A DNA stretch of 64,000 bases from Methylotenera sp. (lineage in GTDB: Bacteria > Pseudomonadota > Gammaproteobacteria > Burkholderiales > Methylophilaceae): positions 1-64,000 of the forward strand of contig JAHRYP010000010.1 in NCBI GenBank assembly GCA_020622105.1, read 5' to 3'. Positions 1 to 64,000 of this stretch are shown one piece after another. Made by a program: the position numbers and the translations under genes. Below the pieces are notes generated by a model. That model had not been told where the DNA came from, did not search any database, and was given only the letters and a program-made list of their open reading frames with translations. Numbering within the stretch: position 1 is the stretch's first letter; each line of letters opens with the position of its first letter.

Positions 1-34
1 CCATGATTTAACAATATTCATAGAAGGATTTTTG

Positions 35-184
35 ATGAAAAAGTTATTATTAATATTTAGCTTGGTTGCGTTTGGATTAAGCGGCTGCTACGTCAGAGGG
101 TATCATGATAATGGATATTATAAAGGTCATGATCATCATAGGGGTGATGGCGGGCGTGACGGAAAACATGACGATAGGCATTGA
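35..184 (+). CDS. Small His/Asp/Gly-rich lipoprotein
   Basis: This encodes a 49-residue protein. A lysine-plus-hydrophobic signal ends in a lipobox (LSGC, Cys18), so the mature protein should be a lipid-anchored peptide of about 32 residues. The mature part is almost entirely His, Asp, Gly, Arg and Tyr. A purine-rich ribosome site (AGAAGGA, around 22-28) precedes the ATG. The composition could bind metal ions, but that is inference. It resembles the tail of the secreted protein at 5352-5819. No family is recognised. Confidence 0.6.
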   Translation: MKKLLLIFSLVAFGLSGCYVRGYHDNGYYKGHDHHRGDGGRDGKHDDRH

Positions 185-195
185 TAACTAGTATT

Positions 196-221
196 TGCAT
201 CAGGTGTTTTATCCTGATGCA
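196..221. terminator. Possible hairpin terminator
   Basis: A 9-bp stem (TGCATCAGG / CCTGATGCA) with an 8-nt loop lies between the convergent lipoprotein and PAP2 genes. There is no clear T-run, so this is a weak call. Confidence 0.35.
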
Positions 222-251
222 TTCAAGCCCTCTTCAATACTGGAGGCCATT

Positions 252-1001
252 TTAATCGCGACTATATGACACGATAGCAAAGTGTATTGCCAGTGATATA
301 AATGCGCCGATGCACGCCGCAGCTAAAACGTCTGTAGGCCAATGAACACCTAGCGCTAGACGTGAAAAGCCAACAAACAATATCCATAATACAGCGATCA
401 CCATAGTAATATTTCGATATGCTGGCCTGAGTTTCCCAACACATAAAACGATAGCAGTAGCAAATGCCGCAACGGCCAAAGTATGCCCACTGGGGAAACT
501 TGAACCCCAGTAAAGTTCAGTGTCCCATAATTGTGGCCTGTTGCGGCTGGTGATTAACTTTACAGCGTATATGACAAAAGCCGCACTAATGACCGAAGTT
601 GATACAAGTAGGGCCTCAGCACGATGTCTGGCATATAGAAGCGTCATTGTGACAATGGCAGCAATTAGAAACAGAACTTTTGATGATCCTGTCAGTGTAA
701 CTATCTTAAAGAAATTGATGGATGTTTCCGGAACAATACTATGTACAAAAAGTAACATGGATCTATCAATCAGGCTTGATTCTCCGCCAATGACATCTTC
801 GCTTATTTTAATGATGGACACTGCGAGAATTAACAGTAACAGGATGCCTAACCGTCTTTTTTGCATCGGTGCAATATATTCCGGCTGGCTGTAGCGTATA
901 TAGGTTACAAGGATCAAGTAAATACAGGCGACGCTGATAGTCAGTTCTGTTATTTCTTCAATCAGTTTTAAAATCAAATGCTCTCCGGATGACGCAAGCA
1001 T
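252..1001 (-). CDS. PAP2-family membrane phosphatase
   Basis: This is a 249-residue integral membrane protein of the PAP2/phosphatidic acid phosphatase superfamily. It carries the three signature motifs: K(x6)RP (KLITSRNRP, about residue 147), PSGH (SFPSGHT, about 168) and SRxxxxxHxxxD (SRLALGVHWPTD, about 212). The His/Asp residues needed for catalysis are therefore present. Such enzymes dephosphorylate lipid phosphates such as phosphatidate, phosphatidylglycerophosphate or undecaprenyl pyrophosphate; the substrate cannot be read from sequence. It has about six hydrophobic segments. It sits 37 bp downstream of the DUF302 gene and may be co-transcribed with it and with the phospholipase-D-like gene, which would suit a membrane-lipid role. 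Confidence 0.85.
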   Translation of the reverse strand: MLASSGEHLILKLIEEITELTISVACIYLILVTYIRYSQPEYIAPMQKRRLGILLLLILAVSIIKISEDVIGGESSLIDRSMLLFVHSIVPETSINFFKIVTLTGSSKVLFLIAAIVTMTLLYARHRAEALLVSTSVISAAFVIYAVKLITSRNRPQLWDTELYWGSSFPSGHTLAVAAFATAIVLCVGKLRPAYRNITMVIAVLWILFVGFSRLALGVHWPTDVLAAACIGAFISLAIHFAIVSYSRD

Positions 1002-1038
1002 AATATTTTCATATCGAAACTATTAAAGCAGTGATTAT

Positions 1039-1422
1039 TTATTTTGCTTCATCTACCATCAGTATTGTCTTTTCTTCAACTTCTTTTGCAACTTCCAGCA
1101 TTGCTGGATCTTGCGAGAGTGCTGCAAGCATCTGAACAGGTCTGATCAGACCTATTTTAGTTTTGCCTGACTCTGTAAATACAGAAATACGACATGGTAA
1201 CGCCATGTTCAGTCGCATGTCAGCGGCAAGAACTTTTGCTGCCTGAGCAGGATTGCATACCTCAAAAACTTTGCACTCCTCATCAAAGGCAATGCCTTTG
1301 CTGCGCAGAGTAGAGCCCAAGTCATGTATATGCAGTACACCGAAGCCGTGATGCTTAACAGCCGACTCAAGGTCAGCTGCTGCCTGGTTAAATGATTTGC
1401 TGGATTCTGTAATGTAATACAT
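1039..1422 (-). CDS. DUF302 domain protein
   Basis: This 127-residue protein consists of a single DUF302 domain (recognisable segments GFGVLHIHDLGSTLRSKG and CKVFEVCNPAQAAKVL). It has no signal peptide. DUF302 proteins are small alpha/beta proteins of uncertain function. The ATG follows an AGAGGT ribosome site. It lies between a possible operon partner upstream (phospholipase-D-like plus broken gene) and PAP2 downstream. Confidence 0.8.
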   Translation of the reverse strand: MYYITESSKSFNQAAADLESAVKHHGFGVLHIHDLGSTLRSKGIAFDEECKVFEVCNPAQAAKVLAADMRLNMALPCRISVFTESGKTKIGLIRPVQMLAALSQDPAMLEVAKEVEEKTILMVDEAK

Positions 1423-1475
1423 ATTATTACCTCTAAATTTGTTAAATTTATATCAGCATCAATAGGCTCATTTAT

Positions 1476-2344
1476 TTACTGTTGACGTTTATATTCATCG
1501 CGTTTCATTGCCAGGTATTCACCTAGCTCAACCTCATGCAATTGACGCGGGTATTCTTCCGTCGAGCGATACCAGGACTGTAATCTTTGCTCAAATTGTT
1601 GATTGGCTGGTATTCAGCTCGGCAAGGTAAAGCATCAATAGCCAGATAATAGCGCATGGTATTTCTCTCAACTACGCCTCTAACGCCTTTAATATAGCGG
1701 GTATCCCCATCAGTCGACTTTCCGGTCACGGTAAATCCGACCTTGTCGCTACCCGCGGTTGCCAGATAACCCTGCATGGCCAGACGACCGGCAAGGCCAA
1801 AGGAGTAAGCATAGGTGAAATGCAGAAAGGTACGTCCACCTTTGATGGGTGTTGCTTCAACCCAGATGCGATAATCACGCGTGTTCAAGGGGCCATTTTC
1901 AGCATTAAGTTCTATTGCAAAATAATCTGACGTGGTGATAATTTCACGATAATCGAAGTCTACCTGGTAAGTGTCAGTCAATGGCTGCGCATCTTTTTTA
2001 CCGAGGTTGACGGTGAGCGTTGAGCCGGATCTATTTTCGTCAGCATGACAGTACTTGATATTAATATGCAGTATTAATACATCACACCAATGCGCAGGGT
2101 TATTGAGGGCTTGATTGACTTTAACAAACGGATAGTCAACTACAGCATAGATTTCACCTTTTAAATCGTGCGAAGATTCCATGGAGTTTAGATAAAGCGC
2201 ACGTTTAAACTGATTGTTGTTCAGCTGTTTGGTGAGTTCCGTATATTTTGCTCGTAGCGGAATATTGGATGCAGCTTTGTCAGCGGCAAAAGCATTAGCA
2301 GACCAGAAACTGCAAATTAGCATTAAAGCCGTTATAAACCGCAT
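1476..2344 (-). pseudogene. Secreted protein gene with a C-terminal frameshift
   Basis: The open frame starts at ATG 2344 (AGGA 9 nt upstream; signal peptide MRFITALMLICSFWSANAFA). A GTG at 2374 is also possible. The frame runs well to about residue 245 (RYYLAIDA) and then gives an implausible tail ending at 1523. In another frame the sequence from about 1610 to the TAA at 1476-1478 encodes a polar, helical tail (containing RSTEEYPRQLHEVELGEYL and ending AMKRDEYKRQQ) that looks like the genuine C-terminus. A short intermediate segment (AYLAEL) sits in the third frame. The net effect is a shift of about two bases near 1595-1625. This may be a real mutation or an assembly error. Function is unknown; the product would be periplasmic. 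The start lies just downstream of the phospholipase-D-like gene, so they are probably one operon. Confidence 0.6.
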
Positions 2345-2390
2345 GTACTTTAATCCTGATTTCAAAATAGACACCTGTGAATGTTAAGAC

Positions 2391-3806
2391 TTACAATAAA
2401 CGTGCCCATAAGCGTGCTGCCCTTTCTTTAATTCGAACGCTGATTGAGCGACTTCTCCATGCTTCCAGCGTAATGGCTTTGGAAGATTCCAGATCTTTTT
2501 CGAATAACGCCTGCATTTTTGCACCGAAGTCCTGGCCCAGCATCACGGCGTTAATTTCCTGATTGTTAACGAAGCTGCGCCAGTCAAGGTTGGTTGAACC
2601 TATCGTTGACCATACGCCATCTATAAGTGCGGTTTTTGCGTGAAGCAATGCGTGCTGTCGTTCATAGATTTTCACCCCTGAACTGAGCAGCTCGTCATAA
2701 TAAGAACGTGATGCGTAAAATACCAAGGCAGAGTCTGTTTTTCCGGGTAACAGTAACCTTACATCTACACCGCGCTGACTCGCTTCTTTTAATGCGGCTA
2801 GTAGTTGCGGATCAGGGACAAAGTAGGCATTTGTCAGAAAAACCTGAGTTTCTGCACTATTAATAGCCGAAAGCAGGGTGGCATATATCTGGCTAAAGGG
2901 TTCTTCTGGAGAACTACCTATTGCCCGTACAATTTCATTGCCTTTACTGCTGATTTCCGGCGAGTAATTTTTAGCCGGCAGTGGCGCACCTTGTTGTTGA
3001 TCCCATGTTCCTATGAATAGCTTCTGGAACTCTTTCACTACAGGCCCGGCCATGCGCAAGTGGGTATCACGCCATGGCACTTTACCTTCACCAGACTTGG
3101 ATTTGCTAAATGCACCACTACCGGGGGAACCGCTGGAGTAAACACTGCTAATGTTGATACCGCCGACAAAGGCAATTTCACCATCTACGATTAATAGTTT
3201 GCGATGATCACGCTGGCTCACTTGCCAGCTTTTACGTGCATAAAGCGGGTTAATCGGGTTAAATTCAAGCACGTAGCCACCATTTTCTATCAGTGGCATG
3301 AAAAACTCTTTAGGCGTATTCATCGATCCCACGCTGTCGTAAATCAGGTTAACCTGAACACCGCTACGCTGCTTTTTGATTAACAATTCTATAAAGCGCT
3401 TTCCGACTTCATCATTCTCAATAATGAAAGTTTCCATATTGATGTGGTCTTTGGCGGCTTCTATTGCGGCAAACATCGCGTTATAAGTAGTAGGACCGTC
3501 TATCAGCAGTTCTACCTGATTACCGACGACTAACGGACTACCGACGATCTCGGCTTCTAATGCAAGATGTTTGTCGAAAATATTGGTATCGTCGCCGTTC
3601 TTTTTAAGCTTGGCTAGAATTGCTTTGCTTTGCTGAGGCGATAAGGGACCGCCAGCACCATCCAGCTGCACCGGTCTTTCCGAGTGCATGGCCATATCCG
3701 GCACCATAGTAGGTATTGAGCTACAGCCTGATATAAGAACTAAGGTAAATATAACTGCTAATTGTCGGATATTGAGATATCCAATTCTATTAATCACTAT
3801 CAGCAC
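2391..3806 (-). CDS. Phospholipase D / cardiolipin-synthase-like lipoprotein
   Basis: This is a 471-residue protein with two HKD motifs, HRKLLIVD (about residue 200) and HAKTALID (about 390), each followed by a Gly/Asn segment (GGIN, GSTN). That is the hallmark of the PLD superfamily, whose members hydrolyse or transfer phosphodiesters. An N-terminal hydrophobic segment ends in a lipobox (LISGC, about residue 28), so the enzyme is probably anchored in the envelope facing the periplasm, unlike membrane-spanning cardiolipin synthases. The start is GTG; a second GTG three codons later is possible. The downstream secreted-protein gene begins about 50 bp after the stop, so the two probably form one transcript. 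Confidence 0.85.
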   Translation of the reverse strand: MLIVINRIGYLNIRQLAVIFTLVLISGCSSIPTMVPDMAMHSERPVQLDGAGGPLSPQQSKAILAKLKKNGDDTNIFDKHLALEAEIVGSPLVVGNQVELLIDGPTTYNAMFAAIEAAKDHINMETFIIENDEVGKRFIELLIKKQRSGVQVNLIYDSVGSMNTPKEFFMPLIENGGYVLEFNPINPLYARKSWQVSQRDHRKLLIVDGEIAFVGGINISSVYSSGSPGSGAFSKSKSGEGKVPWRDTHLRMAGPVVKEFQKLFIGTWDQQQGAPLPAKNYSPEISSKGNEIVRAIGSSPEEPFSQIYATLLSAINSAETQVFLTNAYFVPDPQLLAALKEASQRGVDVRLLLPGKTDSALVFYASRSYYDELLSSGVKIYERQHALLHAKTALIDGVWSTIGSTNLDWRSFVNNQEINAVMLGQDFGAKMQALFEKDLESSKAITLEAWRSRSISVRIKERAARLWARLL

Positions 3807-3969
3807 CTTTAGCGGGAAGCGACTTTTGACCTACTCATTATGACCAATAGGAGAGAAGAAGCATTAAAACTTGCGACAGCAGCTATCGATTAACAGCACT
3901 CAAAATTGTTAATGAATATAACTGCATAAATTATATCTTTTCAGAGTAACACATACATTATCTGGTATA

Positions 3970-3985
3970 TGTAATATATCGCACA
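3970..3985. promoter_or_regulatory. Weak half-conserved copy of the TGTKCG-N4-CGMACA palindrome
   Basis: TGTAAT-ATAT-CGCACA: the right half is perfect and the left keeps only TGT. A TATAAG hexamer follows at 4005-4010. It could serve either divergent gene. Confidence 0.35.
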
Positions 3986-4029
3986 CACATCACGTTATTT
4001 AAACTATAAGAGTAAGTATCTGTTTTGTA

Positions 4030-4045
4030 TGTGTGTTACCGAACA
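4030..4045 (+). promoter_or_regulatory. Putative Crp/Fnr-type operator with -10
   Basis: TGTGTG-TTAC-CGAACA differs from the consensus TGTKCG-N4-CGMACA at one position. TAAAAT (4068-4073) is centred 33 bp from the palindrome centre, as in class II activation. It lies about 100 bp upstream of the start at 4149. Confidence 0.5.
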
Positions 4046-4148
4046 GACGATAGTGCTTTGAATAAAATAAAATGAATTTGCTGGTAGCTATGGAAACATA
4101 AAGCTAAGAGCCTTGGCTGCTAAATAGTAGTCAATCTGGAGGTAGAAA

Positions 4149-5261
4149 ATGCAGAAAATTCGTTATTTATTCATAGCGCTAGGCATGTTGCTTAGCTCAG
4201 TAAGCACCGCTGGCGTTAATGTGGGAATTGGCATCGGCTTACCTAATGTCAACATCGGTATTAATTTTCCAGTATATCCTGAGCTTGTCGTTGTACCCGG
4301 CTACCCGGTTTATTACGCGCCCAGACAACAGGCAAACTTATTCTTTTATGACGGTCTTTATTGGGTATATCAGGATGATTACTGGTATGCCAGCTCATGG
4401 TACAACGGACCTTGGTCGATTGTAGAGCCAGAGTTTGTTCCAGTATTTATATTGCGCGTTCCTGTGCGCTACTACCGCCATCCACCTGCTTATTTTGCAG
4501 GCTGGCGTTATGACTCTGCACCACGTTGGGGTGATCATTGGGGGCAGGGTTGGAATCAGCGCAGAAGTGGCTGGGATAGGTGGGATCGCCATTCAGCGCC
4601 TCAGCCTGCACCGCCGCCGACTTACCAAAGGAAGTATTCCGGTGACCGCTATCCTCAGCAAATCGAGCAGCAGCATGAGCTTCATCAGAATAACTATCGT
4701 TATCAACCACGTGATCCGGTAGTAAAGCAACATTATAAAGAGCAGGCTGAGCCTAGGGGATCTTCGCAGCAAGAGCGGCAACGTATGCGCGATGAGCCAA
4801 ACAATAGAAGGCAAGACAATCAAGGTTCAGGAGCACCTAATCGAGATTACGACACACCGCAACGATCTGAAGAGCAGCCGAGACGTGACAGAGATGCTCA
4901 ACAGTCATCACCAGACTTACCGCAGCAATCACGTCCGGAAGATCAGGATCAAAGGCCTCAGCAACCTGGATTAGAACCGCGTGGGCAGCAGGGTACTTCA
5001 GCGCCCGATCGGCGAGATGGTAATCCAGGCAGAGATCAGCCATATGAGATTCGCACGCAGCCTCAGCAACAGAATAATAGTGGCAATATGCAAAGGCCAG
5101 ATCGGCCGACATCGCAACAAGGCCGCCCGGAGTCTCAGAGTAGACAGCAACCGGATAGGCAGCAACAGCAGCCGCGATCACAGCAACCCCAGGGAAAAAG
5201 CATCGCCAATGAACCTGACCGCAGGCAAGAGCAAGAGAGACGCAGTAATCGCTATGATTAA
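4149..5261 (+). CDS. Secreted YxWxD-type protein with Gln/Arg-rich tail
   Basis: This is a 370-residue protein with a cleavable signal peptide (about residues 1-21, ending VSTAG). A compact aromatic-rich region (about 55-150) repeats Tyr/Trp motifs such as FFYDGLYWVYQDDYWYASSW; this kind of domain is common in proteobacterial secreted proteins of unknown function. Residues 150-370 are low-complexity Gln, Arg, Pro and Asp and probably disordered. The ribosome site TGGAGG is strong. The next gene (5352) has a similar signal sequence and a charged tail. Function is unknown. A surface or matrix role is inferred from composition and from the operator upstream. Confidence 0.7.
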   Translation: MQKIRYLFIALGMLLSSVSTAGVNVGIGIGLPNVNIGINFPVYPELVVVPGYPVYYAPRQQANLFFYDGLYWVYQDDYWYASSWYNGPWSIVEPEFVPVFILRVPVRYYRHPPAYFAGWRYDSAPRWGDHWGQGWNQRRSGWDRWDRHSAPQPAPPPTYQRKYSGDRYPQQIEQQHELHQNNYRYQPRDPVVKQHYKEQAEPRGSSQQERQRMRDEPNNRRQDNQGSGAPNRDYDTPQRSEEQPRRDRDAQQSSPDLPQQSRPEDQDQRPQQPGLEPRGQQGTSAPDRRDGNPGRDQPYEIRTQPQQQNNSGNMQRPDRPTSQQGRPESQSRQQPDRQQQQPRSQQPQGKSIANEPDRRQEQERRSNRYD

Positions 5262-5351
5262 TAAATTGTTTGTCATGACCATTATTTAGCAAGTTCAATT
5301 TGATAATTGTTTATCAGATTAAGTATAAGTATTCACCATTAGGAGATTTAC

Positions 5352-5819
5352 ATGAAACGTTTTTTAATCGCACTTGCAGTTGCAACAATGAGTGCTTCGG
5401 CTATAGCTGCCGATGTAGGGGTGTCGGTCAGCATAGGTCAGCCTGGATATTATGGCCGTATTGATATCGGTAACGCATACCCTCAACCACAAGTTATTTA
5501 CGCGCAGCCTAGAGTCATCATACAAAGTCCTCAAATACATGAGCCTGTATATATGCGCGTGCCGCCAGGACATCGCAAGAACTGGAAGAAGCATTGTCGC
5601 CAATATGGCGCCTGTGGCGAACGCGTTTATTTTGTGCAGGATAACTGGTATCAGCGCGATTATGCACCACGTTACCAGCAGCAGCATCGCGATAGGCATG
5701 ATGGACAGAATCAACATCGTGGCGATGATCGCAGAGATGATCACCGCGGCGGCAATGATGGCAGAGACGACCATGGCGGTAGCAAGCATGGTAATAACCA
5801 AGGTAATGGGCATCGTTAA
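5352..5819 (+). CDS. Secreted protein with His/Asp/Gly-rich tail
   Basis: This is a 155-residue protein. A signal peptide (about 1-20, ASAIAA) is followed by DVGVSVSIGQPG and a middle region with PPGHRKNWKKHCRQYGACGE, which has two cysteines seven residues apart. The final 50 residues are almost all His, Asp, Arg, Gly and Asn. The short PPGHxKxWxKHC stretch recurs in small secreted betaproteobacterial proteins of unknown function. The start is set by TAGGAG 8 nt upstream. It lies 90 bp after the gene at 4149 and is probably co-transcribed, with a terminator at 5900. Metal binding by the tail is possible but unproven. Confidence 0.7.
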   Translation: MKRFLIALAVATMSASAIAADVGVSVSIGQPGYYGRIDIGNAYPQPQVIYAQPRVIIQSPQIHEPVYMRVPPGHRKNWKKHCRQYGACGERVYFVQDNWYQRDYAPRYQQQHRDRHDGQNQHRGDDRRDDHRGGNDGRDDHGGSKHGNNQGNGHR

Positions 5820-5899
5820 CTAACAATCATTTTAATGTGTCGATTTTCGTCTAAAGAAATATACACATTAAAAATGTTTTATTTTAAATAATGATTAAT

Positions 5900-5931
5900 G
5901 CTCTGTTCGTTACAGAACAGAGCGTTTTTTT
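5900..5931 (+). terminator. Rho-independent terminator overlapping a palindrome copy
   Basis: The stem GCTCTGTTC / GAACAGAGC with a 6-nt loop is followed by seven T. It ends the 4149-5819 unit. Its core, TGTTCG-TTAC-AGAACA (5904-5919), also matches the window's operator consensus with one mismatch. Confidence 0.85.
5904..5919 (+). promoter_or_regulatory. Palindrome copy inside terminator, upstream of BON gene
   Basis: TGTTCG-TTAC-AGAACA has one mismatch to the consensus. CATTAT (5941-5946) is centred exactly 32 bp away, and the BON gene starts 120 bp downstream. The same bases form the terminator stem, so either or both roles are possible. Confidence 0.4.
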
Positions 5932-6038
5932 AAATAGGTTCATTATGTATACAACGTTGTGTGTGTACATAGTTAGCCAGCAATCCAATCGTAATAACTG
6001 ATTTTGCTGAAAATTTTAATTGATATGGAGATAGCACT

Positions 6039-6380
6039 ATGAAATACACTAAACACATCCCTAAACTAATTCTTGCTGGCGTTCTGATGGCAACATTAGG
6101 TTGTGCCGCAAACAGCCAGAAAGACAATACAACAACCTCTAATCGTGAAAAAGCTGGTGATTATATTGATGATGCTGTGATTACAACAAAAGTTAAAGCT
6201 GCAATTCTTAAAGAACCTATCTTAAAGTCTTATGAAGTGAATGTTGAAACCTACAAAGGCGTAGTGCAGTTAAGCGGCTTTGTTGGCACACAAGCGGAAG
6301 TAATCAAAGCCGCTGGACTTGCAAGCAGCGTAAAAGGCGTAGTTTCAGTTAAAAATGACTTACGCGTTAAAGCTAACTAG
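6039..6380 (+). CDS. BON-domain lipoprotein (copy 1)
   Basis: This is a 113-residue protein. The signal ends in lipobox LGC (Cys about 22), followed by a short linker and one BON domain (about 45-112: DDAVITTKVKAAIL ... GVVQLSGFV ... VKGVVSVKNDL). BON domains bind phospholipid surfaces and occur in OsmY-type stress proteins. It is closely similar to the gene at 10395, including the GDYIDDAVITTKVKAAIL segment and the same length. Each copy is followed by a tiny membrane protein gene, so the pair is a duplicated module. The ribosome site is ATGGAG. Confidence 0.85.
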   Translation: MKYTKHIPKLILAGVLMATLGCAANSQKDNTTTSNREKAGDYIDDAVITTKVKAAILKEPILKSYEVNVETYKGVVQLSGFVGTQAEVIKAAGLASSVKGVVSVKNDLRVKAN

Positions 6381-6411
6381 TTAGCAAGTTAACTTTAATA
6401 AGGAGAGCATT

Positions 6412-6591
6412 ATGTTAGAAACTATCGTAGTTATATTACTTGTTCTCTGGCTTGCCGGCTTGGTTTCGGCTTACACCATGGGTGGGTTGATTCATATTCT
6501 GCTTGTGATCGCTATCGTAGTGATACTGGTGCGTGTGATCCAAGGCCGTCGCTCAGACTGGCAGCGACAAGCCGATTTATTTCTGGCTTAA
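6412..6591 (+). CDS. Small lmo0937-family membrane protein (copy 1)
   Basis: This encodes a 59-residue protein with two hydrophobic helices (about 4-20 and 26-42) split by YTMGGLIH, ending in a basic QGRR. That is the pattern of the lmo0937-type small membrane proteins. It has 12 extra residues after QGRR (SDWQRQADLFLA) that the second copy at 10780 lacks. AAGGAGAG precedes the ATG. It lies 31 bp after the BON gene. Function is unknown; such genes commonly sit with envelope-stress genes. Confidence 0.75.
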   Translation: MLETIVVILLVLWLAGLVSAYTMGGLIHILLVIAIVVILVRVIQGRRSDWQRQADLFLA

Positions 6592-6635
6592 ACGCCCGCA
6601 ATGACAGCGGTTTAGTTAATTTATGAGAAATAATC

Positions 6636-6839
6636 ATGAACCAGTCAGATGTTTACAATAATGTTGATGGTAGCTGGTGTATTGGGTTTGGCTATGGCGA
6701 TTACATATGCAAACAACGCAAACCAAGATAGGCCCGATAGAGCTTTCTGTGGCTGATAAAAGAAACAGTCAATATTCCGATCTGGATCAGCATCGCTGCA
6801 CTGGCAGCAGGTGCAATGTTACTGATCACACGCAAATAG
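6636..6839 (+). pseudogene. Degraded small two-helix membrane protein gene
   Basis: Pieces of one plausible protein of about 70 residues lie in successive frames. They are MNQS at 6636, then MFTIMLMVAGVLGLA from 6649, then QTKIGPIELSVADK around 6720-6762, then KETVNIPIWISIAALAAG from about 6763 to the TAG at 6837-6839. At least three frame changes are needed. One is at an AAAA run near 6760. The order hydrophobic helix, IGPIELSV linker, hydrophobic helix fits a widespread type of small hypothetical protein (from memory, unnamed). It is probably a decayed gene; sequencing indels are the alternative. Confidence 0.5.
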
Positions 6840-6896
6840 CCATAAAAATTTTACGAAGATATCACAAATAAATTGTGATAAATATTGGAGAAAAGC

Positions 6897-7211
6897 ATGG
6901 AAATATTATCTGAAAAGTTCAATAAAGATGAATTAATCAAAGAGTTTCACGAAGTGGTTTCAGATGCAGATGCATTGCTGAAATCCACTGCTAATATAGG
7001 TGGTGAAAAAATGGCAGAAGTGCGTTCAAAAGCGGAACAATCACTTAGCATTGCAAAAGCCAGACTGGCAGCAGTACAGGCCGATGTATATTTAAAAGCC
7101 AAAGCCGCAGCAAAAGTGACTGACGTTTATGTGCACGATAATCCATGGCGTTCTATTGGCATTGCTGCCGGTATCGGGTTTGTAGTTGGGTTGTTAACCG
7201 GTCGTCGTTAA
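6897..7211 (+). CDS. DUF883 (ElaB/YqjD-like) membrane-anchored protein
   Basis: This is a 104-residue protein. The first 75 residues are a charged amphipathic helix region (EFHEVVSDADALLKSTAN ... KAEQSLSIAKARLAAVQ). A C-terminal hydrophobic helix ends GIGFVVGLLTGRR, as in ElaB/YqjD proteins, which are inner-membrane proteins that associate with ribosomes in stationary phase in E. coli. A TTG at 6885 would extend the frame, but GGAG at 6887-6890 is placed as the ribosome site for ATG 6897, so I use that start. Confidence 0.85.
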   Translation: MEILSEKFNKDELIKEFHEVVSDADALLKSTANIGGEKMAEVRSKAEQSLSIAKARLAAVQADVYLKAKAAAKVTDVYVHDNPWRSIGIAAGIGFVVGLLTGRR

Positions 7212-7329
7212 TTCCGGCATATTGAAGTGCCAATAATTTACTGGCAATTCATATATGTAGGAGAGTAAACAAGCTGATATGTTTCGACACACTCAGCCTG
7301 AATTACTATCTACTTTAAGAGAGTATCTC

Positions 7330-8055
7330 TTAATTAACGATGCCGTGAAGTGCTGGTAGCAGACGATCCATCTCATCTTTAACTACCTGGTAGCATTCGC
7401 AGCTTTTTGCTTCCAGGCCTTTTCGATCCAGTACCTTGATAATGCCACGGCTATAACTAATCAAGCCCATATTTTGCAAAGTTCCTGCAGCTTCTGTCAC
7501 GCTTTCACGCCGCACACCCAGCATATTGGCAATCAGTTCCTGAGTCATATTCAAATCATTGCTGGATAAGCGATCAATGCTTAACAAGAGCCAGCGACAT
7601 AACTGCTGTTGTAAGGAATGGTGGCGGTTGCAAACCGCAGTTTGTGACATTTGAGTAATCAGTGCCTGCGTGTAACGTAGTAACAGGCGTTGCAATGGCC
7701 CGCCGTTTGCAACTTCATTTCTTAAAATCTGTGCTTTCATGCGGTAACCGTACCCAGCACTTTGTACCACAGCTTGGCTAGGCGTCGTGTCCCCACCTAG
7801 CAAAATTTGAACACCAAACATGCCTTCATTGCCTACTAAAGCAATTTCTGCTGAAGCGCCGTTTTCCATGGCATAAAGGATAGACACGATAGAGGTAGTA
7901 GGGAAGTACACGTGACTTAAACGATCACCGGATTCACATAAAACTTTACCAAGCGGCATTTCTACCAGCTCTAGATTAGGGTATAACCGGTCGTAATCAA
8001 CTTTAAGTAATACATCAAGTAATTGGTTTAAATGAGGGCTTTGTATTTTTTCCAT
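7330..8055 (-). CDS. Crp/Fnr-like regulator (paralogue 1)
   Basis: This is a 241-residue protein with an N-terminal cyclic-nucleotide-binding-like beta barrel (about 20-130) and a C-terminal winged helix (about 165-225). The recognition helix reads GVRRESVTEAAG. It keeps the Arg-Glu pair that in E. coli CRP contacts TGTGA, but has Glu in place of the last Arg. The barrel lacks the RSA motif that binds cAMP phosphate (here TTPSQAVVQSAG), so cAMP is unlikely to be the ligand. Cysteines at TAVCNRHH, QQLCRW and the C-terminal SCECYQVV are shared with the paralogues at 32916 and 44056. No palindrome copy was seen in front of it. Confidence 0.85.
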   Translation of the reverse strand: MEKIQSPHLNQLLDVLLKVDYDRLYPNLELVEMPLGKVLCESGDRLSHVYFPTTSIVSILYAMENGASAEIALVGNEGMFGVQILLGGDTTPSQAVVQSAGYGYRMKAQILRNEVANGGPLQRLLLRYTQALITQMSQTAVCNRHHSLQQQLCRWLLLSIDRLSSNDLNMTQELIANMLGVRRESVTEAAGTLQNMGLISYSRGIIKVLDRKGLEAKSCECYQVVKDEMDRLLPALHGIVN

Positions 8056-8502
8056 GAGAGATTGGCCGATCTATACTAAATGTCAATTTTACGGAAAAAT
8101 AAATTTTCCAATCACAATTTTGAGATACTACACAGTATTTCAGCTATTGAATAAGAATATTCAATGATAGGCATATGTAATATAGATAGTGGTTTGAGAA
8201 TGAAGTGCAGAAGCGCAACATTATGATGCCGAAAATTACATGGAATTATCGTGAACAGATCTAAAAAGTTCTTTGACCATGCCCAATAATTTTTAATCAA
8301 TCTATCCAAAAAATTAAGCAGCCAATTTCTCCCTGACCCAATCTCATAGACATTATCGAGTGAATGTAGATTTAAATTCACACTATGTTAGGTAGCGCAC
8401 AGTGGATTATTAATGATGTGCGTATGATCCACAAAAGTTAATGTTTGCTTAACACAAATGTTAAAAAGTAATTTCAACACTAAAAAGTTAGGGTAAAAAT
8501 AA
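8056..8502. other. Intergenic region upstream of OmpA-family gene
   Basis: This 447-bp AT-rich region lies between divergent genes. The only long frame in it (8112-8381, minus) has no ribosome site or recognisable motif and was not accepted. It holds the operator copy at 8386 and TATGAT at 8423. Confidence 0.55.
8386..8401 (+). promoter_or_regulatory. Putative Crp/Fnr-type operator with -10
   Basis: TGTTAG-GTAG-CGCACA has one mismatch to TGTKCG-N4-CGMACA. TATGAT (8423-8428, 5/6 to the sigma-70 -10) is centred exactly 32 bp downstream. It lies about 100 bp before the OmpA-family start. Confidence 0.55.
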
Positions 8503-9621
8503 ATGAGAGTAAAAATCATCAAGACTGCAGTCGCAGCAACATTGGCTTTAGTCAGCCTTGCTTCATCTGCAGAAGACATGTACCGTGGTTCATGGTATGT
8601 TTTGCCAGGCGTAAGCATGATTGACACGGACGATGATCTGGAAGCAGAACATGGCCGTGGTGCTTTTCTTAAATTTGGTAAAGAAATTTCTCAAAACTGG
8701 GATCTTCAAGGTGGCATCGGTTATAACAATGCTAGTGAAGATACCGGCATGCCTGGCATTGGTGGACATTACAAACAAACCACATTAGGTTTGGATGCTT
8801 TATACATGTTTAGCCGTGACAAATTCCGTCCATTCTTACTTGCTGGTTTAGGCGTAGCAAGAAACAATGTAGATTACAACAGTAACGACGGTTTAGAAGT
8901 GAATGCTAAAAAGACATCATATATGGCCAATGTAGGTATTGGTGCTCAATATTTGTTTAATGATTCTTTTGGCTTGCAAGCTGATTTGCGTCATCAATTG
9001 AGCCGCGCAAGAACTACTACTGACCACGGTGTAGTTGATAAAGACACACAAACAATCGGTAACAATATTTTGAGTATCGGTGGTATCTTCCGCTTCGGTG
9101 CACCAGCACCAATGCCAGTGATTGCACAAGAGCCTGAGCGCGTTGCAGAGGCTGCTCCAGCACCTGCTCCAGAGCCAACTCCAGCTCCGGCACCTGTTGT
9201 TGCTGAACCATGCAAACCTACATTTGAGACTGTAACACTTTCAGTTGAGAAACTATTTGCTTTCAATAACCCTAACATGCCAGCCGGTGCTAAACCAGTT
9301 CTGGATGATATTGCTCAGAAATTAAAAGCAAATCCAGAATTCAAACTGGTAATGATTACAGGCCATACAGACCGTATCGGTAGTACTGAGTACAACCAAA
9401 AACTGTCAGAAAAACGTGCTAATGACGTGAAAGATTACCTGGTTTCTCAAGGTGTTGACGCGAGCCGTTTACAAGTAGTAGGTAAAGGTGAATCAGAGCC
9501 TGTAGTTGCTTGTGATGGTGTTAAAAGCAGAAAAGCGTTGATCGAATGTCTGCAGCCTAATCGCAGAGTTGTAATTTCAGATCAAGAGCAACATGAAGTT
9601 AAAGGTGCAACTTGTAATTAA
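8503..9621 (+). CDS. OmpA-family outer membrane protein
   Basis: This is a 372-residue protein. A signal peptide (1-23, ASSAED) is followed by an 8-strand-type beta-barrel region (about 25-205) with alternating aromatic and glycine residues. Next come a Pro/Ala hinge (about 206-238, APAPAPEPTPAPAP) and a C-terminal OmpA peptidoglycan-binding domain (about 245-360: TGHTDRIGSTEYNQKLSEKR ... VVGKGESEP). The domain order is that of classical OmpA, which tethers the outer membrane to peptidoglycan. Two cysteines (ACDG ... IECL) in the C-terminal domain could form a disulfide, as in some OmpA relatives. It is monocistronic, with a near-perfect terminator at 9648. Confidence 0.93.
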   Translation: MRVKIIKTAVAATLALVSLASSAEDMYRGSWYVLPGVSMIDTDDDLEAEHGRGAFLKFGKEISQNWDLQGGIGYNNASEDTGMPGIGGHYKQTTLGLDALYMFSRDKFRPFLLAGLGVARNNVDYNSNDGLEVNAKKTSYMANVGIGAQYLFNDSFGLQADLRHQLSRARTTTDHGVVDKDTQTIGNNILSIGGIFRFGAPAPMPVIAQEPERVAEAAPAPAPEPTPAPAPVVAEPCKPTFETVTLSVEKLFAFNNPNMPAGAKPVLDDIAQKLKANPEFKLVMITGHTDRIGSTEYNQKLSEKRANDVKDYLVSQGVDASRLQVVGKGESEPVVACDGVKSRKALIECLQPNRRVVISDQEQHEVKGATCN

Positions 9622-9647
9622 GTAACACGTTAATTACATAACACCAA

Positions 9648-9679
9648 GCCTCACTTGCAGCTGCAAGTGAGGCTTTTTT
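9648..9679 (+). terminator. Strong rho-independent terminator
   Basis: A perfect inverted repeat of 13 bp each side (GCCTCACTTGCAG / CTGCAAGTGAGGC) is followed by six T. Confidence 0.92.
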
Positions 9680-9750
9680 ATTGATGCGTCCAGCATCGCT
9701 TGCAGTTTTGCATCACGCATAAGTAGTGAGCTGTAAACGCACAGACTCTA

Positions 9751-9766
9751 TGTTTGCTAGCGAACA
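9751..9766 (+). promoter_or_regulatory. Putative Crp/Fnr-type operator with -10
   Basis: TGTTTG-CTAG-CGAACA has one mismatch to the consensus. TATCCT (9788-9793) is centred 32 bp away. It lies 65 bp before the TTG start at 9831, which supports that start over the upstream GTG. Confidence 0.5.
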
Positions 9767-9830
9767 GACCCCTATGAAGATTCCATCTATCCTATGTATT
9801 AGTTCATTTACATATCCGATAGGAACTCAC

Positions 9831-10346
9831 TTGAGAAATAACACGCACTTTAAATCGACGCTACTTGCTATTGCTTTAGCTGCTAGCTCAGTCAGTACGC
9901 TGGCCTTTGCTGTAGATAATCCAACTGAAGCTAATCAGAATGCTTACGTCACATCATTTAAAACACTGGATACTGATAACAGCGAAACACTCACTGAATC
10001 AGAAGTACAGAAAGAACCGCTTTTTGATAAAAACTTCGCTACTGCAGATGAAAATAATAACGGTAGCTTGAGTGTAGAAGAGTATTCAAATTACAAATCA
10101 CAAGTTGAACAAAAAAATGTTAAACGTATAGCCAGTGATAGTTTAATCACCTCAAAAGTAAAAGCTAACTTGTTAAAAGAAGAAGGTCTTAAAAGCCTGC
10201 AAGTCAGTGTCAAGACCCATCAAAGCGTTGTGTTGTTAAGCGGCTTTGTAGAAACTGAAGCACAAATTTATCACGCTGCAAAAATTGCAGCTGAAACAGA
10301 AGGCGTTACATCGGTAAAAAACAGTTTGGTCTTGAAAAAAGATTAA
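9831..10346 (+). CDS. Secreted protein with EF-hand pair and BON domain
   Basis: This is a 171-residue protein using a TTG start. AGGA lies 6 nt upstream, and the protein then begins with a clear signal peptide (KSTLLAIALAASSVSTLAFA). A GTG at 9726 would extend the frame but would place the operator inside the gene. The mature part has two EF-hand-like calcium loops (DTDNSETLTESE and DENNNGSLSVEE, about 48-85), then a BON domain (about 103-170: SLITSKVKANLL ... VVLLSGFVET). The EF-hand/BON fusion suggests a calcium-responsive, membrane-binding periplasmic protein (inference). It is followed by the related BON lipoprotein gene 48 bp on. Confidence 0.8.
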   Translation: MRNNTHFKSTLLAIALAASSVSTLAFAVDNPTEANQNAYVTSFKTLDTDNSETLTESEVQKEPLFDKNFATADENNNGSLSVEEYSNYKSQVEQKNVKRIASDSLITSKVKANLLKEEGLKSLQVSVKTHQSVVLLSGFVETEAQIYHAAKIAAETEGVTSVKNSLVLKKD

Positions 10347-10394
10347 GTGAATTTAACCAAAATTGTATTTTGAATTTATATGGAGAATAAAACT

Positions 10395-10736
10395 ATGAAA
10401 CAAATTAAATATATTCCTGCAATTATCCTGACTGCTGTAATGGCAGTAACGGTAGGCTGCGCTTCAACCACCAAGAATGACGGCGCATCAACAACCAAGC
10501 ATCAAAGCACTGGTGATTACATTGATGACGCTGTGATTACGACAAAAGTAAAAGCAGCTATTTTGAATGAAGAATCATTAAAATCTGCTGAAATCAATGT
10601 TGAAACCTATAAAGGTGTAGTGCAGTTGAGCGGTTTTGTAAGCAGTACGCCGGATATTGCAAGAGCCGTTGAAGTAACGCGTGGTGTTAAAGGTGTGACA
10701 TCCGTTAAAAACGACATGCGTCTTAAAACCAAGTAA
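10395..10736 (+). CDS. BON-domain lipoprotein (copy 2)
   Basis: This is a 113-residue protein with lipobox VGC (Cys about 21) and one BON domain that matches copy 1 (6039) closely. The frame is open from 10380, but TGGAGA at 10381-10386 is the ribosome site for ATG 10395. It is probably co-transcribed with the EF-hand/BON gene and the tiny membrane protein gene at 10780. Its likely location is the periplasmic face of a membrane. Confidence 0.85.
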   Translation: MKQIKYIPAIILTAVMAVTVGCASTTKNDGASTTKHQSTGDYIDDAVITTKVKAAILNEESLKSAEINVETYKGVVQLSGFVSSTPDIARAVEVTRGVKGVTSVKNDMRLKTK

Positions 10737-10779
10737 TTAAAACAAGTAATTAACCTTATTGTTATAAAAGGATGAAATC

Positions 10780-10923
10780 ATGCTTCAAACCATTGCTATT
10801 ATCTTAATTATTCTTTGGGTGCTAGGCCTGGTTTCATCCTATACGATGGGCGGCCTGATTCACATTCTGCTTGTAGTGGCAATTGTGATGATACTGCTAC
10901 AGTTCATACAAGGCCGACGTTAG
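10780..10923 (+). CDS. Small lmo0937-family membrane protein (copy 2)
   Basis: This encodes a 47-residue protein with two hydrophobic helices flanking SYTMGGLIH and a QGRR C-terminus. It is nearly collinear with the product of 6412 but without its 12-residue tail. AAGGATG precedes the ATG. It ends the module before a terminator. Function is unknown. Confidence 0.75.
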   Translation: MLQTIAIILIILWVLGLVSSYTMGGLIHILLVVAIVMILLQFIQGRR

Positions 10924-10932
10924 TAACAAAAT

Positions 10933-10960
10933 AAAAAATGCTGCAATTGCAGCATTTTTT
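10933..10960. terminator. Bidirectional terminator
   Basis: The perfect palindrome AAAAAATGCTGCA / TGCAGCATTTTTT serves both the plus-strand BON unit and the minus-strand galE, which ends at 10976. Confidence 0.9.
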
Positions 10961-10975
10961 TATTACAGTTCAATA

Positions 10976-11998
10976 TTATGCTATCGCGAGTTCCGGATAA
11001 ATCATGGCTGTATTATCCTGCCAGTACCATGCATCTGCGCACATCTGGGTAATGGTTCTCTTCGCTTCCCAACCCATCAAATTGCGTGCTAAATTGATAT
11101 CTGCATAGCATTGGGCAATATCGCCGGGACGCCTTGCCACTACTTTATAAGGCACTGGTTTGCCGCTTACCTTGGCAAAGGTGTTCACCATTTCCAGCAC
11201 GCTGTGACCCGTACCCGTACCTAGATTGACCGTCAATACGCCAGCATGTGTAGCTAAGTAATCCATTGCTGCAATATGCCCCAAGGCAAGATCAACGACA
11301 TGGATATAATCGCGCACGCCAGTGCCATCATGTGTTGAGTAATCATCACCAAATATCGAAAGCTCTGATAATCTGCGCGCGGCGACTTGTGTAAGAAAAG
11401 GCATGAGATTGTTAGGGATACCATTAGGATCTTCACCAATCAGCCCTGATGGATGTGCACCGACAGGATTGAAATAGCGCAGTAGCGCAATATGCCAGCG
11501 CGGATCAGACTTATGCGCGTCTCTAAGGATATCCTCAATCATGAGTTTTGAGCGGCCGTAAGGATTGGTGGCTGATAACGGAAAGTCTTCCTGTATTGGT
11601 ACAGTATGCGGATCACCATATACCGTAGCAGAAGAAGAGAATACCAGATTGAAGACATTAAATTTCACCATGGTATCAAATAGCACCAGGCTGCCAGCTA
11701 CGTTATTATCGTAATATTTGAGCGGGTTACTGACGGATTCGCCGACAGCTTTGAGGCCGGCAAAATGGATGACAGCATCAAAATTATATTTCTGGAATAA
11801 TGCGTGTAACGCCTCTTGGTTGCGTATGTCCAGCTCTTGGAACCCAGGGCGTCGACCTACGATACGCTGAATGCGATCAAGTACCGATGATTTGCTGTTA
11901 CAGTAATTGTCGACAATAAATACATCGTGTCCTGCCTCCATCAACTCGACTACAGTATGAGAGCCTATATAGCCAGTTCCACCAGTCACTAATATCAT
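10976..11998 (-). CDS. galE: UDP-glucose 4-epimerase
   Basis: This is a 340-residue short-chain dehydrogenase-type epimerase interconverting UDP-glucose and UDP-galactose. The N-terminal NAD-binding motif GGTGYIGSH is present, as is the catalytic YxxxK (YGRSK, about 148-152) with Ser/Thr just upstream (SSSATVYG). The frame extends to 12031, but AGGAGG lies 6 nt before ATG 11998, which also gives the usual family N-terminus MILVTGGTG. It is the last gene of the EPS cluster but is separated from the upstream gene by 123 bp with its own perfect operator at 12088, so it can probably be transcribed separately. It supplies UDP-galactose for EPS. Confidence 0.95.
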   Translation of the reverse strand: MILVTGGTGYIGSHTVVELMEAGHDVFIVDNYCNSKSSVLDRIQRIVGRRPGFQELDIRNQEALHALFQKYNFDAVIHFAGLKAVGESVSNPLKYYDNNVAGSLVLFDTMVKFNVFNLVFSSSATVYGDPHTVPIQEDFPLSATNPYGRSKLMIEDILRDAHKSDPRWHIALLRYFNPVGAHPSGLIGEDPNGIPNNLMPFLTQVAARRLSELSIFGDDYSTHDGTGVRDYIHVVDLALGHIAAMDYLATHAGVLTVNLGTGTGHSVLEMVNTFAKVSGKPVPYKVVARRPGDIAQCYADINLARNLMGWEAKRTITQMCADAWYWQDNTAMIYPELAIA

Positions 11999-12087
11999 CT
12001 TATGCCTCCTAGATTGAATGTAAGTCAGCAACGTGAAATTGCGCTGATTACGATAAGATGATTGTCGTGTTAGCTTAGCGATTTAAC

Positions 12088-12103
12088 TGTTCGCTATCGC
12101 ACA
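12088..12103 (-). promoter_or_regulatory. Exact TGTKCG-N4-CGMACA operator before galE
   Basis: TGTTCG-CTAT-CGCACA is an exact match. On the minus strand GACAAT (12066-12061) is centred 32 bp downstream. It lies 90 bp before the galE start. Confidence 0.65.
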
Positions 12104-12121
12104 TATATAACTGGGGGGTGA

Positions 12122-12916
12122 CTACATTTTTAATTTATAAACAAGTAGCTGCCAGCCAGCGGCAATAATAAAAATGCTGTTAGTCACCATATAGCGTTTC
12201 CACAGGCGACGTGGTTCAGAATATAGGCGATGTAGCCATTCCAAGCCATGGTGTTGCATCCACAGTGGCGCACGTTTTATGGTGCCTGCGTGATAATCGA
12301 AAGCTGCGCCCACCCCAACCATGACAGCGTTGATTTTTCCACGGTGCGCCTGCATCCATAACTCTTGTTTCGGGCAGCCTAAACTGACGAATACCACCTG
12401 TGCGCCGGAGCTGTTAATGCGGTCGGTGATTTCAGCATCTTCTTCACTGCTTAATGTGCGGAATGGAGGCGAGTAGCTGCCTGCAATCACTAGTTTCGGG
12501 AAAGAAATATTTAATCTGCGTTGCAAGTTATCAAGGGTTTTCTGGGTACTGCCGTAAAGGAATATAGATTCATTCATGCGTTCTGCTAGTTCGCAATAAT
12601 TCCACATGAGGTCAGGCCCATTAATGCGTTGCTGGTCCGGAAATCCCATTTGACGCAACATCCAGGTAACTGGCATACCATCAGGTGTTGCCATATCAGC
12701 GTTAATTAATGCATTACGGAATACTTCCTCATGACGCGCCGTTACCAGAGAATGTACATTGCAAATGCACACATAGCGTGACTCGCGTGCTGCACCCCAG
12801 CGATGGATAAGATTAATCGTGCTATCCCAAGACCCTGCATTAATAAAGCAGCCTAGAATCATCTTCCCATTTAGCTTCGATGGCGCAGTGACGGGGTGAT
12901 ATGTTCTGGAGTTCAT
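12122..12916 (-). CDS. WecG/TagA/CpsF-family glycosyltransferase
   Basis: This is a 264-residue protein of glycosyltransferase family 26. The signatures are TPDGMPVTW (about 95), GPDLMW, and FVSLGCPKQELWMQAHR (about 175) followed by GVGAAFDYHAGTIKRAP. Family members such as WecG and TagA add N-acetylmannosamine(uronate) to a lipid-linked sugar. Here it should transfer one residue of the EPS repeat unit on the inner face of the membrane; the actual donor cannot be told. The start has TTAAGGA upstream. It follows the glycosyltransferase at 12984 by 67 bp. Confidence 0.9.
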   Translation of the reverse strand: MNSRTYHPVTAPSKLNGKMILGCFINAGSWDSTINLIHRWGAARESRYVCICNVHSLVTARHEEVFRNALINADMATPDGMPVTWMLRQMGFPDQQRINGPDLMWNYCELAERMNESIFLYGSTQKTLDNLQRRLNISFPKLVIAGSYSPPFRTLSSEEDAEITDRINSSGAQVVFVSLGCPKQELWMQAHRGKINAVMVGVGAAFDYHAGTIKRAPLWMQHHGLEWLHRLYSEPRRLWKRYMVTNSIFIIAAGWQLLVYKLKM

Positions 12917-12983
12917 TGACTGTTTCCTTAAGTTTATTCTGGGCTGGTTGATGCTTGCTGCGCTTGTAAATGAATTTCATACT

Positions 12984-14162
12984 TCATCTATCGTGATTTT
13001 GCATTTCACGATGTGCATTCATCGCATCCTTGTAAATATCCATCAATTGTTTGAAATTGATGGCAGAAGTATATTTCGCCTCATATTCACGGCGTGCCTG
13101 TCTGCCCATGTTCAGCATTTCTTCAGGATGGCTGTCCGCCCATTGCAACTTCTCTGCAAGATCTTTAGCATTACCTGGTTCGAACAAAAGGCCGGTAATC
13201 CCGTCATTTATCAACTCCGCCATTGCACCGAGACGGCTTGCGATAACCGGCAGGCCACAGGCAAAAGCTTCAACCAGTGTCCGTGGAAAGTTCTCATACC
13301 AGATGCTAGGCATGACCAAGTAGGCTGCACTGCGCATATGTGCATATATTTCGGCAGGCACTTGCCATCCTATCAGGTGAACATTGGGATTGTTGCTCAA
13401 CATCTGTTCCTCTGGCCCAACGCCAACGATATCAATGTTGGCTTGGGTGTATATGGATGCCGCTTCGGCAAGTGTAGCCAGTCCTTTTTCTTTGGATAGA
13501 CGTCCAACGAACAGACCACCTTGACGCAACTGAGTGTCTTTATTTTCTAAAAGTGGCAGGTCAATGAAGTTAGGTTTGATCGCCATGCGTGCCATCGGCA
13601 GGCCAGCTTCGATAAACTTGTCACTGCAAAACTGGTTTAAGGCGATGTAGCGCGTGACCTTATTTTGATAGGTACCCAGCATGCGATGCAAACCTTGCAT
13701 ACTGACGACTGCTGCAGATTGTATTCTTGAGCCACGATAGCAACCATGCAACACACCGCGCCAGGGAAGCTTCCCCAGACAATCCTCGCAAACCTTGCCT
13801 TCACGCATGAACATGGCCTGTGCGCAGAACAGGCGAAAATTATGCAAGGTTTGCACTACAGGGACATTGAGGCGGGCGGCAGCATAATACAGCGATGGTG
13901 AAATCAGCGGAAAGGTATTGTGCGTATGTATCACATCGGGCTTAAAGCGTTTAATCACCGCTGAAACTTCGTCTGCGCTTTTGATTGACCATAATGTATC
14001 AAGCGCCACCTGGGCACGCGACATGGTCTCTATGCTATCGTTGTGTTTTGCATAAAGCTCAACTGCAATATCGTTGCGTTCCAGCAATGCGATTTCTTCA
14101 GCCACGACAGCATCTTCGCCGCCTGATTGTTGGTAATAATTGTGAATAACAAGTACGCGCAT
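12984..14162 (-). CDS. Glycosyltransferase family 4 (GT-B)
   Basis: This is a 392-residue protein with the GT4 architecture: an N-terminal acceptor domain starting MRVLVIHNYYQQSGGEDAVV and a C-terminal nucleotide-sugar domain with FVGRLSKEKGLATL and the EX7E-type signature ENFPRTLVEAFACGLPVIAS. A cysteine-rich stretch (about 110-135: LFCAQAMFMREGKVCEDCLG) is typical of one GT4 subgroup. It probably extends the lipid-linked EPS repeat on the cytoplasmic side. It lies 23 bp after the beta-helix gene. Confidence 0.9.
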   Translation of the reverse strand: MRVLVIHNYYQQSGGEDAVVAEEIALLERNDIAVELYAKHNDSIETMSRAQVALDTLWSIKSADEVSAVIKRFKPDVIHTHNTFPLISPSLYYAAARLNVPVVQTLHNFRLFCAQAMFMREGKVCEDCLGKLPWRGVLHGCYRGSRIQSAAVVSMQGLHRMLGTYQNKVTRYIALNQFCSDKFIEAGLPMARMAIKPNFIDLPLLENKDTQLRQGGLFVGRLSKEKGLATLAEAASIYTQANIDIVGVGPEEQMLSNNPNVHLIGWQVPAEIYAHMRSAAYLVMPSIWYENFPRTLVEAFACGLPVIASRLGAMAELINDGITGLLFEPGNAKDLAEKLQWADSHPEEMLNMGRQARREYEAKYTSAINFKQLMDIYKDAMNAHREMQNHDR

Positions 14163-14185
14163 AGGTTTTTACCTTTTTTCTTGTT

Positions 14186-15937
14186 TTATTGTTGCTTGCT
14201 GACTTTTGCCAGTTGCGGTGATAGGGAAGGGCCAGCGCGGAAATCTGTAACATCGGTCATCAGTTTCTGCATTTCAGAATTGAACTGGATGGGCTTGAAA
14301 TCTCTACGCAATAGCTGATACCAATCAACATTCACACTTTGCCGTTCGGTGATAGATTGTTTGAAAGATTTATCTAGCGGCATGATAATACGTTGAGAAT
14401 GCAGATCTTGCTGCGTGCGCTTAGACCAATCCTCAAGTGTTGCCATGAACATATTCACCCAGCCCAAACCGGCGCGGGTCTGCGTTTCATCACCAATCAA
14501 TATGTTGTGATCAGAGATGTTGTCAGCCCGATTGCTTGGCAGTACGATGGCGCCGGCATTCCAGGCAATGACATTCGCCAGCACTTTGTTGCCTTTTGCA
14601 CTGAAATCGAACTCGGCTTTAGGGTCACGCCGGTTTTCCTCGACAACAGCAATACCTTGCATCTGGTTACCAGCAACCAGATTAAATGCGACTAGTGTTT
14701 GGGATGAATGGGCAAGATATACGCCACGCTGCTGGTTTGCCAGCACCAGGTTATTGATGATGCGGCCTTGATCGCTGGCTTCGTAGTGGATACCGAAGCC
14801 AGAATTGTAGGCAGACAGCGAGTTTTTTACGGTGTTGTTACGGTTTTTCCAGTCGAACCAGATGCCATCACCCATATTACGCAACGCTTTATGCTCGCTT
14901 ACCAATGAATTCTGCAAGCCGCCGTTACCCACAAATTTAATACCGCCGGCTTCCCACCATTTGTTAAAGCCGCGTGTATTATTGTCATTGGTTTCATTGT
15001 TGATGAACTGCATACGATCACCACGCGCAAGAATGCCAAGCTGACCAGATTGATTGGCTTTGGAATTCGTCAAGGTAATGTCGTCACCAATGAGTTCTAT
15101 ACCGATACTGTCAGCCTGATTGACATGCAGATTATCCAGTCTCAGGCGCAATCCGCTCATTGATATGAGTCCGCCGCGCATTTTTGCAGAAGTGTTGGCG
15201 TGCTCAAACTTGATGTTTTTGACGATAATATCAGTCAACCCCTGACCGCTGAGCAAAGCAGGGCGTACACTGACTTCTACTGTATGGTTGTTAAGTGCTG
15301 CCAGATTTGTTTGCAGGTAGAGCGCTTTAGCTGCGTGATGATAATAGAAACTATTTTCTGGCATTGCATTCTGGTCGCCATCGCGTCGTCCGGGCCAGAT
15401 ACCTTTTTGCGACTTATGTAACATAGCAAGTGAATGGTTTGGCTTAGTCGGAAATCCGCCAAATATCGTGCCGCCAACTTGCAGTAGCGGTTTACCGTCA
15501 ATAAATACTTGCTGGGTTTCATCTGGCCACACTTTAACAAAACGGCCATTACCCAAATCGCGCCAGTCTGTCACAAGATTTGAGCCTTTAATCAGCACTT
15601 CACCCTTACCCTCAATTATGGTCTGCGTATCTTTAGTCAAATTAAGGTGATGCATTTTCCCAGTAGCGATTAACTTGGCATCAATACGACTCCAGATATT
15701 AGTTGGAAACAATAAGGCGTCACGATAAGTACCGGCTGCTATTGTCAGGTGATCACCCGGTCTTAACTGTGACATCGCATATGATAAGGTCTTGTAAGGG
15801 GCTGCTGCTGAGCCGGTACCTGAATCCTGCGCATTGGGATCATCTATCGCCACCATGCGTTCGGCGGCTATCAACTGGGTGTTGAAGATAGACGCCAACA
15901 CCAATAGCAACTGCGGAATATATCTATGCTGAAACAT
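14186..15937 (-). CDS. Secreted right-handed beta-helix protein in EPS operon
   Basis: This is a 583-residue protein from ATG 15937, which overlaps the upstream glycosyltransferase by 14 bp. The frame is open further (to 16072), but this start gives a clean signal peptide (MFQHRYIPQLLLVLASIFN, then TQLIAAE). The mature protein begins with a GSAAAPYKTLSYAM / PGDHLTIAAGTYRD motif, followed by many short strand repeats (about 230-500), the pattern of NosD/pectate-lyase-type parallel beta-helices. It is a paralogue of the protein at 47620: both have NNNTRxFNxxWxAGGxK, GxGIWFDxxN and GRIxNNxxLANxQRGxY. In EPS operons such proteins can be polysaccharide lyases, epimerases or binding proteins. No catalytic set was identified. 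Confidence 0.8.
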   Translation of the reverse strand: MFQHRYIPQLLLVLASIFNTQLIAAERMVAIDDPNAQDSGTGSAAAPYKTLSYAMSQLRPGDHLTIAAGTYRDALLFPTNIWSRIDAKLIATGKMHHLNLTKDTQTIIEGKGEVLIKGSNLVTDWRDLGNGRFVKVWPDETQQVFIDGKPLLQVGGTIFGGFPTKPNHSLAMLHKSQKGIWPGRRDGDQNAMPENSFYYHHAAKALYLQTNLAALNNHTVEVSVRPALLSGQGLTDIIVKNIKFEHANTSAKMRGGLISMSGLRLRLDNLHVNQADSIGIELIGDDITLTNSKANQSGQLGILARGDRMQFINNETNDNNTRGFNKWWEAGGIKFVGNGGLQNSLVSEHKALRNMGDGIWFDWKNRNNTVKNSLSAYNSGFGIHYEASDQGRIINNLVLANQQRGVYLAHSSQTLVAFNLVAGNQMQGIAVVEENRRDPKAEFDFSAKGNKVLANVIAWNAGAIVLPSNRADNISDHNILIGDETQTRAGLGWVNMFMATLEDWSKRTQQDLHSQRIIMPLDKSFKQSITERQSVNVDWYQLLRRDFKPIQFNSEMQKLMTDVTDFRAGPSLSPQLAKVSKQQ

Positions 15938-17213
15938 ATTCGCTAGCCGGGGTAGAAGATTTGATTGCCATTTGGTAGCCATTGCCATGTTGTCCCCAGA
16001 CCTGACCCACCACGTTTTGCCAGCTTGCTTCACGTACACGCGCCAAGGCGCCAGTGCGAAGACTGTTAGCAATACCAGGGTTTCTTGCTATCTCTGTTAG
16101 TGCAGTAGCCAAGCCGTCGATGACCTGATCTGCATTGAGTCCTTTAACCGGAACTACGCGACCGCAGTTTGCATTCACAATTTGCGCCGGACCACCCAGA
16201 TCGAGGCAAACAACCGGTAAACCACTTGCCATCGCTTCAAGTGCCACATTACCGCTGGAATCATGCATGCTTGGAAAAAGCAAGAGATCAAAGGTCTGGT
16301 AAGCGGCAAGTAAATCAGGTTGTTTCATCCATGGTATCCAGGTCACGGAATCGCCAAGTTTGAATTGAGCAATTAACTGCTGCCAGTCTTCTTGCGCCGG
16401 ACCTTGGCCTATCATGGTAATGCGAACTGGAATACCGTTTGCACGCATCTTGGCAATCGCACGTAGTCCCAAGTCCATGCCTTTCCAGTAAATGAACCTT
16501 CCTACATACAGTACATGCAGCGATTTATGGCGACTAGTCAAAACAGGTTTTTCTGTAATAGCGATATTTCTCTGATCAACGCCGATTTCAAGCATGCAGC
16601 TCGCCTTGTGCTGGAAGCTTTTGGGGAGCCAGTCTAACGATTGCGGAGTTTTCATGAAAATGTGTGAAGCCTGTGCGTACATCTGGCGTACCCAGGGATC
16701 GTATTTTGATACCGCATTTACGGTGTCTCTCAGGGCATCGTTAAACTTGCCTGCCAACGAGTAATATTTTCTTAATCTTAGGGGTGCGCGCTCGCCACCG
16801 CCAAGTGGGCCAACAATAAACGGAATACCCAGTCTGCCCATGAAGCTTGGGTGACGAGTGACGCCGAACGTGATGTGATGCACTGCATCAAACTGCTGTG
16901 CTGCATGCAGTTTACGGGCACATCGGTAAGCACCTAATTGCCATAATAAATAGTAAAGATGAATACCACGGCGACCACGTTTCCACCAGCCAGCCCAAAC
17001 TGGTAAGTCATAATAGATAAAATGCAGGTTTTTCGGTTTGCCGTGCAGTGCAACGCCAGCTGTAATAGCTGCCTGATTGTTAGTGCGTGTGATCACCCAA
17101 ACTTCATGATTAAGTGCTGCGGTTTCAATTGCCCAACGCCAGCCAACACCTGGCTCTGACCCTTTGCCAGGCTCGCATGCGTAAGCTGACATGAGTATTT
17201 TTATGGCTTGCAT
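15924..17213 (-). CDS. Glycosyltransferase family 4
   Basis: This is a 429-residue GT-B glycosyltransferase. The N-terminus is LMSAYACEPGKGSEPGVGW (typical of a GT4 EPS subgroup). The C-terminal domain contains HVLYVGRFIYWKGMDLGLRA and the donor-site segment DSSGNVALEAMASGLPVVCL (about 335). It probably adds a sugar to the lipid-linked repeat. Its start overlaps the end of the kinase-like gene by 13 bp, and its end overlaps the beta-helix gene by 14 bp, so translation is probably coupled. Confidence 0.9.
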   Translation of the reverse strand: MQAIKILMSAYACEPGKGSEPGVGWRWAIETAALNHEVWVITRTNNQAAITAGVALHGKPKNLHFIYYDLPVWAGWWKRGRRGIHLYYLLWQLGAYRCARKLHAAQQFDAVHHITFGVTRHPSFMGRLGIPFIVGPLGGGERAPLRLRKYYSLAGKFNDALRDTVNAVSKYDPWVRQMYAQASHIFMKTPQSLDWLPKSFQHKASCMLEIGVDQRNIAITEKPVLTSRHKSLHVLYVGRFIYWKGMDLGLRAIAKMRANGIPVRITMIGQGPAQEDWQQLIAQFKLGDSVTWIPWMKQPDLLAAYQTFDLLLFPSMHDSSGNVALEAMASGLPVVCLDLGGPAQIVNANCGRVVPVKGLNADQVIDGLATALTEIARNPGIANSLRTGALARVREASWQNVVGQVWGQHGNGYQMAIKSSTPASEYVSA

Positions 17214-18610
17214 AGATTAAGTCCTCGGTTAGTTGGGGTGAGTCGTAAGCGTTGATAGGTGCGGGTTTCCATAAACCCCAGCACTTTGCATAACACATCA
17301 TTGATGACTTGCTCTACAGGCTGATTGGTATTGATAATGTGGGCATTGTTAAACTCTTTGGCCAGAGACTGATACGAGAGGCGCTGACGCGCACTTTCTG
17401 CCAGTGACACTTCTTGTTTGCGGCTTTGCAAAATTTCCGCTGGCGCGTCCAGAATGAACACCAGATCTGGCTGCATTAAGGTATGCCCAAGCTGCCTTGC
17501 CAGATTAAGTGAGCCGCCATAGCGGTAACGTACCGGATCTGCCAGCAGGTCATGAAAATAACGGTCAAAAATAACCAGAGTAGAGCGTACATAGCGTGGA
17601 TAAGTCCATGACAGGTTACCCACCAGATACTGGCTCCAGAAATATAACAACTTGATATGTGAGCCAATTTTATTACGTAGCGGTTTTGCATGCGGGTCGG
17701 TTACCGGCACAGTGTTTGAATGTTTAGAAAGCCTGCCCGGCCGTAAATGGCGGTATTCAACATTACGAAAACTTTGTGATAATTGCTGCATTACCGCATC
17801 AATAACTGTGCTCTTGCCACTGCCATCAGGACCCAGAAAGGCGATACGCAGCCCTGTAGGTTCGCGCATGCGCAGCCAAACACGTTGTGCCTCGGCTAGC
17901 CAGCCTTGCCAGCGTTCCCGCAAGGGAATTGAGTCTGATTTTTTGTGCATATCCTGCTTTATTCTGGATAAATTAGCTTCAACTTTTCTCCACTCTGCTG
18001 CTTCGAATCCTTGCTTTGTATTGAGAGCAGCTTCCAGTAATGCTACATCATTGCTCGGTAGCAGCTTGTAAAGTCTTTCGCGGCATGACTTGCTGTCTTC
18101 GTGGTAGCGCTGGGTGAGTTCGTTGGCTTGTGTGGCGTTAAGGCTGCCTTTGTCTAGTTTTTTAATCAGGTAATAGCTGAATGCATCTGCTGCTGAAGGT
18201 ATCCAGAAGCCTTGGGGATGGCGCCTGCGGTTCTCTAATAATGTTTCAGCCAGCAGCCAGCGCTTGCCGCTGCGGTGATAATCGCTGCTCGAATCAGGGT
18301 GTAAATACGTAATGTTGGTATCTTTTAACTTGGCTAATACAAAGTAACTGGCAGTAGTCTCATGCTGAAGATGCTGTATTAGATTTGATCCCGAATTCTG
18401 CGCGATACTTGAAATTAATGCCGGTAGTTGTGCATTTGAGCTTGGAGCCACCATGAAATCGATATCGGATGGAATATGCTGCGGAAATCCATCGTAGCCA
18501 GCCAGCAGGCAATAAGGCATGCCTGCTGTTTCGAAGCCACGAATCATGTGCTCAAACATTTCCTGGTTACCTGCTTGCTCGGTTGCTTTTGAATGTGGCT
18601 TCAAAGTCAT
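17201..18610 (-). CDS. Nucleotidyltransferase-like / thymidylate-kinase-like fusion
   Basis: This is a 469-residue protein. The N-terminal part (about 20-130) resembles a nucleotidyltransferase-like fold, with YCLLAGYDGFPQHIPSDIDF as the possible metal-site segment. The C-terminal part (about 250-450) is a P-loop kinase with Walker A GPDGSGKS (260-267), a later DRYFHDLLADPVRY segment and VFILDAP, all as in thymidylate kinases. A real dTMP kinase is about 210 residues, so this is not the housekeeping enzyme. The same fusion type occurs in other EPS loci. A role in sugar phosphorylation or repeat-unit modification is inference. It touches the next gene by one base. Confidence 0.75.
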   Translation of the reverse strand: MTLKPHSKATEQAGNQEMFEHMIRGFETAGMPYCLLAGYDGFPQHIPSDIDFMVAPSSNAQLPALISSIAQNSGSNLIQHLQHETTASYFVLAKLKDTNITYLHPDSSSDYHRSGKRWLLAETLLENRRRHPQGFWIPSAADAFSYYLIKKLDKGSLNATQANELTQRYHEDSKSCRERLYKLLPSNDVALLEAALNTKQGFEAAEWRKVEANLSRIKQDMHKKSDSIPLRERWQGWLAEAQRVWLRMREPTGLRIAFLGPDGSGKSTVIDAVMQQLSQSFRNVEYRHLRPGRLSKHSNTVPVTDPHAKPLRNKIGSHIKLLYFWSQYLVGNLSWTYPRYVRSTLVIFDRYFHDLLADPVRYRYGGSLNLARQLGHTLMQPDLVFILDAPAEILQSRKQEVSLAESARQRLSYQSLAKEFNNAHIINTNQPVEQVINDVLCKVLGFMETRTYQRLRLTPTNRGLNLCKP

Positions 18611-19848
18611 TAACTAATCTCCAGTTCGGTGTCATACCTTGGGTGCTCAGCAGACTTTGTTTTAGGCAACGCAGTCGTTTTTGGCAGCCATTGCGTGCGT
18701 TGCTGCAGCATTTTGCTGTAGCTATGCAACACCGGGTGTTTATCCTCCAGATAGCCGGAGGATTCCACGTAAAATGTGATGGTGTCTAACAGGTAATGCA
18801 GCGTGAGGGGGCCGGATGCCTTACTTACACCAGCATCTTTTCCGTATTGGTTATCGGCATAGGCAACGGTCTGTTTAAGTAAAGCCGACATGCTTGCACT
18901 GGTTAATTCGCCGGGTTTGAGTGCCTGCGGTATCAGATGAAAATGCAGAAAATCCTGCAAAGGATTGCCATGCGTTTGTGCGTACTCCCAATCGAACACG
19001 AATAGGTCAGCGTCAATCTGGCGCAGGTTCCATGTTGCAAAATCACCATGTATCATAAAGTTTGGTAATATCGCACGCGCTGTCAGTTGTTCTATTTCGG
19101 AGACAACCTCTTGCCAGAACATCACCACATCATCACCGACGATTGCAGATAAGGCATCAATACGACGTTTTAAGCGCAGGTGTGCTTCTGAGTCTTTCCA
19201 CTCACTAAACACGGGTTTTTGCTGCGCGAGCGCTCTCAAAAATGTATGGTGTGCAATGCCAAATGTTCTAGGTGAAATACCTTCAGCTAAAGACTTCATG
19301 GTTAAACAATGACGCTCGTGTTTGAGCACACTGTGTTGTAATAACTGTGGTAAAAACCTGGAAATTGTCGCCGAGTAACTGAGTTTTTCCAGCCAGTGTG
19401 ACTCCTTCTGGATAGCCTCATTCGCTGTTTCATGCACTGCAACTTTAGCTACTTTTCCTAAACCACCCGCAGCATCAGGGCAATGAATGGTGATTTTTTG
19501 CAAAGGTCCCGGGGAACCACAAAATATTGCAATACCTCGCGCATTGATGTCTGACTCTGAACCATTCGTAGCAAATAATGTATTAAGCGGGAAGTTTTTA
19601 AATTCAACGCCCGGTAATAAATGCAGTAGCGGTAAGTAATGATCCAGCTTGATTAATAAATGCCCCCAGTATGCAAGGATGGGGTTATGTATGAAAAAAT
19701 TCACCGCGTTATGTGCCTGCTGCATATCAATTGGCACCAGTAAAGCTTGCTTGCGTTCGCTGTAGATGACTTTTAAGGTCAATCGCTTGCCAAGCTCTGA
19801 CTCTGCACTAATGTCAGCCAGCAACGGCCATAATTCGGCAAAATTCAT
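18610..19848 (-). CDS. Aminoglycoside-phosphotransferase-like (APH) protein
   Basis: This is a 412-residue protein with the kinase-like catalytic core HGDFATWN (about residue 264) and a metal-binding DWEYA (about 280), the Brenner-type motifs of APH/choline kinases. The N-terminal 150 residues are unlike the family core and look divergent. The protein would phosphorylate a small molecule or sugar. It overlaps the GT2 gene by 4 bp (ATGA) and the thymidylate-kinase-like gene by one base, so the two kinase-like proteins are made together. Such pairs recur in EPS clusters, but the substrate is unknown. Confidence 0.7.
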   Translation of the reverse strand: MNFAELWPLLADISAESELGKRLTLKVIYSERKQALLVPIDMQQAHNAVNFFIHNPILAYWGHLLIKLDHYLPLLHLLPGVEFKNFPLNTLFATNGSESDINARGIAIFCGSPGPLQKITIHCPDAAGGLGKVAKVAVHETANEAIQKESHWLEKLSYSATISRFLPQLLQHSVLKHERHCLTMKSLAEGISPRTFGIAHHTFLRALAQQKPVFSEWKDSEAHLRLKRRIDALSAIVGDDVVMFWQEVVSEIEQLTARAILPNFMIHGDFATWNLRQIDADLFVFDWEYAQTHGNPLQDFLHFHLIPQALKPGELTSASMSALLKQTVAYADNQYGKDAGVSKASGPLTLHYLLDTITFYVESSGYLEDKHPVLHSYSKMLQQRTQWLPKTTALPKTKSAEHPRYDTELEIS

Positions 19849-20690
19849 GAGGTTTCCCCATGAATAAAATAATGTTTAAGTGAAGCAAGTTGTTTGGCTG
19901 AAGGTTTGGCATGGTAGCCACCAGCCATTATTTTCATCAATACGCGCTGGATCTTGGCTATTGGTGCCAAGATAGGGTGCAGTTTAGACAGGGCAGCTCC
20001 TGAGCGCTGACGAATTTTCCGGTCTTCTATGACGCCTTTTGGCCTTAGTGCACGCGTTTTTTGCTCTGGGTAATAGCGCATGCACGATAAATATTGGGGA
20101 ATATGCGCAATTTTGGTGTGACGTGAAAAGCGCTCCCACAGGTCTGCATCCATCGCCAGATTGAAACTGGCGTCCAGACCATTGACCTTGTCATACAGTC
20201 TTTTACGCCAGAACATTGATGGCTGCGAAATATAGTTATGATCAAACAAGAAGGTAAAGCGGTTAAAGTCTATTTCTTTTTTTGGCCGCAGATAATGTCC
20301 GTCACTGTCAATCCAGAGTGAATCACCATAAACAGCGTCAATATCGGGATTGCTTTCAAAGAACAATGCCACGGTTTTTAATGCCCCCGGTAGCAAGATG
20401 TCGTCCGAACATAGCCAGCCTTGAATTTCTGCTGTGCTATGTTCAAAGCCTTTAATCAGTGCTGCCGTCTGTCCGTCATCCGGCTCTGAAACATAATAGG
20501 CAAGTTGCTTGGCATGTCGCTCGATGATATCAAGGCTGTTATCTTTAGAGCCGCCGTCAATCACAATATATTCGACATTGACATAGCGCTGATCCAATAC
20601 CGAACGCATAGTGGCGTCCAGAAAACGCCCTTGCTGGTAAGAGCAGGTGACGATGCTGATATCGGGTAATTTGTCTTGGTGTTTATGCAT
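19845..20690 (-). CDS. Glycosyltransferase family 2
   Basis: This is a 281-residue GT-A glycosyltransferase. The N-terminus is ISIVTCSYQQGRFLDATMRS, with SEPDDGQTAALIKG (about 75) and the donor-binding acidic motif SDDILLPG (about 95). The AMDADLWERF segment (about 180) supplies the acidic residue usual for the base. It should transfer one residue of the EPS repeat from a nucleotide sugar in the cytoplasm. It overlaps its upstream neighbour (polymerase/ligase) by 8 bp and its downstream neighbour by 4 bp. Confidence 0.9.
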   Translation of the reverse strand: MHKHQDKLPDISIVTCSYQQGRFLDATMRSVLDQRYVNVEYIVIDGGSKDNSLDIIERHAKQLAYYVSEPDDGQTAALIKGFEHSTAEIQGWLCSDDILLPGALKTVALFFESNPDIDAVYGDSLWIDSDGHYLRPKKEIDFNRFTFLFDHNYISQPSMFWRKRLYDKVNGLDASFNLAMDADLWERFSRHTKIAHIPQYLSCMRYYPEQKTRALRPKGVIEDRKIRQRSGAALSKLHPILAPIAKIQRVLMKIMAGGYHAKPSAKQLASLKHYFIHGETS

Positions 20691-22098
20691 GATTGGTGTC
20701 TGCGCTTGGTGAGTTAATATTTGAAGGTTTCATTTCAGCTGCTTGAGTGCTGATTTCTTCAGCATGCTGATTAGTAAGATGCAGTGCAATGCCCAATAAC
20801 ATACCGAATTGACTCCACATCAGAATGGCTTTGGCTGGCTGCAGCATAATGGGGTTGAATGCGTAAACAACAATACTGGCAAGGCTCATACAAGCCAGAC
20901 AGTGGGCGGCAGCCCTTAAGTCGTCTCGAGGTCTCAGCCCGCTAAGTGCGTGGCGTAAACTGACGCGGGCAACACGTAAATAGCCCCAAAGCCATAAACA
21001 CACGGCGATGATGCCACCTTGCGCGGTAAGATCCATAATGTCGCTATGCGTTGAGAGATTGCCTTGCGCCGAATTGATCTGGTAGGCAGTAAATTTTTCA
21101 GTTGCCTGTGCACTGAAGCCTGTTCCCCAGATCGGTGAGCTGACAAATTTATGCCAGGCGGCTTCATAGGTCAGCATACGATATTGCGGATTACCGCTAG
21201 GAAGCAGTTCTTGTTTCTGTGCAAAATAGCCAGCGGCAAGGGCTGCACATATCAAGGCTATTAACACCCACAACATGGTCCAGAAACGGAAGCTGACGTT
21301 CTCCCGAAAGCGGAATCGCCACTCGGCCACCCATATATAAGCCAAGGTCAACAATATGACTAGAAAACCAGTATTTTTACGAAATACAAACCCAGCAAGC
21401 AGAAAGAACAAAGTTAAAAACATTTGCGAGTAGCGTTTATCGTTGTTTTTTAATCCTGACGGACGTAAGGCAAAATACACCGCTAAAGGCACAATAAGTG
21501 CTTCAAGCTCATGGTAATTGACATTCATGCCGTCATAATTAGTCGCCATGCGTATCACCATGAAGATGCTCACTGTTGCAGTGGCTAACAGAAAAATACG
21601 TACAACATTGACGCGTGCCGGTGAAATCATCACTAAGCGCGCTGCAAAAAAGGCAAATAACAAATACAGGCCTACGGTAATAAAAGTATTTTGAATGCCA
21701 TTAAACTTACGTGCATACAAGCCGCCAATCAGAATCCAGATGCCAAGCAATATCAGCGGCAATCCGGCACTCAATATCTGCCAGCCGGGTTTTCTGAATG
21801 AAGATTTCTTGGTAATGAATACCTGGCTGCCGACATTAGCGAGCAATACGCCGCAAAATGCAATGACGAGTGGTAAGTGTTTGGTAAGACCAATTCGGTC
21901 CAGCTTCCAGGAGAATGGATCAGCCACATAAAACAGGGCCAGTATCAAGCCTGCCAGAAACAAATAATCTGACATCATGAGGCTGGTAGATATGTGACGG
22001 GGTAAGCTGCGTGATTGGGCAGGATTGTCTTTGGTAATGGCTGTCGGCTGCGGCAGCCTGTTCACATTGCCCTTTAAAGTGCTGGGAAGTCCGCTCAT
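20683..22098 (-). CDS. O-antigen ligase/polymerase-like membrane protein
   Basis: This is a 471-residue protein with about 10-12 transmembrane segments. A large periplasmic loop (about 310-370) contains GTGFSAQATEKFTAYQINSA and STHSDIMDLTAQGG, the pattern of the Wzy/WaaL O-antigen ligase family with its conserved His. The first about 40 residues are cytoplasmic and polar. It probably polymerises the flipped repeat units or ligates sugars on the periplasmic side. It overlaps the serine-acetyltransferase-like gene by 4 bp. Confidence 0.85.
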   Translation of the reverse strand: MSGLPSTLKGNVNRLPQPTAITKDNPAQSRSLPRHISTSLMMSDYLFLAGLILALFYVADPFSWKLDRIGLTKHLPLVIAFCGVLLANVGSQVFITKKSSFRKPGWQILSAGLPLILLGIWILIGGLYARKFNGIQNTFITVGLYLLFAFFAARLVMISPARVNVVRIFLLATATVSIFMVIRMATNYDGMNVNYHELEALIVPLAVYFALRPSGLKNNDKRYSQMFLTLFFLLAGFVFRKNTGFLVILLTLAYIWVAEWRFRFRENVSFRFWTMLWVLIALICAALAAGYFAQKQELLPSGNPQYRMLTYEAAWHKFVSSPIWGTGFSAQATEKFTAYQINSAQGNLSTHSDIMDLTAQGGIIAVCLWLWGYLRVARVSLRHALSGLRPRDDLRAAAHCLACMSLASIVVYAFNPIMLQPAKAILMWSQFGMLLGIALHLTNQHAEEISTQAAEMKPSNINSPSADTNHA

Positions 22099-22529
22099 GA
22101 CTTCTGCTCATTTGCTGTTTTTATAATACGGTTAGCACCAACAACGGTGGCACCTGCAGGCACATCCCTTGTCACCACTGCGTTGGCACCTATGACGGCA
22201 TGATGACCTACGCGAACTTTGCCAAGCACTTTTGCGCCGGCACCTATGTAAACGTGATCTTCAATAATCGGGGCTTCATTGATGCCAATTCTGCTACCGC
22301 CCAACGTCACTTGCTGCATGATAGTGACATGCTGGCCAATAACTGTCTGTGAATGAATAATGATGCCGTAGGGGTGTGGCATATGAATATCACGCTCTTT
22401 TAAGTTGCAATAGATATCGCTGTTATGCAGCACGCGAAACAACTTGCTGAGCAGCGGCACATGGTAGCGACAAAAAAATAGCAACAACGCTGTCGAAGAG
22501 GGATTGCGGCTGTTATCGATGACGTTCAT
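22095..22529 (-). CDS. Serine-acetyltransferase-like hexapeptide acyltransferase
   Basis: This is a 144-residue protein. From about residue 50 it shows left-handed beta-helix hexapeptide repeats (TVIGQHVTIMQQVTLGG, GAGAKVLGKVRVGHHAVIGA), as in CysE-type acetyltransferases. I place the start at ATG 22529; a GTG at 22592 is also open. The short form starts MNVIDNSRNPSS, like related EPS enzymes. It is too short to be a complete housekeeping CysE and lacks its N-terminal helical domain, so it is more likely an EPS O-acetyltransferase (inference). Confidence 0.8.
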   Translation of the reverse strand: MNVIDNSRNPSSTALLLFFCRYHVPLLSKLFRVLHNSDIYCNLKERDIHMPHPYGIIIHSQTVIGQHVTIMQQVTLGGSRIGINEAPIIEDHVYIGAGAKVLGKVRVGHHAVIGANAVVTRDVPAGATVVGANRIIKTANEQKS

Positions 22530-22732
22530 GCCAGTACCGCCAATGGCTCTGATACAACTAAGTAATGACCTTGTACGTCTGTATTGATGCACATCTCGAC
22601 GACTATTTTATTTTTGTACTGCGTTTGACGCATGAATTGCGTTGTCATTGGCTGCGAGCTTAAGCCCGCAGATGAGTGCCAACAAAATGTGTCGTATGAT
22701 GCATTCAGATCTACTGGAGTTGATTTGCTCAC
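22526..22732 (-). CDS. Possible small coupled ORF, unknown
   Basis: This is a 68-residue frame from GTG 22732. Its start overlaps the stop of the upstream acyltransferase by 4 bp (GTGA), and its stop overlaps the ATG 22529 of the next gene by 4 bp (ATGA). That exact tiling fits the rest of the operon and is the main argument for it. The sequence (for example QYKNKIVVEMCINTDVQGHY) is not recognised. It may instead be a chance frame in a 200-bp gap. Confidence 0.4.
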   Translation of the reverse strand: MSKSTPVDLNASYDTFCWHSSAGLSSQPMTTQFMRQTQYKNKIVVEMCINTDVQGHYLVVSEPLAVLA

Positions 22733-23256
22733 GATTTACCCCCTCGGTAGCGAATCACTTTTGCCGGCATGCCAACCGCAACCGCATAGGCTGGAATATC
22801 ATGTGTGACAATGGCACATGCGCCAATTACTGCGCCATCATGAATGTGTACGCCAGGCATTACGATGACGCGTTTCCCCAGCCATACGTCATTGCCGATA
22901 ATGACTGGTCGTAAAGGAAGCTTTCCTTGCTGATTAATCGGGCGCGTTGGGTCGTCGTAAGCGTGGGCATTGGTCATGATTTCAATCTCCGGGCCCATGA
23001 TGACGTCGTTACCAATGATTGCGCCATGGCCGATTCTTGCGCTATCGCCAATTTGAGAGCGGTGCCCGATCTCGATGTCTTTTCCGGAACCGAAATAGGC
23101 AGCATGTTTAATCAACACATCGTCACCGCAACGCTTGAATATTTTTTTCACAACATGGCGACGTAGCCAGTAGCCGAAGCGCCATCCTGGCACAGGCTGG
23201 GTAGGGAAGTAGCGTGCAAAGGCATAATAAATAAATAGCGCGAGTGTTCTGGTCAT
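22729..23256 (-). CDS. WcaF/maltose-acetyltransferase-like acyltransferase
   Basis: This is a 175-residue hexapeptide-repeat acetyltransferase. Its repeats run from about 55 to 165 (KDIEIGHRSQIGDSARIGHG, then PVIIGNDVWLGKRVIVMPGV). The catalytic His of this family is probably in ITNAHAYDD / MTNAHAYDD (about 100). It probably O-acetylates a sugar of the EPS using acetyl-CoA. It overlaps the flippase gene by 4 bp. Confidence 0.87.
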   Translation of the reverse strand: MTRTLALFIYYAFARYFPTQPVPGWRFGYWLRRHVVKKIFKRCGDDVLIKHAAYFGSGKDIEIGHRSQIGDSARIGHGAIIGNDVIMGPEIEIMTNAHAYDDPTRPINQQGKLPLRPVIIGNDVWLGKRVIVMPGVHIHDGAVIGACAIVTHDIPAYAVAVGMPAKVIRYRGGKS

Positions 23257-24587
23257 GATTTTATTTCCATGCCCATCAGGCTGCCGTTATCATTGCTGCT
23301 GTCTGACGCTGATTTTTGTTTGTATTTGAGTTTTTGCATAATCTTGTATGCAGCAGAAAGTGCATAGATCAAACCTGCAGCAGTACCGCACAGCAGTGCT
23401 GCCATCACAGCTGTTTCATGGTATTGCTCGACCGTAAACATGGCGATGAGCACTGAAGTAATCGACATAATCGCACCAGAGCGAATAATGATGCCGGTAG
23501 CGGTGACGGTGCGTAAAAAGAAAAAGACCTGGCGTAAATAGAATTGCAGAAAAATAGTTGCTACCTGCCATATCACCAAGCTAGCGTATGCAACGTATGA
23601 ACCGCCGTATAAAAACTCAATAATCGGGGCAGAAAATAATGCGAGTACTAATAGCACAGGTATCAGCAGGGCGGAACCAAAGGCTGTGATACGACCCAGA
23701 TAAGCCAGCAGGCCGTTTATACCTCTCTGGCTAAAGCGCTTTGCCGCCATCACAGGTACAACGTTTTCCATGGCTAGAAATAGTATGTTGATTGGGCCAA
23801 CAATGTTTTGTGCGGCACGAATGCCACCAACCGGCTCAGCGCCAATTGCACCGGCACTGAACATGAGCACGCCTTGTGTGCCTAGCCATTGCAGTTGCCA
23901 AGCCACCAGATAATCACGCCCGGTGCGCCATCCTTGTTTTAATACAGTCTGCGCATGTAAAAACATAGGCTGCAGGCTGTCGCGCACGAATCCAACTGCA
24001 AATGCGGTAAAAGAAGCACCGGCGATGATCCAGAAAGCATTGGCAACATTCAGCGTATTGTTTAAATACAATATGCCAAGCAGGCTAACCTGCGAACCGT
24101 AACTAATCGTATCAATCAAGAAAGACGCGCTTGGTTTTTCCTGCACAAAGTAATAGCGGCGCTGCCAGTCTTGTAACTGGAAAGCTAATAGTGCTGCAAT
24201 CGTAGCTGCAATAATGTTGGTGTCGATACCGAGGTGTAAATGAAAATCGAATGTGTAAATAATCGTGGTGATAATGACTACAAGCAGACTTAACACGCCG
24301 CACAGCATGAGCTGCAAAGCAAATACGCCATGTAAATAATTGGCACGCTGCACTTCTGGCATTTGCGGTGCTGCACTCATCATGGGCTGAAAAATCAATG
24401 CACTTTGGAATGAATTGAAGTAAAGTACAATAGATTGCAGCAGTACAAACATACCGAATGATTCCGGCCCAAGAAAACGCGCCAATAGAATGCCGGTAAC
24501 AAAATTACTGCCGCTCACCACCGCCTGGTCAGCCAGTGTCCAGTTGACATGGCGGTGGCGCTTGATCAGAGCCGCTAAGCGCTTCAT
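23253..24587 (-). CDS. Polysaccharide flippase (Wzx/oligosaccharide transporter type)
   Basis: This is a 444-residue membrane protein with about 12-14 hydrophobic segments and the N-terminal motif DQAVVSGSNFVTGILLARFL, typical of the MATE-like polysaccharide exporter family. It should flip the undecaprenyl-linked repeat unit across the inner membrane. The frame is open to 24659, overlapping fcl, but ATG 24587 has AGGGA upstream and gives the usual N-terminus (MKRLAALIKRH), leaving a 31-bp gap. Confidence 0.85.
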   Translation of the reverse strand: MKRLAALIKRHRHVNWTLADQAVVSGSNFVTGILLARFLGPESFGMFVLLQSIVLYFNSFQSALIFQPMMSAAPQMPEVQRANYLHGVFALQLMLCGVLSLLVVIITTIIYTFDFHLHLGIDTNIIAATIAALLAFQLQDWQRRYYFVQEKPSASFLIDTISYGSQVSLLGILYLNNTLNVANAFWIIAGASFTAFAVGFVRDSLQPMFLHAQTVLKQGWRTGRDYLVAWQLQWLGTQGVLMFSAGAIGAEPVGGIRAAQNIVGPINILFLAMENVVPVMAAKRFSQRGINGLLAYLGRITAFGSALLIPVLLVLALFSAPIIEFLYGGSYVAYASLVIWQVATIFLQFYLRQVFFFLRTVTATGIIIRSGAIMSITSVLIAMFTVEQYHETAVMAALLCGTAAGLIYALSAAYKIMQKLKYKQKSASDSSNDNGSLMGMEIKS

Positions 24588-24618
24588 GGCAGAAATCCCT
24601 GTGCATTGTGGAACGAGG

Positions 24619-25656
24619 TCATAGCGTCGCCTTTTTCTCCATATGCGACGTTGCTTCAAGATAAAAATGCCTATGCTGCGTCACATATTTCACATAGTCG
24701 TGATAGGTAGATTTAATGCCATCTTCCAAACTGACTTTTGCAACCCAACCTAACTCTGCCATGCGGCTGACATCCAGCCATTTTCGTGGCGTGCCATCCG
24801 GTTTGCTAGTGTCAAACACCACGTCACCACGATAGCCAACAGTTTTCATGATGACTTCTGCCAGGCGTTTGATGCTGACATCGCTACCGGTACCAATGTT
24901 GTAGAGTCCGCTGCTGATGTTGTTTTCCATCAAAAATACACAGGCGTCGGCCATGTCTGATACATGCAGAAACTCACGCATGGGTTTACCGGAGCCCCAC
25001 ACGGTGATGGTCTTATCACCCTGCATCATGGCTTCGTGCGTTTTACGCAATAACGCTGGCAGCACATGGCTATTCTCCAGGTCATAATTATCGTAAGGCC
25101 CGTAAAGATTGGTAGGCATAACGCTGACGTATTGCGTACCATACTGCGCGTTGTAAGCTTCACACATTTTTATGCCACTGATTTTGGCGAGTGCATAAGG
25201 TTCGTTGGTCGGTTCCAGCGGGCTAGTAAGAAGATATTCTTCGCGTATCGGTTGTGGGCAGTCACGCGGGTATACGCACGAAGAGCCGAGAAAAAGCAGC
25301 CGACGCACATTGCTCAGGTAGGCGCTATGGATAATATTGGCCTGAATCATGAGATTCTCATAAATGAATTGAGCCCGGTAGCGATTATTCGCAACGATGC
25401 CACCGACTTTTGCTGCAGCACAGAAGATGTAATCAGGTTGTTCGCGTTGCATAAAACTCAGCACCGCGCGCTGATCCAGCAAATCAAGTTCAGTATGGTT
25501 ACGTGTAATAATATTGCTGTAACCACTGGCTCTCAGCCGCCTGACAATGGCAGAGCCAACCATACCTGAGTGTCCTGACACATAGATTTTGGCAGTTTTT
25601 GGCAGCATATTCTGTTGCGATTCTAGTGTTGTATTATTTAGTGTCATAGTATTCAT
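24619..25656 (-). CDS. fcl: GDP-L-fucose synthase
   Basis: This is a 345-residue NADPH-dependent epimerase/reductase converting GDP-4-keto-6-deoxymannose to GDP-L-fucose. The nucleotide-binding [14 protein letters not shown] is near residue 30. The SSCVYPR segment and catalytic YALAK (about 152) are present, as is [19 protein letters not shown]. The N-terminal 20 residues precede the normal family start, so a later start is possible. It overlaps gmd by 4 bp, as is usual for this pair. Fucose is therefore a probable EPS component. Confidence 0.95.
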
Positions 25657-26738
25657 TCGTTGTATGCCATTGTTTTGTAGCCATGTTTTTTCACTAAATG
25701 GTCACGTTCGGCCGCTTTAAGGTCTTCCAGCACCATTTCTGAAACCATTTGCGAGAAAGTGATTTTTGGTACCCAGCCAAGCTTTTCTTTTGCTTTAGTT
25801 GGATCACCAAGCAGGCTTTCAACTTCAGTCGGGCGGAAATAACGCGGATCAACTGCTACAATGCATTTACCCTGTTCGTTATATCCTTTTTCAGAGACGC
25901 CTTCTCCCTGCCAGCTAATGTTGATACCGAGCTCGGCTGCCGCAATATTGACAAAGTCGCGGACGCTATATTGCTTGCCTGTCGCGATAACAAAGTCATC
26001 AGGGGTTTCCTGCTGCAACATCAGCCACTGCATTTCGACGTAATCTTTGGCATGTCCCCAGTCACGCAATGCATTCATGTTGCCTAAATACAGGCATTCC
26101 TGCAGACCAAGCTTGATACGCGCTAATGCCCGGGTGATTTTTCTCGTGACGAAGGTTTCGCCGCGGCGCGGTGATTCATGGTTGAACAAGATGCCATTGC
26201 AGGCATACATACCGTAAGCCTCGCGGTAGTTGACGGTGATCCAGTAAGCGTACATTTTGGCCACTGCATAAGGGCTGCGCGGGTAAAACGGTGTGGTTTC
26301 TTTTTGCGGCACTTCCTGCACCAGGCCATACAGCTCAGAGGTTGATGCCTGATAAAAACGGGTTTTTTTCTGCAAACCTAAAATACGCATGGCTTCCAGT
26401 ACACGCAGCGTGCCAATTGCATCCGCATTGGCTGTGTATTCGGGTTCTTCAAACGATACCGCAACGTGAGACTGCGCCGCAAGGTTATATATTTCGTCAG
26501 GCTGCACCTGCTGGATAATACGCAGGATCACAGTAGAGTCAGACATATCACCATAATGCAGGAAGAAGCGCTGGTCATCGTGATGCGGATCCTGATAGAT
26601 ATGATCGATACGCTCGGTATTAAAGCTTGATGCACGGCGCTTTATACCGTGAACTTCGTAGCCCTTGGCTAATAACAATTCGGCAAGGTAAGAGCCGTCT
26701 TGGCCGGTAATGCCGGTAATAAGTGCTACTTTGAACAT
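25653..26738 (-). CDS. gmd: GDP-mannose 4,6-dehydratase
   Basis: This is a 361-residue SDR enzyme making GDP-4-keto-6-deoxy-D-mannose. It has [15 protein letters not shown] (about 9-23), the ASTSELYG active-site segment (about 131) and YAVAK (about 156). The C-terminal [20 protein letters not shown] is also diagnostic. The ribosome site is AGAGGG. It is followed directly by fcl. The substrate comes from ManC, encoded divergently at 33710. Confidence 0.96.
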
Positions 26739-26771
26739 AGGAAGACCCTCTGGTAATTTAAAAAATTAAAA

Positions 26772-27464
26772 TCAAGCGCCAAATCTACCGGCCACTCTTG
26801 CGCGATCCTGAACTGGCATCGCTTGTAATAAGTCGCGAATAAAAGCCTCTTGTAGTTTGTAGGCATTAGTACTGTCGCGATCAATGGAGGAAACCCTCAC
26901 TAGCATGCCATCCGGCACTGTGCCGGTAAGCCCGTAAGCCAGTTGATTCAGTTTGCGGTTAATGCCGGGCAGGGTGGCTTTGTCACCCACGGTCACCCAG
27001 TAAGTGATGGGTTCATTACGCGCACCTTGCACTGCAAGCAGACGGCGCACTGGTAGCGTGCCGTATTGCGTTCCTAAATCGCCGATGATGTTGCTGATTA
27101 ATTGAAAGCCCTGTGCGGTGTAGCAAAATTCGGGGCGATGTACCTGGTTACCATCACCGCTCTGGTCTGCACCGTAAGCAATGGACAGCATGATGCGCTG
27201 ACCTTGGGCATTGGAATAAGTACGTGCCAATGTCTCGCTGTAAAGCTCATCGAGTTTGGCTTGTACATCTGCACTTTGGCTGACTGGCACGATATTCTTA
27301 TCAATGTCCCAGCCTGCAAACTGTTCCGGAATCGCTTTCGCTAAACTCAGTGGTGGCAGCTGATCTGCCAGGCGCTGCTGCGGTTTAAGCACAATTGCCA
27401 ACGTCATTGCGCTCAGCATGAGCAGACAGATCACAACAGGGGTGATAGACAGATGGCGAGTCAT
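26772..27464 (-). CDS. epsI: EpsI-family exosortase-associated protein
   Basis: This is a 230-residue protein with an N-terminal signal anchor (about 8-28) and a periplasmic domain containing PEQFAGWDI and RPEFCYTAQGFQLIS. The latter has a conserved Cys and matches the EpsI family found next to exosortases (sometimes fused to them). Its exact biochemical role is not established; it is linked to EPS-associated exosortase function. It overlaps xrtB by 4 bp. Confidence 0.9.
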   Translation of the reverse strand: MTRHLSITPVVICLLMLSAMTLAIVLKPQQRLADQLPPLSLAKAIPEQFAGWDIDKNIVPVSQSADVQAKLDELYSETLARTYSNAQGQRIMLSIAYGADQSGDGNQVHRPEFCYTAQGFQLISNIIGDLGTQYGTLPVRRLLAVQGARNEPITYWVTVGDKATLPGINRKLNQLAYGLTGTVPDGMLVRVSSIDRDSTNAYKLQEAFIRDLLQAMPVQDRARVAGRFGA

Positions 27465-28339
27465 GATGCACTCCTGTTACGAAAGAAAATCAGCCTTAAC
27501 ACCACATCAAAAAGCATCAGTAGCATGAGCGCCGCAACAAACAAGACCATGCCTGCAGCCGCATGGGCAAAGCCCTGACCAGCTTCGTCACCAAAATAAT
27601 AGGTGATCAGTACTAATGCCATCACGCGAATCACGTTGGCAGCAAAAGCAATAGGCAGTACGGCGAGCAATAAAAGGCCGTTGTGCAGCCAGCTGCGGTA
27701 TTTCATGAGGTAAAGATAGAGCAGGCCTAAGGCACTGAGGCTAAACATTGAATTGAGGCCGGAACATGCATCAGCAACCAGCAGCTTGTACTGGCCTATG
27801 CTCAACATGACACCCATTCTTGCAATTGGATAGCCGGCCGCATATAAAATTTCTTCAGCTACGCCAGATACATGTTGCTTTAGTGAACCGGTGATAATTT
27901 CTACCAACAGCCCTGGCAAAGGGATCAGAAACAACAAAAATAGTAGCGGGAACCATGCAGCACGCACAGCTTGCCAGCCACGCATCAGCAGCAATACACC
28001 AATCAGCATTGGTACTAATGCAGCAACTTCTATCGTATCAATGGATTGTGAACGGCCAACAATAAATGCGAGCAAACTTAGTATCAGACTGATCCAGCCT
28101 AAAACTGCACTCGGTTTTACTGGCGCATTAATAATGTCATGGCGTTTTTGCCAGAACAGCCAGCAGACAACGATGACAATAATAGGGCCGTGACCGTTTT
28201 CTTCAGTTTGCCAGGTAGTCTGCATCAGATGAAAAAATGAAGGCAGGCAAATGGCAAGCAGACCGATAGCAATAGGCAGCCATCGCCACCAGGCACTTGG
28301 CTGACGCTGTTCTGACGTAATTTGTGCTGTGTTATACAT
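27461..28339 (-). CDS. xrtB: Exosortase B
   Basis: This is a 292-residue integral membrane protein with about eight hydrophobic segments. The predicted cysteine-protease-type residues of exosortases are all present: Cys192 (ADACSGLNS), Arg238 (ANVIRVMAL) and His259 (GFAHAAAG). The position beside EpsI, EpsG and gmd is that of the exosortase B class. It should process PEP-CTERM tails in the inner membrane. Candidate substrates are encoded at 41789 and 52625, outside the operon. Confidence 0.95.
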   Translation of the reverse strand: MYNTAQITSEQRQPSAWWRWLPIAIGLLAICLPSFFHLMQTTWQTEENGHGPIIVIVVCWLFWQKRHDIINAPVKPSAVLGWISLILSLLAFIVGRSQSIDTIEVAALVPMLIGVLLLMRGWQAVRAAWFPLLFLLFLIPLPGLLVEIITGSLKQHVSGVAEEILYAAGYPIARMGVMLSIGQYKLLVADACSGLNSMFSLSALGLLYLYLMKYRSWLHNGLLLLAVLPIAFAANVIRVMALVLITYYFGDEAGQGFAHAAAGMVLFVAALMLLMLFDVVLRLIFFRNRSAS

Positions 28340-28354
28340 TAGAAATTTCCGTCA

Positions 28355-29272
28355 TTAGAAATGGTTAAGCACAGCGCCGACCATCGGTACGCCTAGTTCG
28401 TTGAGTCTGTCAGTTAGCCTGCGTGTATCGTCCAGACGTGTGCTGTCTTGCCTTGTCACCAAGAGTGCGCCGCCGCTCAGTACAGCAATCGTCGTTGCAT
28501 CAGCATATTGTGTAGCAGGTGGCGTATCTACCAACACCACGTCAAACTCATTGCTGGCATAGGCTAGCAATGAAACAAATAACTTTCTCCCCAGAAGTTC
28601 TTGCGGATTAGGTGGGGTAGGGCCTGATGTTAAAACGGATAAATCCATAAACGCGGGTACGCGCTGAATACTGGTGGCATCGCTACGGTTGGAAAGTATT
28701 GTGGATAATCCAATCTGATTCGGTAACTTGAACAGATCATGCTGGCGTCCATGTCGCATATCTGCATCTATCAGTAAAGTACGCTTGCCTAATTGTGAAA
28801 ACATCACGGCAAGATTGGCGGCAAGATAACTCTTACCTTCGCCGCTGCCTGAACTCACGATAGATAAAGTCTTTCGTAGCGGCCATGTAGTAAACCAGCG
28901 CAAGCTTAGTTGGCTGCGCAGAGTTCTTAAGCTTTCGGCTTGACTGCTGAACGGCTGGTAAGCCGCAATCAATTCATCGCTACCCACAACATCACCCGGT
29001 AATAAATAGTAGTAATGGTATTGGCGGGCAAGGGCAAAACGAATGTCATCTTCTTTGAGAAATCCGAGCTGGATCGCAGCTTCGCCAAACGGTACATGCT
29101 TCACCGCTTGCCGCTTCAGTATAATTTCGGTTTTTTCAGCGTCCAGTTTTCCGCTCTTGACCAGAATTGAACCTATTGAATGTTCGGCATTAGGTTGCTT
29201 CATCTGTTGAATAGCATTCTGGTCAGAATTTTGCGACGTATTATCGACTGTAGTTGGCAGCTTGCTTTGCAT
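28355..29272 (-). CDS. epsG: EpsG-type chain-length tyrosine kinase/ATPase
   Basis: This is a 305-residue protein. An N-terminal GspE-N-like domain (about 32-90: GSILVKSGKLDAEKTEIILK) precedes a BY-kinase-type P-loop domain with Walker A SSGSGEGKS (140-148), Walker A' LLIDADMR (about 166-173) and a later VVLVDTPP (Walker B). It would partner the Wzz-like EpsF to control EPS chain length. The C-terminus (GVPMVGAVLNHF) has no tyrosine cluster, so classical autophosphorylation of a C-terminal tail is not evident. Confidence 0.88.
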   Translation of the reverse strand: MQSKLPTTVDNTSQNSDQNAIQQMKQPNAEHSIGSILVKSGKLDAEKTEIILKRQAVKHVPFGEAAIQLGFLKEDDIRFALARQYHYYYLLPGDVVGSDELIAAYQPFSSQAESLRTLRSQLSLRWFTTWPLRKTLSIVSSGSGEGKSYLAANLAVMFSQLGKRTLLIDADMRHGRQHDLFKLPNQIGLSTILSNRSDATSIQRVPAFMDLSVLTSGPTPPNPQELLGRKLFVSLLAYASNEFDVVLVDTPPATQYADATTIAVLSGGALLVTRQDSTRLDDTRRLTDRLNELGVPMVGAVLNHF

Positions 29273-29385
29273 GATTTTTTGTTCCTTATTAGTACATGGC
29301 TAGATAAAAGAGCCTAGCTATGTAACAGTGCTTTGCTATGTATCAGTGACCTAGCTTGTAAAATTCGTAGGGATATAAAAAGCAA

Positions 29386-30795
29386 TCAAACCGAAAACTC
29401 TAATTTCTTGTTGCGCCTGAATATCCTGAGGTTACGCCACCATCTACTCATGGAACTTTGCTGTTTTCTGAGATCACCCAAGACCGGGATACCCAGTGAC
29501 TGCTCTATATCGTCAGCTACACGCACACGGCGATCCAGCATTTCAGACATTAAGGCAATGCCGATACCAATCAACGACCCAATCGCAATCGCAATCAGCG
29601 TATACAGTTTTAGCCGTGGAGATGATGGCCTGACTGATGGGTAAGCCGGAGAAAGTATTGACACATTAGTCTGGCTTGACTGGCCTTCCAGATTAGTTTG
29701 TGTAAAGCGCTGCGAAACCGCGTCGTAGGCTTTCTGTGCAGAAGTAACGTCGCTAAGCAGCACATTTGCCTCGTCACGCTCATGTTTTAGTTCAAACAAT
29801 TTGCGTTTCTGGGCTGCAATCAAACTACGCACATTCGCGGCCTTATCACGGCTCACATCTTCTGTGGTCGCATAACTGCGGCCAATATGGCTGGTTTCTT
29901 TTTCTAATTGCTGTTTCAGTGATGAAAGTTCGGACTCCATGCTTTTATATTGCGGATGGTTGTTACCCAGGTTGATGCTGGCCTCTCTTAATTTACTTTC
30001 CAGACGATTGATCTCGCCTTTTAAGTTATTGATGAGCGGGCTTAGCATTACTTCAGGCAAGTTTTCAGCGTTACTGCTAGAGCTCATCTTGCTGCGTGTA
30101 TCGGCTGAGGTAGACTCTATGATCGTGAGCTGCGTATTAAGGTCACTCAGCTTCTCGGTTTCACTGTCCAGGCGTTCATCTGTAATCACAATACCTTTGC
30201 GTTGCTGGTAATTTGAGAGTTCTTTTTGTGCAAGCTCCAGATTGTCACGCAGAGTCTTGCCCTGGCTTTGAAACCAGGTGGCATTTTGCCGCGCCGGCTC
30301 TACCTTGAGTTCAATATTGGTATCCATATAAGCTTGTGCAAATGCATTGGCTACAGCGGCTGAAAAGTTAGGATCAGATGAGGTATAGGTAATCGTGATG
30401 ACATTACTATCACGCGAAGGCTTAACATCCAGACCTTTTTGCATCAACTCAACTAACCATATTTCAAAAACGCCCTCACCATTAGCCGTTTGTAACCACT
30501 TGTCGTGTACCGCAGCGTTATTGGACAGACCTAGCGCCTTTACTGCTTTTTGTGCCGTACGGGTGCTGTTGATAATATCGACCTGTGTCGGCAGGTAGGC
30601 TGCTGTCATCGGGCTATCGATATTTCCCATAATAGGGTCAACAGTGCGCATATCGACGACAACAGCGGTGCTTGATGTATAGCGCTTAGGCAGTAGCAGG
30701 CTGGCGGCAATTGTGCCAAGCGTAATTATTAAAAGCGTGATCAGTGCAATTTTGTAACGCGCTTTTAAAATCATGAATAATTGTTTTAGACTCAC
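29386..30795 (-). CDS. epsF: EpsF chain-length determinant (Wzz/PCP type)
   Basis: This is a 469-residue protein. An N-terminal transmembrane helix (about 15-36) is followed by a Wzz domain with a PRLxxxxV-like start, a long periplasmic coiled coil (about 190-340) and a second transmembrane helix (about 405-428: LYTLIAIAIGSLIGIGIALM). This is the polysaccharide co-polymerase topology. The start is GTG with AGGGAG upstream. It acts with EpsG in the inner membrane. It lies 9 bp after epsE. Confidence 0.92.
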   Translation of the reverse strand: MSLKQLFMILKARYKIALITLLIITLGTIAASLLLPKRYTSSTAVVVDMRTVDPIMGNIDSPMTAAYLPTQVDIINSTRTAQKAVKALGLSNNAAVHDKWLQTANGEGVFEIWLVELMQKGLDVKPSRDSNVITITYTSSDPNFSAAVANAFAQAYMDTNIELKVEPARQNATWFQSQGKTLRDNLELAQKELSNYQQRKGIVITDERLDSETEKLSDLNTQLTIIESTSADTRSKMSSSSNAENLPEVMLSPLINNLKGEINRLESKLREASINLGNNHPQYKSMESELSSLKQQLEKETSHIGRSYATTEDVSRDKAANVRSLIAAQKRKLFELKHERDEANVLLSDVTSAQKAYDAVSQRFTQTNLEGQSSQTNVSILSPAYPSVRPSSPRLKLYTLIAIAIGSLIGIGIALMSEMLDRRVRVADDIEQSLGIPVLGDLRKQQSSMSRWWRNLRIFRRNKKLEFSV

Positions 30796-30804
30796 GATAG
30801 CTCC

Positions 30805-31662
30805 CTAAAAAAGGCTTTCAGTCACAAAAATTACGTCATCGGCTTGCACCAACTCGCTTGGTTTAGTACGAATCACCTGTAATTCGCCGCTTGCATTGCT
30901 GCGATAAACTTTCATACCGCGTTCTGTACCGCGCACACTAGGGCCACCTGCTTCAGCAACGGCTTGCTGAATTGTCATATTGCGTTTAATGCGGAATGAT
31001 CCTGGACGCTGTGCTTCGCCGTAGATGTAATATTGCGGTGCTGGCGGTACAAAGATCACATCGCCGGCTGCTACTTCAATATCATCCTGTGGCTGATTGT
31101 TCAGAAATATGTTCGGGATGTTAATTTCTTTACGGAATGGCACGCCTTTACGGATACCAACCACGATGACCTGATCAGCGCCACCGCCGTTGGTACCTAT
31201 GGTGGTGTTAATGCCACCTGCATAGGCCAGCATGTCAGAAAGCTTGGTATTGAAGCTTTCCAGAGGAAAACGTCCGGGACGGTTGACAGCGCCTAACACT
31301 GACACCTGGTTGCCTCGTACCTGTAACAGTACGATATTCACTTGTGGTTGTTTTACAAAGCCACCGGCTTTTAGCGCAGCAGCAATTTCAGCCTCCGCCT
31401 GTGCAATAGACATATTGCCGACTTTTACTGAACCGATCAGCGGATAGGTGATGGTGCCGCTCTCACTGACGCGTGTATCCAGCGTTAACTCCGGGTTTTG
31501 GAACACGAGTACGCGGATCGCGTCACCAGATGCCAACGTGTAATCACGGCTCTGAGCGTTGCTTATTTCAGCAGATTCCAACTGATCAGCACTTTGTGCA
31601 GGAAAAGCTGCCAGGGCTAACAGCATGATAAAAAATGACTTGATATATGAAAAGTGTCGCAT
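30805..31662 (-). CDS. epsE: EpsE polysaccharide export protein (Wza-like)
   Basis: This is a 285-residue protein. A signal peptide (about 1-24, PAQSAD) is followed by a polysaccharide-export domain (about 40-120: YTLASGDAIRVLVFQNPELT ... YPLIGSVKVG) and two SLBB-type segments (VSVLGAVNRPGRFPLESFN, YYIYGEAQRPGSF). It should form the periplasmic/outer-membrane export channel. It lacks a lipobox Cys and is shorter than E. coli Wza (379), so the outer-membrane pore may be provided by EpsL (inference). Confidence 0.9.
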   Translation of the reverse strand: MRHFSYIKSFFIMLLALAAFPAQSADQLESAEISNAQSRDYTLASGDAIRVLVFQNPELTLDTRVSESGTITYPLIGSVKVGNMSIAQAEAEIAAALKAGGFVKQPQVNIVLLQVRGNQVSVLGAVNRPGRFPLESFNTKLSDMLAYAGGINTTIGTNGGGADQVIVVGIRKGVPFRKEINIPNIFLNNQPQDDIEVAAGDVIFVPPAPQYYIYGEAQRPGSFRIKRNMTIQQAVAEAGGPSVRGTERGMKVYRSNASGELQVIRTKPSELVQADDVIFVTESLF

Positions 31663-31720
31663 GATTAATACCTCTCTAAAGGAGTGCTTTCAAAAAATAA
31701 TGATGCCGTACGCAATGGTT

Positions 31721-32683
31721 TTAATTAATGCCTGCGATACCTCTTGCTACACTGTCATTCACTTGTGTAGGTTTGTTGGATGGGGCTGGTAACGTAGCGA
31801 CCGATTTTGCGGCATCTGAAAATTCATTCATGTAAACTATTTTTGACGTACTTTTTAGCTGAGCAAGCTTGTCATTAATAGCGACCTTAGCCTGATCGTT
31901 CATCAGATACTGCGGAATACGCTGTAATGCTATTTCTTCACTTAAAGGAGCGACTTGCGAGGCTTCTACTCTCACAATCGTGATCGCCTGTGGCGACTCA
32001 ATGATATTGATCTGACCATCCTGGGTTTTCGCCAGTGCAGTCAAGGTGGTCAGTGGTATCTGTTCGGCCGCACGTGTTGCAGCACCGGCAGTGAACATAA
32101 TCTTGTTCTGTTTGAGCGAGGTTACGATATCCGTCATGGATTTATCCGCAGTGAGCTTTTGTATATCTGCCACTGACGGGTGTGGGTTAGGGATTGTAAT
32201 TTGCTGCAAATTGTAGATACGTCTTTCGGCAAATAACTCCGGATGGGCATCATAAAATTTCTTCGTATCTTCAACGCTGGGTTTTGGTAAAGCGGAGACC
32301 ACTTGTTTTAAATAAGCTTTGGTCAGTATTTCGCGCCTCGCAGCTTCAATCTGCATCATGACTTCGGAGGAGCGATCAAGCTTCTGCGACAAGGCTTGCT
32401 GCACGGCTAACTGTTCATTGACTAGCTTTCCCACTAAGTCCATACGTACGCTGGCTAGATTTTCCGGTGCTATAAGCGGTAATTGCGCCATAGAATTGTT
32501 GAGCTGATGAACGCTGATTTCATCATCATTGACTTTGGCAACAATTTGCGTCGCTGCGGGTTTGTCGTTATCAGAACAGCTGCTGATAAACAATAATGCC
32601 AGGCTTAAAATTAACTTCTTATTAAGAGGAGTAATTAAGCGTGTGCTTTTATGGTTAGCTGGATAATGTTTCATTTTAGGCAT
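31721..32683 (-). CDS. epsD: EpsD-family peptidyl-prolyl isomerase lipoprotein
   Basis: This is a 320-residue protein from ATG 32683 (ATG 32674 is equally possible). A longer frame to 32764 is rejected because it would contain the operator at 32733. A hydrophobic signal ends in a lipobox (LFISSC, about residue 36). SurA-like N-terminal helices (VNDDEISVHQLNN ...) and a divergent parvulin-type domain follow. It is the first gene of the long minus-strand EPS operon. It probably assists folding of export components in the periplasm. Confidence 0.85.
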   Translation of the reverse strand: MPKMKHYPANHKSTRLITPLNKKLILSLALLFISSCSDNDKPAATQIVAKVNDDEISVHQLNNSMAQLPLIAPENLASVRMDLVGKLVNEQLAVQQALSQKLDRSSEVMMQIEAARREILTKAYLKQVVSALPKPSVEDTKKFYDAHPELFAERRIYNLQQITIPNPHPSVADIQKLTADKSMTDIVTSLKQNKIMFTAGAATRAAEQIPLTTLTALAKTQDGQINIIESPQAITIVRVEASQVAPLSEEIALQRIPQYLMNDQAKVAINDKLAQLKSTSKIVYMNEFSDAAKSVATLPAPSNKPTQVNDSVARGIAGIN

Positions 32684-32732
32684 TCGGTAAGAATTAATGT
32701 TTACCGTTTTAGGCTTTGCCAACAACAACGTC

Positions 32733-32748
32733 TGTTCGCTACCGCACA
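32733..32748 (-). promoter_or_regulatory. Exact operator before the EPS operon (epsD)
   Basis: TGTTCG-CTAC-CGCACA is an exact match. On the minus strand TAAAAC (32711-32706) is centred 32 bp downstream. It lies 50 bp before the epsD start and 49 bp (centre to centre) from the operator at 32782. Confidence 0.68.
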
Positions 32749-32781
32749 CATAAAAATTCAGCAAAATTACTGCATTTTGGG

Positions 32782-32797
32782 TGTGCGCTAGCGCACA
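32782..32797 (+). promoter_or_regulatory. Exact, perfectly palindromic operator before crp-manC
   Basis: TGTGCG-CTAG-CGCACA is a perfect 16-bp palindrome. On the plus strand GATAAT (32818-32823, 5/6) is centred 31 bp downstream. It lies 118 bp before the start of the regulator at 32916, suggesting autoregulation. Confidence 0.7.
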
Positions 32798-32915
32798 TAC
32801 TTATGTCGCTAAATGCGGATAATCGGGTTATCAAAAAATTAAACAATCTTGTTTATCCGCAATTCCGAAATTGGTCAGTTAATACTTGCGCTATAGAAAC
32901 GAAAGGAATTACTGA

Positions 32916-33713
32916 ATGGCTATCCCTGTTATTTCTGATAATCAGAATCCCAGGCAGAACGATATTCTTGCCGCTCTGCCGCTACATGATTACCAAAGAT
33001 TGTTGCCTGATCTCGAGTTTGTCCCTATGCCTTTAGGCTGGGCTTTGTATGAAGCCGGCCAGAAGCTCACGCATGCTTATTTCCCTACAACCAGCATCGT
33101 TTCTCTGCTTTATGTCATGGAAAACGGCTCATCCGCAGAGATTGCGGTGACGGGTTATGACGGACTGGTTGGCATTTCACTTTTTATGGGTGGCAACACT
33201 ACACCCAGCCGCGCCGTTGTGCAGAGCGCTGGGTTTGGTTACCGGCTTAAAGCTTCAGCCTTAAAGCGCGAGTTTAAACTTGGAGGAAAACTTCAAGAGT
33301 TATCCTTGAGTTTTACCCAGGCGCTTATTACACAAATGGCACAGACCGCGGTGTGTAATCGACATCATTCAGTAGATCAGCAATTATGCCGCTGGCTGCT
33401 GCTGAGTCTGGATAGGCTGCCTTCCAATCAGTTGAAAATGACACAAGAACTAATCGCCAACATGTTAGGTGTACGTCGTGAGGGCGTAACAGAAGCTGCC
33501 GGAAAATTACAGACTGAAGGCATTATCAGATATAGCCGAGGGCTAATTGTAGTGCTTGATCGACCACGCCTTGAAAAGCGCGTATGCGAATGTTATGCCG
33601 TGGTAAAAAAAGAGTTTGACCGTCTTTTACCGCATAAGCATGTACACGGAAATATTGCTGCGCCCACTTCAAATGATAGGCGATTAAATATGTACGTTAT
33701 GGAGCAATCATGA
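32916..33713 (+). CDS. Crp/Fnr-like regulator (paralogue 2) next to EPS operon
   Basis: This is a 265-residue protein with the same architecture as paralogue 1: a beta barrel (about 35-150) with YFPTTSIVSLLYVMENGSS and no cAMP-type RSA motif (NTTPSRAVVQSAG), then a winged helix with recognition helix GVRREGVTEAAG. The shared cysteines (TAVCNRHH, QQLCRW, VCECY) are present. The ribosome site AAAGGA precedes the ATG. Its gene overlaps manC by 4 bp, so the regulator and GDP-mannose synthesis are made together. The position between the divergent EPS operon and manC makes it the best candidate activator of the palindrome. Confidence 0.87.
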   Translation: MAIPVISDNQNPRQNDILAALPLHDYQRLLPDLEFVPMPLGWALYEAGQKLTHAYFPTTSIVSLLYVMENGSSAEIAVTGYDGLVGISLFMGGNTTPSRAVVQSAGFGYRLKASALKREFKLGGKLQELSLSFTQALITQMAQTAVCNRHHSVDQQLCRWLLLSLDRLPSNQLKMTQELIANMLGVRREGVTEAAGKLQTEGIIRYSRGLIVVLDRPRLEKRVCECYAVVKKEFDRLLPHKHVHGNIAAPTSNDRRLNMYVMEQS

Positions 33714-35254
33714 ACCATTTATTACCAGTAATTTTATGTGGTGGCTCGGGCACTCGTCTGTGGCCACTTTCACGTCAGCATTATCCAAAACAAATGTTGC
33801 AGCTTGCCGGTAGTCACACCATGCTGCAGGCAACTGCATTACGTATTAATAAAACCTCTCTGCCTGAGGGTTGGCAGCTTGAGCTGCCGCTAGTCATCGG
33901 GCAGGAAGACACGCGTTTTCTGACCGCTGAGCAGTTATCACAGGTTGGTCTTAAAGGTGTACGCATATTGTTGGAGCCGTCTGGCCGTAATACGGCACCG
34001 GCATTAACGATTGCGGCACTCACTGCTACTGCTGATGGTTCTGACCCTATCATGATCGTGATGCCGGCAGACCATGTCATTAAAGATGAAAAATCCTTTC
34101 AGCTGACAATAGCGAGTGCCTTGCCACTGGCTGAAAATGGTACTGTGGTCGCCTTCGGCGTCAATCCGACTTCAGCTGAAACTGGTTATGGCTACATACG
34201 TTGCGGTGAAAACATCAACAGCGACGGTGCAGTGCAACTGACTGCCTTTGTAGAAAAACCAGACCATGAAACTGCGCTGCAATATTTGGCAGATGGTCAT
34301 TATTTGTGGAATAGCGGTATTTATTTGCTACGCGCATCGGTATGGCTCAATCAGATCGAGCGATTCCGCCCGGATATATTGCTGGCCTGTGAAGCCGCTA
34401 TCAGCGATGGCAGTACTGACCAAAATTTCATTCGTGTTGAGCGTGGCGCATTTATGGACTGTCCATCCGAGTCTATTGATTATGCCGTAATGGAGCCGCT
34501 GGCGCTCACGGATCACGACCATAAACTTTGTGCAGTGCAACCACTCAGCGTAGGCTGGTCTGATGTAGGTGCCTGGAATGCATTAATGGAGATTGGTGAA
34601 AAAGATCACAATGGCAATGTACTATCTGGTGATGTACTGGCAATGGCAAGCAGTGACACATTGGTACGTTCAGAAAGCCGCTTGGTAGCCTGTATTGGGT
34701 TAAAAGATGTCGTGGTGGTAGAAACAGCTGATGTCGTTCTTGTGGCACATCGTGATCACTTGCATTTGGTTAAAGATGCAGTAGCCGAGCTCAAGTCAGC
34801 AGGGCGTACTGAATGTGATATACACCGCAAAGTGCAGAGGCCATGGGGTTATTATGACGGCATTGATGAGGGCCATCGCTTTCAGGTCAAGCGCATTGTC
34901 GTGAGCCCCGGCGCATGCCTGTCACTACAAATGCATCATCACCGTGCCGAGCATTGGGTCGTAGTCAAGGGCACAGCCAGAGTCACCCGTGGTGCTGAAC
35001 AGTTTTTACTCACGGAGAACCAGTCCACTTACATTCCATTGGGTGTTACACACCGTCTGGAAAACCCCGGATTGGTGCCTTTGGAAATCATAGAGATACA
35101 ATCCGGCGCTTATCTGGGTGAGGACGATATTGTCCGCTTTGAAGATAATTACAGTCGTGATGCTCTGCCTAATATAAATCATACGCAGGCAATTAAACAT
35201 GCCGCAGACTTGCTGGCTACAGCGGAGCTACTGAGCCATGAAACAACAGCCTAG
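33710..35254 (+). CDS. manC: Mannose-1-phosphate guanylyltransferase / mannose-6-phosphate isomerase
   Basis: This is a 514-residue bifunctional enzyme. The N-terminal nucleotidyltransferase (about 1-350) has ILCGGSGTRLWPLSRQHYPK and FVEKPD. The C-terminal cupin isomerase domain (about 370-480) has PWGYYDG and HHHRAEHWVVVKG, with metal-binding His residues. It makes GDP-mannose, the substrate for Gmd. A PMM-type enzyme is encoded at 51057. Its stop overlaps the convergent PAS gene by 4 bp, leaving no room for a terminator. Confidence 0.95.
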   Translation: MNHLLPVILCGGSGTRLWPLSRQHYPKQMLQLAGSHTMLQATALRINKTSLPEGWQLELPLVIGQEDTRFLTAEQLSQVGLKGVRILLEPSGRNTAPALTIAALTATADGSDPIMIVMPADHVIKDEKSFQLTIASALPLAENGTVVAFGVNPTSAETGYGYIRCGENINSDGAVQLTAFVEKPDHETALQYLADGHYLWNSGIYLLRASVWLNQIERFRPDILLACEAAISDGSTDQNFIRVERGAFMDCPSESIDYAVMEPLALTDHDHKLCAVQPLSVGWSDVGAWNALMEIGEKDHNGNVLSGDVLAMASSDTLVRSESRLVACIGLKDVVVVETADVVLVAHRDHLHLVKDAVAELKSAGRTECDIHRKVQRPWGYYDGIDEGHRFQVKRIVVSPGACLSLQMHHHRAEHWVVVKGTARVTRGAEQFLLTENQSTYIPLGVTHRLENPGLVPLEIIEIQSGAYLGEDDIVRFEDNYSRDALPNINHTQAIKHAADLLATAELLSHETTA

Positions 35255-36207
35255 ATAGATGTAATTGTCTTGGCAGGTTTTTTCAGGCGTTTTTTATTGC
35301 GGGATTGCTCGTTAAAGGTTGCTGTGTAATGTGTTACTTCACCCCAATTATTTTTTATGGCGGTGATGTATAAATGCTCAATATATATACCACCATCTTT
35401 ATGTTTGTTGTGTAATTCGCCTATCCAGCAGCCTTTGCTATTAATACTTTCCCACATTTCCGCATAAAAAGATGCGTCGTGCTGGCCTGAGGACAGCATC
35501 TTGGGCGTTCGGCCTACAGCCTCGTCAGCAGTGTAACCGGTTGTTTCGGTAAATGCTTTGTTAACGCGCAGAATGACTTGATTCGCATCGGTTACCAGCA
35601 TGGGCTCGCATGACTCAAATACAGTCGCGGCAATTCTTAATTCAGCTTCCGCAAGCTTAAGTTTGCTAATGTCTGTAATGGCAATACGCAGCACGTTTTC
35701 ATCTACACCAGCATCCCAGTTTAAGCAGTTAAGTTGAACATGGTAAGCAGTGCCATCAGGCCGTGTCATTTGCAGGTCGAATGCTTGTTTTTCTGCACCC
35801 GGGTGCATCATCATACTCATGAACAGACGATGCCAGCGATCTCTATCCTGAACTGAAACATAGTGCGAGAAACGACGGCTAATGAGCTGGTAACGGTCAA
35901 CACCTAGCAAAATACAGCCGGTCAGGTTAATTTTGCTGATCAAACCTTCTCGGCTTAAAGTAATGTAGCTGACAGGCGCGAATTCATACAGATTAATATA
36001 GCGATCACGTGATTCTTCCAGTTCTATATGGGCTTTGCGCAGCTCTTCATTCTGCATCTCAAGCTCTACTTTATGTACTAACAGTTCATGCACCAGCACT
36101 TCACCCGGATCAGCATCCTGCTTTGGTGGCGAAATGTTAGCAACGACTTTCTCCGCCTCACGTCTAAGCGATGATCGTCTGTCTTTACCATCCCATTTCT
36201 TTTTCAT
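35251..36207 (-). CDS. PAS-domain sensor protein
   Basis: This is a 318-residue protein with two PAS domains (about 60-190 and 200-310). Recognisable segments are VSYITLSREGLISKINLTG, GVDRYQLISRRF and TTGYTADEAVGRTPKMLSSG. No kinase, GGDEF or other output domain follows, so it may work through a partner. The frame opens at 36243, but AAGG 9 nt before ATG 36207 fits better and leaves a 22-bp gap after the CheB/CheR gene. Probably the two form one two-component-like unit. Confidence 0.82.
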   Translation of the reverse strand: MKKKWDGKDRRSSLRREAEKVVANISPPKQDADPGEVLVHELLVHKVELEMQNEELRKAHIELEESRDRYINLYEFAPVSYITLSREGLISKINLTGCILLGVDRYQLISRRFSHYVSVQDRDRWHRLFMSMMMHPGAEKQAFDLQMTRPDGTAYHVQLNCLNWDAGVDENVLRIAITDISKLKLAEAELRIAATVFESCEPMLVTDANQVILRVNKAFTETTGYTADEAVGRTPKMLSSGQHDASFYAEMWESINSKGCWIGELHNKHKDGGIYIEHLYITAIKNNWGEVTHYTATFNEQSRNKKRLKKPAKTITSI

Positions 36208-36229
36208 AGTCATTTGCCTTGTGCCGGAA

Positions 36230-39088
36230 CTATTTAACTTCAATCATCGCTAATAAAATTAACGACGGCTCACCTGTTTTATTCACAATACAGCGCCCAT
36301 TCAAAAGAATTTTACGTCGACCTATGCCGGGGAAGTTATGTTCAACCAGATAATCATTCAGTATCTGTTCCTGCGGTAATATCGTCTCTAATAATTTACG
36401 TAAAGCTGGAATATCCCACTGGTGGTTACCTAGCTCATATATCTTACGACCGACAGTATCTTTAATAGTTACATGAAACAAATCGCAGAATGCTTTATTG
36501 GTGCTGATGACTTTCAATTTATTATTCAGTACCAAAATCGGTTCTCGTATTGTATTGACAATACTCTCTGCTAATTCGCGCGCTTCTTTTACAAGCTCCT
36601 CAGTATTGATACGGCTAGTAATGTCGGTGAAAGTCATGACTACACCATCAATCACATTATCAAGGGTGCGGTAGGGCTGAATGCGTAACAAATACCAATC
36701 ACCTTTATTCGAGCAAACTTCACGCTCAACAGGAATGAGTGTTTCAAGTACAGTTTCCGCCTGTGTCAGTATGTCTTCATCGACCAGGTCACATTTAATA
36801 TCAGCCAGCAATCGACCTACATCTGACGCTACCAGACGGTAAATTTTAGAAGCATCACGTGTAAAGCGTCGAATCAACATGCCGGTATCAAGGAAAATCG
36901 TGGCAATATTGATATTGTCATGCAGGTTTTTGATATCATTTTGTGCACTGGCTAGATGCTCAATTTTTGCCTGCAACTCCGAATTCACTGTAATTAGTTC
37001 TTCATTGACCGACTGCAGTTCTTCTTTCGAGGTTTCCAGCTCCTCGTTCACAGATTGCAGTTCCTCATTTGTGGATTGCAGTTCTTCATTGGTGGATTTG
37101 AACTCTTCATTCGCTGCTTGCTGTTCTTCTATCGTGGCGTACAGATTTTCTTTGGTATATGAGAGCTCATGTTCCAAGTCTTCAATCCGCGCAATATCAG
37201 CCGGTTTTGCCGTTGCCTTGCGCTTGGACTTGCTTGCTATGACTGCAACATCCTCAAAGCTCACGAGTAGCAAGCCCTCGTTACTATCTACTACAGGCAA
37301 TTGCCTTACACACAAGCTCACAGTAGCAGGCTCGTCATTAAACTTATACTGTATCTGTGCTTTGTAAATCGCTGTGCCTTTGGCCATTGCATGAATGCCG
37401 TTGCGTAATTCGACCTCTAAACCATCGCGTGCCATTTCAATAATATTAAGGCTGGCATGTCCGGGAGCGGGGCGCAGGTATTTGCCTGTTTCACCATGTA
37501 CATAAACGATATCGCCTTTAACATTAGTAATAATAGATGCAGGGGCGAAGTATTTAATGAGCAGCTTACGGCTTAATTCCGCAAAGTCGATTTCTTTTGT
37601 TTTTGCCATAACTTGCTCCGGTACTTGAGGTAGATTTTTATCTGCCCACATAAAAGGGCTGTTTATCATCGGATGAGACGATGTCTTGCTGTTAATTGCG
37701 TGATAGAACTTCCATTTTCGATCAATTGGGCTGAACAGCTCAGTATGGTTGCCTATACTCTCGGAGGGGGAAAGGAAAAGCACGCCATCGGGTTTTAGCG
37801 CATAATGAAACAAGGGAATCAGGCGGTTTTGTAATGCCGTTTCCATATAAATCATCAGGTTACGACAGCTGATCAGATCCATTCTAGTAAATGGCGGGTC
37901 TTTGATGACATCCTGAATAGCAAATACCACCATTTCACGCACTTCTTTTTTGATGCGATATCCGGCTTCGTGTTTCATGAAAAAATTACGCAGGCGCTCC
38001 GGACTCACATCTAATGAAATGCTGGCCGGATATATTGCCGCTCTGGCAGTTGCAATCGCGTCATCATCTAGGTCTGTACTATATATTTGCACCTGGAATT
38101 GCTGCTTGGTTTTATTCATGAGCTCGCACAACAATATTGCGATAGAGTAGGCTTCTTCTCCGCTGGCGCAAGCTGGCACCCAAACCCGAAATACGTAGTC
38201 GTCCGGCTTATCCTTACATAATCTAGGTAACACCACTTTTTCCAGTACCTCAAATGCTTCCGGGTCGCGAAAGAAGTTAGTGACATTAATCAGCAGTTCC
38301 TTGAACAATACTTTAGTCTCGGCCGGGTTTTCCTTGATATAACGTAAGTACAGATCAATATCTTCAATATTATGTTTTACCATGCGCCGCTCTATGCGCC
38401 GGCCAATGGTGCTTCTTTTATAGAGCGCAAAATTAACCCCTGTTGCAGAGCGCAATTGCTCGAGTATTTGCGAGATTGTATTGTGTGTTGTAGGTGTTTT
38501 GTTTTTTTCGATTTTAAGCGCATGCAAAGGCTTGTCAGACAAGAGGAACTCGACCATTTTCTCAACGGTAAACACATAGTCCGCGTGTCCGGCATTGATT
38601 GCACTGGTTGGCATGCCGTCAAATTTTGCTGTAGTGGGTTCCTGTGCGATGGTCATGCCGCCAGCATCATTAATGGCTCGAAAACCTTGTGTGCCATCAG
38701 AACCGGTTCCGGAGAGAATGATGCCGATGGCATTTTTTTTCTGATCAGCGGCTAATGAACACAGGAACATGTCTATCGGTAAGCGCTGCGCATGAGGTTC
38801 TAGAGGTGTATTGACCTGCAGGGTACCGTGAAGAATTTTCATATCACGATTGGGGGGGATAATATAGACACAGTTGACCTTTACGGCCACTTGGTCCTGT
38901 GCTTCTATAACCGGCATTTCTGTCGTGCGTTGCAATATCTCGGTTAACAGGCTTGCATGGTCAGGTGCCAGATGAGGCACCAATACAAATGCAGCACCAC
39001 TGTTAGGTGGCATTAGGCGAAAGAAATTCTCAAGCGCTTCCAAGCCCCCAGCGGATGCACCAATGCCAATGATGGGGAGCTTTTTCAA
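36230..39088 (-). CDS. CheB/CheR/PAS fusion protein
   Basis: This is a 952-residue protein. The N-terminal CheB methylesterase domain keeps its triad (Ser12 in GASAGG, His39 in PHLAPDH, Asp131 in GTGSDGTQG). A CheR methyltransferase domain follows (about 205-475), with PACASGEEAYSIA as the SAM site. A long coiled coil (about 640-715) repeats ELQSTNEELQSVNEELE, and one or two PAS domains (about 730-950) end the protein. There is no histidine kinase domain. Such fusions are found away from flagellar loci and are thought to modify receptors or signal by methylation. Here the neighbours are EPS genes. Confidence 0.9.
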   Translation of the reverse strand: MKKLPIIGIGASAGGLEALENFFRLMPPNSGAAFVLVPHLAPDHASLLTEILQRTTEMPVIEAQDQVAVKVNCVYIIPPNRDMKILHGTLQVNTPLEPHAQRLPIDMFLCSLAADQKKNAIGIILSGTGSDGTQGFRAINDAGGMTIAQEPTTAKFDGMPTSAINAGHADYVFTVEKMVEFLLSDKPLHALKIEKNKTPTTHNTISQILEQLRSATGVNFALYKRSTIGRRIERRMVKHNIEDIDLYLRYIKENPAETKVLFKELLINVTNFFRDPEAFEVLEKVVLPRLCKDKPDDYVFRVWVPACASGEEAYSIAILLCELMNKTKQQFQVQIYSTDLDDDAIATARAAIYPASISLDVSPERLRNFFMKHEAGYRIKKEVREMVVFAIQDVIKDPPFTRMDLISCRNLMIYMETALQNRLIPLFHYALKPDGVLFLSPSESIGNHTELFSPIDRKWKFYHAINSKTSSHPMINSPFMWADKNLPQVPEQVMAKTKEIDFAELSRKLLIKYFAPASIITNVKGDIVYVHGETGKYLRPAPGHASLNIIEMARDGLEVELRNGIHAMAKGTAIYKAQIQYKFNDEPATVSLCVRQLPVVDSNEGLLLVSFEDVAVIASKSKRKATAKPADIARIEDLEHELSYTKENLYATIEEQQAANEEFKSTNEELQSTNEELQSVNEELETSKEELQSVNEELITVNSELQAKIEHLASAQNDIKNLHDNINIATIFLDTGMLIRRFTRDASKIYRLVASDVGRLLADIKCDLVDEDILTQAETVLETLIPVEREVCSNKGDWYLLRIQPYRTLDNVIDGVVMTFTDITSRINTEELVKEARELAESIVNTIREPILVLNNKLKVISTNKAFCDLFHVTIKDTVGRKIYELGNHQWDIPALRKLLETILPQEQILNDYLVEHNFPGIGRRKILLNGRCIVNKTGEPSLILLAMIEVK

Positions 39089-39329
39089 AGTGACCTTTTC
39101 TATATCAATCGTTTTTTAATGACTTAAAAGCATTTTTTGACCTGACCTTTGATCGGCCAAAGGTATCTTTCATCTAAGATGCTGCTACAGTGTCAGCCTT
39201 TCATTACCTCACCTTTCATGCATATTGTCAATCTAAAAACACCGCAAATCCTTTAAGGGGATTGGAGCTTTGTATTTACTATGAAGCTATTAAATAAAAT
39301 AAAACAAAACCAGTGTTAATAAATTATTT

Positions 39330-40208
39330 TTATCGGTTTAAAGTAAATACTTCATTTGAGATAACAAGATCTGTGCCAGCGAGATATTTGGTACGGCGCT
39401 GCATGGCGGGTAATAATTCTGCCGGTTTAATATCAGCGCTGGAATTGTTTACAGTGCTCCATTCTGTAGCCCCGGTATTTAATGCATACTTGGCCATGAC
39501 TGCTTTTACGTAATGTCTGGTTTCAGGGTAGGGCGGTATTTGTCGGGAGTATTTTTTTACAGCACCTTCCCCAGCGTTGTAAGCAGCTAGAACAAGGTCC
39601 AGGCGATTATCAAACATCACCATCAGGTCCCGCAGGTAGAGCGTGCCAGCTTTAATATTGCCTTTGGGTAAATGCACCTTATCACGCAGGCCATAGCGAG
39701 CAGCGGTATCCGGCAATACCTGCATGAGACCCACTGCGCCTTTGGGAGATATGGCAGTATGACGATAGCGTGATTCTACATAAATCACGGCATGTACCAA
39801 CGATGGATCAAGGGCTACAGCGTTTGCAGCGAGTGTGATTTCATTTGAAAATGGCTGCTCCGCGAGCGTTGCAGCGTTATTTTCTGAGGCCTTCACGCTA
39901 AGCGGCTGTTCAGTTGCCATCTTATCTGTTGAAGTTTTATCAGCTAATATTTTATCCGGCAGTTCGGTTTTGACTTTTAATGGCTTACTATGTGAGCGAT
40001 ATTTGTATTCGAGCTGGTACATTTGCGGGTATTGATTCGGTGTAATGCTGGATGCCGGATCAATAATTTGCGGTATCTTTACAGGCTCTGCATTTAGTTG
40101 ATAAGGCGAGCCGGTGTCATTGGCAGGTGCAGCTTGTATCGGAGATGCACTCAGCAAAACAGCAAAAGCACTCAATGCAACACTATCTATCTTAAGTTTA
40201 GTAAGCAT
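39330..40208 (-). CDS. Lytic transglycosylase (SLT type)
   Basis: This is a 292-residue protein with a signal peptide (1-26, SPIQAAP), a disordered linker (about 30-120) and an SLT domain (about 125-250). The catalytic Glu145 lies in VIYVESRYRHTAISPKGAVG, followed by LMQVLP and AYNAGEGAV. It cleaves peptidoglycan glycan strands in the periplasm, perhaps to let the export complex through the wall (inference). It overlaps the sugar transferase gene by 11 bp. Confidence 0.9.
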   Translation of the reverse strand: MLTKLKIDSVALSAFAVLLSASPIQAAPANDTGSPYQLNAEPVKIPQIIDPASSITPNQYPQMYQLEYKYRSHSKPLKVKTELPDKILADKTSTDKMATEQPLSVKASENNAATLAEQPFSNEITLAANAVALDPSLVHAVIYVESRYRHTAISPKGAVGLMQVLPDTAARYGLRDKVHLPKGNIKAGTLYLRDLMVMFDNRLDLVLAAYNAGEGAVKKYSRQIPPYPETRHYVKAVMAKYALNTGATEWSTVNNSSADIKPAELLPAMQRRTKYLAGTDLVISNEVFTLNR

Positions 40209-41607
40209 GTTTATCCCTTATTACCACGGTAACGGTTTTAAATATGATGTAGAGATCAAGTGCCAGTGACCAGCTTTGCAAGTACGCCAGATCGTAATCA
40301 ATACGGTTTTTCATTTTGTCCAGGGTGTCAGTCTCACCTCGCCAGCCATTCACCTGCGCCCAGCCTGTAATACCGGGTTTTACCTTATGTCTTACCATGT
40401 AGCCTTTGATCATGGTGCGATAAAGTTCGTTATGAGCAACCGCATGTGGACGTGGACCCACAATGCTCATGCGGCCCTGTAATACATTAAAGAATTGCGG
40501 CAGTTCATCGAGTGAAGTCTTGCGCAGAAAAGCACCGACACGCGTAATGCGGCTGTCATTTTTCTGTGCTTGCTGAATGGTGTCGCCATCATCGCAGACG
40601 GTCATTGAGCGAAATTTACTCACCAGTATCTGTTCCCCATTCAAGCCATAACGACGTTGCTTAAAAATAATGGGGCCGGGTGATGAGAACTTGATGCTTA
40701 GCGCGATGATGAGCATAATTGGTGAAATCAACAGCAGTATGAGTATGGAAAGTATGATGTCGCTACCACGCTTGATCATGCCGTTAACACCGGTGAATGG
40801 GGATTCGCATACAGCAACAACAGGCACTTTTCCCACAGTATCTATGCGGCCTTGCATGAGTTCGTTGATGAACATGTCAGGGACGAAATAAATAGAAGCT
40901 GTGGTGTCATTAAGAGCATCTAAAAGTTTCATGATGCGTGGCTGTGTCGCCATGGGTAGTGATACATAAATAGCGTCAACATTGTATTGACGCACATAGG
41001 CAGGCAATTGCGCTATGCTGCCCAGAAGCTGATATTCGGTGAGGCAGCCGACACGTTCACGTACCCGGTCATCGAAAAATCCATTCAGTTGTGTCGGGCT
41101 ATAGGGGTTGTGCTCAATTTCATAAGCCAGATTTACCCCTTGCTGGTTAACACCGACAATCACGGCATGCCTGGGCTCACCTTGAATATTCGCGAGTGAG
41201 GGCGCTATGCTTCGTAACATGATGTGCACTGCAAACTGGCTGGCCGGCGCTAACCATAACCAGATCATAATGGCTTCACGCTCGAACATTTTGATATAGC
41301 CGCTAGCGTAACCAAAGGTAATTAACAGTGCAAAAATAATGATCCAGCTAAATATGATGCTGCTTGCGAGTTTCCAGATTGGCATCTGAATGCGTACTGT
41401 GCCAGGCAGCGTCAACGAAAAAATCATTAATGACAAAATTAAATATTCTGGCGTTAATGTGCCTTGCGTGTAATAGGCGACTAGCCATAAAGAAAAAATC
41501 AGCGCGATAGGGTCCACCAAGGCAGCCGCAAGCAGTAATAGATTATTCCAGCCTAGTGTAAAAGTAGAGGCGCGGCGAAAGCGTATCGGAACAGTTTGAT
41601 GACTCAT
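40198..41607 (-). CDS. Undecaprenyl-phosphate sugar phosphotransferase (EPS initiation)
   Basis: This is a 469-residue membrane protein. Four or five N-terminal transmembrane segments (about 15-125), a CoA-binding-like middle domain (about 140-255) and a C-terminal bacterial sugar transferase domain (about 275-465) with [20 protein letters not shown] and [16 protein letters not shown] match the WcaJ/EpsB type. It attaches the first sugar-1-phosphate to undecaprenyl phosphate. ATG 41607 is chosen because GAGGT lies about 8 nt upstream; TTG 41622 is the alternative. It has its own exact operator at 41685. Confidence 0.92.
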
Positions 41608-41684
41608 AAAACGGTACCTCAATTAATAGGAACAGGTAGGTGGTTATTGAGTAATCAAGGTAAGCTTTATCACTTAGTGAGATC

Positions 41685-41700
41685 TGTGCGCTTACGAACA
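41685..41700 (-). promoter_or_regulatory. Exact operator before sugar transferase
   Basis: TGTGCG-CTTA-CGAACA is an exact match, 78 bp before the start at 41607 (minus). No good -10 hexamer is seen at the 32-bp distance here (best TACCTT), unlike the other sites. Confidence 0.6.
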
Positions 41701-41734
41701 TATATGAAGAATTGTGGCGGTAAGTATTGATTTA

Positions 41735-41770
41735 AAAAGATAAAGCGCGCTGTGTAGGCAGCGCGCTTTA
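41735..41770 (-). terminator. Terminator for PEP-CTERM gene
   Basis: The inverted repeat TAAAGCGCGCTG / CAGCGCGCTTTA (12-bp stem, 6-nt loop) is followed on the minus strand by TCTTTTT. Confidence 0.85.
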
Positions 41771-41788
41771 TGGATTACTTTACAATTT

Positions 41789-42403
41789 TTACGCGAAGTT
41801 CATACCAGAACCACCCTGTGGGAACAGGTCAGATGCACCTTTGGCAAGGCGACGTCTGCCGATAAAGCCGATCAAGCCGAGGCCTGCCAGCATCATGGCA
41901 TAAGTTTCCGGTTCAGGCACCACAGCTGCAGTATTAGCTGAATACAAATACACGCCACCATTGCTACCTACTGCATCACCGGCAACCGCCCAGTAATAAG
42001 AGCCAGCTGATGCATTGTTATAGGCTAATACGCCTGTACTGTCACCAAAGCCTGCAGTGGCAATTTCTGTATTAACACCCGCTGCGCCATCGCCATCCGG
42101 ATCACTGAATAATGACAGCGTACCGTTGTTGATTTCGTAGCTAGAACCTACACCACCTAAACCTGGGAACAGTAAGGAAACAGCACTGGAAATAGTGTCG
42201 CTGGCTGAAGTCAGGTTAAAGGTGAATACATCATAGAAGCTTTGCACATCGTGCGTAACGCTGTAGATGTTTTCATCAGTAGGGTTTGTACCAAGATCGT
42301 AAGGAAAGTCGCCGCCGGTCAGGCTGATAGTAGCTGCCTGCGCAGAACTGACGGCACTGGCGAGGGCAATTGTGAGTAACGCTTTTTTCATATTGAGTTT
42401 CAT
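41789..42403 (-). CDS. PEP-CTERM protein 1
   Basis: This is a 204-residue protein. A signal peptide (about 1-23, SSAQAA) is followed by a beta-rich middle part containing FYDVFTFNLTSASDT, and a PEP-CTERM tail: VPEPETYAMMLAGLGLIGF then basic GRRR. It is a probable exosortase B substrate. Unusually, 18-19 more residues (ending GGSGMNFA) follow the basic cluster, where most family members stop within a few. ATG 42403 is chosen because GGAGT lies 6 nt upstream; a TTG four codons earlier would include the ribosome site itself. Confidence 0.88.
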   Translation of the reverse strand: MKLNMKKALLTIALASAVSSAQAATISLTGGDFPYDLGTNPTDENIYSVTHDVQSFYDVFTFNLTSASDTISSAVSLLFPGLGGVGSSYEINNGTLSLFSDPDGDGAAGVNTEIATAGFGDSTGVLAYNNASAGSYYWAVAGDAVGSNGGVYLYSANTAAVVPEPETYAMMLAGLGLIGFIGRRRLAKGASDLFPQGGSGMNFA

Positions 42404-42783
42404 ATTGGACTCCAATTAAATTTAATAACCTAGGAATGAATTTAGATTTAAAATGTACGTTCTTTACAAGAGTTTGTTATCAGATTCAACACGAATGCTG
42501 CTTCTACAAAACTTTTTACATCTCAAATCCATTTTCACTTTAGGCATATTAACTTTTGCCATTTGCCGCCATCTGTGCGGATAAGCACATATAAAGAAAA
42601 TCTACGATGTATATTCTGTATGCTTTCAGAATCGAGTTCGATTAAACATAATTAGAGACTTATAAGATTAACTGATGTAACATAAAGTTATATTAAATTA
42701 CAAACTCGCCTTATTTAAGGCCTAGTATTTAAGGTGTAGTATCCAGAGATTAGCATTCTCGGCAATTTATAATGGGGGTAGTA
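42404..42783. other. Intergenic region between PEP-CTERM gene and epsL
   Basis: This roughly 380-bp AT-rich divergent promoter region holds one operator copy (42574). A perfect TATAAT (42768-42773) just precedes the leader ORF. I see no sigma-54 -24/-12 element and no ORF. Confidence 0.55.
42574..42589. promoter_or_regulatory. Putative operator shared by PEP-CTERM gene and epsL
   Basis: TGTGCG-GATA-AGCACA has one mismatch. On the plus strand TATATT (42610-42615) is centred 31 bp away; on the minus strand TAATAT (42551-42546) is 33 bp away. It could serve both directions. Confidence 0.5.
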
Positions 42784-42819
42784 ATGAATGTTTCATATTT
42801 AAGAGCGGCACAACAATGA
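42784..42819 (+). CDS. Possible 11-codon leader ORF coupled to epsL
   Basis: ATG 42784 has GGGGGT 5 nt upstream and reads MNVSYLRAAQQ. Its TGA overlaps the epsL ATG (ATGA). It could couple translation of epsL. It is short enough to be chance. Confidence 0.35.
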   Translation: MNVSYLRAAQQ

Positions 42820-44036
42820 TAAAAATACGCCTTAAGTCTCACAGCATCGTTATTCAGGCACTAGTTACGGTTTCTCTATCAGCCCCAGCATGGGCTGATG
42901 AACAGGATGCCCTGAATTTTTCAGCAGGTGCGGCAGTGATGTTTGATGACAACCTGTTTCGCTTGCCTGATTCGGAAAAGTCCGATCGGATACTGACCAC
43001 AAATGCAGGCATTAAAATCGACAAACCTTATGCATTGCAACGCTTTCAGGTGGATGCCAATGTAGTCGACAATCGTTACGATTCTTACAGTTACCTTGAT
43101 TACACCGCCTTTAATTATCGGGCAGCCTGGCTATGGCAGCTAACCCCTAATATCAAAGGTACTATATCCGCTGATCAGAAACAGGTGCTGAATAGTTTTG
43201 CTGATTTTCTTGGATTCAATAATCAATTAACTAGAACACGCAATATTCAAACGAATGAAAATCGCATTTTTGATGTGGACGCGTTAATTGGCGGAGGCTG
43301 GCACTTGCTAGGCGGCGTGTCTGAGTTACGTTCACGCAACAGCGTTACTTTTGATGCGGTAGGTGATTTTATACAAGCTGGGGCAAATATCGGTATTAAA
43401 TACGTAGCGCCCTCTGAGAACTCAATTGCGCTCGTACAGCGAGCATATAATGGCGATTACCAAGGACGTGTTTTAGATGTGGCTAACCAGTTTGATACCG
43501 GCTTCAGGCAACGTGAAACTGAGGCGCAACTGCAATGGCGTTTGACGGGCAAGTCTTTAATTGATGCAAGGTTGGGCTATGTCGACCGTGAGCATGACAA
43601 TTTCTCATCTCGCGACTATGATGGTGCAACTGGCAGGCTTGCTTATAACTGGCAGCCAACAGGCAAGCTGGCTATTACCACCTCATTAGCGCGTAATATT
43701 TACAGCTTTCAGCAGGCGTTTAACAGTTATTACGTGGCAGACACATTTGCCATTAGTCCAACTTGGCATGTCACGGCTAAAACCAGCTTAAATCTGCGTT
43801 ATGACTTCAGTCATCGTGATTATCGCGGCGCTATTGACCCGCTTGCGGAGCACAGAAAAGACAATGTGCAATCACTCATGCTTTCGGCAGACTGGAAGCC
43901 TTTGCGCACGGTAACTGTAACGGGTGCCTTGCGTCATGAAATGCGGAGCTCGTCTTTTGATAATGCCAATTCCGTTAACGGTGACTTGGAATATGACGCC
44001 AACTCAGCGACAATCAGCGCACAGCTGTTGTTCTAG
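42816..44036 (+). CDS. epsL: EpsL-type outer-membrane beta-barrel protein
   Basis: This is a 406-residue protein with a signal peptide (about 1-27, SAPAWADE) and a predicted beta-barrel of alternating aromatic/polar strands ending in a Phe (ISAQLLF), the usual C-terminal signature for outer-membrane insertion. It matches the XrtB-associated outer-membrane protein EpsL (FSAGAAVMFDDNLFRLPDSE). It probably completes EPS export across the outer membrane. It stands alone, convergent with the regulator at 44056 with only 19 bp between. Confidence 0.88.
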   Translation: MIKIRLKSHSIVIQALVTVSLSAPAWADEQDALNFSAGAAVMFDDNLFRLPDSEKSDRILTTNAGIKIDKPYALQRFQVDANVVDNRYDSYSYLDYTAFNYRAAWLWQLTPNIKGTISADQKQVLNSFADFLGFNNQLTRTRNIQTNENRIFDVDALIGGGWHLLGGVSELRSRNSVTFDAVGDFIQAGANIGIKYVAPSENSIALVQRAYNGDYQGRVLDVANQFDTGFRQRETEAQLQWRLTGKSLIDARLGYVDREHDNFSSRDYDGATGRLAYNWQPTGKLAITTSLARNIYSFQQAFNSYYVADTFAISPTWHVTAKTSLNLRYDFSHRDYRGAIDPLAEHRKDNVQSLMLSADWKPLRTVTVTGALRHEMRSSSFDNANSVNGDLEYDANSATISAQLLF

Positions 44037-44055
44037 TTAACTATTGCAGATTGAT

Positions 44056-44769
44056 TTAACGGTACTGATTGAGTAAACGATCAAATTCATTTTTGACGAC
44101 TTGGTAGCACTCGCAACTGTGTGTTTCCAATTTTGTTCGATCTAGTACCGTGATATGTCCGCGTTGGTAGTGGATCGCTCCCAAGCGCTGTAACTTGCCA
44201 GCTGCTTCCGTCACAGTTTCTCTGCGCACACCGAGCATATTGGCTATCAGTTCTTGTGTAACTAGCAGCTCATTAGATTCAAGCCGATCCAGACTCAATA
44301 ATAGCCACCTGCAAAACTGTTGTTCCAGCGAGTGGTGGCGATTGCAAACAGCAGTTTGCGCCATTAGCGTAATTAATGCCTGGGTATAGCGCAATAACAG
44401 CTGCGTCATGGACCCGCTCAGGCTAAATTCCTTTTTTAGGAACTTGGTTTTGAGTCGGTAGCCAGACCCCGCATTCTGCACCACTGCTCGATTCATGCTG
44501 GTTTTACCACTCATAAACATTGAAACACCGACTATGCCCTCATTGCCAACCATGGCAATTTCGGCTGACGCACCGCTTTCCAGTATACAGAGCAGGGATA
44601 CAATGGACGTAACAGGGAAATATACATATTTTAACTCTTCGCCAGCTTCATAAAGTACCTGTCCTAAATGCATGTCTACAGGCTCAAGATTAATCGATAA
44701 TCGATTGAGTGCTTCGTCACTGAGTGCGCCTAGCAGCCTATTGCTTGGAGAGGTTTCTACTTTTGACAT
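44056..44769 (-). CDS. Crp/Fnr-like regulator (paralogue 3)
   Basis: This is a 237-residue protein. The barrel (about 20-125: YFPVTSIVSLLCILESGAS) lacks the cAMP RSA motif (KTSMNRAVVQNAG). The recognition helix GVRRETVTEAAG keeps the Arg-Glu pair. It shares the cysteines of paralogues 1 and 2 (TAVCNRHH, QQFCRW, SCECYQVVK). It is convergent with epsL and about 220 bp downstream of the GGDEF/EAL gene on the same strand. No operator copy lies between it and that gene. Confidence 0.85.
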   Translation of the reverse strand: MSKVETSPSNRLLGALSDEALNRLSINLEPVDMHLGQVLYEAGEELKYVYFPVTSIVSLLCILESGASAEIAMVGNEGIVGVSMFMSGKTSMNRAVVQNAGSGYRLKTKFLKKEFSLSGSMTQLLLRYTQALITLMAQTAVCNRHHSLEQQFCRWLLLSLDRLESNELLVTQELIANMLGVRRETVTEAAGKLQRLGAIHYQRGHITVLDRTKLETHSCECYQVVKNEFDRLLNQYR

Positions 44770-44987
44770 CTAATTTATCCCAATCAATATCAAGTATTGG
44801 TTAATCAAGAATAAATGCATGTAATTGGCAAACAGTATAAGCCTTAGTTATGCCAAGGTCTTAATTTATTACAATATAATTTTAGAATAAATTATTGTCT
44901 TATAAATCAAATTGTTAGCACGGCCAAGCTAAATTGGAATGCCGATTAGAGAAACAGCGTTTATGAAGAAATCAAATTAATGATTGC

Positions 44988-47105
44988 TTAGTTTAAAGCG
45001 GTAACAAGCTCCAGTTTGTTTTCAGTGAGGAGTTCTGCTAATAGATCACCGCTGAGCGGCGGGCTGAAATAATAGCCTTGACCTTCTTCACAGTCTTTCA
45101 TTTTGAGGAATTCAAGCTGCGTTTTGTTTTCCACACCTTCTGCAACTACACAAAGCTTAAGGTTGTTGGCCATACCAATGATCGCACTGACGATAATAGC
45201 TTCATCATTGACGGACTGAATGTCATTGATAAATGACTGATCAATTTTAAGCACATCAATCGGGAACTGTTTAAGATAGCTCAGGCTGGAGTAGCCGGTA
45301 CCAAAGTCATCCAAAGCTATTTGTACCTGCATATTCCTGAGCTGCTGAAGCATTGTAGCGCTGGCATCTGCATTGCGCATCAAAACGCTTTCAGTGATTT
45401 CGAGCTGTAGATACTTTGCATCCAGGCCACTATCAATCAACGCCTGGCTGACACTATCAACAAAATTATCCTGATGAAACTCTATCGCAGAAATATTCAC
45501 AGCGACACGCATGGGTTTTATACCTGTGTCTATCCATCTTTTTGCCTGCATGCAGGCTTCACGTATTACCCAGTTACCAATAGGTATAATCAAGCCGGAG
45601 TCTTCAGCAACCGTGATAAATTTTTTGGTATTCGTGATTCCCCAGTTACTGTGCTGCCAACGCAGTAAGGCTTCAACTCCGGTAATCGCTCCAGTATTGA
45701 GATTTACCTTGGGTTGGTAATGCAGCTCGAACTCTTGTTTTTCCAGCGCAATTCTAAGCTGTGATTCTACAAGCTGTCTTTCGACGGCACGTACGTTCAT
45801 TTCATTTCTGAAAAATTTGTAGTTATTACGGCCAGTTTCTTTGGCACCATACATTGCTGTGTCTGCATTTTTAATAAGCGTTTGCGCATCTTTACCGTCA
45901 GCAGGGTAAACACTGATACCAATACTGGTTGTTATGTGCAGTGAGTTTTTATTTATGTAATGTGGACGGTTAAGTACTTTAAGTATCTTATTAGCAATTA
46001 AATTAGCCTCTAATCCATGTTTGCTACTGGATAACAGAATCACAAATTCATCTCCACCCTGGCGGCTGACGGTATCAGAGTGGCGTATGCAGCTACTTAG
46101 TCGCTCTGTAACTGATTGCAGCAGCTTATCTCCAGTTTCATGCCCCAGTGAGTCGTTGATGTGCTTGAAATTATCGAGATCCAGAAAAAGTATAGCGAAC
46201 TGGGTCTCGGTTCTATCGGCTAAAGTAATAGCCTGAGCAATGCGATCATTGAGCAACAGCCGATTAGGAAGGTTGGTGAGGAAGTCATGCTGTGCCAAGT
46301 GTTCCATTTTCTTGGACATTTCACGTTCAGTACTGATGTCATGAAAAACGATGACTACCCCTGTCATTTCTCCTCTTATATCTCGGATTGGCGATACCGA
46401 ATCTTCAATGGATAGCTCTTCGCCATTTCTCTGAATAAGCAAAGTACCAGCATTTAACCCCATGGGCACATTTTTTTCTAACACCATATAAACCGGATTT
46501 TCTAAAGGGGGCTCATGTGTTGCGCCATCAACAATATGAAACACCTCATTGATATGAAGCCCATGAGCTTCCTTTTTAGACCATCCGGTCATTTTTACAG
46601 CACTGGCGTTGAGATAATCTATCTTGCCTGATAAATCAGTACATATAACAGCATCGTTAATTGAATTGAGTGCAATTTCAGCGCGCACTTTTTCTTGATT
46701 AAAGTTCTGTTCTACATGCTTACGTTGAATAATATCGAGTAAGGCCTGCGGGATAATTTTGCTGTCTAAATAGGCTTTCGATAAATTGCCTTGAGAACCG
46801 TGCGATACAGCTTCCTCTGCCAGCTCCGTTTTTTCTAACAGGCTGAGCGTCAGAATCGGCGTGTTAGGCACAGCAGCAAATAGTTTGTCAAAGGTCGCAA
46901 TACCGTTGCTGTCTGGCAGTGATAGGTTGACAATAATCGCATCAATGTTGCTCGCGCTGAGACGTTCTATTCCACTAGAGAGTAGTTTTAACCACTCAAT
47001 CTTGAATAAACTTTTCGATTTGCCAAGTGCTGATTTGAGCATCTTGACTTCAATAGGGTCGCTTGTAAGTACGAGGATATGATTCAGCATGCTGTTATTA
47101 TCCAT
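44988..47105 (-). CDS. Receiver-like/PAS/GGDEF/EAL c-di-GMP protein
   Basis: This is a 705-residue protein from ATG 47105. A longer start (47159) would swallow the operator at 47123. The N-terminal receiver-like domain (about 8-128) has Asn60 (IVNLSLPDSNG) where the phosphate-accepting Asp should be. A PAS domain (about 140-260), a GGDEF domain (about 265-430) with intact GGDEF (350-354) and I-site RHSD (341-344), and an EAL domain (about 445-700) with EALLR (478-482) follow. It can therefore in principle make c-di-GMP with product inhibition and also cleave it; which dominates is unknown. c-di-GMP commonly switches EPS production. Confidence 0.92.
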   Translation of the reverse strand: MDNNSMLNHILVLTSDPIEVKMLKSALGKSKSLFKIEWLKLLSSGIERLSASNIDAIIVNLSLPDSNGIATFDKLFAAVPNTPILTLSLLEKTELAEEAVSHGSQGNLSKAYLDSKIIPQALLDIIQRKHVEQNFNQEKVRAEIALNSINDAVICTDLSGKIDYLNASAVKMTGWSKKEAHGLHINEVFHIVDGATHEPPLENPVYMVLEKNVPMGLNAGTLLIQRNGEELSIEDSVSPIRDIRGEMTGVVIVFHDISTEREMSKKMEHLAQHDFLTNLPNRLLLNDRIAQAITLADRTETQFAILFLDLDNFKHINDSLGHETGDKLLQSVTERLSSCIRHSDTVSRQGGDEFVILLSSSKHGLEANLIANKILKVLNRPHYINKNSLHITTSIGISVYPADGKDAQTLIKNADTAMYGAKETGRNNYKFFRNEMNVRAVERQLVESQLRIALEKQEFELHYQPKVNLNTGAITGVEALLRWQHSNWGITNTKKFITVAEDSGLIIPIGNWVIREACMQAKRWIDTGIKPMRVAVNISAIEFHQDNFVDSVSQALIDSGLDAKYLQLEITESVLMRNADASATMLQQLRNMQVQIALDDFGTGYSSLSYLKQFPIDVLKIDQSFINDIQSVNDEAIIVSAIIGMANNLKLCVVAEGVENKTQLEFLKMKDCEEGQGYYFSPPLSGDLLAELLTENKLELVTALN

Positions 47106-47122
47106 TGCGAAAAACACAGGTC

Positions 47123-47138
47123 TGTGCCTTAACGAACA
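47123..47138 (-). promoter_or_regulatory. Putative operator just before the GGDEF/EAL gene
   Basis: TGTGCC-TTAA-CGAACA has one mismatch. It lies only 18 bp before ATG 47105, too close for a class II promoter, so it may act as a repressor site or serve with 47189. Confidence 0.4.
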
Positions 47139-47188
47139 TACCAAGAGATAGTTCAGCAATAGAGTATTTAAAATAACTTTATGCCTTA

Positions 47189-47204
47189 TGTACGGTAACG
47201 TACG
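47189..47204. promoter_or_regulatory. Putative operator upstream of collagen-like lipoprotein
   Basis: TGTACG-GTAA-CGTACG is near-palindromic and has the right layout with some mismatches. TAATAT (47226-47231) is centred 32 bp away on the plus strand. Confidence 0.4.
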
Positions 47205-47290
47205 GTGTTTTATCTGGCTTGCACTTAATATACGCGTTAACCGGCAAGCATAGCTAGCTGTATCGTTTCTAACCGCAAAAGGAATTCATA

Positions 47291-47575
47291 ATGAATAAAT
47301 TTATATTAACGGCTTTAATATTGAGTGCAATTGGTCTGGCTGCTTGTGACAAACCAACTGTAGTCAATGTACCTGCACCAGAAGCGATACCAGGACCAGC
47401 CGGCGCAACAGGCGCTACTGGTGCCACAGGTGAGCAGGGTAATACTGGCAATCAAGGTAACACAGGTAATACTGGTGTTCAAGGTGACACCGGCGTACAA
47501 GGTGATACCGGCAAAACTGGTGATGGCACCACTGTTATTGTAGTGCCAGCAGAAGGTTCAACAACTACGAACTAA
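47291..47575 (+). CDS. Collagen-like lipoprotein
   Basis: This is a 94-residue protein. The signal ends in lipobox LAAC (Cys19), followed by a short linker (KPTVVNVPAPEAIP) and then 15 uninterrupted Gly-X-Y triplets (residues 35-79). The triplets are mostly GAT, GNT, GVQ and GDT, with one proline (GPA). A short tail (VIVVPAEGS) ends the protein. Collagen-like triplets usually form triple helices, here projecting from a lipid anchor. The ribosome site is AAAGGA. It lies between two operator copies and is followed by a hairpin terminator. Confidence 0.85.
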   Translation: MNKFILTALILSAIGLAACDKPTVVNVPAPEAIPGPAGATGATGATGEQGNTGNQGNTGNTGVQGDTGVQGDTGKTGDGTTVIVVPAEGSTTTN

Positions 47576-47584
47576 GTTTTAAGA

Positions 47585-47616
47585 CACTAGCAAATATCAA
47601 CAGATATTTGCTAGTG
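47585..47616. terminator. Bidirectional hairpin terminator
   Basis: A 14-bp perfect stem (CACTAGCAAATATC / GATATTTGCTAGTG) with a 4-nt loop lies between convergent genes. There is no strong T-run. Confidence 0.6.
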
Positions 47617-47619
47617 AAT

Positions 47620-49617
47620 TTACTTGACCACAAAAGTCATGGTCTGCTTACCCAGGTTATTTTTATCATCAATTGCTGAAATGTAAATTGAATGCGTGCC
47701 AATTCTGGCGCCAGTTGAATTCCATGTATATGAAATGACATCGCTGCTGGAGCGAGCCATTGAAATGCCATCTACATTGATGCTCATCTGCTTGACTCTT
47801 ACATTGTCAGTGGCTTTTGCCATAATAGTCAGTGAAGAGCCTTTAGTGATGACTGTACTAACTGACGGTGAATAAACGCTGATGATAGGTGGAATAGTGT
47901 CGCGTGTAGCTGAAACGGCGGTAGTAACCTGCTCAAAAGCGCCTAGATCGAAGGCCGTGCCATTAGGACGTGGTGCATTGTCATAAGCATAACTGAGATT
48001 GCCAATTGATAAGCCGCTATCGATTGTTGTACTGGTAGATGCCACTGCATAACTTTTAGCCGTAGTAGGTTTGACGAGTGAAATAAAGCGCGAATCAGCA
48101 CTCATGCTATGCACATCCATCTTGGTTGCAGTAGAGAAACTGCCAAGCGTGTAATAAAGGCTACCGGAACTTAATTGAATAGCACTGCCGGGGCGAAAGT
48201 AGTTATTGTAGTCACTAATGTTGCCGCTAATGGTTGTCCCATTTGCAACCGCCATAAATAGATCATACTTACTAGTGCCATGACTGATAATATTATTCAG
48301 AATTGAATTGCCTGTCAGTGTTGCGCCAGTGCGCGGCATGCCGCCAACTTCAATGCCAGAGTAGCCGCTAGTGCCAACTATCGTATTGTTATAAACCTGC
48401 GTATTATCTGAAGCAGATATATAGATACCTCGTCGTTGATTGTTAGCCAGGATATTATTGTATATACGTCCGTTTTTACTGACCTCAAAGTAAATTGCAG
48501 CGTCTAACGGTCCATTATCGTGTATGTAGTTGTTGCGGATAGTAATGAGGTTGCCACTATTCGCATAATCGAACCAGATGCCAGAACCATTATTTAAACC
48601 AACTTCACTGTACTCTACTGTGCCATAGGCTTTAGTGGTTGCCTTTAAGCCGCCTGCATGCCAAAACGCATTAAAATTTCGCGTATTGTTATTATTCATT
48701 CTCAGGTTAAACACTTTAAAGTTGTAGCTACCGGGAGCACTCACGCCAGAGTTTCCATTGTTACTGACATTGCAGTCAATCGCTTGCGCTCCTGTTTTCA
48801 AATAGCCCATACTTAAGCCGGCAAAATCAGTGTATTGAATGTCCGACATCTCGATAATTGAATTAGAGCTTAATTCAACCGCTGCGCCCATTTTTGCATG
48901 TGCAGAAGTGTTACTATGCCTGAATGCGAAACCCTTAAGGTGTATATACGGAACAGCCATATAAAACAGACGTTGGCGTGTGCTGGCTTCAACCATTCTG
49001 ACATTCGGGTCAGCACCATCCGCTAGCCATACATACAAGGTTTTATTTAAGGCATCATAATAAAAACTGCCGGGTGTCATACTGCTAACGCTGCTGCCGA
49101 CCGGTTTCGGATACTCGAAAGTAGTGTAAAGCGCAGGCAACCCAATTTGCTGCAATGAAGGGCTATCACCACCACCAACGAACACTTGCTGGCTATTGTA
49201 TGCCCAGTTGGTTCTTTTCCAGATATTGCCGCTGTGTAAGGTCCAGCCAGTGACATGGTCTGAACCTCTGATAATTGGCACTTCTTTTTCGTAGGCCAAG
49301 ACATGCAACATTTTATCGGGCCCGCTGCCGCCTCCACGATAAGCATCAACCTGTTCGCGGTAAACGCCACCTCGCACATATATCGTGTCGCCGGCGACCG
49401 CTGTATCCATGGATTTTTGTATCGTTTTGAATGGTGTGTTTAAACTCGTACCGCTGTTCGTGTTGCTACCTTTGGTATCAACATAATAAGTTGTCGCCCA
49501 ACTGAGGGTGCTACATGAGAAAAACAATATGACGCTAAACAACAATTGCTGTTTTGATTTTAATACTAATTGAGTAATTTTAAATGCATTTGTAACTAAA
49601 ACGAGTAGATAGATCAA
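47620..49617 (-). CDS. Secreted beta-helix protein with Ig-like C-terminal domain
   Basis: This is a 665-residue protein using a TTG start with AAGGAG 8 nt upstream. A signal sequence (about 18-41, SCSTLSWA) is followed by TTYYVDTKGSNTNSGTS and FKTIQKSMDTAVAGDTIYV, the start of a right-handed beta-helix (about 45-520). A C-terminal Ig-like domain (about 565-665: PPIISVYSPSVSTVITKGSS) ends it. It is homologous over the helix to the protein at 14186 but adds the Ig-like domain. It may bind or cut polysaccharide. No PEP-CTERM tail is present. Confidence 0.82.
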   Translation of the reverse strand: MIYLLVLVTNAFKITQLVLKSKQQLLFSVILFFSCSTLSWATTYYVDTKGSNTNSGTSLNTPFKTIQKSMDTAVAGDTIYVRGGVYREQVDAYRGGGSGPDKMLHVLAYEKEVPIIRGSDHVTGWTLHSGNIWKRTNWAYNSQQVFVGGGDSPSLQQIGLPALYTTFEYPKPVGSSVSSMTPGSFYYDALNKTLYVWLADGADPNVRMVEASTRQRLFYMAVPYIHLKGFAFRHSNTSAHAKMGAAVELSSNSIIEMSDIQYTDFAGLSMGYLKTGAQAIDCNVSNNGNSGVSAPGSYNFKVFNLRMNNNNTRNFNAFWHAGGLKATTKAYGTVEYSEVGLNNGSGIWFDYANSGNLITIRNNYIHDNGPLDAAIYFEVSKNGRIYNNILANNQRRGIYISASDNTQVYNNTIVGTSGYSGIEVGGMPRTGATLTGNSILNNIISHGTSKYDLFMAVANGTTISGNISDYNNYFRPGSAIQLSSGSLYYTLGSFSTATKMDVHSMSADSRFISLVKPTTAKSYAVASTSTTIDSGLSIGNLSYAYDNAPRPNGTAFDLGAFEQVTTAVSATRDTIPPIISVYSPSVSTVITKGSSLTIMAKATDNVRVKQMSINVDGISMARSSSDVISYTWNSTGARIGTHSIYISAIDDKNNLGKQTMTFVVK

Positions 49618-50310
49618 GGTCAGAGCTCCTTAGAATTAAGGGCTTTGCCAACAATAGGACCAGTGTGACCAGATTATTTTGACAGCCAGACAGCAGCTAT
49701 TAAGCTACGTGGCCAGTAGAAATTCATCCTATTTTTTGAACTTTTTGATGTTTTTTACTAATGCAATCTGAAGCCGGTAATCCCGCTGTCATGGCATAAG
49801 CCTGTAGACCGGTAATTTTGCGTCCTTACCTTACGATAAGTTTGCCTTTTGCAACTTCAACAACAGACGCACTATATATACTTATTTTCATAAACACAAT
49901 CAATTTTTTTAAAAATATTCAATATATTCATGTAGTTATATGTAATCTACCGAACATATATGCAATAAAATTCAATGAAATCAATGTCTGTCATGTTGGA
50001 GCATGAACGAATTATTTTGAAACCTGAGATACATATTTTGTAATCCCGGATGCTTCTTTATGCAGCGCTATTATTGGTTTATGCCTACTCAAGCTACTAC
50101 GTTTGTTTGCAGTTAATCATCTTAAGTGCCTTAACGTACGGACTAGACATCTGGCTTCCAGTTATTTTGTTGCATTACTCACAAACGATATTTACCAATA
50201 GTTTTAGGTATGGTGACTTCGTGTATGGCGACTTTAGGCATGGGGATCCCATTCCACAACTAATATTTGCAGCTTAACGTTTGTTTCATCAAACATCACG
50301 GGAGGGTATT
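49618..50310. other. Intergenic region, no convincing gene
   Basis: About 690 bp. A 75-codon frame (50050-50277) lacks a ribosome site and reads like chance hydrophobic sequence. A partial repeat (TATGGTGACTT / TATGGCGACTT) lies near 50210-50235. One weak operator copy is at 49941. Confidence 0.5.
49941..49956. promoter_or_regulatory. Weak operator copy
   Basis: TGTAAT-CTAC-CGAACA: the right half and the CTAC spacer match; the left half keeps only TGT. It is distant from both flanking starts (about 325 bp from 49617 and 355 bp from 50311). Confidence 0.35.
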
Positions 50311-51054
50311 TTGCCTACTCAAGCTTTTTATTTTGTAAATCATCTATTGGCTGACCTTCCCAGCAAAGAGTATGAAACTTTAATCAATAAATCTGAGCAG
50401 ATTCAACTCAAATACGCTGAAGTAATTACTAAACGTGATGATCCAATTGATTACGTGTACTTTCCTATTGATAGTATTATTTCTTTGGTTGCCCCGGTTG
50501 AAGAGAGCAGGGGAATGGAAGTTACCATGATCGGTAACGAGGGCATGCTTGGCATTACACTCATGCTCGGTGTTAACGATACGCCATTTAGCGCGCAGGT
50601 ACGAAAAGCAGGCGCTGCAATTCGCATCGCCGCGCCTGAATTCTTGAGTCTTCTTGAACATAGCCCTCTACTAAAAGAAAACATGAACAGTTATCTATGT
50701 GTTTCATTTAGCCAGCTGGTGCAAGCGGCAATTTGTAATCGTTTCCACTTTGTAGAAGAACGTCTTGCACGCTTGTTGCTCATGATTAGAGACCGCGCTC
50801 ATTCAACGTCCTTTTACATTACTCAGGATTTGCTCGCACATATGCTTGGTGTACGTCGTGTTGGTGTCACTAAAGCCGCGCTTGCGCTACAGCACAAAAA
50901 CCTGATTGGATATAGCAGGGGATACGTAGTAATTCACCATGTACAAGGTCTGGAAGACGAAGCCTGCACGTGCTATAAAACTGACAAAGAGACTTATAAT
51001 CGTATGCTGAATAAAATTAACTTTGAGCTTACGGCTAAATCTGTCACCAATTAA
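50311..51054 (+). CDS. Crp/Fnr-like regulator (paralogue 4, divergent)
   Basis: This is a 247-residue protein from TTG 50311 (GGGAGGG just upstream; TTG 50281 is less likely). It has the same barrel plus winged-helix layout, but the recognition helix reads GVRRVGVTKAAL, so the Arg-Glu pair of the other three is broken (Glu to Val). It shares AAICNRFH and the C-terminal ACTCY, but not QQLCRW. It may therefore recognise a different site. It lies 2 bp before the phosphomannomutase gene, an arrangement like that of the paralogue-2/manC pair. Confidence 0.83.
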   Translation: MPTQAFYFVNHLLADLPSKEYETLINKSEQIQLKYAEVITKRDDPIDYVYFPIDSIISLVAPVEESRGMEVTMIGNEGMLGITLMLGVNDTPFSAQVRKAGAAIRIAAPEFLSLLEHSPLLKENMNSYLCVSFSQLVQAAICNRFHFVEERLARLLLMIRDRAHSTSFYITQDLLAHMLGVRRVGVTKAALALQHKNLIGYSRGYVVIHHVQGLEDEACTCYKTDKETYNRMLNKINFELTAKSVTN

Positions 51055-51056
51055 AA

Positions 51057-52529
51057 ATGATCACTAAAAAAATCAATGTAAATGCACTGATGACAGCTAG
51101 CGGTGTGAAATTCGGCACCAGTGGCGTACGTGGCCTGGTAGTAAACATGAGCAATGAAGTCTGCTATGCGTACACTACGGCTTTTTTGCAGGAAGTGCTT
51201 GCCAAGTCAAGCCCAGCAGATAATACAAGTTCAGTTGCCAAGGTTATATTAGGTCACGACTTACGCCCAAGCAGCCCGCACATTGCCAGCATCTGTGCTG
51301 CTGCGGTTACCAACGCAGGCGGTCAAGTCGTGTATGCAGGCGCATTGCCAACGCCGGCGCTCGCTTATTATGCTCAGCTGCAGCATGCCTCGGCAGTTGT
51401 GGTGACAGGCAGCCATATTCCATTCGATAGAAATGGCATTAAATTCTATGGTACGCAGGGAGAAATCTCAAAAGCAGAGGAACTGGCAATTCAGCATGCT
51501 ATTGTTGATATTCCTGATGCGTTGATGCACTACCCGTTGCCTTTAGCAGATAAGACGGTTGAGGCGCATTATATCAAGCGCTATGTAGACTTTTTTGGAG
51601 ATGCTGGTTTAAAAGGGCTGCGGGTTGCAATTTATGAACACTCAGGCGTAGCCAGGGATTTATTGCGCACAATTCTCGAAGCGCTGGGTGTTGAAGTGAC
51701 TTCATTGGGGCGTACTGATGCATTCGTGCCGATTGATACCGAAGCGGTGCGTCCAGAAGATGTCATTCAGGCGGCTAACTGGGCAAAAGAATATAGCTTT
51801 GATGCAATATTTTCAACTGATGGCGATGCTGATAGACCGTTGATCGGTGATGAGCAGGGTGAATGGCTACGGGGCGATATCGTAGGCATTCTCTGTGCCA
51901 AGTATCTCGCGGCAGATGTGGTGGTGACACCTGTTAGCAGTAATTCCCTGACTGAAAAATCGGCTTGGTTCAATCGAGTGATACGCACCAGAATTGGCTC
52001 TCCTTATGTAATCGCAGCGATGGAGGAAGCTGGCAGGAAAACCAGTGGCTTAGTCGTCGGTTTTGAGGCGAATGGCGGGGTTTTGGTCGGTAGCGACAGT
52101 ATACGAGATGGCAAAAAGTTAGAAGCGCTTGCAACGCGTGATGCGGTATTACCGATGTTGGCAGTACTTGCCATGGCACAGCAGCGTAAGTGCAAATTAT
52201 CAGACTTGGTAGCAAGTTTGCCCAGCCGATATACTTTTAGTGATCGTTTGCAAAACTTTCCGAATGCACAAAGTGCTAAATTACTGACGTTACTGCAACA
52301 TGATGTTCAGCAAGCGCAGCAGATCATGGCGCCCAACGCAGGTGAAATTGTTTCAACCGATATTACGGATGGACTCAGGGTCAGTTTTAGGAATGGTGAC
52401 ATTGTGCATTTACGGCCTTCCGGTAACGCGCCTGAACTGCGTTGCTACGCAGAGGCTGATACGCAGGAAAACGCAAAGTTGTTATGCGATGATTGTTTGA
52501 TACGTGTGGCGGCAATGACTGATTTGTAG
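51057..52529 (+). CDS. Phosphomannomutase/phosphoglucomutase family
   Basis: This is a 490-residue alpha-D-phosphohexomutase. The active-site Ser119 lies in VTGSHIPFDRNG (most members have TASHNP), the Mg site is DGDADRP (255-261), the sugar-binding loop is GFEANGG (about 334-340) and the phosphate-binding loop is RPSGNAPELR (about 461-470). It interconverts mannose-6-P and mannose-1-P (or glucose), supplying ManC. The upstream regulator stop and this ATG are 2 bp apart with no clear ribosome site, so translational coupling is likely. Confidence 0.88.
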   Translation: MITKKINVNALMTASGVKFGTSGVRGLVVNMSNEVCYAYTTAFLQEVLAKSSPADNTSSVAKVILGHDLRPSSPHIASICAAAVTNAGGQVVYAGALPTPALAYYAQLQHASAVVVTGSHIPFDRNGIKFYGTQGEISKAEELAIQHAIVDIPDALMHYPLPLADKTVEAHYIKRYVDFFGDAGLKGLRVAIYEHSGVARDLLRTILEALGVEVTSLGRTDAFVPIDTEAVRPEDVIQAANWAKEYSFDAIFSTDGDADRPLIGDEQGEWLRGDIVGILCAKYLAADVVVTPVSSNSLTEKSAWFNRVIRTRIGSPYVIAAMEEAGRKTSGLVVGFEANGGVLVGSDSIRDGKKLEALATRDAVLPMLAVLAMAQQRKCKLSDLVASLPSRYTFSDRLQNFPNAQSAKLLTLLQHDVQQAQQIMAPNAGEIVSTDITDGLRVSFRNGDIVHLRPSGNAPELRCYAEADTQENAKLLCDDCLIRVAAMTDL

Positions 52530-52575
52530 TCTATTGATTAGAGGCCTGATATCGGCTTAGTTGCATTAAATCAAT

Positions 52576-52607
52576 AGCCCAAAACCTTTTAATCAAGGCT
52601 TTGGGCT
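52576..52607. terminator. Hairpin terminator between convergent genes
   Basis: AGCCCAAAACC / GGCTTTGGGCT (11 bp with one G-T pair) and a 10-nt loop; T-run weak. Confidence 0.5.
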
Positions 52608-52624
52608 TTGGTCATTCTAACAAC

Positions 52625-53200
52625 TTATTTTTTGGTTTTACGTCTTGCCGTAAAGCCAAGCATCCCTAGTCCTGCCAGCATCATGGCATAGGTCTCGGGC
52701 TCAGGTACCGGTGTTGCTGTGTACCAACCGCTACCGCCTTGTTCAGTTGTCAAACCCTGAACGTGTAAGGCAAATGAGTCTGAAGTTAATGTGACAGGCT
52801 GAGAAAAAGTAGCATCCCAGCTTACAGTTTCATTTGCAGTTAACCTTGTTTGTTGCGATCCTGTGAGGTCAAACCTGAAATCAAATATTCCGGTTGGTCC
52901 GCCACCATTGGCAACTGATACTACAGTATCACCGACTACATTTGAAATGGTAGGCTGGTATTCAGAATCTACAGCCACTGAACCGATAAAACTGCCATCC
53001 GTAAAAATGGCATCCAGATCAAAAGCGCTGAGGGTAAAACTGTAAACATTACCAATGTTGGTATAAGTCATGGAAGCGAAGGTAGTATCAGGCTGATAAG
53101 TGCCTGATAACAACTCGCCGTAAGTATCTACAGTGGCATTCGCTGAAAGGCTGGCTACTAATGCAGCGGACCCCAGCATATTTCGTACTAGTTTATTCAT
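52625..53200 (-). CDS. PEP-CTERM protein 2
   Basis: This is a 191-residue protein. A signal peptide (about 1-22, SANAT) is followed by a beta-rich domain and a canonical PEP-CTERM tail (VPEPETYAMMLAGLGMLGF followed by TARRKTKK). The tail is nearly identical to that of PEP-CTERM protein 1, but ends right after the basic residues. It is a likely exosortase B substrate, to be surface or matrix attached. The ribosome site is CGGAGAG. Confidence 0.9.
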   Translation of the reverse strand: MNKLVRNMLGSAALVASLSANATVDTYGELLSGTYQPDTTFASMTYTNIGNVYSFTLSAFDLDAIFTDGSFIGSVAVDSEYQPTISNVVGDTVVSVANGGGPTGIFDFRFDLTGSQQTRLTANETVSWDATFSQPVTLTSDSFALHVQGLTTEQGGSGWYTATPVPEPETYAMMLAGLGMLGFTARRKTKK

Positions 53201-53272
53201 GATAACTCTCCGTACATTTAATTAATAAAGTTTGTTACGAGTTAATTTATAGCACTTTGTAAAAGTCACGTA

Positions 53273-53288
53273 TGTGCGGAATAGCTCA
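53273..53288 (-). promoter_or_regulatory. Operator-like site before PEP-CTERM 2
   Basis: TGTGCG-GAAT-AGCTCA has a perfect left half and a degenerate right half. On the minus strand TATAAA (53251-53246, 5/6) is centred exactly 32 bp away. Confidence 0.42.
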
Positions 53289-53383
53289 TATAAATAATTT
53301 TTATAAGTGACTGAATAATTGAAGAATTAATTTTATTAATAGGGTAAAAGTGCTTGAATTTTAAACAGATAAGTCACGATATG

Positions 53384-53399
53384 TGTGTGCTAGAGCACT
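53384..53399 (+). promoter_or_regulatory. Operator-like site before ferritin-like gene
   Basis: TGTGTG-CTAG-AGCACT has a CTAG spacer and three half-site mismatches. TATGCT (53421-53426) is centred 32 bp away, 105 bp before the start at 53504. Confidence 0.4.
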
Positions 53400-53503
53400 G
53401 ATAATTTATGTAACTTAAGTTATGCTAAGAACTAAATAATTGCTTGAACATGTAAGTAGGGCAGGCTTTGTAACCAGTAAAGCGAATACTTAAAGGAAAA
53501 ATA

Positions 53504-54064
53504 ATGAATACCGTAAACAATTCTATAGATACGCCAATGCCAGTTTTGACTGACATTAATACCTTGCGTGCACGTGCTCGACAGAACGTGGAAGAGGGGG
53601 CGGTAACCGCAGGATACGGCGCTGACCGTGAAGCAATCATCAAGCTTTTAAATGAAGCGCTGGCCACAGAGCTGGTGTGTGTTTTGCGCTATAAACGACA
53701 TTACTTTATGGCTAAAGGCATTCATGCAGAATCTGTAAAGGCTGAGTTCTTGCAACATGCCAAAGAAGAAATGGCGCATGCTGACCGTATTGCCAAGCGC
53801 ATTACAGAGCTGGGTGGGGAGCCTGATTTTTCACCTGATAGCTTGAGTAGTCGCAGCCATGCGGAATACATACCAGGCGACTCGCTGGTAAGCATGATTA
53901 AAGAGAATTTGATTGCAGAGCGTATTGCGATTGAAAGTTATCGCGAAATGGTTACTTTTTTAGCCAATAACGACCCAACAACGCAACGCATGATTAAAGA
54001 AATATTAGCAGTGGAAGAAGAGCATGCGGACGACATGGCATCGCTATTAGAAGGCCTGAAATAG
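53504..54064 (+). CDS. Ferritin-like / bacterioferritin-type protein
   Basis: This is a 186-residue four-helix-bundle protein. The di-iron ligand pattern is visible: NEALATELVCVLRYKRHYF (Glu), HAKEEMAHADRIAKR (Glu and His), ENLIAERIAIESYREM (Glu) and LAVEEEHADDMASLL (Glu and His). It resembles bacterioferritin-related and DPS-like proteins with an extended N-terminus (about 40 residues). It would store or detoxify iron. The ribosome site is AAAGGA. It is not paired with a bacterioferritin-associated ferredoxin here. Confidence 0.87.
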   Translation: MNTVNNSIDTPMPVLTDINTLRARARQNVEEGAVTAGYGADREAIIKLLNEALATELVCVLRYKRHYFMAKGIHAESVKAEFLQHAKEEMAHADRIAKRITELGGEPDFSPDSLSSRSHAEYIPGDSLVSMIKENLIAERIAIESYREMVTFLANNDPTTQRMIKEILAVEEEHADDMASLLEGLK

Positions 54065-54089
54065 AAGAGCTGAGACTTAACTGATTAAT

Positions 54090-54129
54090 ATTTATTAAAG
54101 CATAGATGCTATATTATGCTTTAATAAAT
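54090..54129. terminator. Bidirectional terminator
   Basis: ATTTATTAAAGCATA / TATGCTTTAATAAAT (15-bp stem) with A/T flanks. It overlaps the 3' end of the hydrolase gene. Confidence 0.65.
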
Positions 54130-54938
54130 GAAAGCAAGTCTTTGTTTAGTTGGTCTTTATGAGTGTCTGCTAAACCATGTGGTGCGCCGCCATATATTTT
54201 CAATATCGCATGTTTTACCAATTTAGTGGATCGTAATGCGGCTGCGCCTATAGGTACAATTTGATCATCATCTCCATGTAAGATCAAAGTGGGAATATCA
54301 AACTTTTCAAGATCTTCAGTAAAATCTGTTTCAGAAAACGCCTTGATACAGTCATAAGTATTTTTATGGCCCGCCTGCATCCCTTGACGCCAGAAGGAAT
54401 CTATCATGCCTTGTGAAACTTTAGCTCCAGGACGGTTTGCCCCAAAAAACGGACCGCCAGCGATATCTTTATAAAGCTGCGAACGATCATTGGTAGCCCC
54501 TAGGCGAATCTTGTCAAACGCATCCATGGCTAAACCATCCGGGTTGGCTGAAGTTTTAAGCATTAAAGGAGGTACTGCAGATATCAATGCCACCTTGCTG
54601 ATTAAAGCTGAGCCGTGGCGACCAATGTATCTGGTAACCTCTCCGCCACCAGCAGAGAAGCCGACCAAAACCACATCTTTTAATTTAAGCGCCGTGATTA
54701 AATCAGCCAAGTCATCGGCATAAGTGTTCATATCATTGCCAGTCCAAGGCTGATCTGAACGACCATGCCCACGCCGGTCATGCGCAATACAGCGATAACC
54801 ATTGGATGCCAGAAACAGCATCTGCGACTCCCAACTATCTGAGCTTAATGGCCAGCCGTGGCTAAAAATCACCGGCTGGCCTTCACCCCAGTCTTTGTAA
54901 TAAATATTGGTTCCATCTTTGGTTTTAATGGTACTCAT
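54114..54938 (-). CDS. Alpha/beta hydrolase (non-haem chloroperoxidase-like)
   Basis: This is a 274-residue cytoplasmic alpha/beta-hydrolase. The nucleophile Ser95 lies in GFSAGGGEV, the acid is in HGDDDQIVP (about 223-225) and His254 is in GAPHGL. An oxyanion-hole HGWP (27-30) is present. The sequence is close to the perhydrolase/non-haem haloperoxidase branch, so it can catalyse ester hydrolysis or perhydrolysis. The ribosome site is AGGAG. It is probably unrelated to the EPS genes. Confidence 0.92.
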
Positions 54939-54982
54939 TACTAAACTCCTAGCCAGGTCAGGTTGTACTTTCAGGATTATGC

Positions 54983-55420
54983 TTAATTAGTGCCTGTTGT
55001 AGTGCCATTCACAGGACCATCTTTAGTAATGTCTACACTTCCGTTTTTACTTTTACCTGAGGTTGTGCCAATAGGCTTGTTGTTCATCGAGTTTTGATAG
55101 CTTACGCCGCCTTTTTCCGGTTTCATGCTGTCATACATTTTATCGTGATACAGCGTGTATTCAGCTTTGGATACCATGCCGTTGTTGTCTGTGTCCATCA
55201 GCTTCATTTCTTTATCACTGTGACTCATCATGCCGTTTTGTTTCAGGCTTTTATTGCTGACTTTTTTATCAATGATTTTATCTTGCTGTTTAATCTGTGT
55301 TGAGTCTGAAGTGCCTATTGCACTGCCATCATCAGTATTTTCTGTTGTAGTTGCTGCCGTAACCGCAAATGTGCTTGCGAAAACTGCTGTTGCTAATGTA
55401 TTAACAATAAACCTATTCAT
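54983..55420 (-). CDS. Secreted EF-hand protein
   Basis: This is a 145-residue protein with a signal peptide (about 1-23, TFAVTAAT), a charged middle part and one EF-hand-like calcium loop (about 75-88: [13 protein letters not shown]). The N- and C-terminal thirds are Thr/Ser/Gly-rich and probably disordered. It resembles the EF-hand part of the protein at 9831. Its function is unknown; calcium binding is plausible. The ribosome site is AGGAG. Confidence 0.75.
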
Positions 55421-55497
55421 GGTAGAACTCCTGATAGTTTACAAGTTGATTTAACTTATAAGACTAGGTACTTTAAATTTCTTGATTGCATAGCGTC

Positions 55498-55513
55498 TGT
55501 GCGTTGGCATACG
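55498..55513. promoter_or_regulatory. Weak operator-like site
   Basis: TGTGCG-TTGG-CATACG: the left half is perfect and the right is degenerate. TAAACT (55535-55540) is centred 32 bp away on the plus strand and TAAAGT (55475-55470) 33 bp away on the minus. Confidence 0.33.
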
Positions 55514-55594
55514 GAACAATATTTTTAATCGGTTTAAACTTAGTTCAGGAAAACGGAACAATCAAGTATCCGTTAAACCGTTAAGGAGATTGCC

Positions 55595-55753
55595 ATGAGC
55601 TTGGGAACGATATTATTGATTCTTTTAATCTTGATGCTGGTAGGCGCATTGCCAAGCTGGGGCCATAGCAGAAACTGGGGCTATGGACCAAGCGGTGGTA
55701 TAGGCCTGATTGTGCTCGTACTGATTATATTGGTAGTAATGGGAAAAATATAA
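55595..55753 (+). CDS. DUF3309 small membrane protein
   Basis: This encodes a 52-residue protein with two hydrophobic helices flanking LPSWGHSRNWGYGPSGG, the signature of DUF3309. AAGGAG precedes the ATG. It lies 132 bp before a hairpin terminator. Function is unknown; it may be an envelope stress protein. Confidence 0.8.
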   Translation: MSLGTILLILLILMLVGALPSWGHSRNWGYGPSGGIGLIVLVLIILVVMGKI

Positions 55754-55884
55754 TTCATAGCGACTATAGATCCGAACTTGAAGATCGCCAGCACAATCGG
55801 TGAAAGTTCATAGGCGGATGCTTTGATATTTCTCCTGGCAGCCAGCACTGGAGAAGTCAGGACTAAAATTTATGTATTCTAAAA

Positions 55885-55914
55885 ATAGGGTGTCAACAAA
55901 AGTTGATACCCTAT
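55885..55914 (+). terminator. Hairpin terminator
   Basis: ATAGGGTGTCAAC / GTTGATACCCTAT (13 bp with one G-T pair), 4-nt loop, followed by TTTATT. Confidence 0.8.
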
Positions 55915-56243
55915 TTTATTGTCATATTGCCGCTATTACTTGTCAGTAGCGGTTATGAATTAAACGTTTCAGTGGCAATTCAATGCACGGCGTACTCTTG
56001 AAAAAATATGACCATAGCTCCCGGAAATAATCACCATTAAATTCAAGTTAAACATTATAAATCTATTTTAATTTATTGATTATTTTAAATAAATTACTGT
56101 TGATATCGATAATGCTGCATCAATGTTAAGTAAGCATACCAAACGTTTACATAAGCGTGGTGAGCCCGTCTTATTTTAAACATCATGTTTTTTCATTGCT
56201 TTAATGCCTTCTATCAATAATGACAACGGTAACACAACCATTA

Positions 56244-56259
56244 TGTATGTCAGCGTACA
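56244..56259 (+). promoter_or_regulatory. Operator-like site before glucan synthase
   Basis: TGTATG-TCAG-CGTACA keeps TGT...ACA and CG but has variant positions. TATGGT (56281-56286) is centred exactly 32 bp away. Confidence 0.38.
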
Positions 56260-56444
56260 GACCTTTTACTAGCCTTAAATTATGGTTTGAGACGGTTGGA
56301 TTTAGTGATTGATATGCATCATCTCAACATCATAAGCTAAACACTGATTTTTCAGTCTTGGTCGATCCTGAACCGAATGTCATACCTCTAGGTTAGGAGA
56401 ATATTATCGTCATTAAAGAATTAATACTTTCTGCGCGCGGCGCA

Positions 56445-59400
56445 ATGGCAATGCGTAATGACAGGAACACCGAATTATTACGCTCAGAATTGTTCAGCAT
56501 TGAACAACTCAAGCAGCATGCAGTAATGATGGCGAGGCGGCATAAAATTGACCCTGACCCAGGACCAGATAAGCTATTGCCGCGCCTAGCAGATAATGAA
56601 CGCGTGCTTCTGGAGGCTTACGATATTGTGACGAGTGCTGCCATACCTGGGCAGCGTATAGTCTCGGCAGAAGTTTGGTTGCTGGATAACTTTTACCTGA
56701 TTGAACAACAGATCGAGCTGGCACGTAGACATTTACCTACAGGCTACAGTCGCCAGTTACCACGCTTGGCTAACGGATTATCTGCCGGTTTTCCACGTAT
56801 TTATGATTTGGCGTTGGAATTGATTTCACACATGGATGGTCGTGTCGATAATGACAATGCCACCCATATCATTGCTGCTTACCAAACAGTTGAATCGTTG
56901 CAAATGGGTGAGCTATGGGCTTTTCCGATTATGCTGCAGCTAGCCTTGCTGGAGAATTTACGCCGGATTGGCTTGCGCATTGCAAGTCGTCGTGAAGAGC
57001 TTGATATCGCCATCACTTGGGCCGATCGCATGCTGGCAGCAGTTGAAGATGAACCCAATAAGCTCATTCATATTCTTGCTGAGTTTGCCAATGCAGATGT
57101 GCCATTGACCGCGCCATTTGTAGAGGAGTTTTACTCAAGGCTGCAAACGCAGGGACCAGCCATGATACTCGTGCAAACCTGGGTAGAGCAGAAACTTCTG
57201 GAGCAAGGGGTGTCTGCATCGCAACTGACGGAAGTGGCTAGCCACAAAGCAGCAGCGAGCCAGATCTCTATCGCGAATAGTATCGGCAGTCTGCGCTTTA
57301 TTGGGGCTATGGACTGGAAACAATATGTCGAGTCGCTCAGTGCTGTAGAGCAGACTCTGCATCAAGACCCAGCGGGCATGTACGCCGGTCAGGACTTTGC
57401 TACGCGTGACCGTTATCGGCATGTGATTGAAGATATTGCACGAACCAGTCCGCACAGTGAACTGATTGTTGCGCGCGAGGCGATTGCTTTAGCACAAGCT
57501 GCAGCAACACAACTGAGTACTGATGACAGAACCGCTCACGTAGGCTATTACTTGATTGAACATGGTAGGCATCAGCTTGAACTCGCTGTTGCCAGCCATA
57601 TTTCCTGGCAAGATAAACTCAGCAAAATAAGCCGGCGTTTCTGTTTGCCGCTTTATCTCGCGCCGATACTGTTACTGACGGTGTCGATTACATTGGTTGT
57701 GCTATCTAACTTTGTAGGGCTGTCTATCTATGACTTGCGCTACTGGTTGTTTGCAATACCACTCATGGTTGCCGCTTCAGCGCTGGCCATCTCATTAGTT
57801 AATCTGGCAGCTACACTTTTTTTGCCGCCACGCGCATTACCAAGGCTAGATTACTCATTCGGCATACCGGATGTTAGCCGCACTATGGTGGTTGTGCCAA
57901 CCCAGCTTGGCGACCAGCAAGGCATTAATAGTCTGATAGAGGCACTGGAGATTCGTTATCTTGGCAACCGTGATCCAAATCTGTTTTTTGCATTATTGAC
58001 GGATTATTACGATGCTACTGAATGCACATTAGCCACTGATGAAGCCTTGCTTAACCATGCGCGACAGGCTATTCAAGCGCTTAATGAGACTTATCGTGAT
58101 GACCGTGCCTGCATTTTTTATCTGTTTCACAGGCCTCGGCTATGGAACCCGCATGAACAGGTGTGGATGGGATACGAGCGTAAACGCGGCAAGCTGGAAG
58201 AGTTCAATACACGCTTACGCGGCGGCGCGCTGACAGCATTTTCAGATATTGTAGGTGATACTTCCATTTTTGAATCAATCCGCTATGTCATTACTTTAGA
58301 TACCGACACGCAACTACCGCGTGACACAGCGCACAAACTCATCGGCAATATTGCCCATCCGCTTAATCGTCCGGTTTACAACGCTGAAAAGGGACGTATC
58401 GTTGAAGGTTATGCCATCCTGCAACCACGCGCTTCTATTAGCTTGATCAGTGCTGACCAGACCTGGTTTACCAAGTTATTTGCAGGGGAGTCCGGTGTTG
58501 ATCCTTATACCCGCGAGATATCTGATGTTTATCAGGATATTTTCGGTGAAGGCTCGTTTGTCGGCAAAGGTATCTATGATGTGGATGCATTTCGCTTGGC
58601 GCTTGACGGACGGTTCCCTGAGAATTTAATTCTGAGCCACGACTTGCTGGAAAGCGGATATGCACGTTCAGCACTGGTAACCGATATTGACCTGATTGAA
58701 GAACATCCGGCCAGCTATGTGATTGATGTCAGTCGACGACATCGCTGGATACGCGGCGACTGGCAACTGGCCGGCTGGTTGCTACCCAGTGTACCGGGCC
58801 CAAGTGAGGCCAATGGCAGCAAAGCCACGCGGCAGCAAAATCAGCTCACTGCTTTGCTGGTGTGGAAAATTTTTGATAATTTGCGGCGTAGCCTCGTATC
58901 ACCTTCGCTACTCATATTATTGCTAGGCGGCTGGTTGCTGGGAATAGGGCCGGTATGGTTTTGGACGCTGCTGGTAACAAGTGCTGTGTTAGCTCCATCT
59001 TTGCTGACGCTAATTATAGAGCTGATCCGCAGGCCAGAAGCCAGAAATTGGCTCACACACTGGGTATTGACCGCGCGATCTGCAGTCAGGCCACTGCTGC
59101 TTTCAATGCTGACTTTGGCATTGCTGCCCTATGATGCACTGATTTCACTCAATGCGATTTTACATTCCGGTGTGCGCATGCTGTTTACTCGCCGTGGTTT
59201 GCTGCTCTGGCATCTTGGATCTTACGCAAAACGCAATGCACGCCACACGCTGACAGACTTTTTTCTGGAAATGTGGATTGCACCTGTGCTGGCGCTTTTA
59301 TCAGGGTTTTATCTATTCGTTACGTTGAAAGATAATCAGGTCATGGAGATGTGGTTCTGTGCGCCTCTATTGTTGATGTGGTTATTATCTCCTGTTATCG

Positions 59401-62400
59401 GCTGGTGGATCAGCACGCCGCTCGGCCATCAAACACCCAACCTGAATGTAAAGCAACTTGCATTTCTGAGGCGTTCGGCACGCAGAACATGGCGCTACTT
59501 TTCAGAGTTTGTAGGACCCAATGACAATTGGCTGCCACCCGATAACTTTCAGGAGTATCCGGTTGCAATCATCGCTACACGTACTTCACCCACCAATATT
59601 GGCATGTCGTTGCTGGCAAACCTGGCCGCCCATGATTTTGGCTACATTACTGCCGGAGAGTTGCTGCGCCTCACCACCAATACTCTGGATACCATGGAAA
59701 AGCTGGAGCGTTATCGCGGCCATTTTTATAACTGGTACGATACACGCACTTTACAGCCACTATTTCCTCAATATGTTTCCTCAGTCGATAGCGGCAATCT
59801 AGCCGGTAGCTTGCTTACCCTGCAAGCTGGGCTGGCTGAGCTGAAGAATAAGCCAGTATTGTCTAGCAATACATTTCAAGGCTTACAGGACACTTTGCAG
59901 GTTTACGCTGAATATATACCTACCTCTGCATCACTCATATTGGTAAAGCAAGTTAAGTTGTTGCAGGATATTTTACAGGCTGTACTTGTTAACGGCCTGC
60001 CACATAGCTTACATGCTAGTACCAACCTTGTAGATGACTTGGCTGAAATGAGTGGTGCACTATTAAGTAGCTTGCCTGATGACATTGATATGACTGGACA
60101 TAGCTACTATTGGGCAAAAGCGTTTAATCAGCAATGTATGGCACTACGTGAAGAGATTGGCTTGCTGCAATATGAGGAAAATAGCTTTACTCAGGTCCCG
60201 ACACTGTCGCAACTAGCACAACAGTCTACGGTAGCGTTGGAACGTCTTGAAGTTATCGACAGCTTGCTCGCACGTTGTCGCCAGCTGGCGATGATGGATT
60301 TTGAGTTCCTTTACGATACCTCGCGAGATTTACTCAGTATTGGATTTGATGTCGGTGAACGCCGCCGCGACCCATCCTGTTACGACTTGTTGGCATCCGA
60401 GGCGCGTCTGGCGAGTTTTCTGCTGATTGCAGAAGGGCAAGTACCGCAGAAGCACTGGTTCTCATTGGGAAGGTTACTGACCAGTCATGGCGGTGACGTG
60501 AGCCTTATTTCGTGGAGCGGGTCTATGTTCGAGTACCTCATGCCGAGCTTACTCATGCAGGATTACGACAACACCTTGCTTGCGCAGACTTGCAAGACTG
60601 TGGTCTCACGTCAAATAGAATATGGTCGTCAACGTGGTGTACCTTGGGGTATTTCCGAATCAGGTTATAACACCACCGACGCTAGCCAGATTTACCAGTA
60701 TCGCGCATTCGGCGTCCCTGGCTTAGGCTTCAAGCGTGGGTTGGGAGATGATCTGGTGATTGCCCCTTATGCCAGTGCGCTGGCATTGATGGTAATACCA
60801 CAGGAGGCTTGTCGCAACTTGCAGACATTGGCAGCTACTGGCTTTCTTGGTGATTATGGATTTTTTGAGGCCATTGATTACACGCCATCACGCGTGCCGC
60901 GTGGTAAATCCTATGCCATTGTGCGTTCATTCATGGCACATCATCAGGGCATGAGCTTGTTGGCTTTTGAGCATGTATTGCTCGACAAACTGATGCAACG
61001 ACGTTTCATGTCTGCACCTTTAGTCAAGGCGACCGAGTTATTGCTACAGGAACGTGTGCCTAAACGTGGCGCTACATTACACCCGCATGTTGCAGAAGTA
61101 ACTGCTACGGCGAAGCCACCTGTAGCGGATGCAGCAGGCATCATGCGCGTATTCACCAACCCGAACACAGCGTTTCCGGAGGTACATTTGCTGTCAAACG
61201 GCAGATATCACGTGATGGCAAGCAATGCCGGTGGCGGCTACAGCCGCTGGCATGATTTGGCAGTCACGCGCTGGCGCGAAGACACTACCAGTGATGACTG
61301 CGGTACTTTTATTTATTTGCGCGATTGCGACAACGGACGTTATTGGTCAAGCGCTTATCAGCCAACATTACGCAAGCCCGAGCATTACGAAGCCATTTTT
61401 GTACAGGGCAGGGCAGAGTATCGTAGACGCGATCAGGCCATTGAAACACATACCGAGATCGCCGTTTCACCTGAAGATGACGTTGAAATTAGGCGTATCA
61501 CGCTCACTAACTTGTCATCGCGCACACGTCGCATAGAGGTGACTAGCTACGCCGAGGTGATTTTAGCAACGTTGAACAGCGATATGTCGCATCGTGCTTT
61601 CAGCAACTTGTTTGTGCAGACTGAAATTTTGCCTGAACGCGATGCCATACTCTGCACACGCCGTCCTCGTACACCGGGGGAGCAAGTGCCATGGATGTTT
61701 CATTTGCTTGCAGCACCGGGCCTAGATGCCGATGAAGTGACTTACGAGACTGACCGTGCCAGGTTTATTGGACGGGGTCGTTCAGTAGCAAATCCGATAG
61801 CACTGGATTTCATCAAAAATGTTACCAATTTATCTAACACATCAGGTTCAGTGCTAGACCCCATAGTGGCTATTCGCCGCGGTATCACTTTAGTAACGGA
61901 TGCCTCAGCTGCCGTGCATATTATTTCCGGTGTTGCCGATACACGCGAGGCCGCGCTGGTATTGCTTGGAAAATATTGTGATAAGCACTTTATTGAACGT
62001 GCTTTTGAGATGGCCTGGTTCCAGAGTCAGAGCGTATTACGCCATATCAATGCCACGGAAGCCGAGGCACAGGTTTTCGGGCGATTAGCTGGCTCGGTTA
62101 TTTATGGTAATGCGATGCGCCGCGCCGCGCCAACTATTATTGCCCGTAATCAACTCAGGCAGTCCGGTCTTTGGCGCTTTAGTGTGTCAGGCGATCTGCC
62201 CATCGTCTTATTGTGCATTGGGGATATAAATCGTATTGACCTGGTCAAGCAAGTGCTGCAAGCCCATGCTTACTGGCGAATGAAAGGCTTAATTGTTGAT
62301 CTGGTCATTATTAATGAAGACTTTTCCGGATACAGAGCGGTTCTGCAAGACCAGATCATGGGGCTTATTAACGCTGGTGTTGAGGCAAAAACTACCGATA

Positions 62401-64000
62401 GATCTGGCGGCGTATTCGTGCGACGTGTAGATGATCTATCTGAGGATGAACGGATTCTGTTCCTGACGGTTGCGCGCATTGTCTTTACTGATAGCGCTGA
62501 AACATTAATAGAGCAGGTGGAACGCCGCGCATTGGCAGATCGTTCAGCAGACTTGTTTGAGGCAACACGACCTGTAACTGTTTTACAAGTGAGCCCATTA
62601 CCGGATTACGAACGTGTTTTTAACAATGGCTTGGGTGGATTTACTGCCGATGGCCGAGAATATGTCATCACACTGGCGCCCGGACATGCCACACCTGCAC
62701 CTTGGGCGAATGTGATTGCCAGCCCATATATCGGCACCGTCATCAGTGAAAGCGGAAGTGCTTATACTTGGGTAGAAAATGCGCATGAATTTCGCCTGAC
62801 TACCTGGCATAACGACCCAATTAGTGACCCTAGCGGAGAAGCTTTCTACATTCGGGATGAGGAAACCGGTGTGTTTTGGTCTCCTACACCATTACCTGCC
62901 AGTGGTCAGTCTCCGTACGTTTGTCGACATGGCTTTGGTTATAGTGTATTCGAACATATCGAGTCTGGCATTGCTTCAGAACTGCATACTTATGTTGCCA
63001 TGGATGCACCGGTAAAATTTGCTGTAATAAAATTAACTAACAACTCAAATAAACCGCGTCGATTATCTTTAACCGGCTATTGGGAGTTGGTGCTTGGCGA
63101 ATGGCGACACGCCAATCTGATGCATATTGTGACCGAAGTAGATGCTCAGAGCGGTGCCCTGTTTGCGCGTAATGCGTATGGTCGAGAATGTGCCAATCGC
63201 GTGTTTTTTGCTAAAGTCAGCGGGCAGGTGTCCTCTGTTAGTGGTAACCGTACAGCGTTTATTGGTCGCAATGGATCACTGAAAAGTCCTGCTGCAATGT
63301 TCCGTAAGCGTTTATCTGGTGTGACCGGCGCTGGTTTTGACCCTTGTGCTGTGTTGCAGACCCAAGTTGAACTGGCTCCCGGGCAAGATCACGAGATCGT
63401 GTTTATGTCTGGTGCTTGTGGTAATGCCGATGAAGCGCGCGATCTAATCCGTAGATTCAGTGAGCCCGCTGGCGCGAGGCAGGCATTGGAAGTAGTGTGG
63501 AACTACTGGAACCATACATTAGGAGCAGTGCAGGTAGAAACACCTGACCCAGCGCTGGATATACTCGCTAACGGCTGGTTGCTTTACCAGACGATCTCCT
63601 GTCGGTTATGGGGGCGTAGCGGTTATTATCAGTCTGGCGGTGCCTTTGGATTCCGAGATCAGCTGCAAGACACGATGGCGCTGATCCATACAACACCATA
63701 CCTAGCCCGAGAACAATTACTGCTTTGTGCCTCACACCAGTTCCCGGAAGGGGATGTTCAGCACTGGTGGCATCCGCCGCATGGACAAGGTGTACGTACC
63801 CATTTCTCTGACGACTATCTATGGCTGGCATATGCCACTTGCCGCTATGTGCAGACCACTGGCGACACTGGTGTGCTTGACGAGCCTGTACATTTTCTAG
63901 AAGGGCGTGAATTAAAGCCTGAAGAAGAAGCTTATTACGACCAGCCGCAGCGCTCTAGCGAAGTGGCAACCTTGTACGATCACTGCGTACGTGCAATTAA
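56445..64000 (+). CDS. ndvB: NdvB-type cyclic beta-1,2-glucan synthase (partial, runs off window)
   Basis: An unbroken frame of 2518 codons continues past the end; full-length family members are about 2800 residues. In order, there are an N-terminal helical region; transmembrane helices (about 398-465); a GT84 glycosyltransferase with DTDT (about 618) and GDWQLAGWL (about 770); more transmembrane helices (about 810-1000); a glucoamylase-like domain (about 1285-1520: GIGFDVGERRRDPS-type and SFMAHHQGMSLL); and two GH94-type domains (from about 1575 and 2090) with GFRDQLQDTMAL (about 2402) as the catalytic segment. It would make periplasmic cyclic glucan from UDP-glucose. The start is unsettled: the ribosome site AGGAGA points to an ATT at 56412, while the first ATG is 56445. 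Confidence 0.9.
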   Translation, partial: MAMRNDRNTELLRSELFSIEQLKQHAVMMARRHKIDPDPGPDKLLPRLADNERVLLEAYDIVTSAAIPGQRIVSAEVWLLDNFYLIEQQIELARRHLPTGYSRQLPRLANGLSAGFPRIYDLALELISHMDGRVDNDNATHIIAAYQTVESLQMGELWAFPIMLQLALLENLRRIGLRIASRREELDIAITWADRMLAAVEDEPNKLIHILAEFANADVPLTAPFVEEFYSRLQTQGPAMILVQTWVEQKLLEQGVSASQLTEVASHKAAASQISIANSIGSLRFIGAMDWKQYVESLSAVEQTLHQDPAGMYAGQDFATRDRYRHVIEDIARTSPHSELIVAREAIALAQAAATQLSTDDRTAHVGYYLIEHGRHQLELAVASHISWQDKLSKISRRFCLPLYLAPILLLTVSITLVVLSNFVGLSIYDLRYWLFAIPLMVAASALAISLVNLAATLFLPPRALPRLDYSFGIPDVSRTMVVVPTQLGDQQGINSLIEALEIRYLGNRDPNLFFALLTDYYDATECTLATDEALLNHARQAIQALNETYRDDRACIFYLFHRPRLWNPHEQVWMGYERKRGKLEEFNTRLRGGALTAFSDIVGDTSIFESIRYVITLDTDTQLPRDTAHKLIGNIAHPLNRPVYNAEKGRIVEGYAILQPRASISLISADQTWFTKLFAGESGVDPYTREISDVYQDIFGEGSFVGKGIYDVDAFRLALDGRFPENLILSHDLLESGYARSALVTDIDLIEEHPASYVIDVSRRHRWIRGDWQLAGWLLPSVPGPSEANGSKATRQQNQLTALLVWKIFDNLRRSLVSPSLLILLLGGWLLGIGPVWFWTLLVTSAVLAPSLLTLIIELIRRPEARNWLTHWVLTARSAVRPLLLSMLTLALLPYDALISLNAILHSGVRMLFTRRGLLLWHLGSYAKRNARHTLTDFFLEMWIAPVLALLSGFYLFVTLKDNQVMEMWFCAPLLLMWLLSPVIGWWISTPLGHQTPNLNVKQLAFLRRSARRTWRYFSEFVGPNDNWLPPDNFQEYPVAIIATRTSPTNIGMSLLANLAAHDFGYITAGELLRLTTNTLDTMEKLERYRGHFYNWYDTRTLQPLFPQYVSSVDSGNLAGSLLTLQAGLAELKNKPVLSSNTFQGLQDTLQVYAEYIPTSASLILVKQVKLLQDILQAVLVNGLPHSLHASTNLVDDLAEMSGALLSSLPDDIDMTGHSYYWAKAFNQQCMALREEIGLLQYEENSFTQVPTLSQLAQQSTVALERLEVIDSLLARCRQLAMMDFEFLYDTSRDLLSIGFDVGERRRDPSCYDLLASEARLASFLLIAEGQVPQKHWFSLGRLLTSHGGDVSLISWSGSMFEYLMPSLLMQDYDNTLLAQTCKTVVSRQIEYGRQRGVPWGISESGYNTTDASQIYQYRAFGVPGLGFKRGLGDDLVIAPYASALALMVIPQEACRNLQTLAATGFLGDYGFFEAIDYTPSRVPRGKSYAIVRSFMAHHQGMSLLAFEHVLLDKLMQRRFMSAPLVKATELLLQERVPKRGATLHPHVAEVTATAKPPVADAAGIMRVFTNPNTAFPEVHLLSNGRYHVMASNAGGGYSRWHDLAVTRWREDTTSDDCGTFIYLRDCDNGRYWSSAYQPTLRKPEHYEAIFVQGRAEYRRRDQAIETHTEIAVSPEDDVEIRRITLTNLSSRTRRIEVTSYAEVILATLNSDMSHRAFSNLFVQTEILPERDAILCTRRPRTPGEQVPWMFHLLAAPGLDADEVTYETDRARFIGRGRSVANPIALDFIKNVTNLSNTSGSVLDPIVAIRRGITLVTDASAAVHIISGVADTREAALVLLGKYCDKHFIERAFEMAWFQSQSVLRHINATEAEAQVFGRLAGSVIYGNAMRRAAPTIIARNQLRQSGLWRFSVSGDLPIVLLCIGDINRIDLVKQVLQAHAYWRMKGLIVDLVIINEDFSGYRAVLQDQIMGLINAGVEAKTTDRSGGVFVRRVDDLSEDERILFLTVARIVFTDSAETLIEQVERRALADRSADLFEATRPVTVLQVSPLPDYERVFNNGLGGFTADGREYVITLAPGHATPAPWANVIASPYIGTVISESGSAYTWVENAHEFRLTTWHNDPISDPSGEAFYIRDEETGVFWSPTPLPASGQSPYVCRHGFGYSVFEHIESGIASELHTYVAMDAPVKFAVIKLTNNSNKPRRLSLTGYWELVLGEWRHANLMHIVTEVDAQSGALFARNAYGRECANRVFFAKVSGQVSSVSGNRTAFIGRNGSLKSPAAMFRKRLSGVTGAGFDPCAVLQTQVELAPGQDHEIVFMSGACGNADEARDLIRRFSEPAGARQALEVVWNYWNHTLGAVQVETPDPALDILANGWLLYQTISCRLWGRSGYYQSGGAFGFRDQLQDTMALIHTTPYLAREQLLLCASHQFPEGDVQHWWHPPHGQGVRTHFSDDYLWLAYATCRYVQTTGDTGVLDEPVHFLEGRELKPEEEAYYDQPQRSSEVATLYDHCVRAI

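Follow-up and report, generated by a model that had tools for sequence, protein, structure and literature searches.

The Escherichia coli cAMP-CRP operator is TGTGA-N6-TCACA, with half-site TGTGA. Among studied proteins, the nearest to the regulators considered here is BerA from Burkholderia cenocepacia, which activates exopolysaccharide (EPS) genes in response to c-di-GMP; its binding has been demonstrated for bcam1330 and bcam1331, and the BerA passages available to us give no operator sequence (PMC3584217). For PEP-CTERM genes that lie in EPS clusters, as they do at our locus, promoter control by PrsK/PrsR and sigma-54 has been described, and the same source states that further PEP-CTERM regulators and motifs remained to be found (Haft 2006, PMC1569441).

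We analyzed a 64,000-nt stretch (the window) of Methylotenera sp. (GCA_020622105.1, contig JAHRYP010000010.1), for which an initial annotation had reported four exact copies of a palindrome, TGTKCG-N4-CGMACA, and weaker copies with the same 6-4-6 layout. The exact copies are correctly located (Table 1); over 100 dinucleotide shuffles, exact matches average 0.02 per shuffle and never exceed one. The 2.5-Mb draft genome contains six exact copies and none of the pattern read backwards, while with up to one mismatch there are 30 matches, 12 of them on the window's contig, against 16 for the reversed control. A 57-site matrix and a pattern-free search, both described below, refine the half-site to TGTDCG, A being allowed as well, and the full motif of about 20 bp is T-N-TGTDCG-NTAN-CGHACA-N-A, with CRP-type geometry. 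The best explanation of the whole, which we hold with good confidence, is that an unnamed clade of Crp/Fnr-like regulators, whose recognition helix reads LGVRREGVT, uses the palindrome as its operator; the clade would act by class II activation, with paralogues co-activating.

Table 1. Crp/Fnr-like genes and predicted operators in the window.
Feature	Position	Strand	Context
operator	3970..3985	.	between PLD-family gene (2391-3806, -) and 4149-5261
operator	4030..4045	+	upstream of 4149-5261 (370 aa, no Pfam match)
operator	5904..5919	+	upstream of BON gene 6039-6380
crp2	7330..8055	-	paralogue, 65-66% identical to crp1; helix LGVRRESVT
operator	8386..8401	+	upstream of OmpA-family gene 8503-9621; 331 bp from divergent crp2 start
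operator	9751..9766	+	upstream of BON/EF-hand gene; start TTG 9831 inferred
operator	12088..12103	-	exact copy; upstream of galE-like epimerase (10976-12031)
operator	32733..32748	-	exact copy; upstream of epsD
operator	32782..32797	+	exact copy; perfect palindrome TGTGCGCTAGCGCACA upstream of crp1-manC; GATAAT 20 bp downstream
crp1	32916..33713	+	Crp/Fnr-like, helix LGVRREGVTEAAGKLQ; manC directly behind; sites 32733, 32782 upstream
operator	41685..41700	-	exact copy; upstream of initiating sugar transferase (40198-41622)
operator	42574..42589	.	between PEP-CTERM gene (41789-42415, -) and epsL (42816-44036, +)
crp3	44056..44769	-	paralogue, 62-63% identical; helix LGVRRETVT
operator	47123..47138	-	facing GGDEF-EAL gene
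operator	47189..47204	+	facing collagen-like gene (47291)
operator	49941..49956	.	between beta-helix gene (47620-49617, -) and crp4
operator	50125..50140	+	additional, weaker; upstream of crp4; matrix score 10.5
crp4	50281..51054	+	distant paralogue (33-36%); helix LGVRRVGVT; sites 49941, 50125 upstream
operator	53273..53288	-	upstream of PEP-CTERM gene 52625-53200
operator	53384..53399	+	upstream of ferritin-like gene 53504
operator	55498..55513	+	upstream of 52-aa DUF3309 protein, start 55595
operator	56244..56259	+	upstream of ORF 56445-63998 (GH94/glucoamylase domains, cyclic-glucan-synthase-like; extends past window)

Four Crp-like relatives are encoded in the window; the rest of the genome has three more. 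The Pfam model HTH_Crp_2 scores above cut-off in crp1 through crp4 and cNMP_binding does so in crp2 and crp3, falling below it in crp1 and crp4; the Crp-type helix-turn-helix and cyclic-nucleotide-like N-terminal domain of the CRP/FNR superfamily are thus both found, and no NCBIfam model reached cut-off for the five paralogues scanned. The crp3 gene lies downstream of the GGDEF-EAL gene on the same strand and lacks an operator immediately before it.

The motif is found again in front of homologous crp genes of both beta- and gammaproteobacteria. A search for palindromes with no preset sequence covered the 400 bp that precede the crp homologues; among 36 loci of the family the leading half-sites were TGTGCG (8), TGTACG (7) and TGTTCG (6), the next reaching 3, and among 80 named loci the same three led (22, 13 and 11; next 4). 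TGTDCGN4CGHACA was present within one mismatch at 41 of 78 usable named loci, the reversed pattern at one. In other genomes the site also precedes genes for BON, OmpA, CsbD and DUF883 proteins, fatty-acid desaturase, cyclopropane synthase, PLD-family and GH94 glucan-synthase-like proteins.

A weight matrix was built from 57 crp-upstream sites, all from other genomes, leaving out crp1's own site; the 58 training sites had been selected by a relaxed version of the pattern seen in the window, 40 came from the same 80 loci, and three near-duplicate pairs are among them. Among the roughly 64,000 positions of the window this matrix ranks the 17 sites listed by the initial annotation 1 to 17, with scores from 26.2 to 11.6; rank 18 is the site at 50125, absent from that list, and the next position scores 8.2. 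At a score of at least 12 the matrix finds 16 sites in the window and twenty column-permuted palindromic matrices find 0-3. The weaker sites could be chance matches, the exact ones alone functioning, and plain mismatch counting does not defend them: at two or fewer mismatches the window has 15 matches against a shuffle mean of 9.4, and because 6 of 100 shuffles reach 15 this is not significant. Yet the foreign matrix places all 17 first, and the weaker sites too carry a -10 hexamer at the same distance as the others; we give chance hardly any credence. Site 53384 is best framed there by the matrix and at 53382 by plain consensus.

The weaker copies had been described as only intergenic. When the target genes are read as their longest possible ORFs, sites 9751, 47123 and the exact copy 32733 fall inside them, at the 5′ ends; each of these ORFs also offers in-frame start codons further on, so the choice of start decides the matter. 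Sites 32733 and 32782 also lie within a 106-aa ORF (32716-33036) that overlaps crp1 in another frame and is probably not a gene. Coding and intergenic densities, a comparison proposed earlier and also checked in the window, were 37 and 274 exact sites per Mb around 80 other loci, using a simple ORF caller. Target gene names agree with Pfam and NCBIfam for the genes scanned.

Around the 80 crp homologues the matrix finds 223 sites at a score of at least 14, against a permuted mean of 1.8 and maximum of 5; with the kilobase upstream of crp excluded, 149 remain against a mean of 1.55 and maximum of 5. Site presence also follows the recognition helix: 67 of 91 LGVRREG genes have an upstream site scoring at least 12 versus none of 10 LGVRRSG genes (one of which has a site within one mismatch), a link that is phylogenetically clustered because the LGVRRSG genes form one related group. 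A changed operator for that group was sought, and a CCGTCCG-like hint in a few loci did not establish one. A regulator unrelated to Crp might recognize the palindrome, crp genes being merely frequent targets in the same islands, as some crp genes have no site: at score 12, 28 of 96 regions upstream of E-helix genes lack one, including those of crp3 and of paralogues on contigs C39 and C41. Moreover, among 120 genomes of the family, TGTKCGNTANCGMACA occurs in 4 of 78 with no strong crp hit, versus 19 of 42 with one, crp presence being confounded with genome size in this comparison; among genomes of at least 2.2 Mb the counts are 3/23 and 17/36 (p = 0.01). Against such a regulator stand the CRP-type 5-6-5 geometry, the rarity of the site beside crp genes with a changed helix, and a site density that peaks directly upstream of crp (0.96/kb, versus 0.04-0.34/kb elsewhere within 7 kb), a peak partly built in by the training. 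We judge it very improbable; the recurrence of the motif upstream of crp homologues and the helix link instead favor Crp/Fnr-like proteins as the likely regulators, the proteins that the initial annotation had proposed to test.

The promoters have a characteristic geometry. In 10 of the 12 window promoters judged clear in direction, a -10 hexamer follows the operator at 20-23 bp (0-3 for sixteen other 4-bp intervals), and 32 of 58 crp promoters have one at 18-24 bp (4-8 in five control intervals); the distance to TATAAT-like hexamers peaks at 21 bp. At 32733 and 41685 no -10 hexamer was found at the usual distance. The spacing suggests an operator centered near -41.5, a value computed from the hexamer, which with a matching -10 hexamer is the arrangement of class II CRP-dependent promoters. 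The same clade might bind mainly as a promoter-blocking repressor, given that an operator near -41.5 occupies the space where a -35 hexamer would be and that some operators lie close to gene starts. The 21-bp peak is that of class II activators, and in a set of five divergent regions, each with a pair of operators, the hexamer stands at 20-23 bp in 8 of 10 outward versus 4 of 10 inward directions; BerA, moreover, is described as an activator (PMC3584217). Repression is on this evidence unlikely.

Under class II activation, a dimer centered near -41.5 would replace the -35 element and contact RNA polymerase. While site, helix link and promoter geometry find support in the comparison of sequences, binding, activation and sharing of sites between paralogues are what we infer. 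Many members of the clade appear to control their own gene, and in this genome several paralogues probably share sites, probably co-activating an XrtB-type EPS cluster, PEP-CTERM substrates, c-di-GMP enzymes and envelope-stress genes. Both PEP-CTERM genes detected in this genome (2/2) have a site upstream. The targets predicted in this genome are EPS and exosortase genes; in other genomes they are envelope or stress genes. The earlier suggestion of an unrecognized operator linking EPS, exosortase substrates and envelope stress gains in silico support from the comparative evidence, the regulon being a prediction. The ligand may be c-di-GMP, a candidate by analogy with BerA. More tentatively, and with somewhat less than even confidence, a large unnamed Crp-like clade from Methylophilaceae to gammaproteobacteria may govern an envelope and general-stress response through its own TGTDCG code, a response that in this lineage would have taken over the exosortase/EPS system in place of PrsR/sigma-54; paralogues with near-identical helices would compete for sites, and a single E to S helix change would retune or abolish the operator.

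Several known systems resemble this one. With E. coli cAMP-CRP it shares a 16-bp 5-6-5 palindrome, the class II position, and R and E at the start of the recognition helix; the fifth base is C here and A there, and the fourth is loose here (A/G/T). The half-site TGTDCG, in the matrix as in the pattern-free search, sets these sites outside the cAMP-CRP regulon. Unlike that of PrsK/PrsR sigma-54 control, the motif here is a CRP-type palindrome, and none of 26 PrsR matches in this genome (96% complete) exceeded the model cut-off (best 406.2, cut-off 502.6 bits), which speaks against such control of PEP-CTERM genes. No description of the operator was found in the literature searched, including the available parts of PMC1569441, PMC4195743, PMC5552954, PMC3584217, PMC12531629 and PMC9684580, a coverage that mostly leaves aside subscription papers.

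BerA shares the CRP/FNR family and an EPS target. Its ortholog, identified through an exact copy of the RpoN box published for berA, which starts 193 bp before the ATG, has the helix LGVRREGVTEAAG, the same as the clade's, and a site scoring 23.1 in its upstream intergenic region (L270:19580). The promoters with demonstrated BerA binding could not be assigned in the Burkholderia strain examined; the best score upstream of the wzc-like gene was 6.1, and wza was not identified there. In four Burkholderia species a small gene is preceded by a pair of opposed sites, and 21 bp from each site stands a -10-like hexamer; the small gene is present in all four, and in three manC follows it, the fourth locus stopping short of that point. 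The berA gene itself is driven by RpoN/BerB (PMC5552954), and crp1 is only 39-45% identical to BerA (Bcam1349) and did not group with it in a small tree with weak support, so it does not qualify as an ortholog. For a set of nameless "Crp/Fnr family" genes, the analysis supplies a predicted operator, TGTDCG, that can be read off the sequence, along with the regulator that may bind it and a predicted regulon; it is a testable candidate for the missing PEP-CTERM regulation, and it offers a possible operator for BerA, which has been studied as a regulator of biofilms.

Four exact copies of the palindrome TGTKCG-N4-CGMACA lie at the window positions reported in the initial annotation, a frequency far above chance; the draft genome holds six, four of them within the 64-kb window. 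The weaker copies also listed there could not be defended by mismatch counting, but a weight matrix trained on 57 crp-upstream sites from other genomes ranked the 17 annotated sites 1 to 17, with position 50125 directly after them at rank 18. At score 12 this matrix found 16 window sites, against 0–3 with 20 permuted palindromic matrices. Genome-wide, the 20-bp pattern (T-N-TGTDCG-NTAN-CGHACA-N-A, up to two mismatches) occurs 38 times, and its reversal 15 times. Five divergent intergenic regions carry operator pairs 49–184 bp apart (table). Further along the same contig, shortly past the window end, two operators adjoin an IS3-type transposase gene.

Coordinates of paired operators and associated genes
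Feature	Coordinates
Paired operators, divergent regions (window)	3970/4030
	32733/32782
	47123/47189
	49941/50125
	53273/53384
crp4, altered recognition helix LGVRRVGVT (window)	50281-51054
Paralogue, altered recognition helix LGVTRESVN	L034:12556-13287
Protein of 952 aa (window)	36230-39088
IS3-type transposase gene	L027:6241-7065
Opposed operator pairs, Burkholderia	L268:16175/16257
	L270:9610/9691
	L271:1437/1501
	L272:835/900

We examined the 400 bp upstream of crp in 36 family loci (seven from this genome and the 29 best-scoring from a search for relatives). The annotated pattern was found within one mismatch in 14 of these, versus one for its reversal, while 400-bp stretches inside the same genes had no such site. 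Among named genomes, represented by the best 80 of 588 confirmed relatives, TGTDCGN4CGHACA with at most one mismatch precedes 41 of the 78 genes with at least 100 bp upstream (reversed, 1/78). A pattern-free palindrome search ranked the same half-sites top in both sets. Around the 80 named genes 223 sites score at least 14 (permuted mean 1.8); their peak in front of crp is to some extent a product of the training, since 40 training sites derive from these loci, yet 149 sites are left without the kilobase upstream of crp (permuted mean 1.55, maximum 5). In these loci, exact sites are denser between ORFs from a simple caller (34 in 124 kb) than inside them (37 in 997 kb). One same-family locus, L068, shares identical crp upstream sequence with Methylovorus mays (L122), which makes Methylophilaceae the probable family. 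Exceptions were seen: some crp homologues lack a site, and some of the genomes that carry sites yielded no strong crp match.

This genome encodes seven members of the crp1 family, four in the window. The recognition helix LGVRRE(G/S/T)VT is common to three window members and two elsewhere; crp4 has LGVRRVGVT and a gene on another contig LGVTRESVN, and these altered-helix paralogues may bind altered operators. No NCBIfam model matched the five paralogues scanned at cut-off. Among 114 upstream regions, three omitted because the helix could not be read, a site scoring at least 12 precedes 67/91 LGVRREG genes and 0/10 LGVRRSG genes (p = 7e-6, although these ten genes are related to one another). 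Counting every helix, the figures are 68/96 with E and 4/15 without (p = 0.002). The exact 20-bp pattern was sought in 38 genomes, drawn from 38 of the 80 named loci, and occurs 53 times (reversed, once), with none in 17 genomes. Four copies fall in the 11 genomes that were selected by way of LGVRRSG/RPG loci, and 49 in the other 27.

A TATAAT-like hexamer lies 18–24 bp past the operator in 32 of 58 crp promoters, crp1 included, peaking at 21–22 bp; five control windows in these promoters gave 4–8. For window sites whose gene direction was judged clear, 10/12 have the hexamer at 20–23 bp (other windows, 0–3), as do 9/12 readings of six sites between divergent genes, each read both ways (0–5). 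In the five two-operator regions it occurs in 8/10 outward and 4/10 inward directions. If the hexamer is a -10 element, the 21-bp gap would centre the operator at -41.5, a class II position. Spacing and outward bias agree with activation, short of proof.

Sites in the window precede their predicted targets: galE, epsD, the initiating sugar transferase, crp1-manC, epsL and a GGDEF-EAL gene, together with BON, OmpA-family, ferritin-like, DUF3309 and GH94 glucan-synthase-like genes. Sites elsewhere in the genome are close to diguanylate cyclase, RelA/SpoT, DUF883, PRC-barrel and HbpS-like genes, and some genes without a Pfam match. In other genomes, the commonest Pfam families by raw count (not enrichment) were HTH_Crp_2 (9), fatty-acid desaturase (4) and OmpA, response regulator and PAS (3 each) in a first set of 88 neighbors, and fatty-acid desaturase and BON (4 each) and DUF900 and CsbD (3 each) in 71 scanned of 75 selected neighbors; two loci carry a GH94 protein downstream of sites. 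The EPS region also encodes a 952-aa fused chemotaxis-like signalling protein, matching CheB, CheR and PAS/kinase models, all below cut-off.

Both PEP-CTERM genes detected in the genome have a site in front. PrsR, the sigma-54 regulator type of such genes, was not found at cut-off in this 96%-complete draft, so Crp-like proteins may take its place. The BerA literature, as far as available to us, gives no operator sequence for this c-di-GMP-responsive EPS activator of Burkholderia cenocepacia. Its ortholog, recognised through the published RpoN box, has the same recognition helix as the crp1 clade, and sites of this operator type are present in its region. Four Burkholderia species share, near this ortholog, two opposed operators in front of a small gene that precedes manC; 21 bp from each operator lies a -10-like hexamer.
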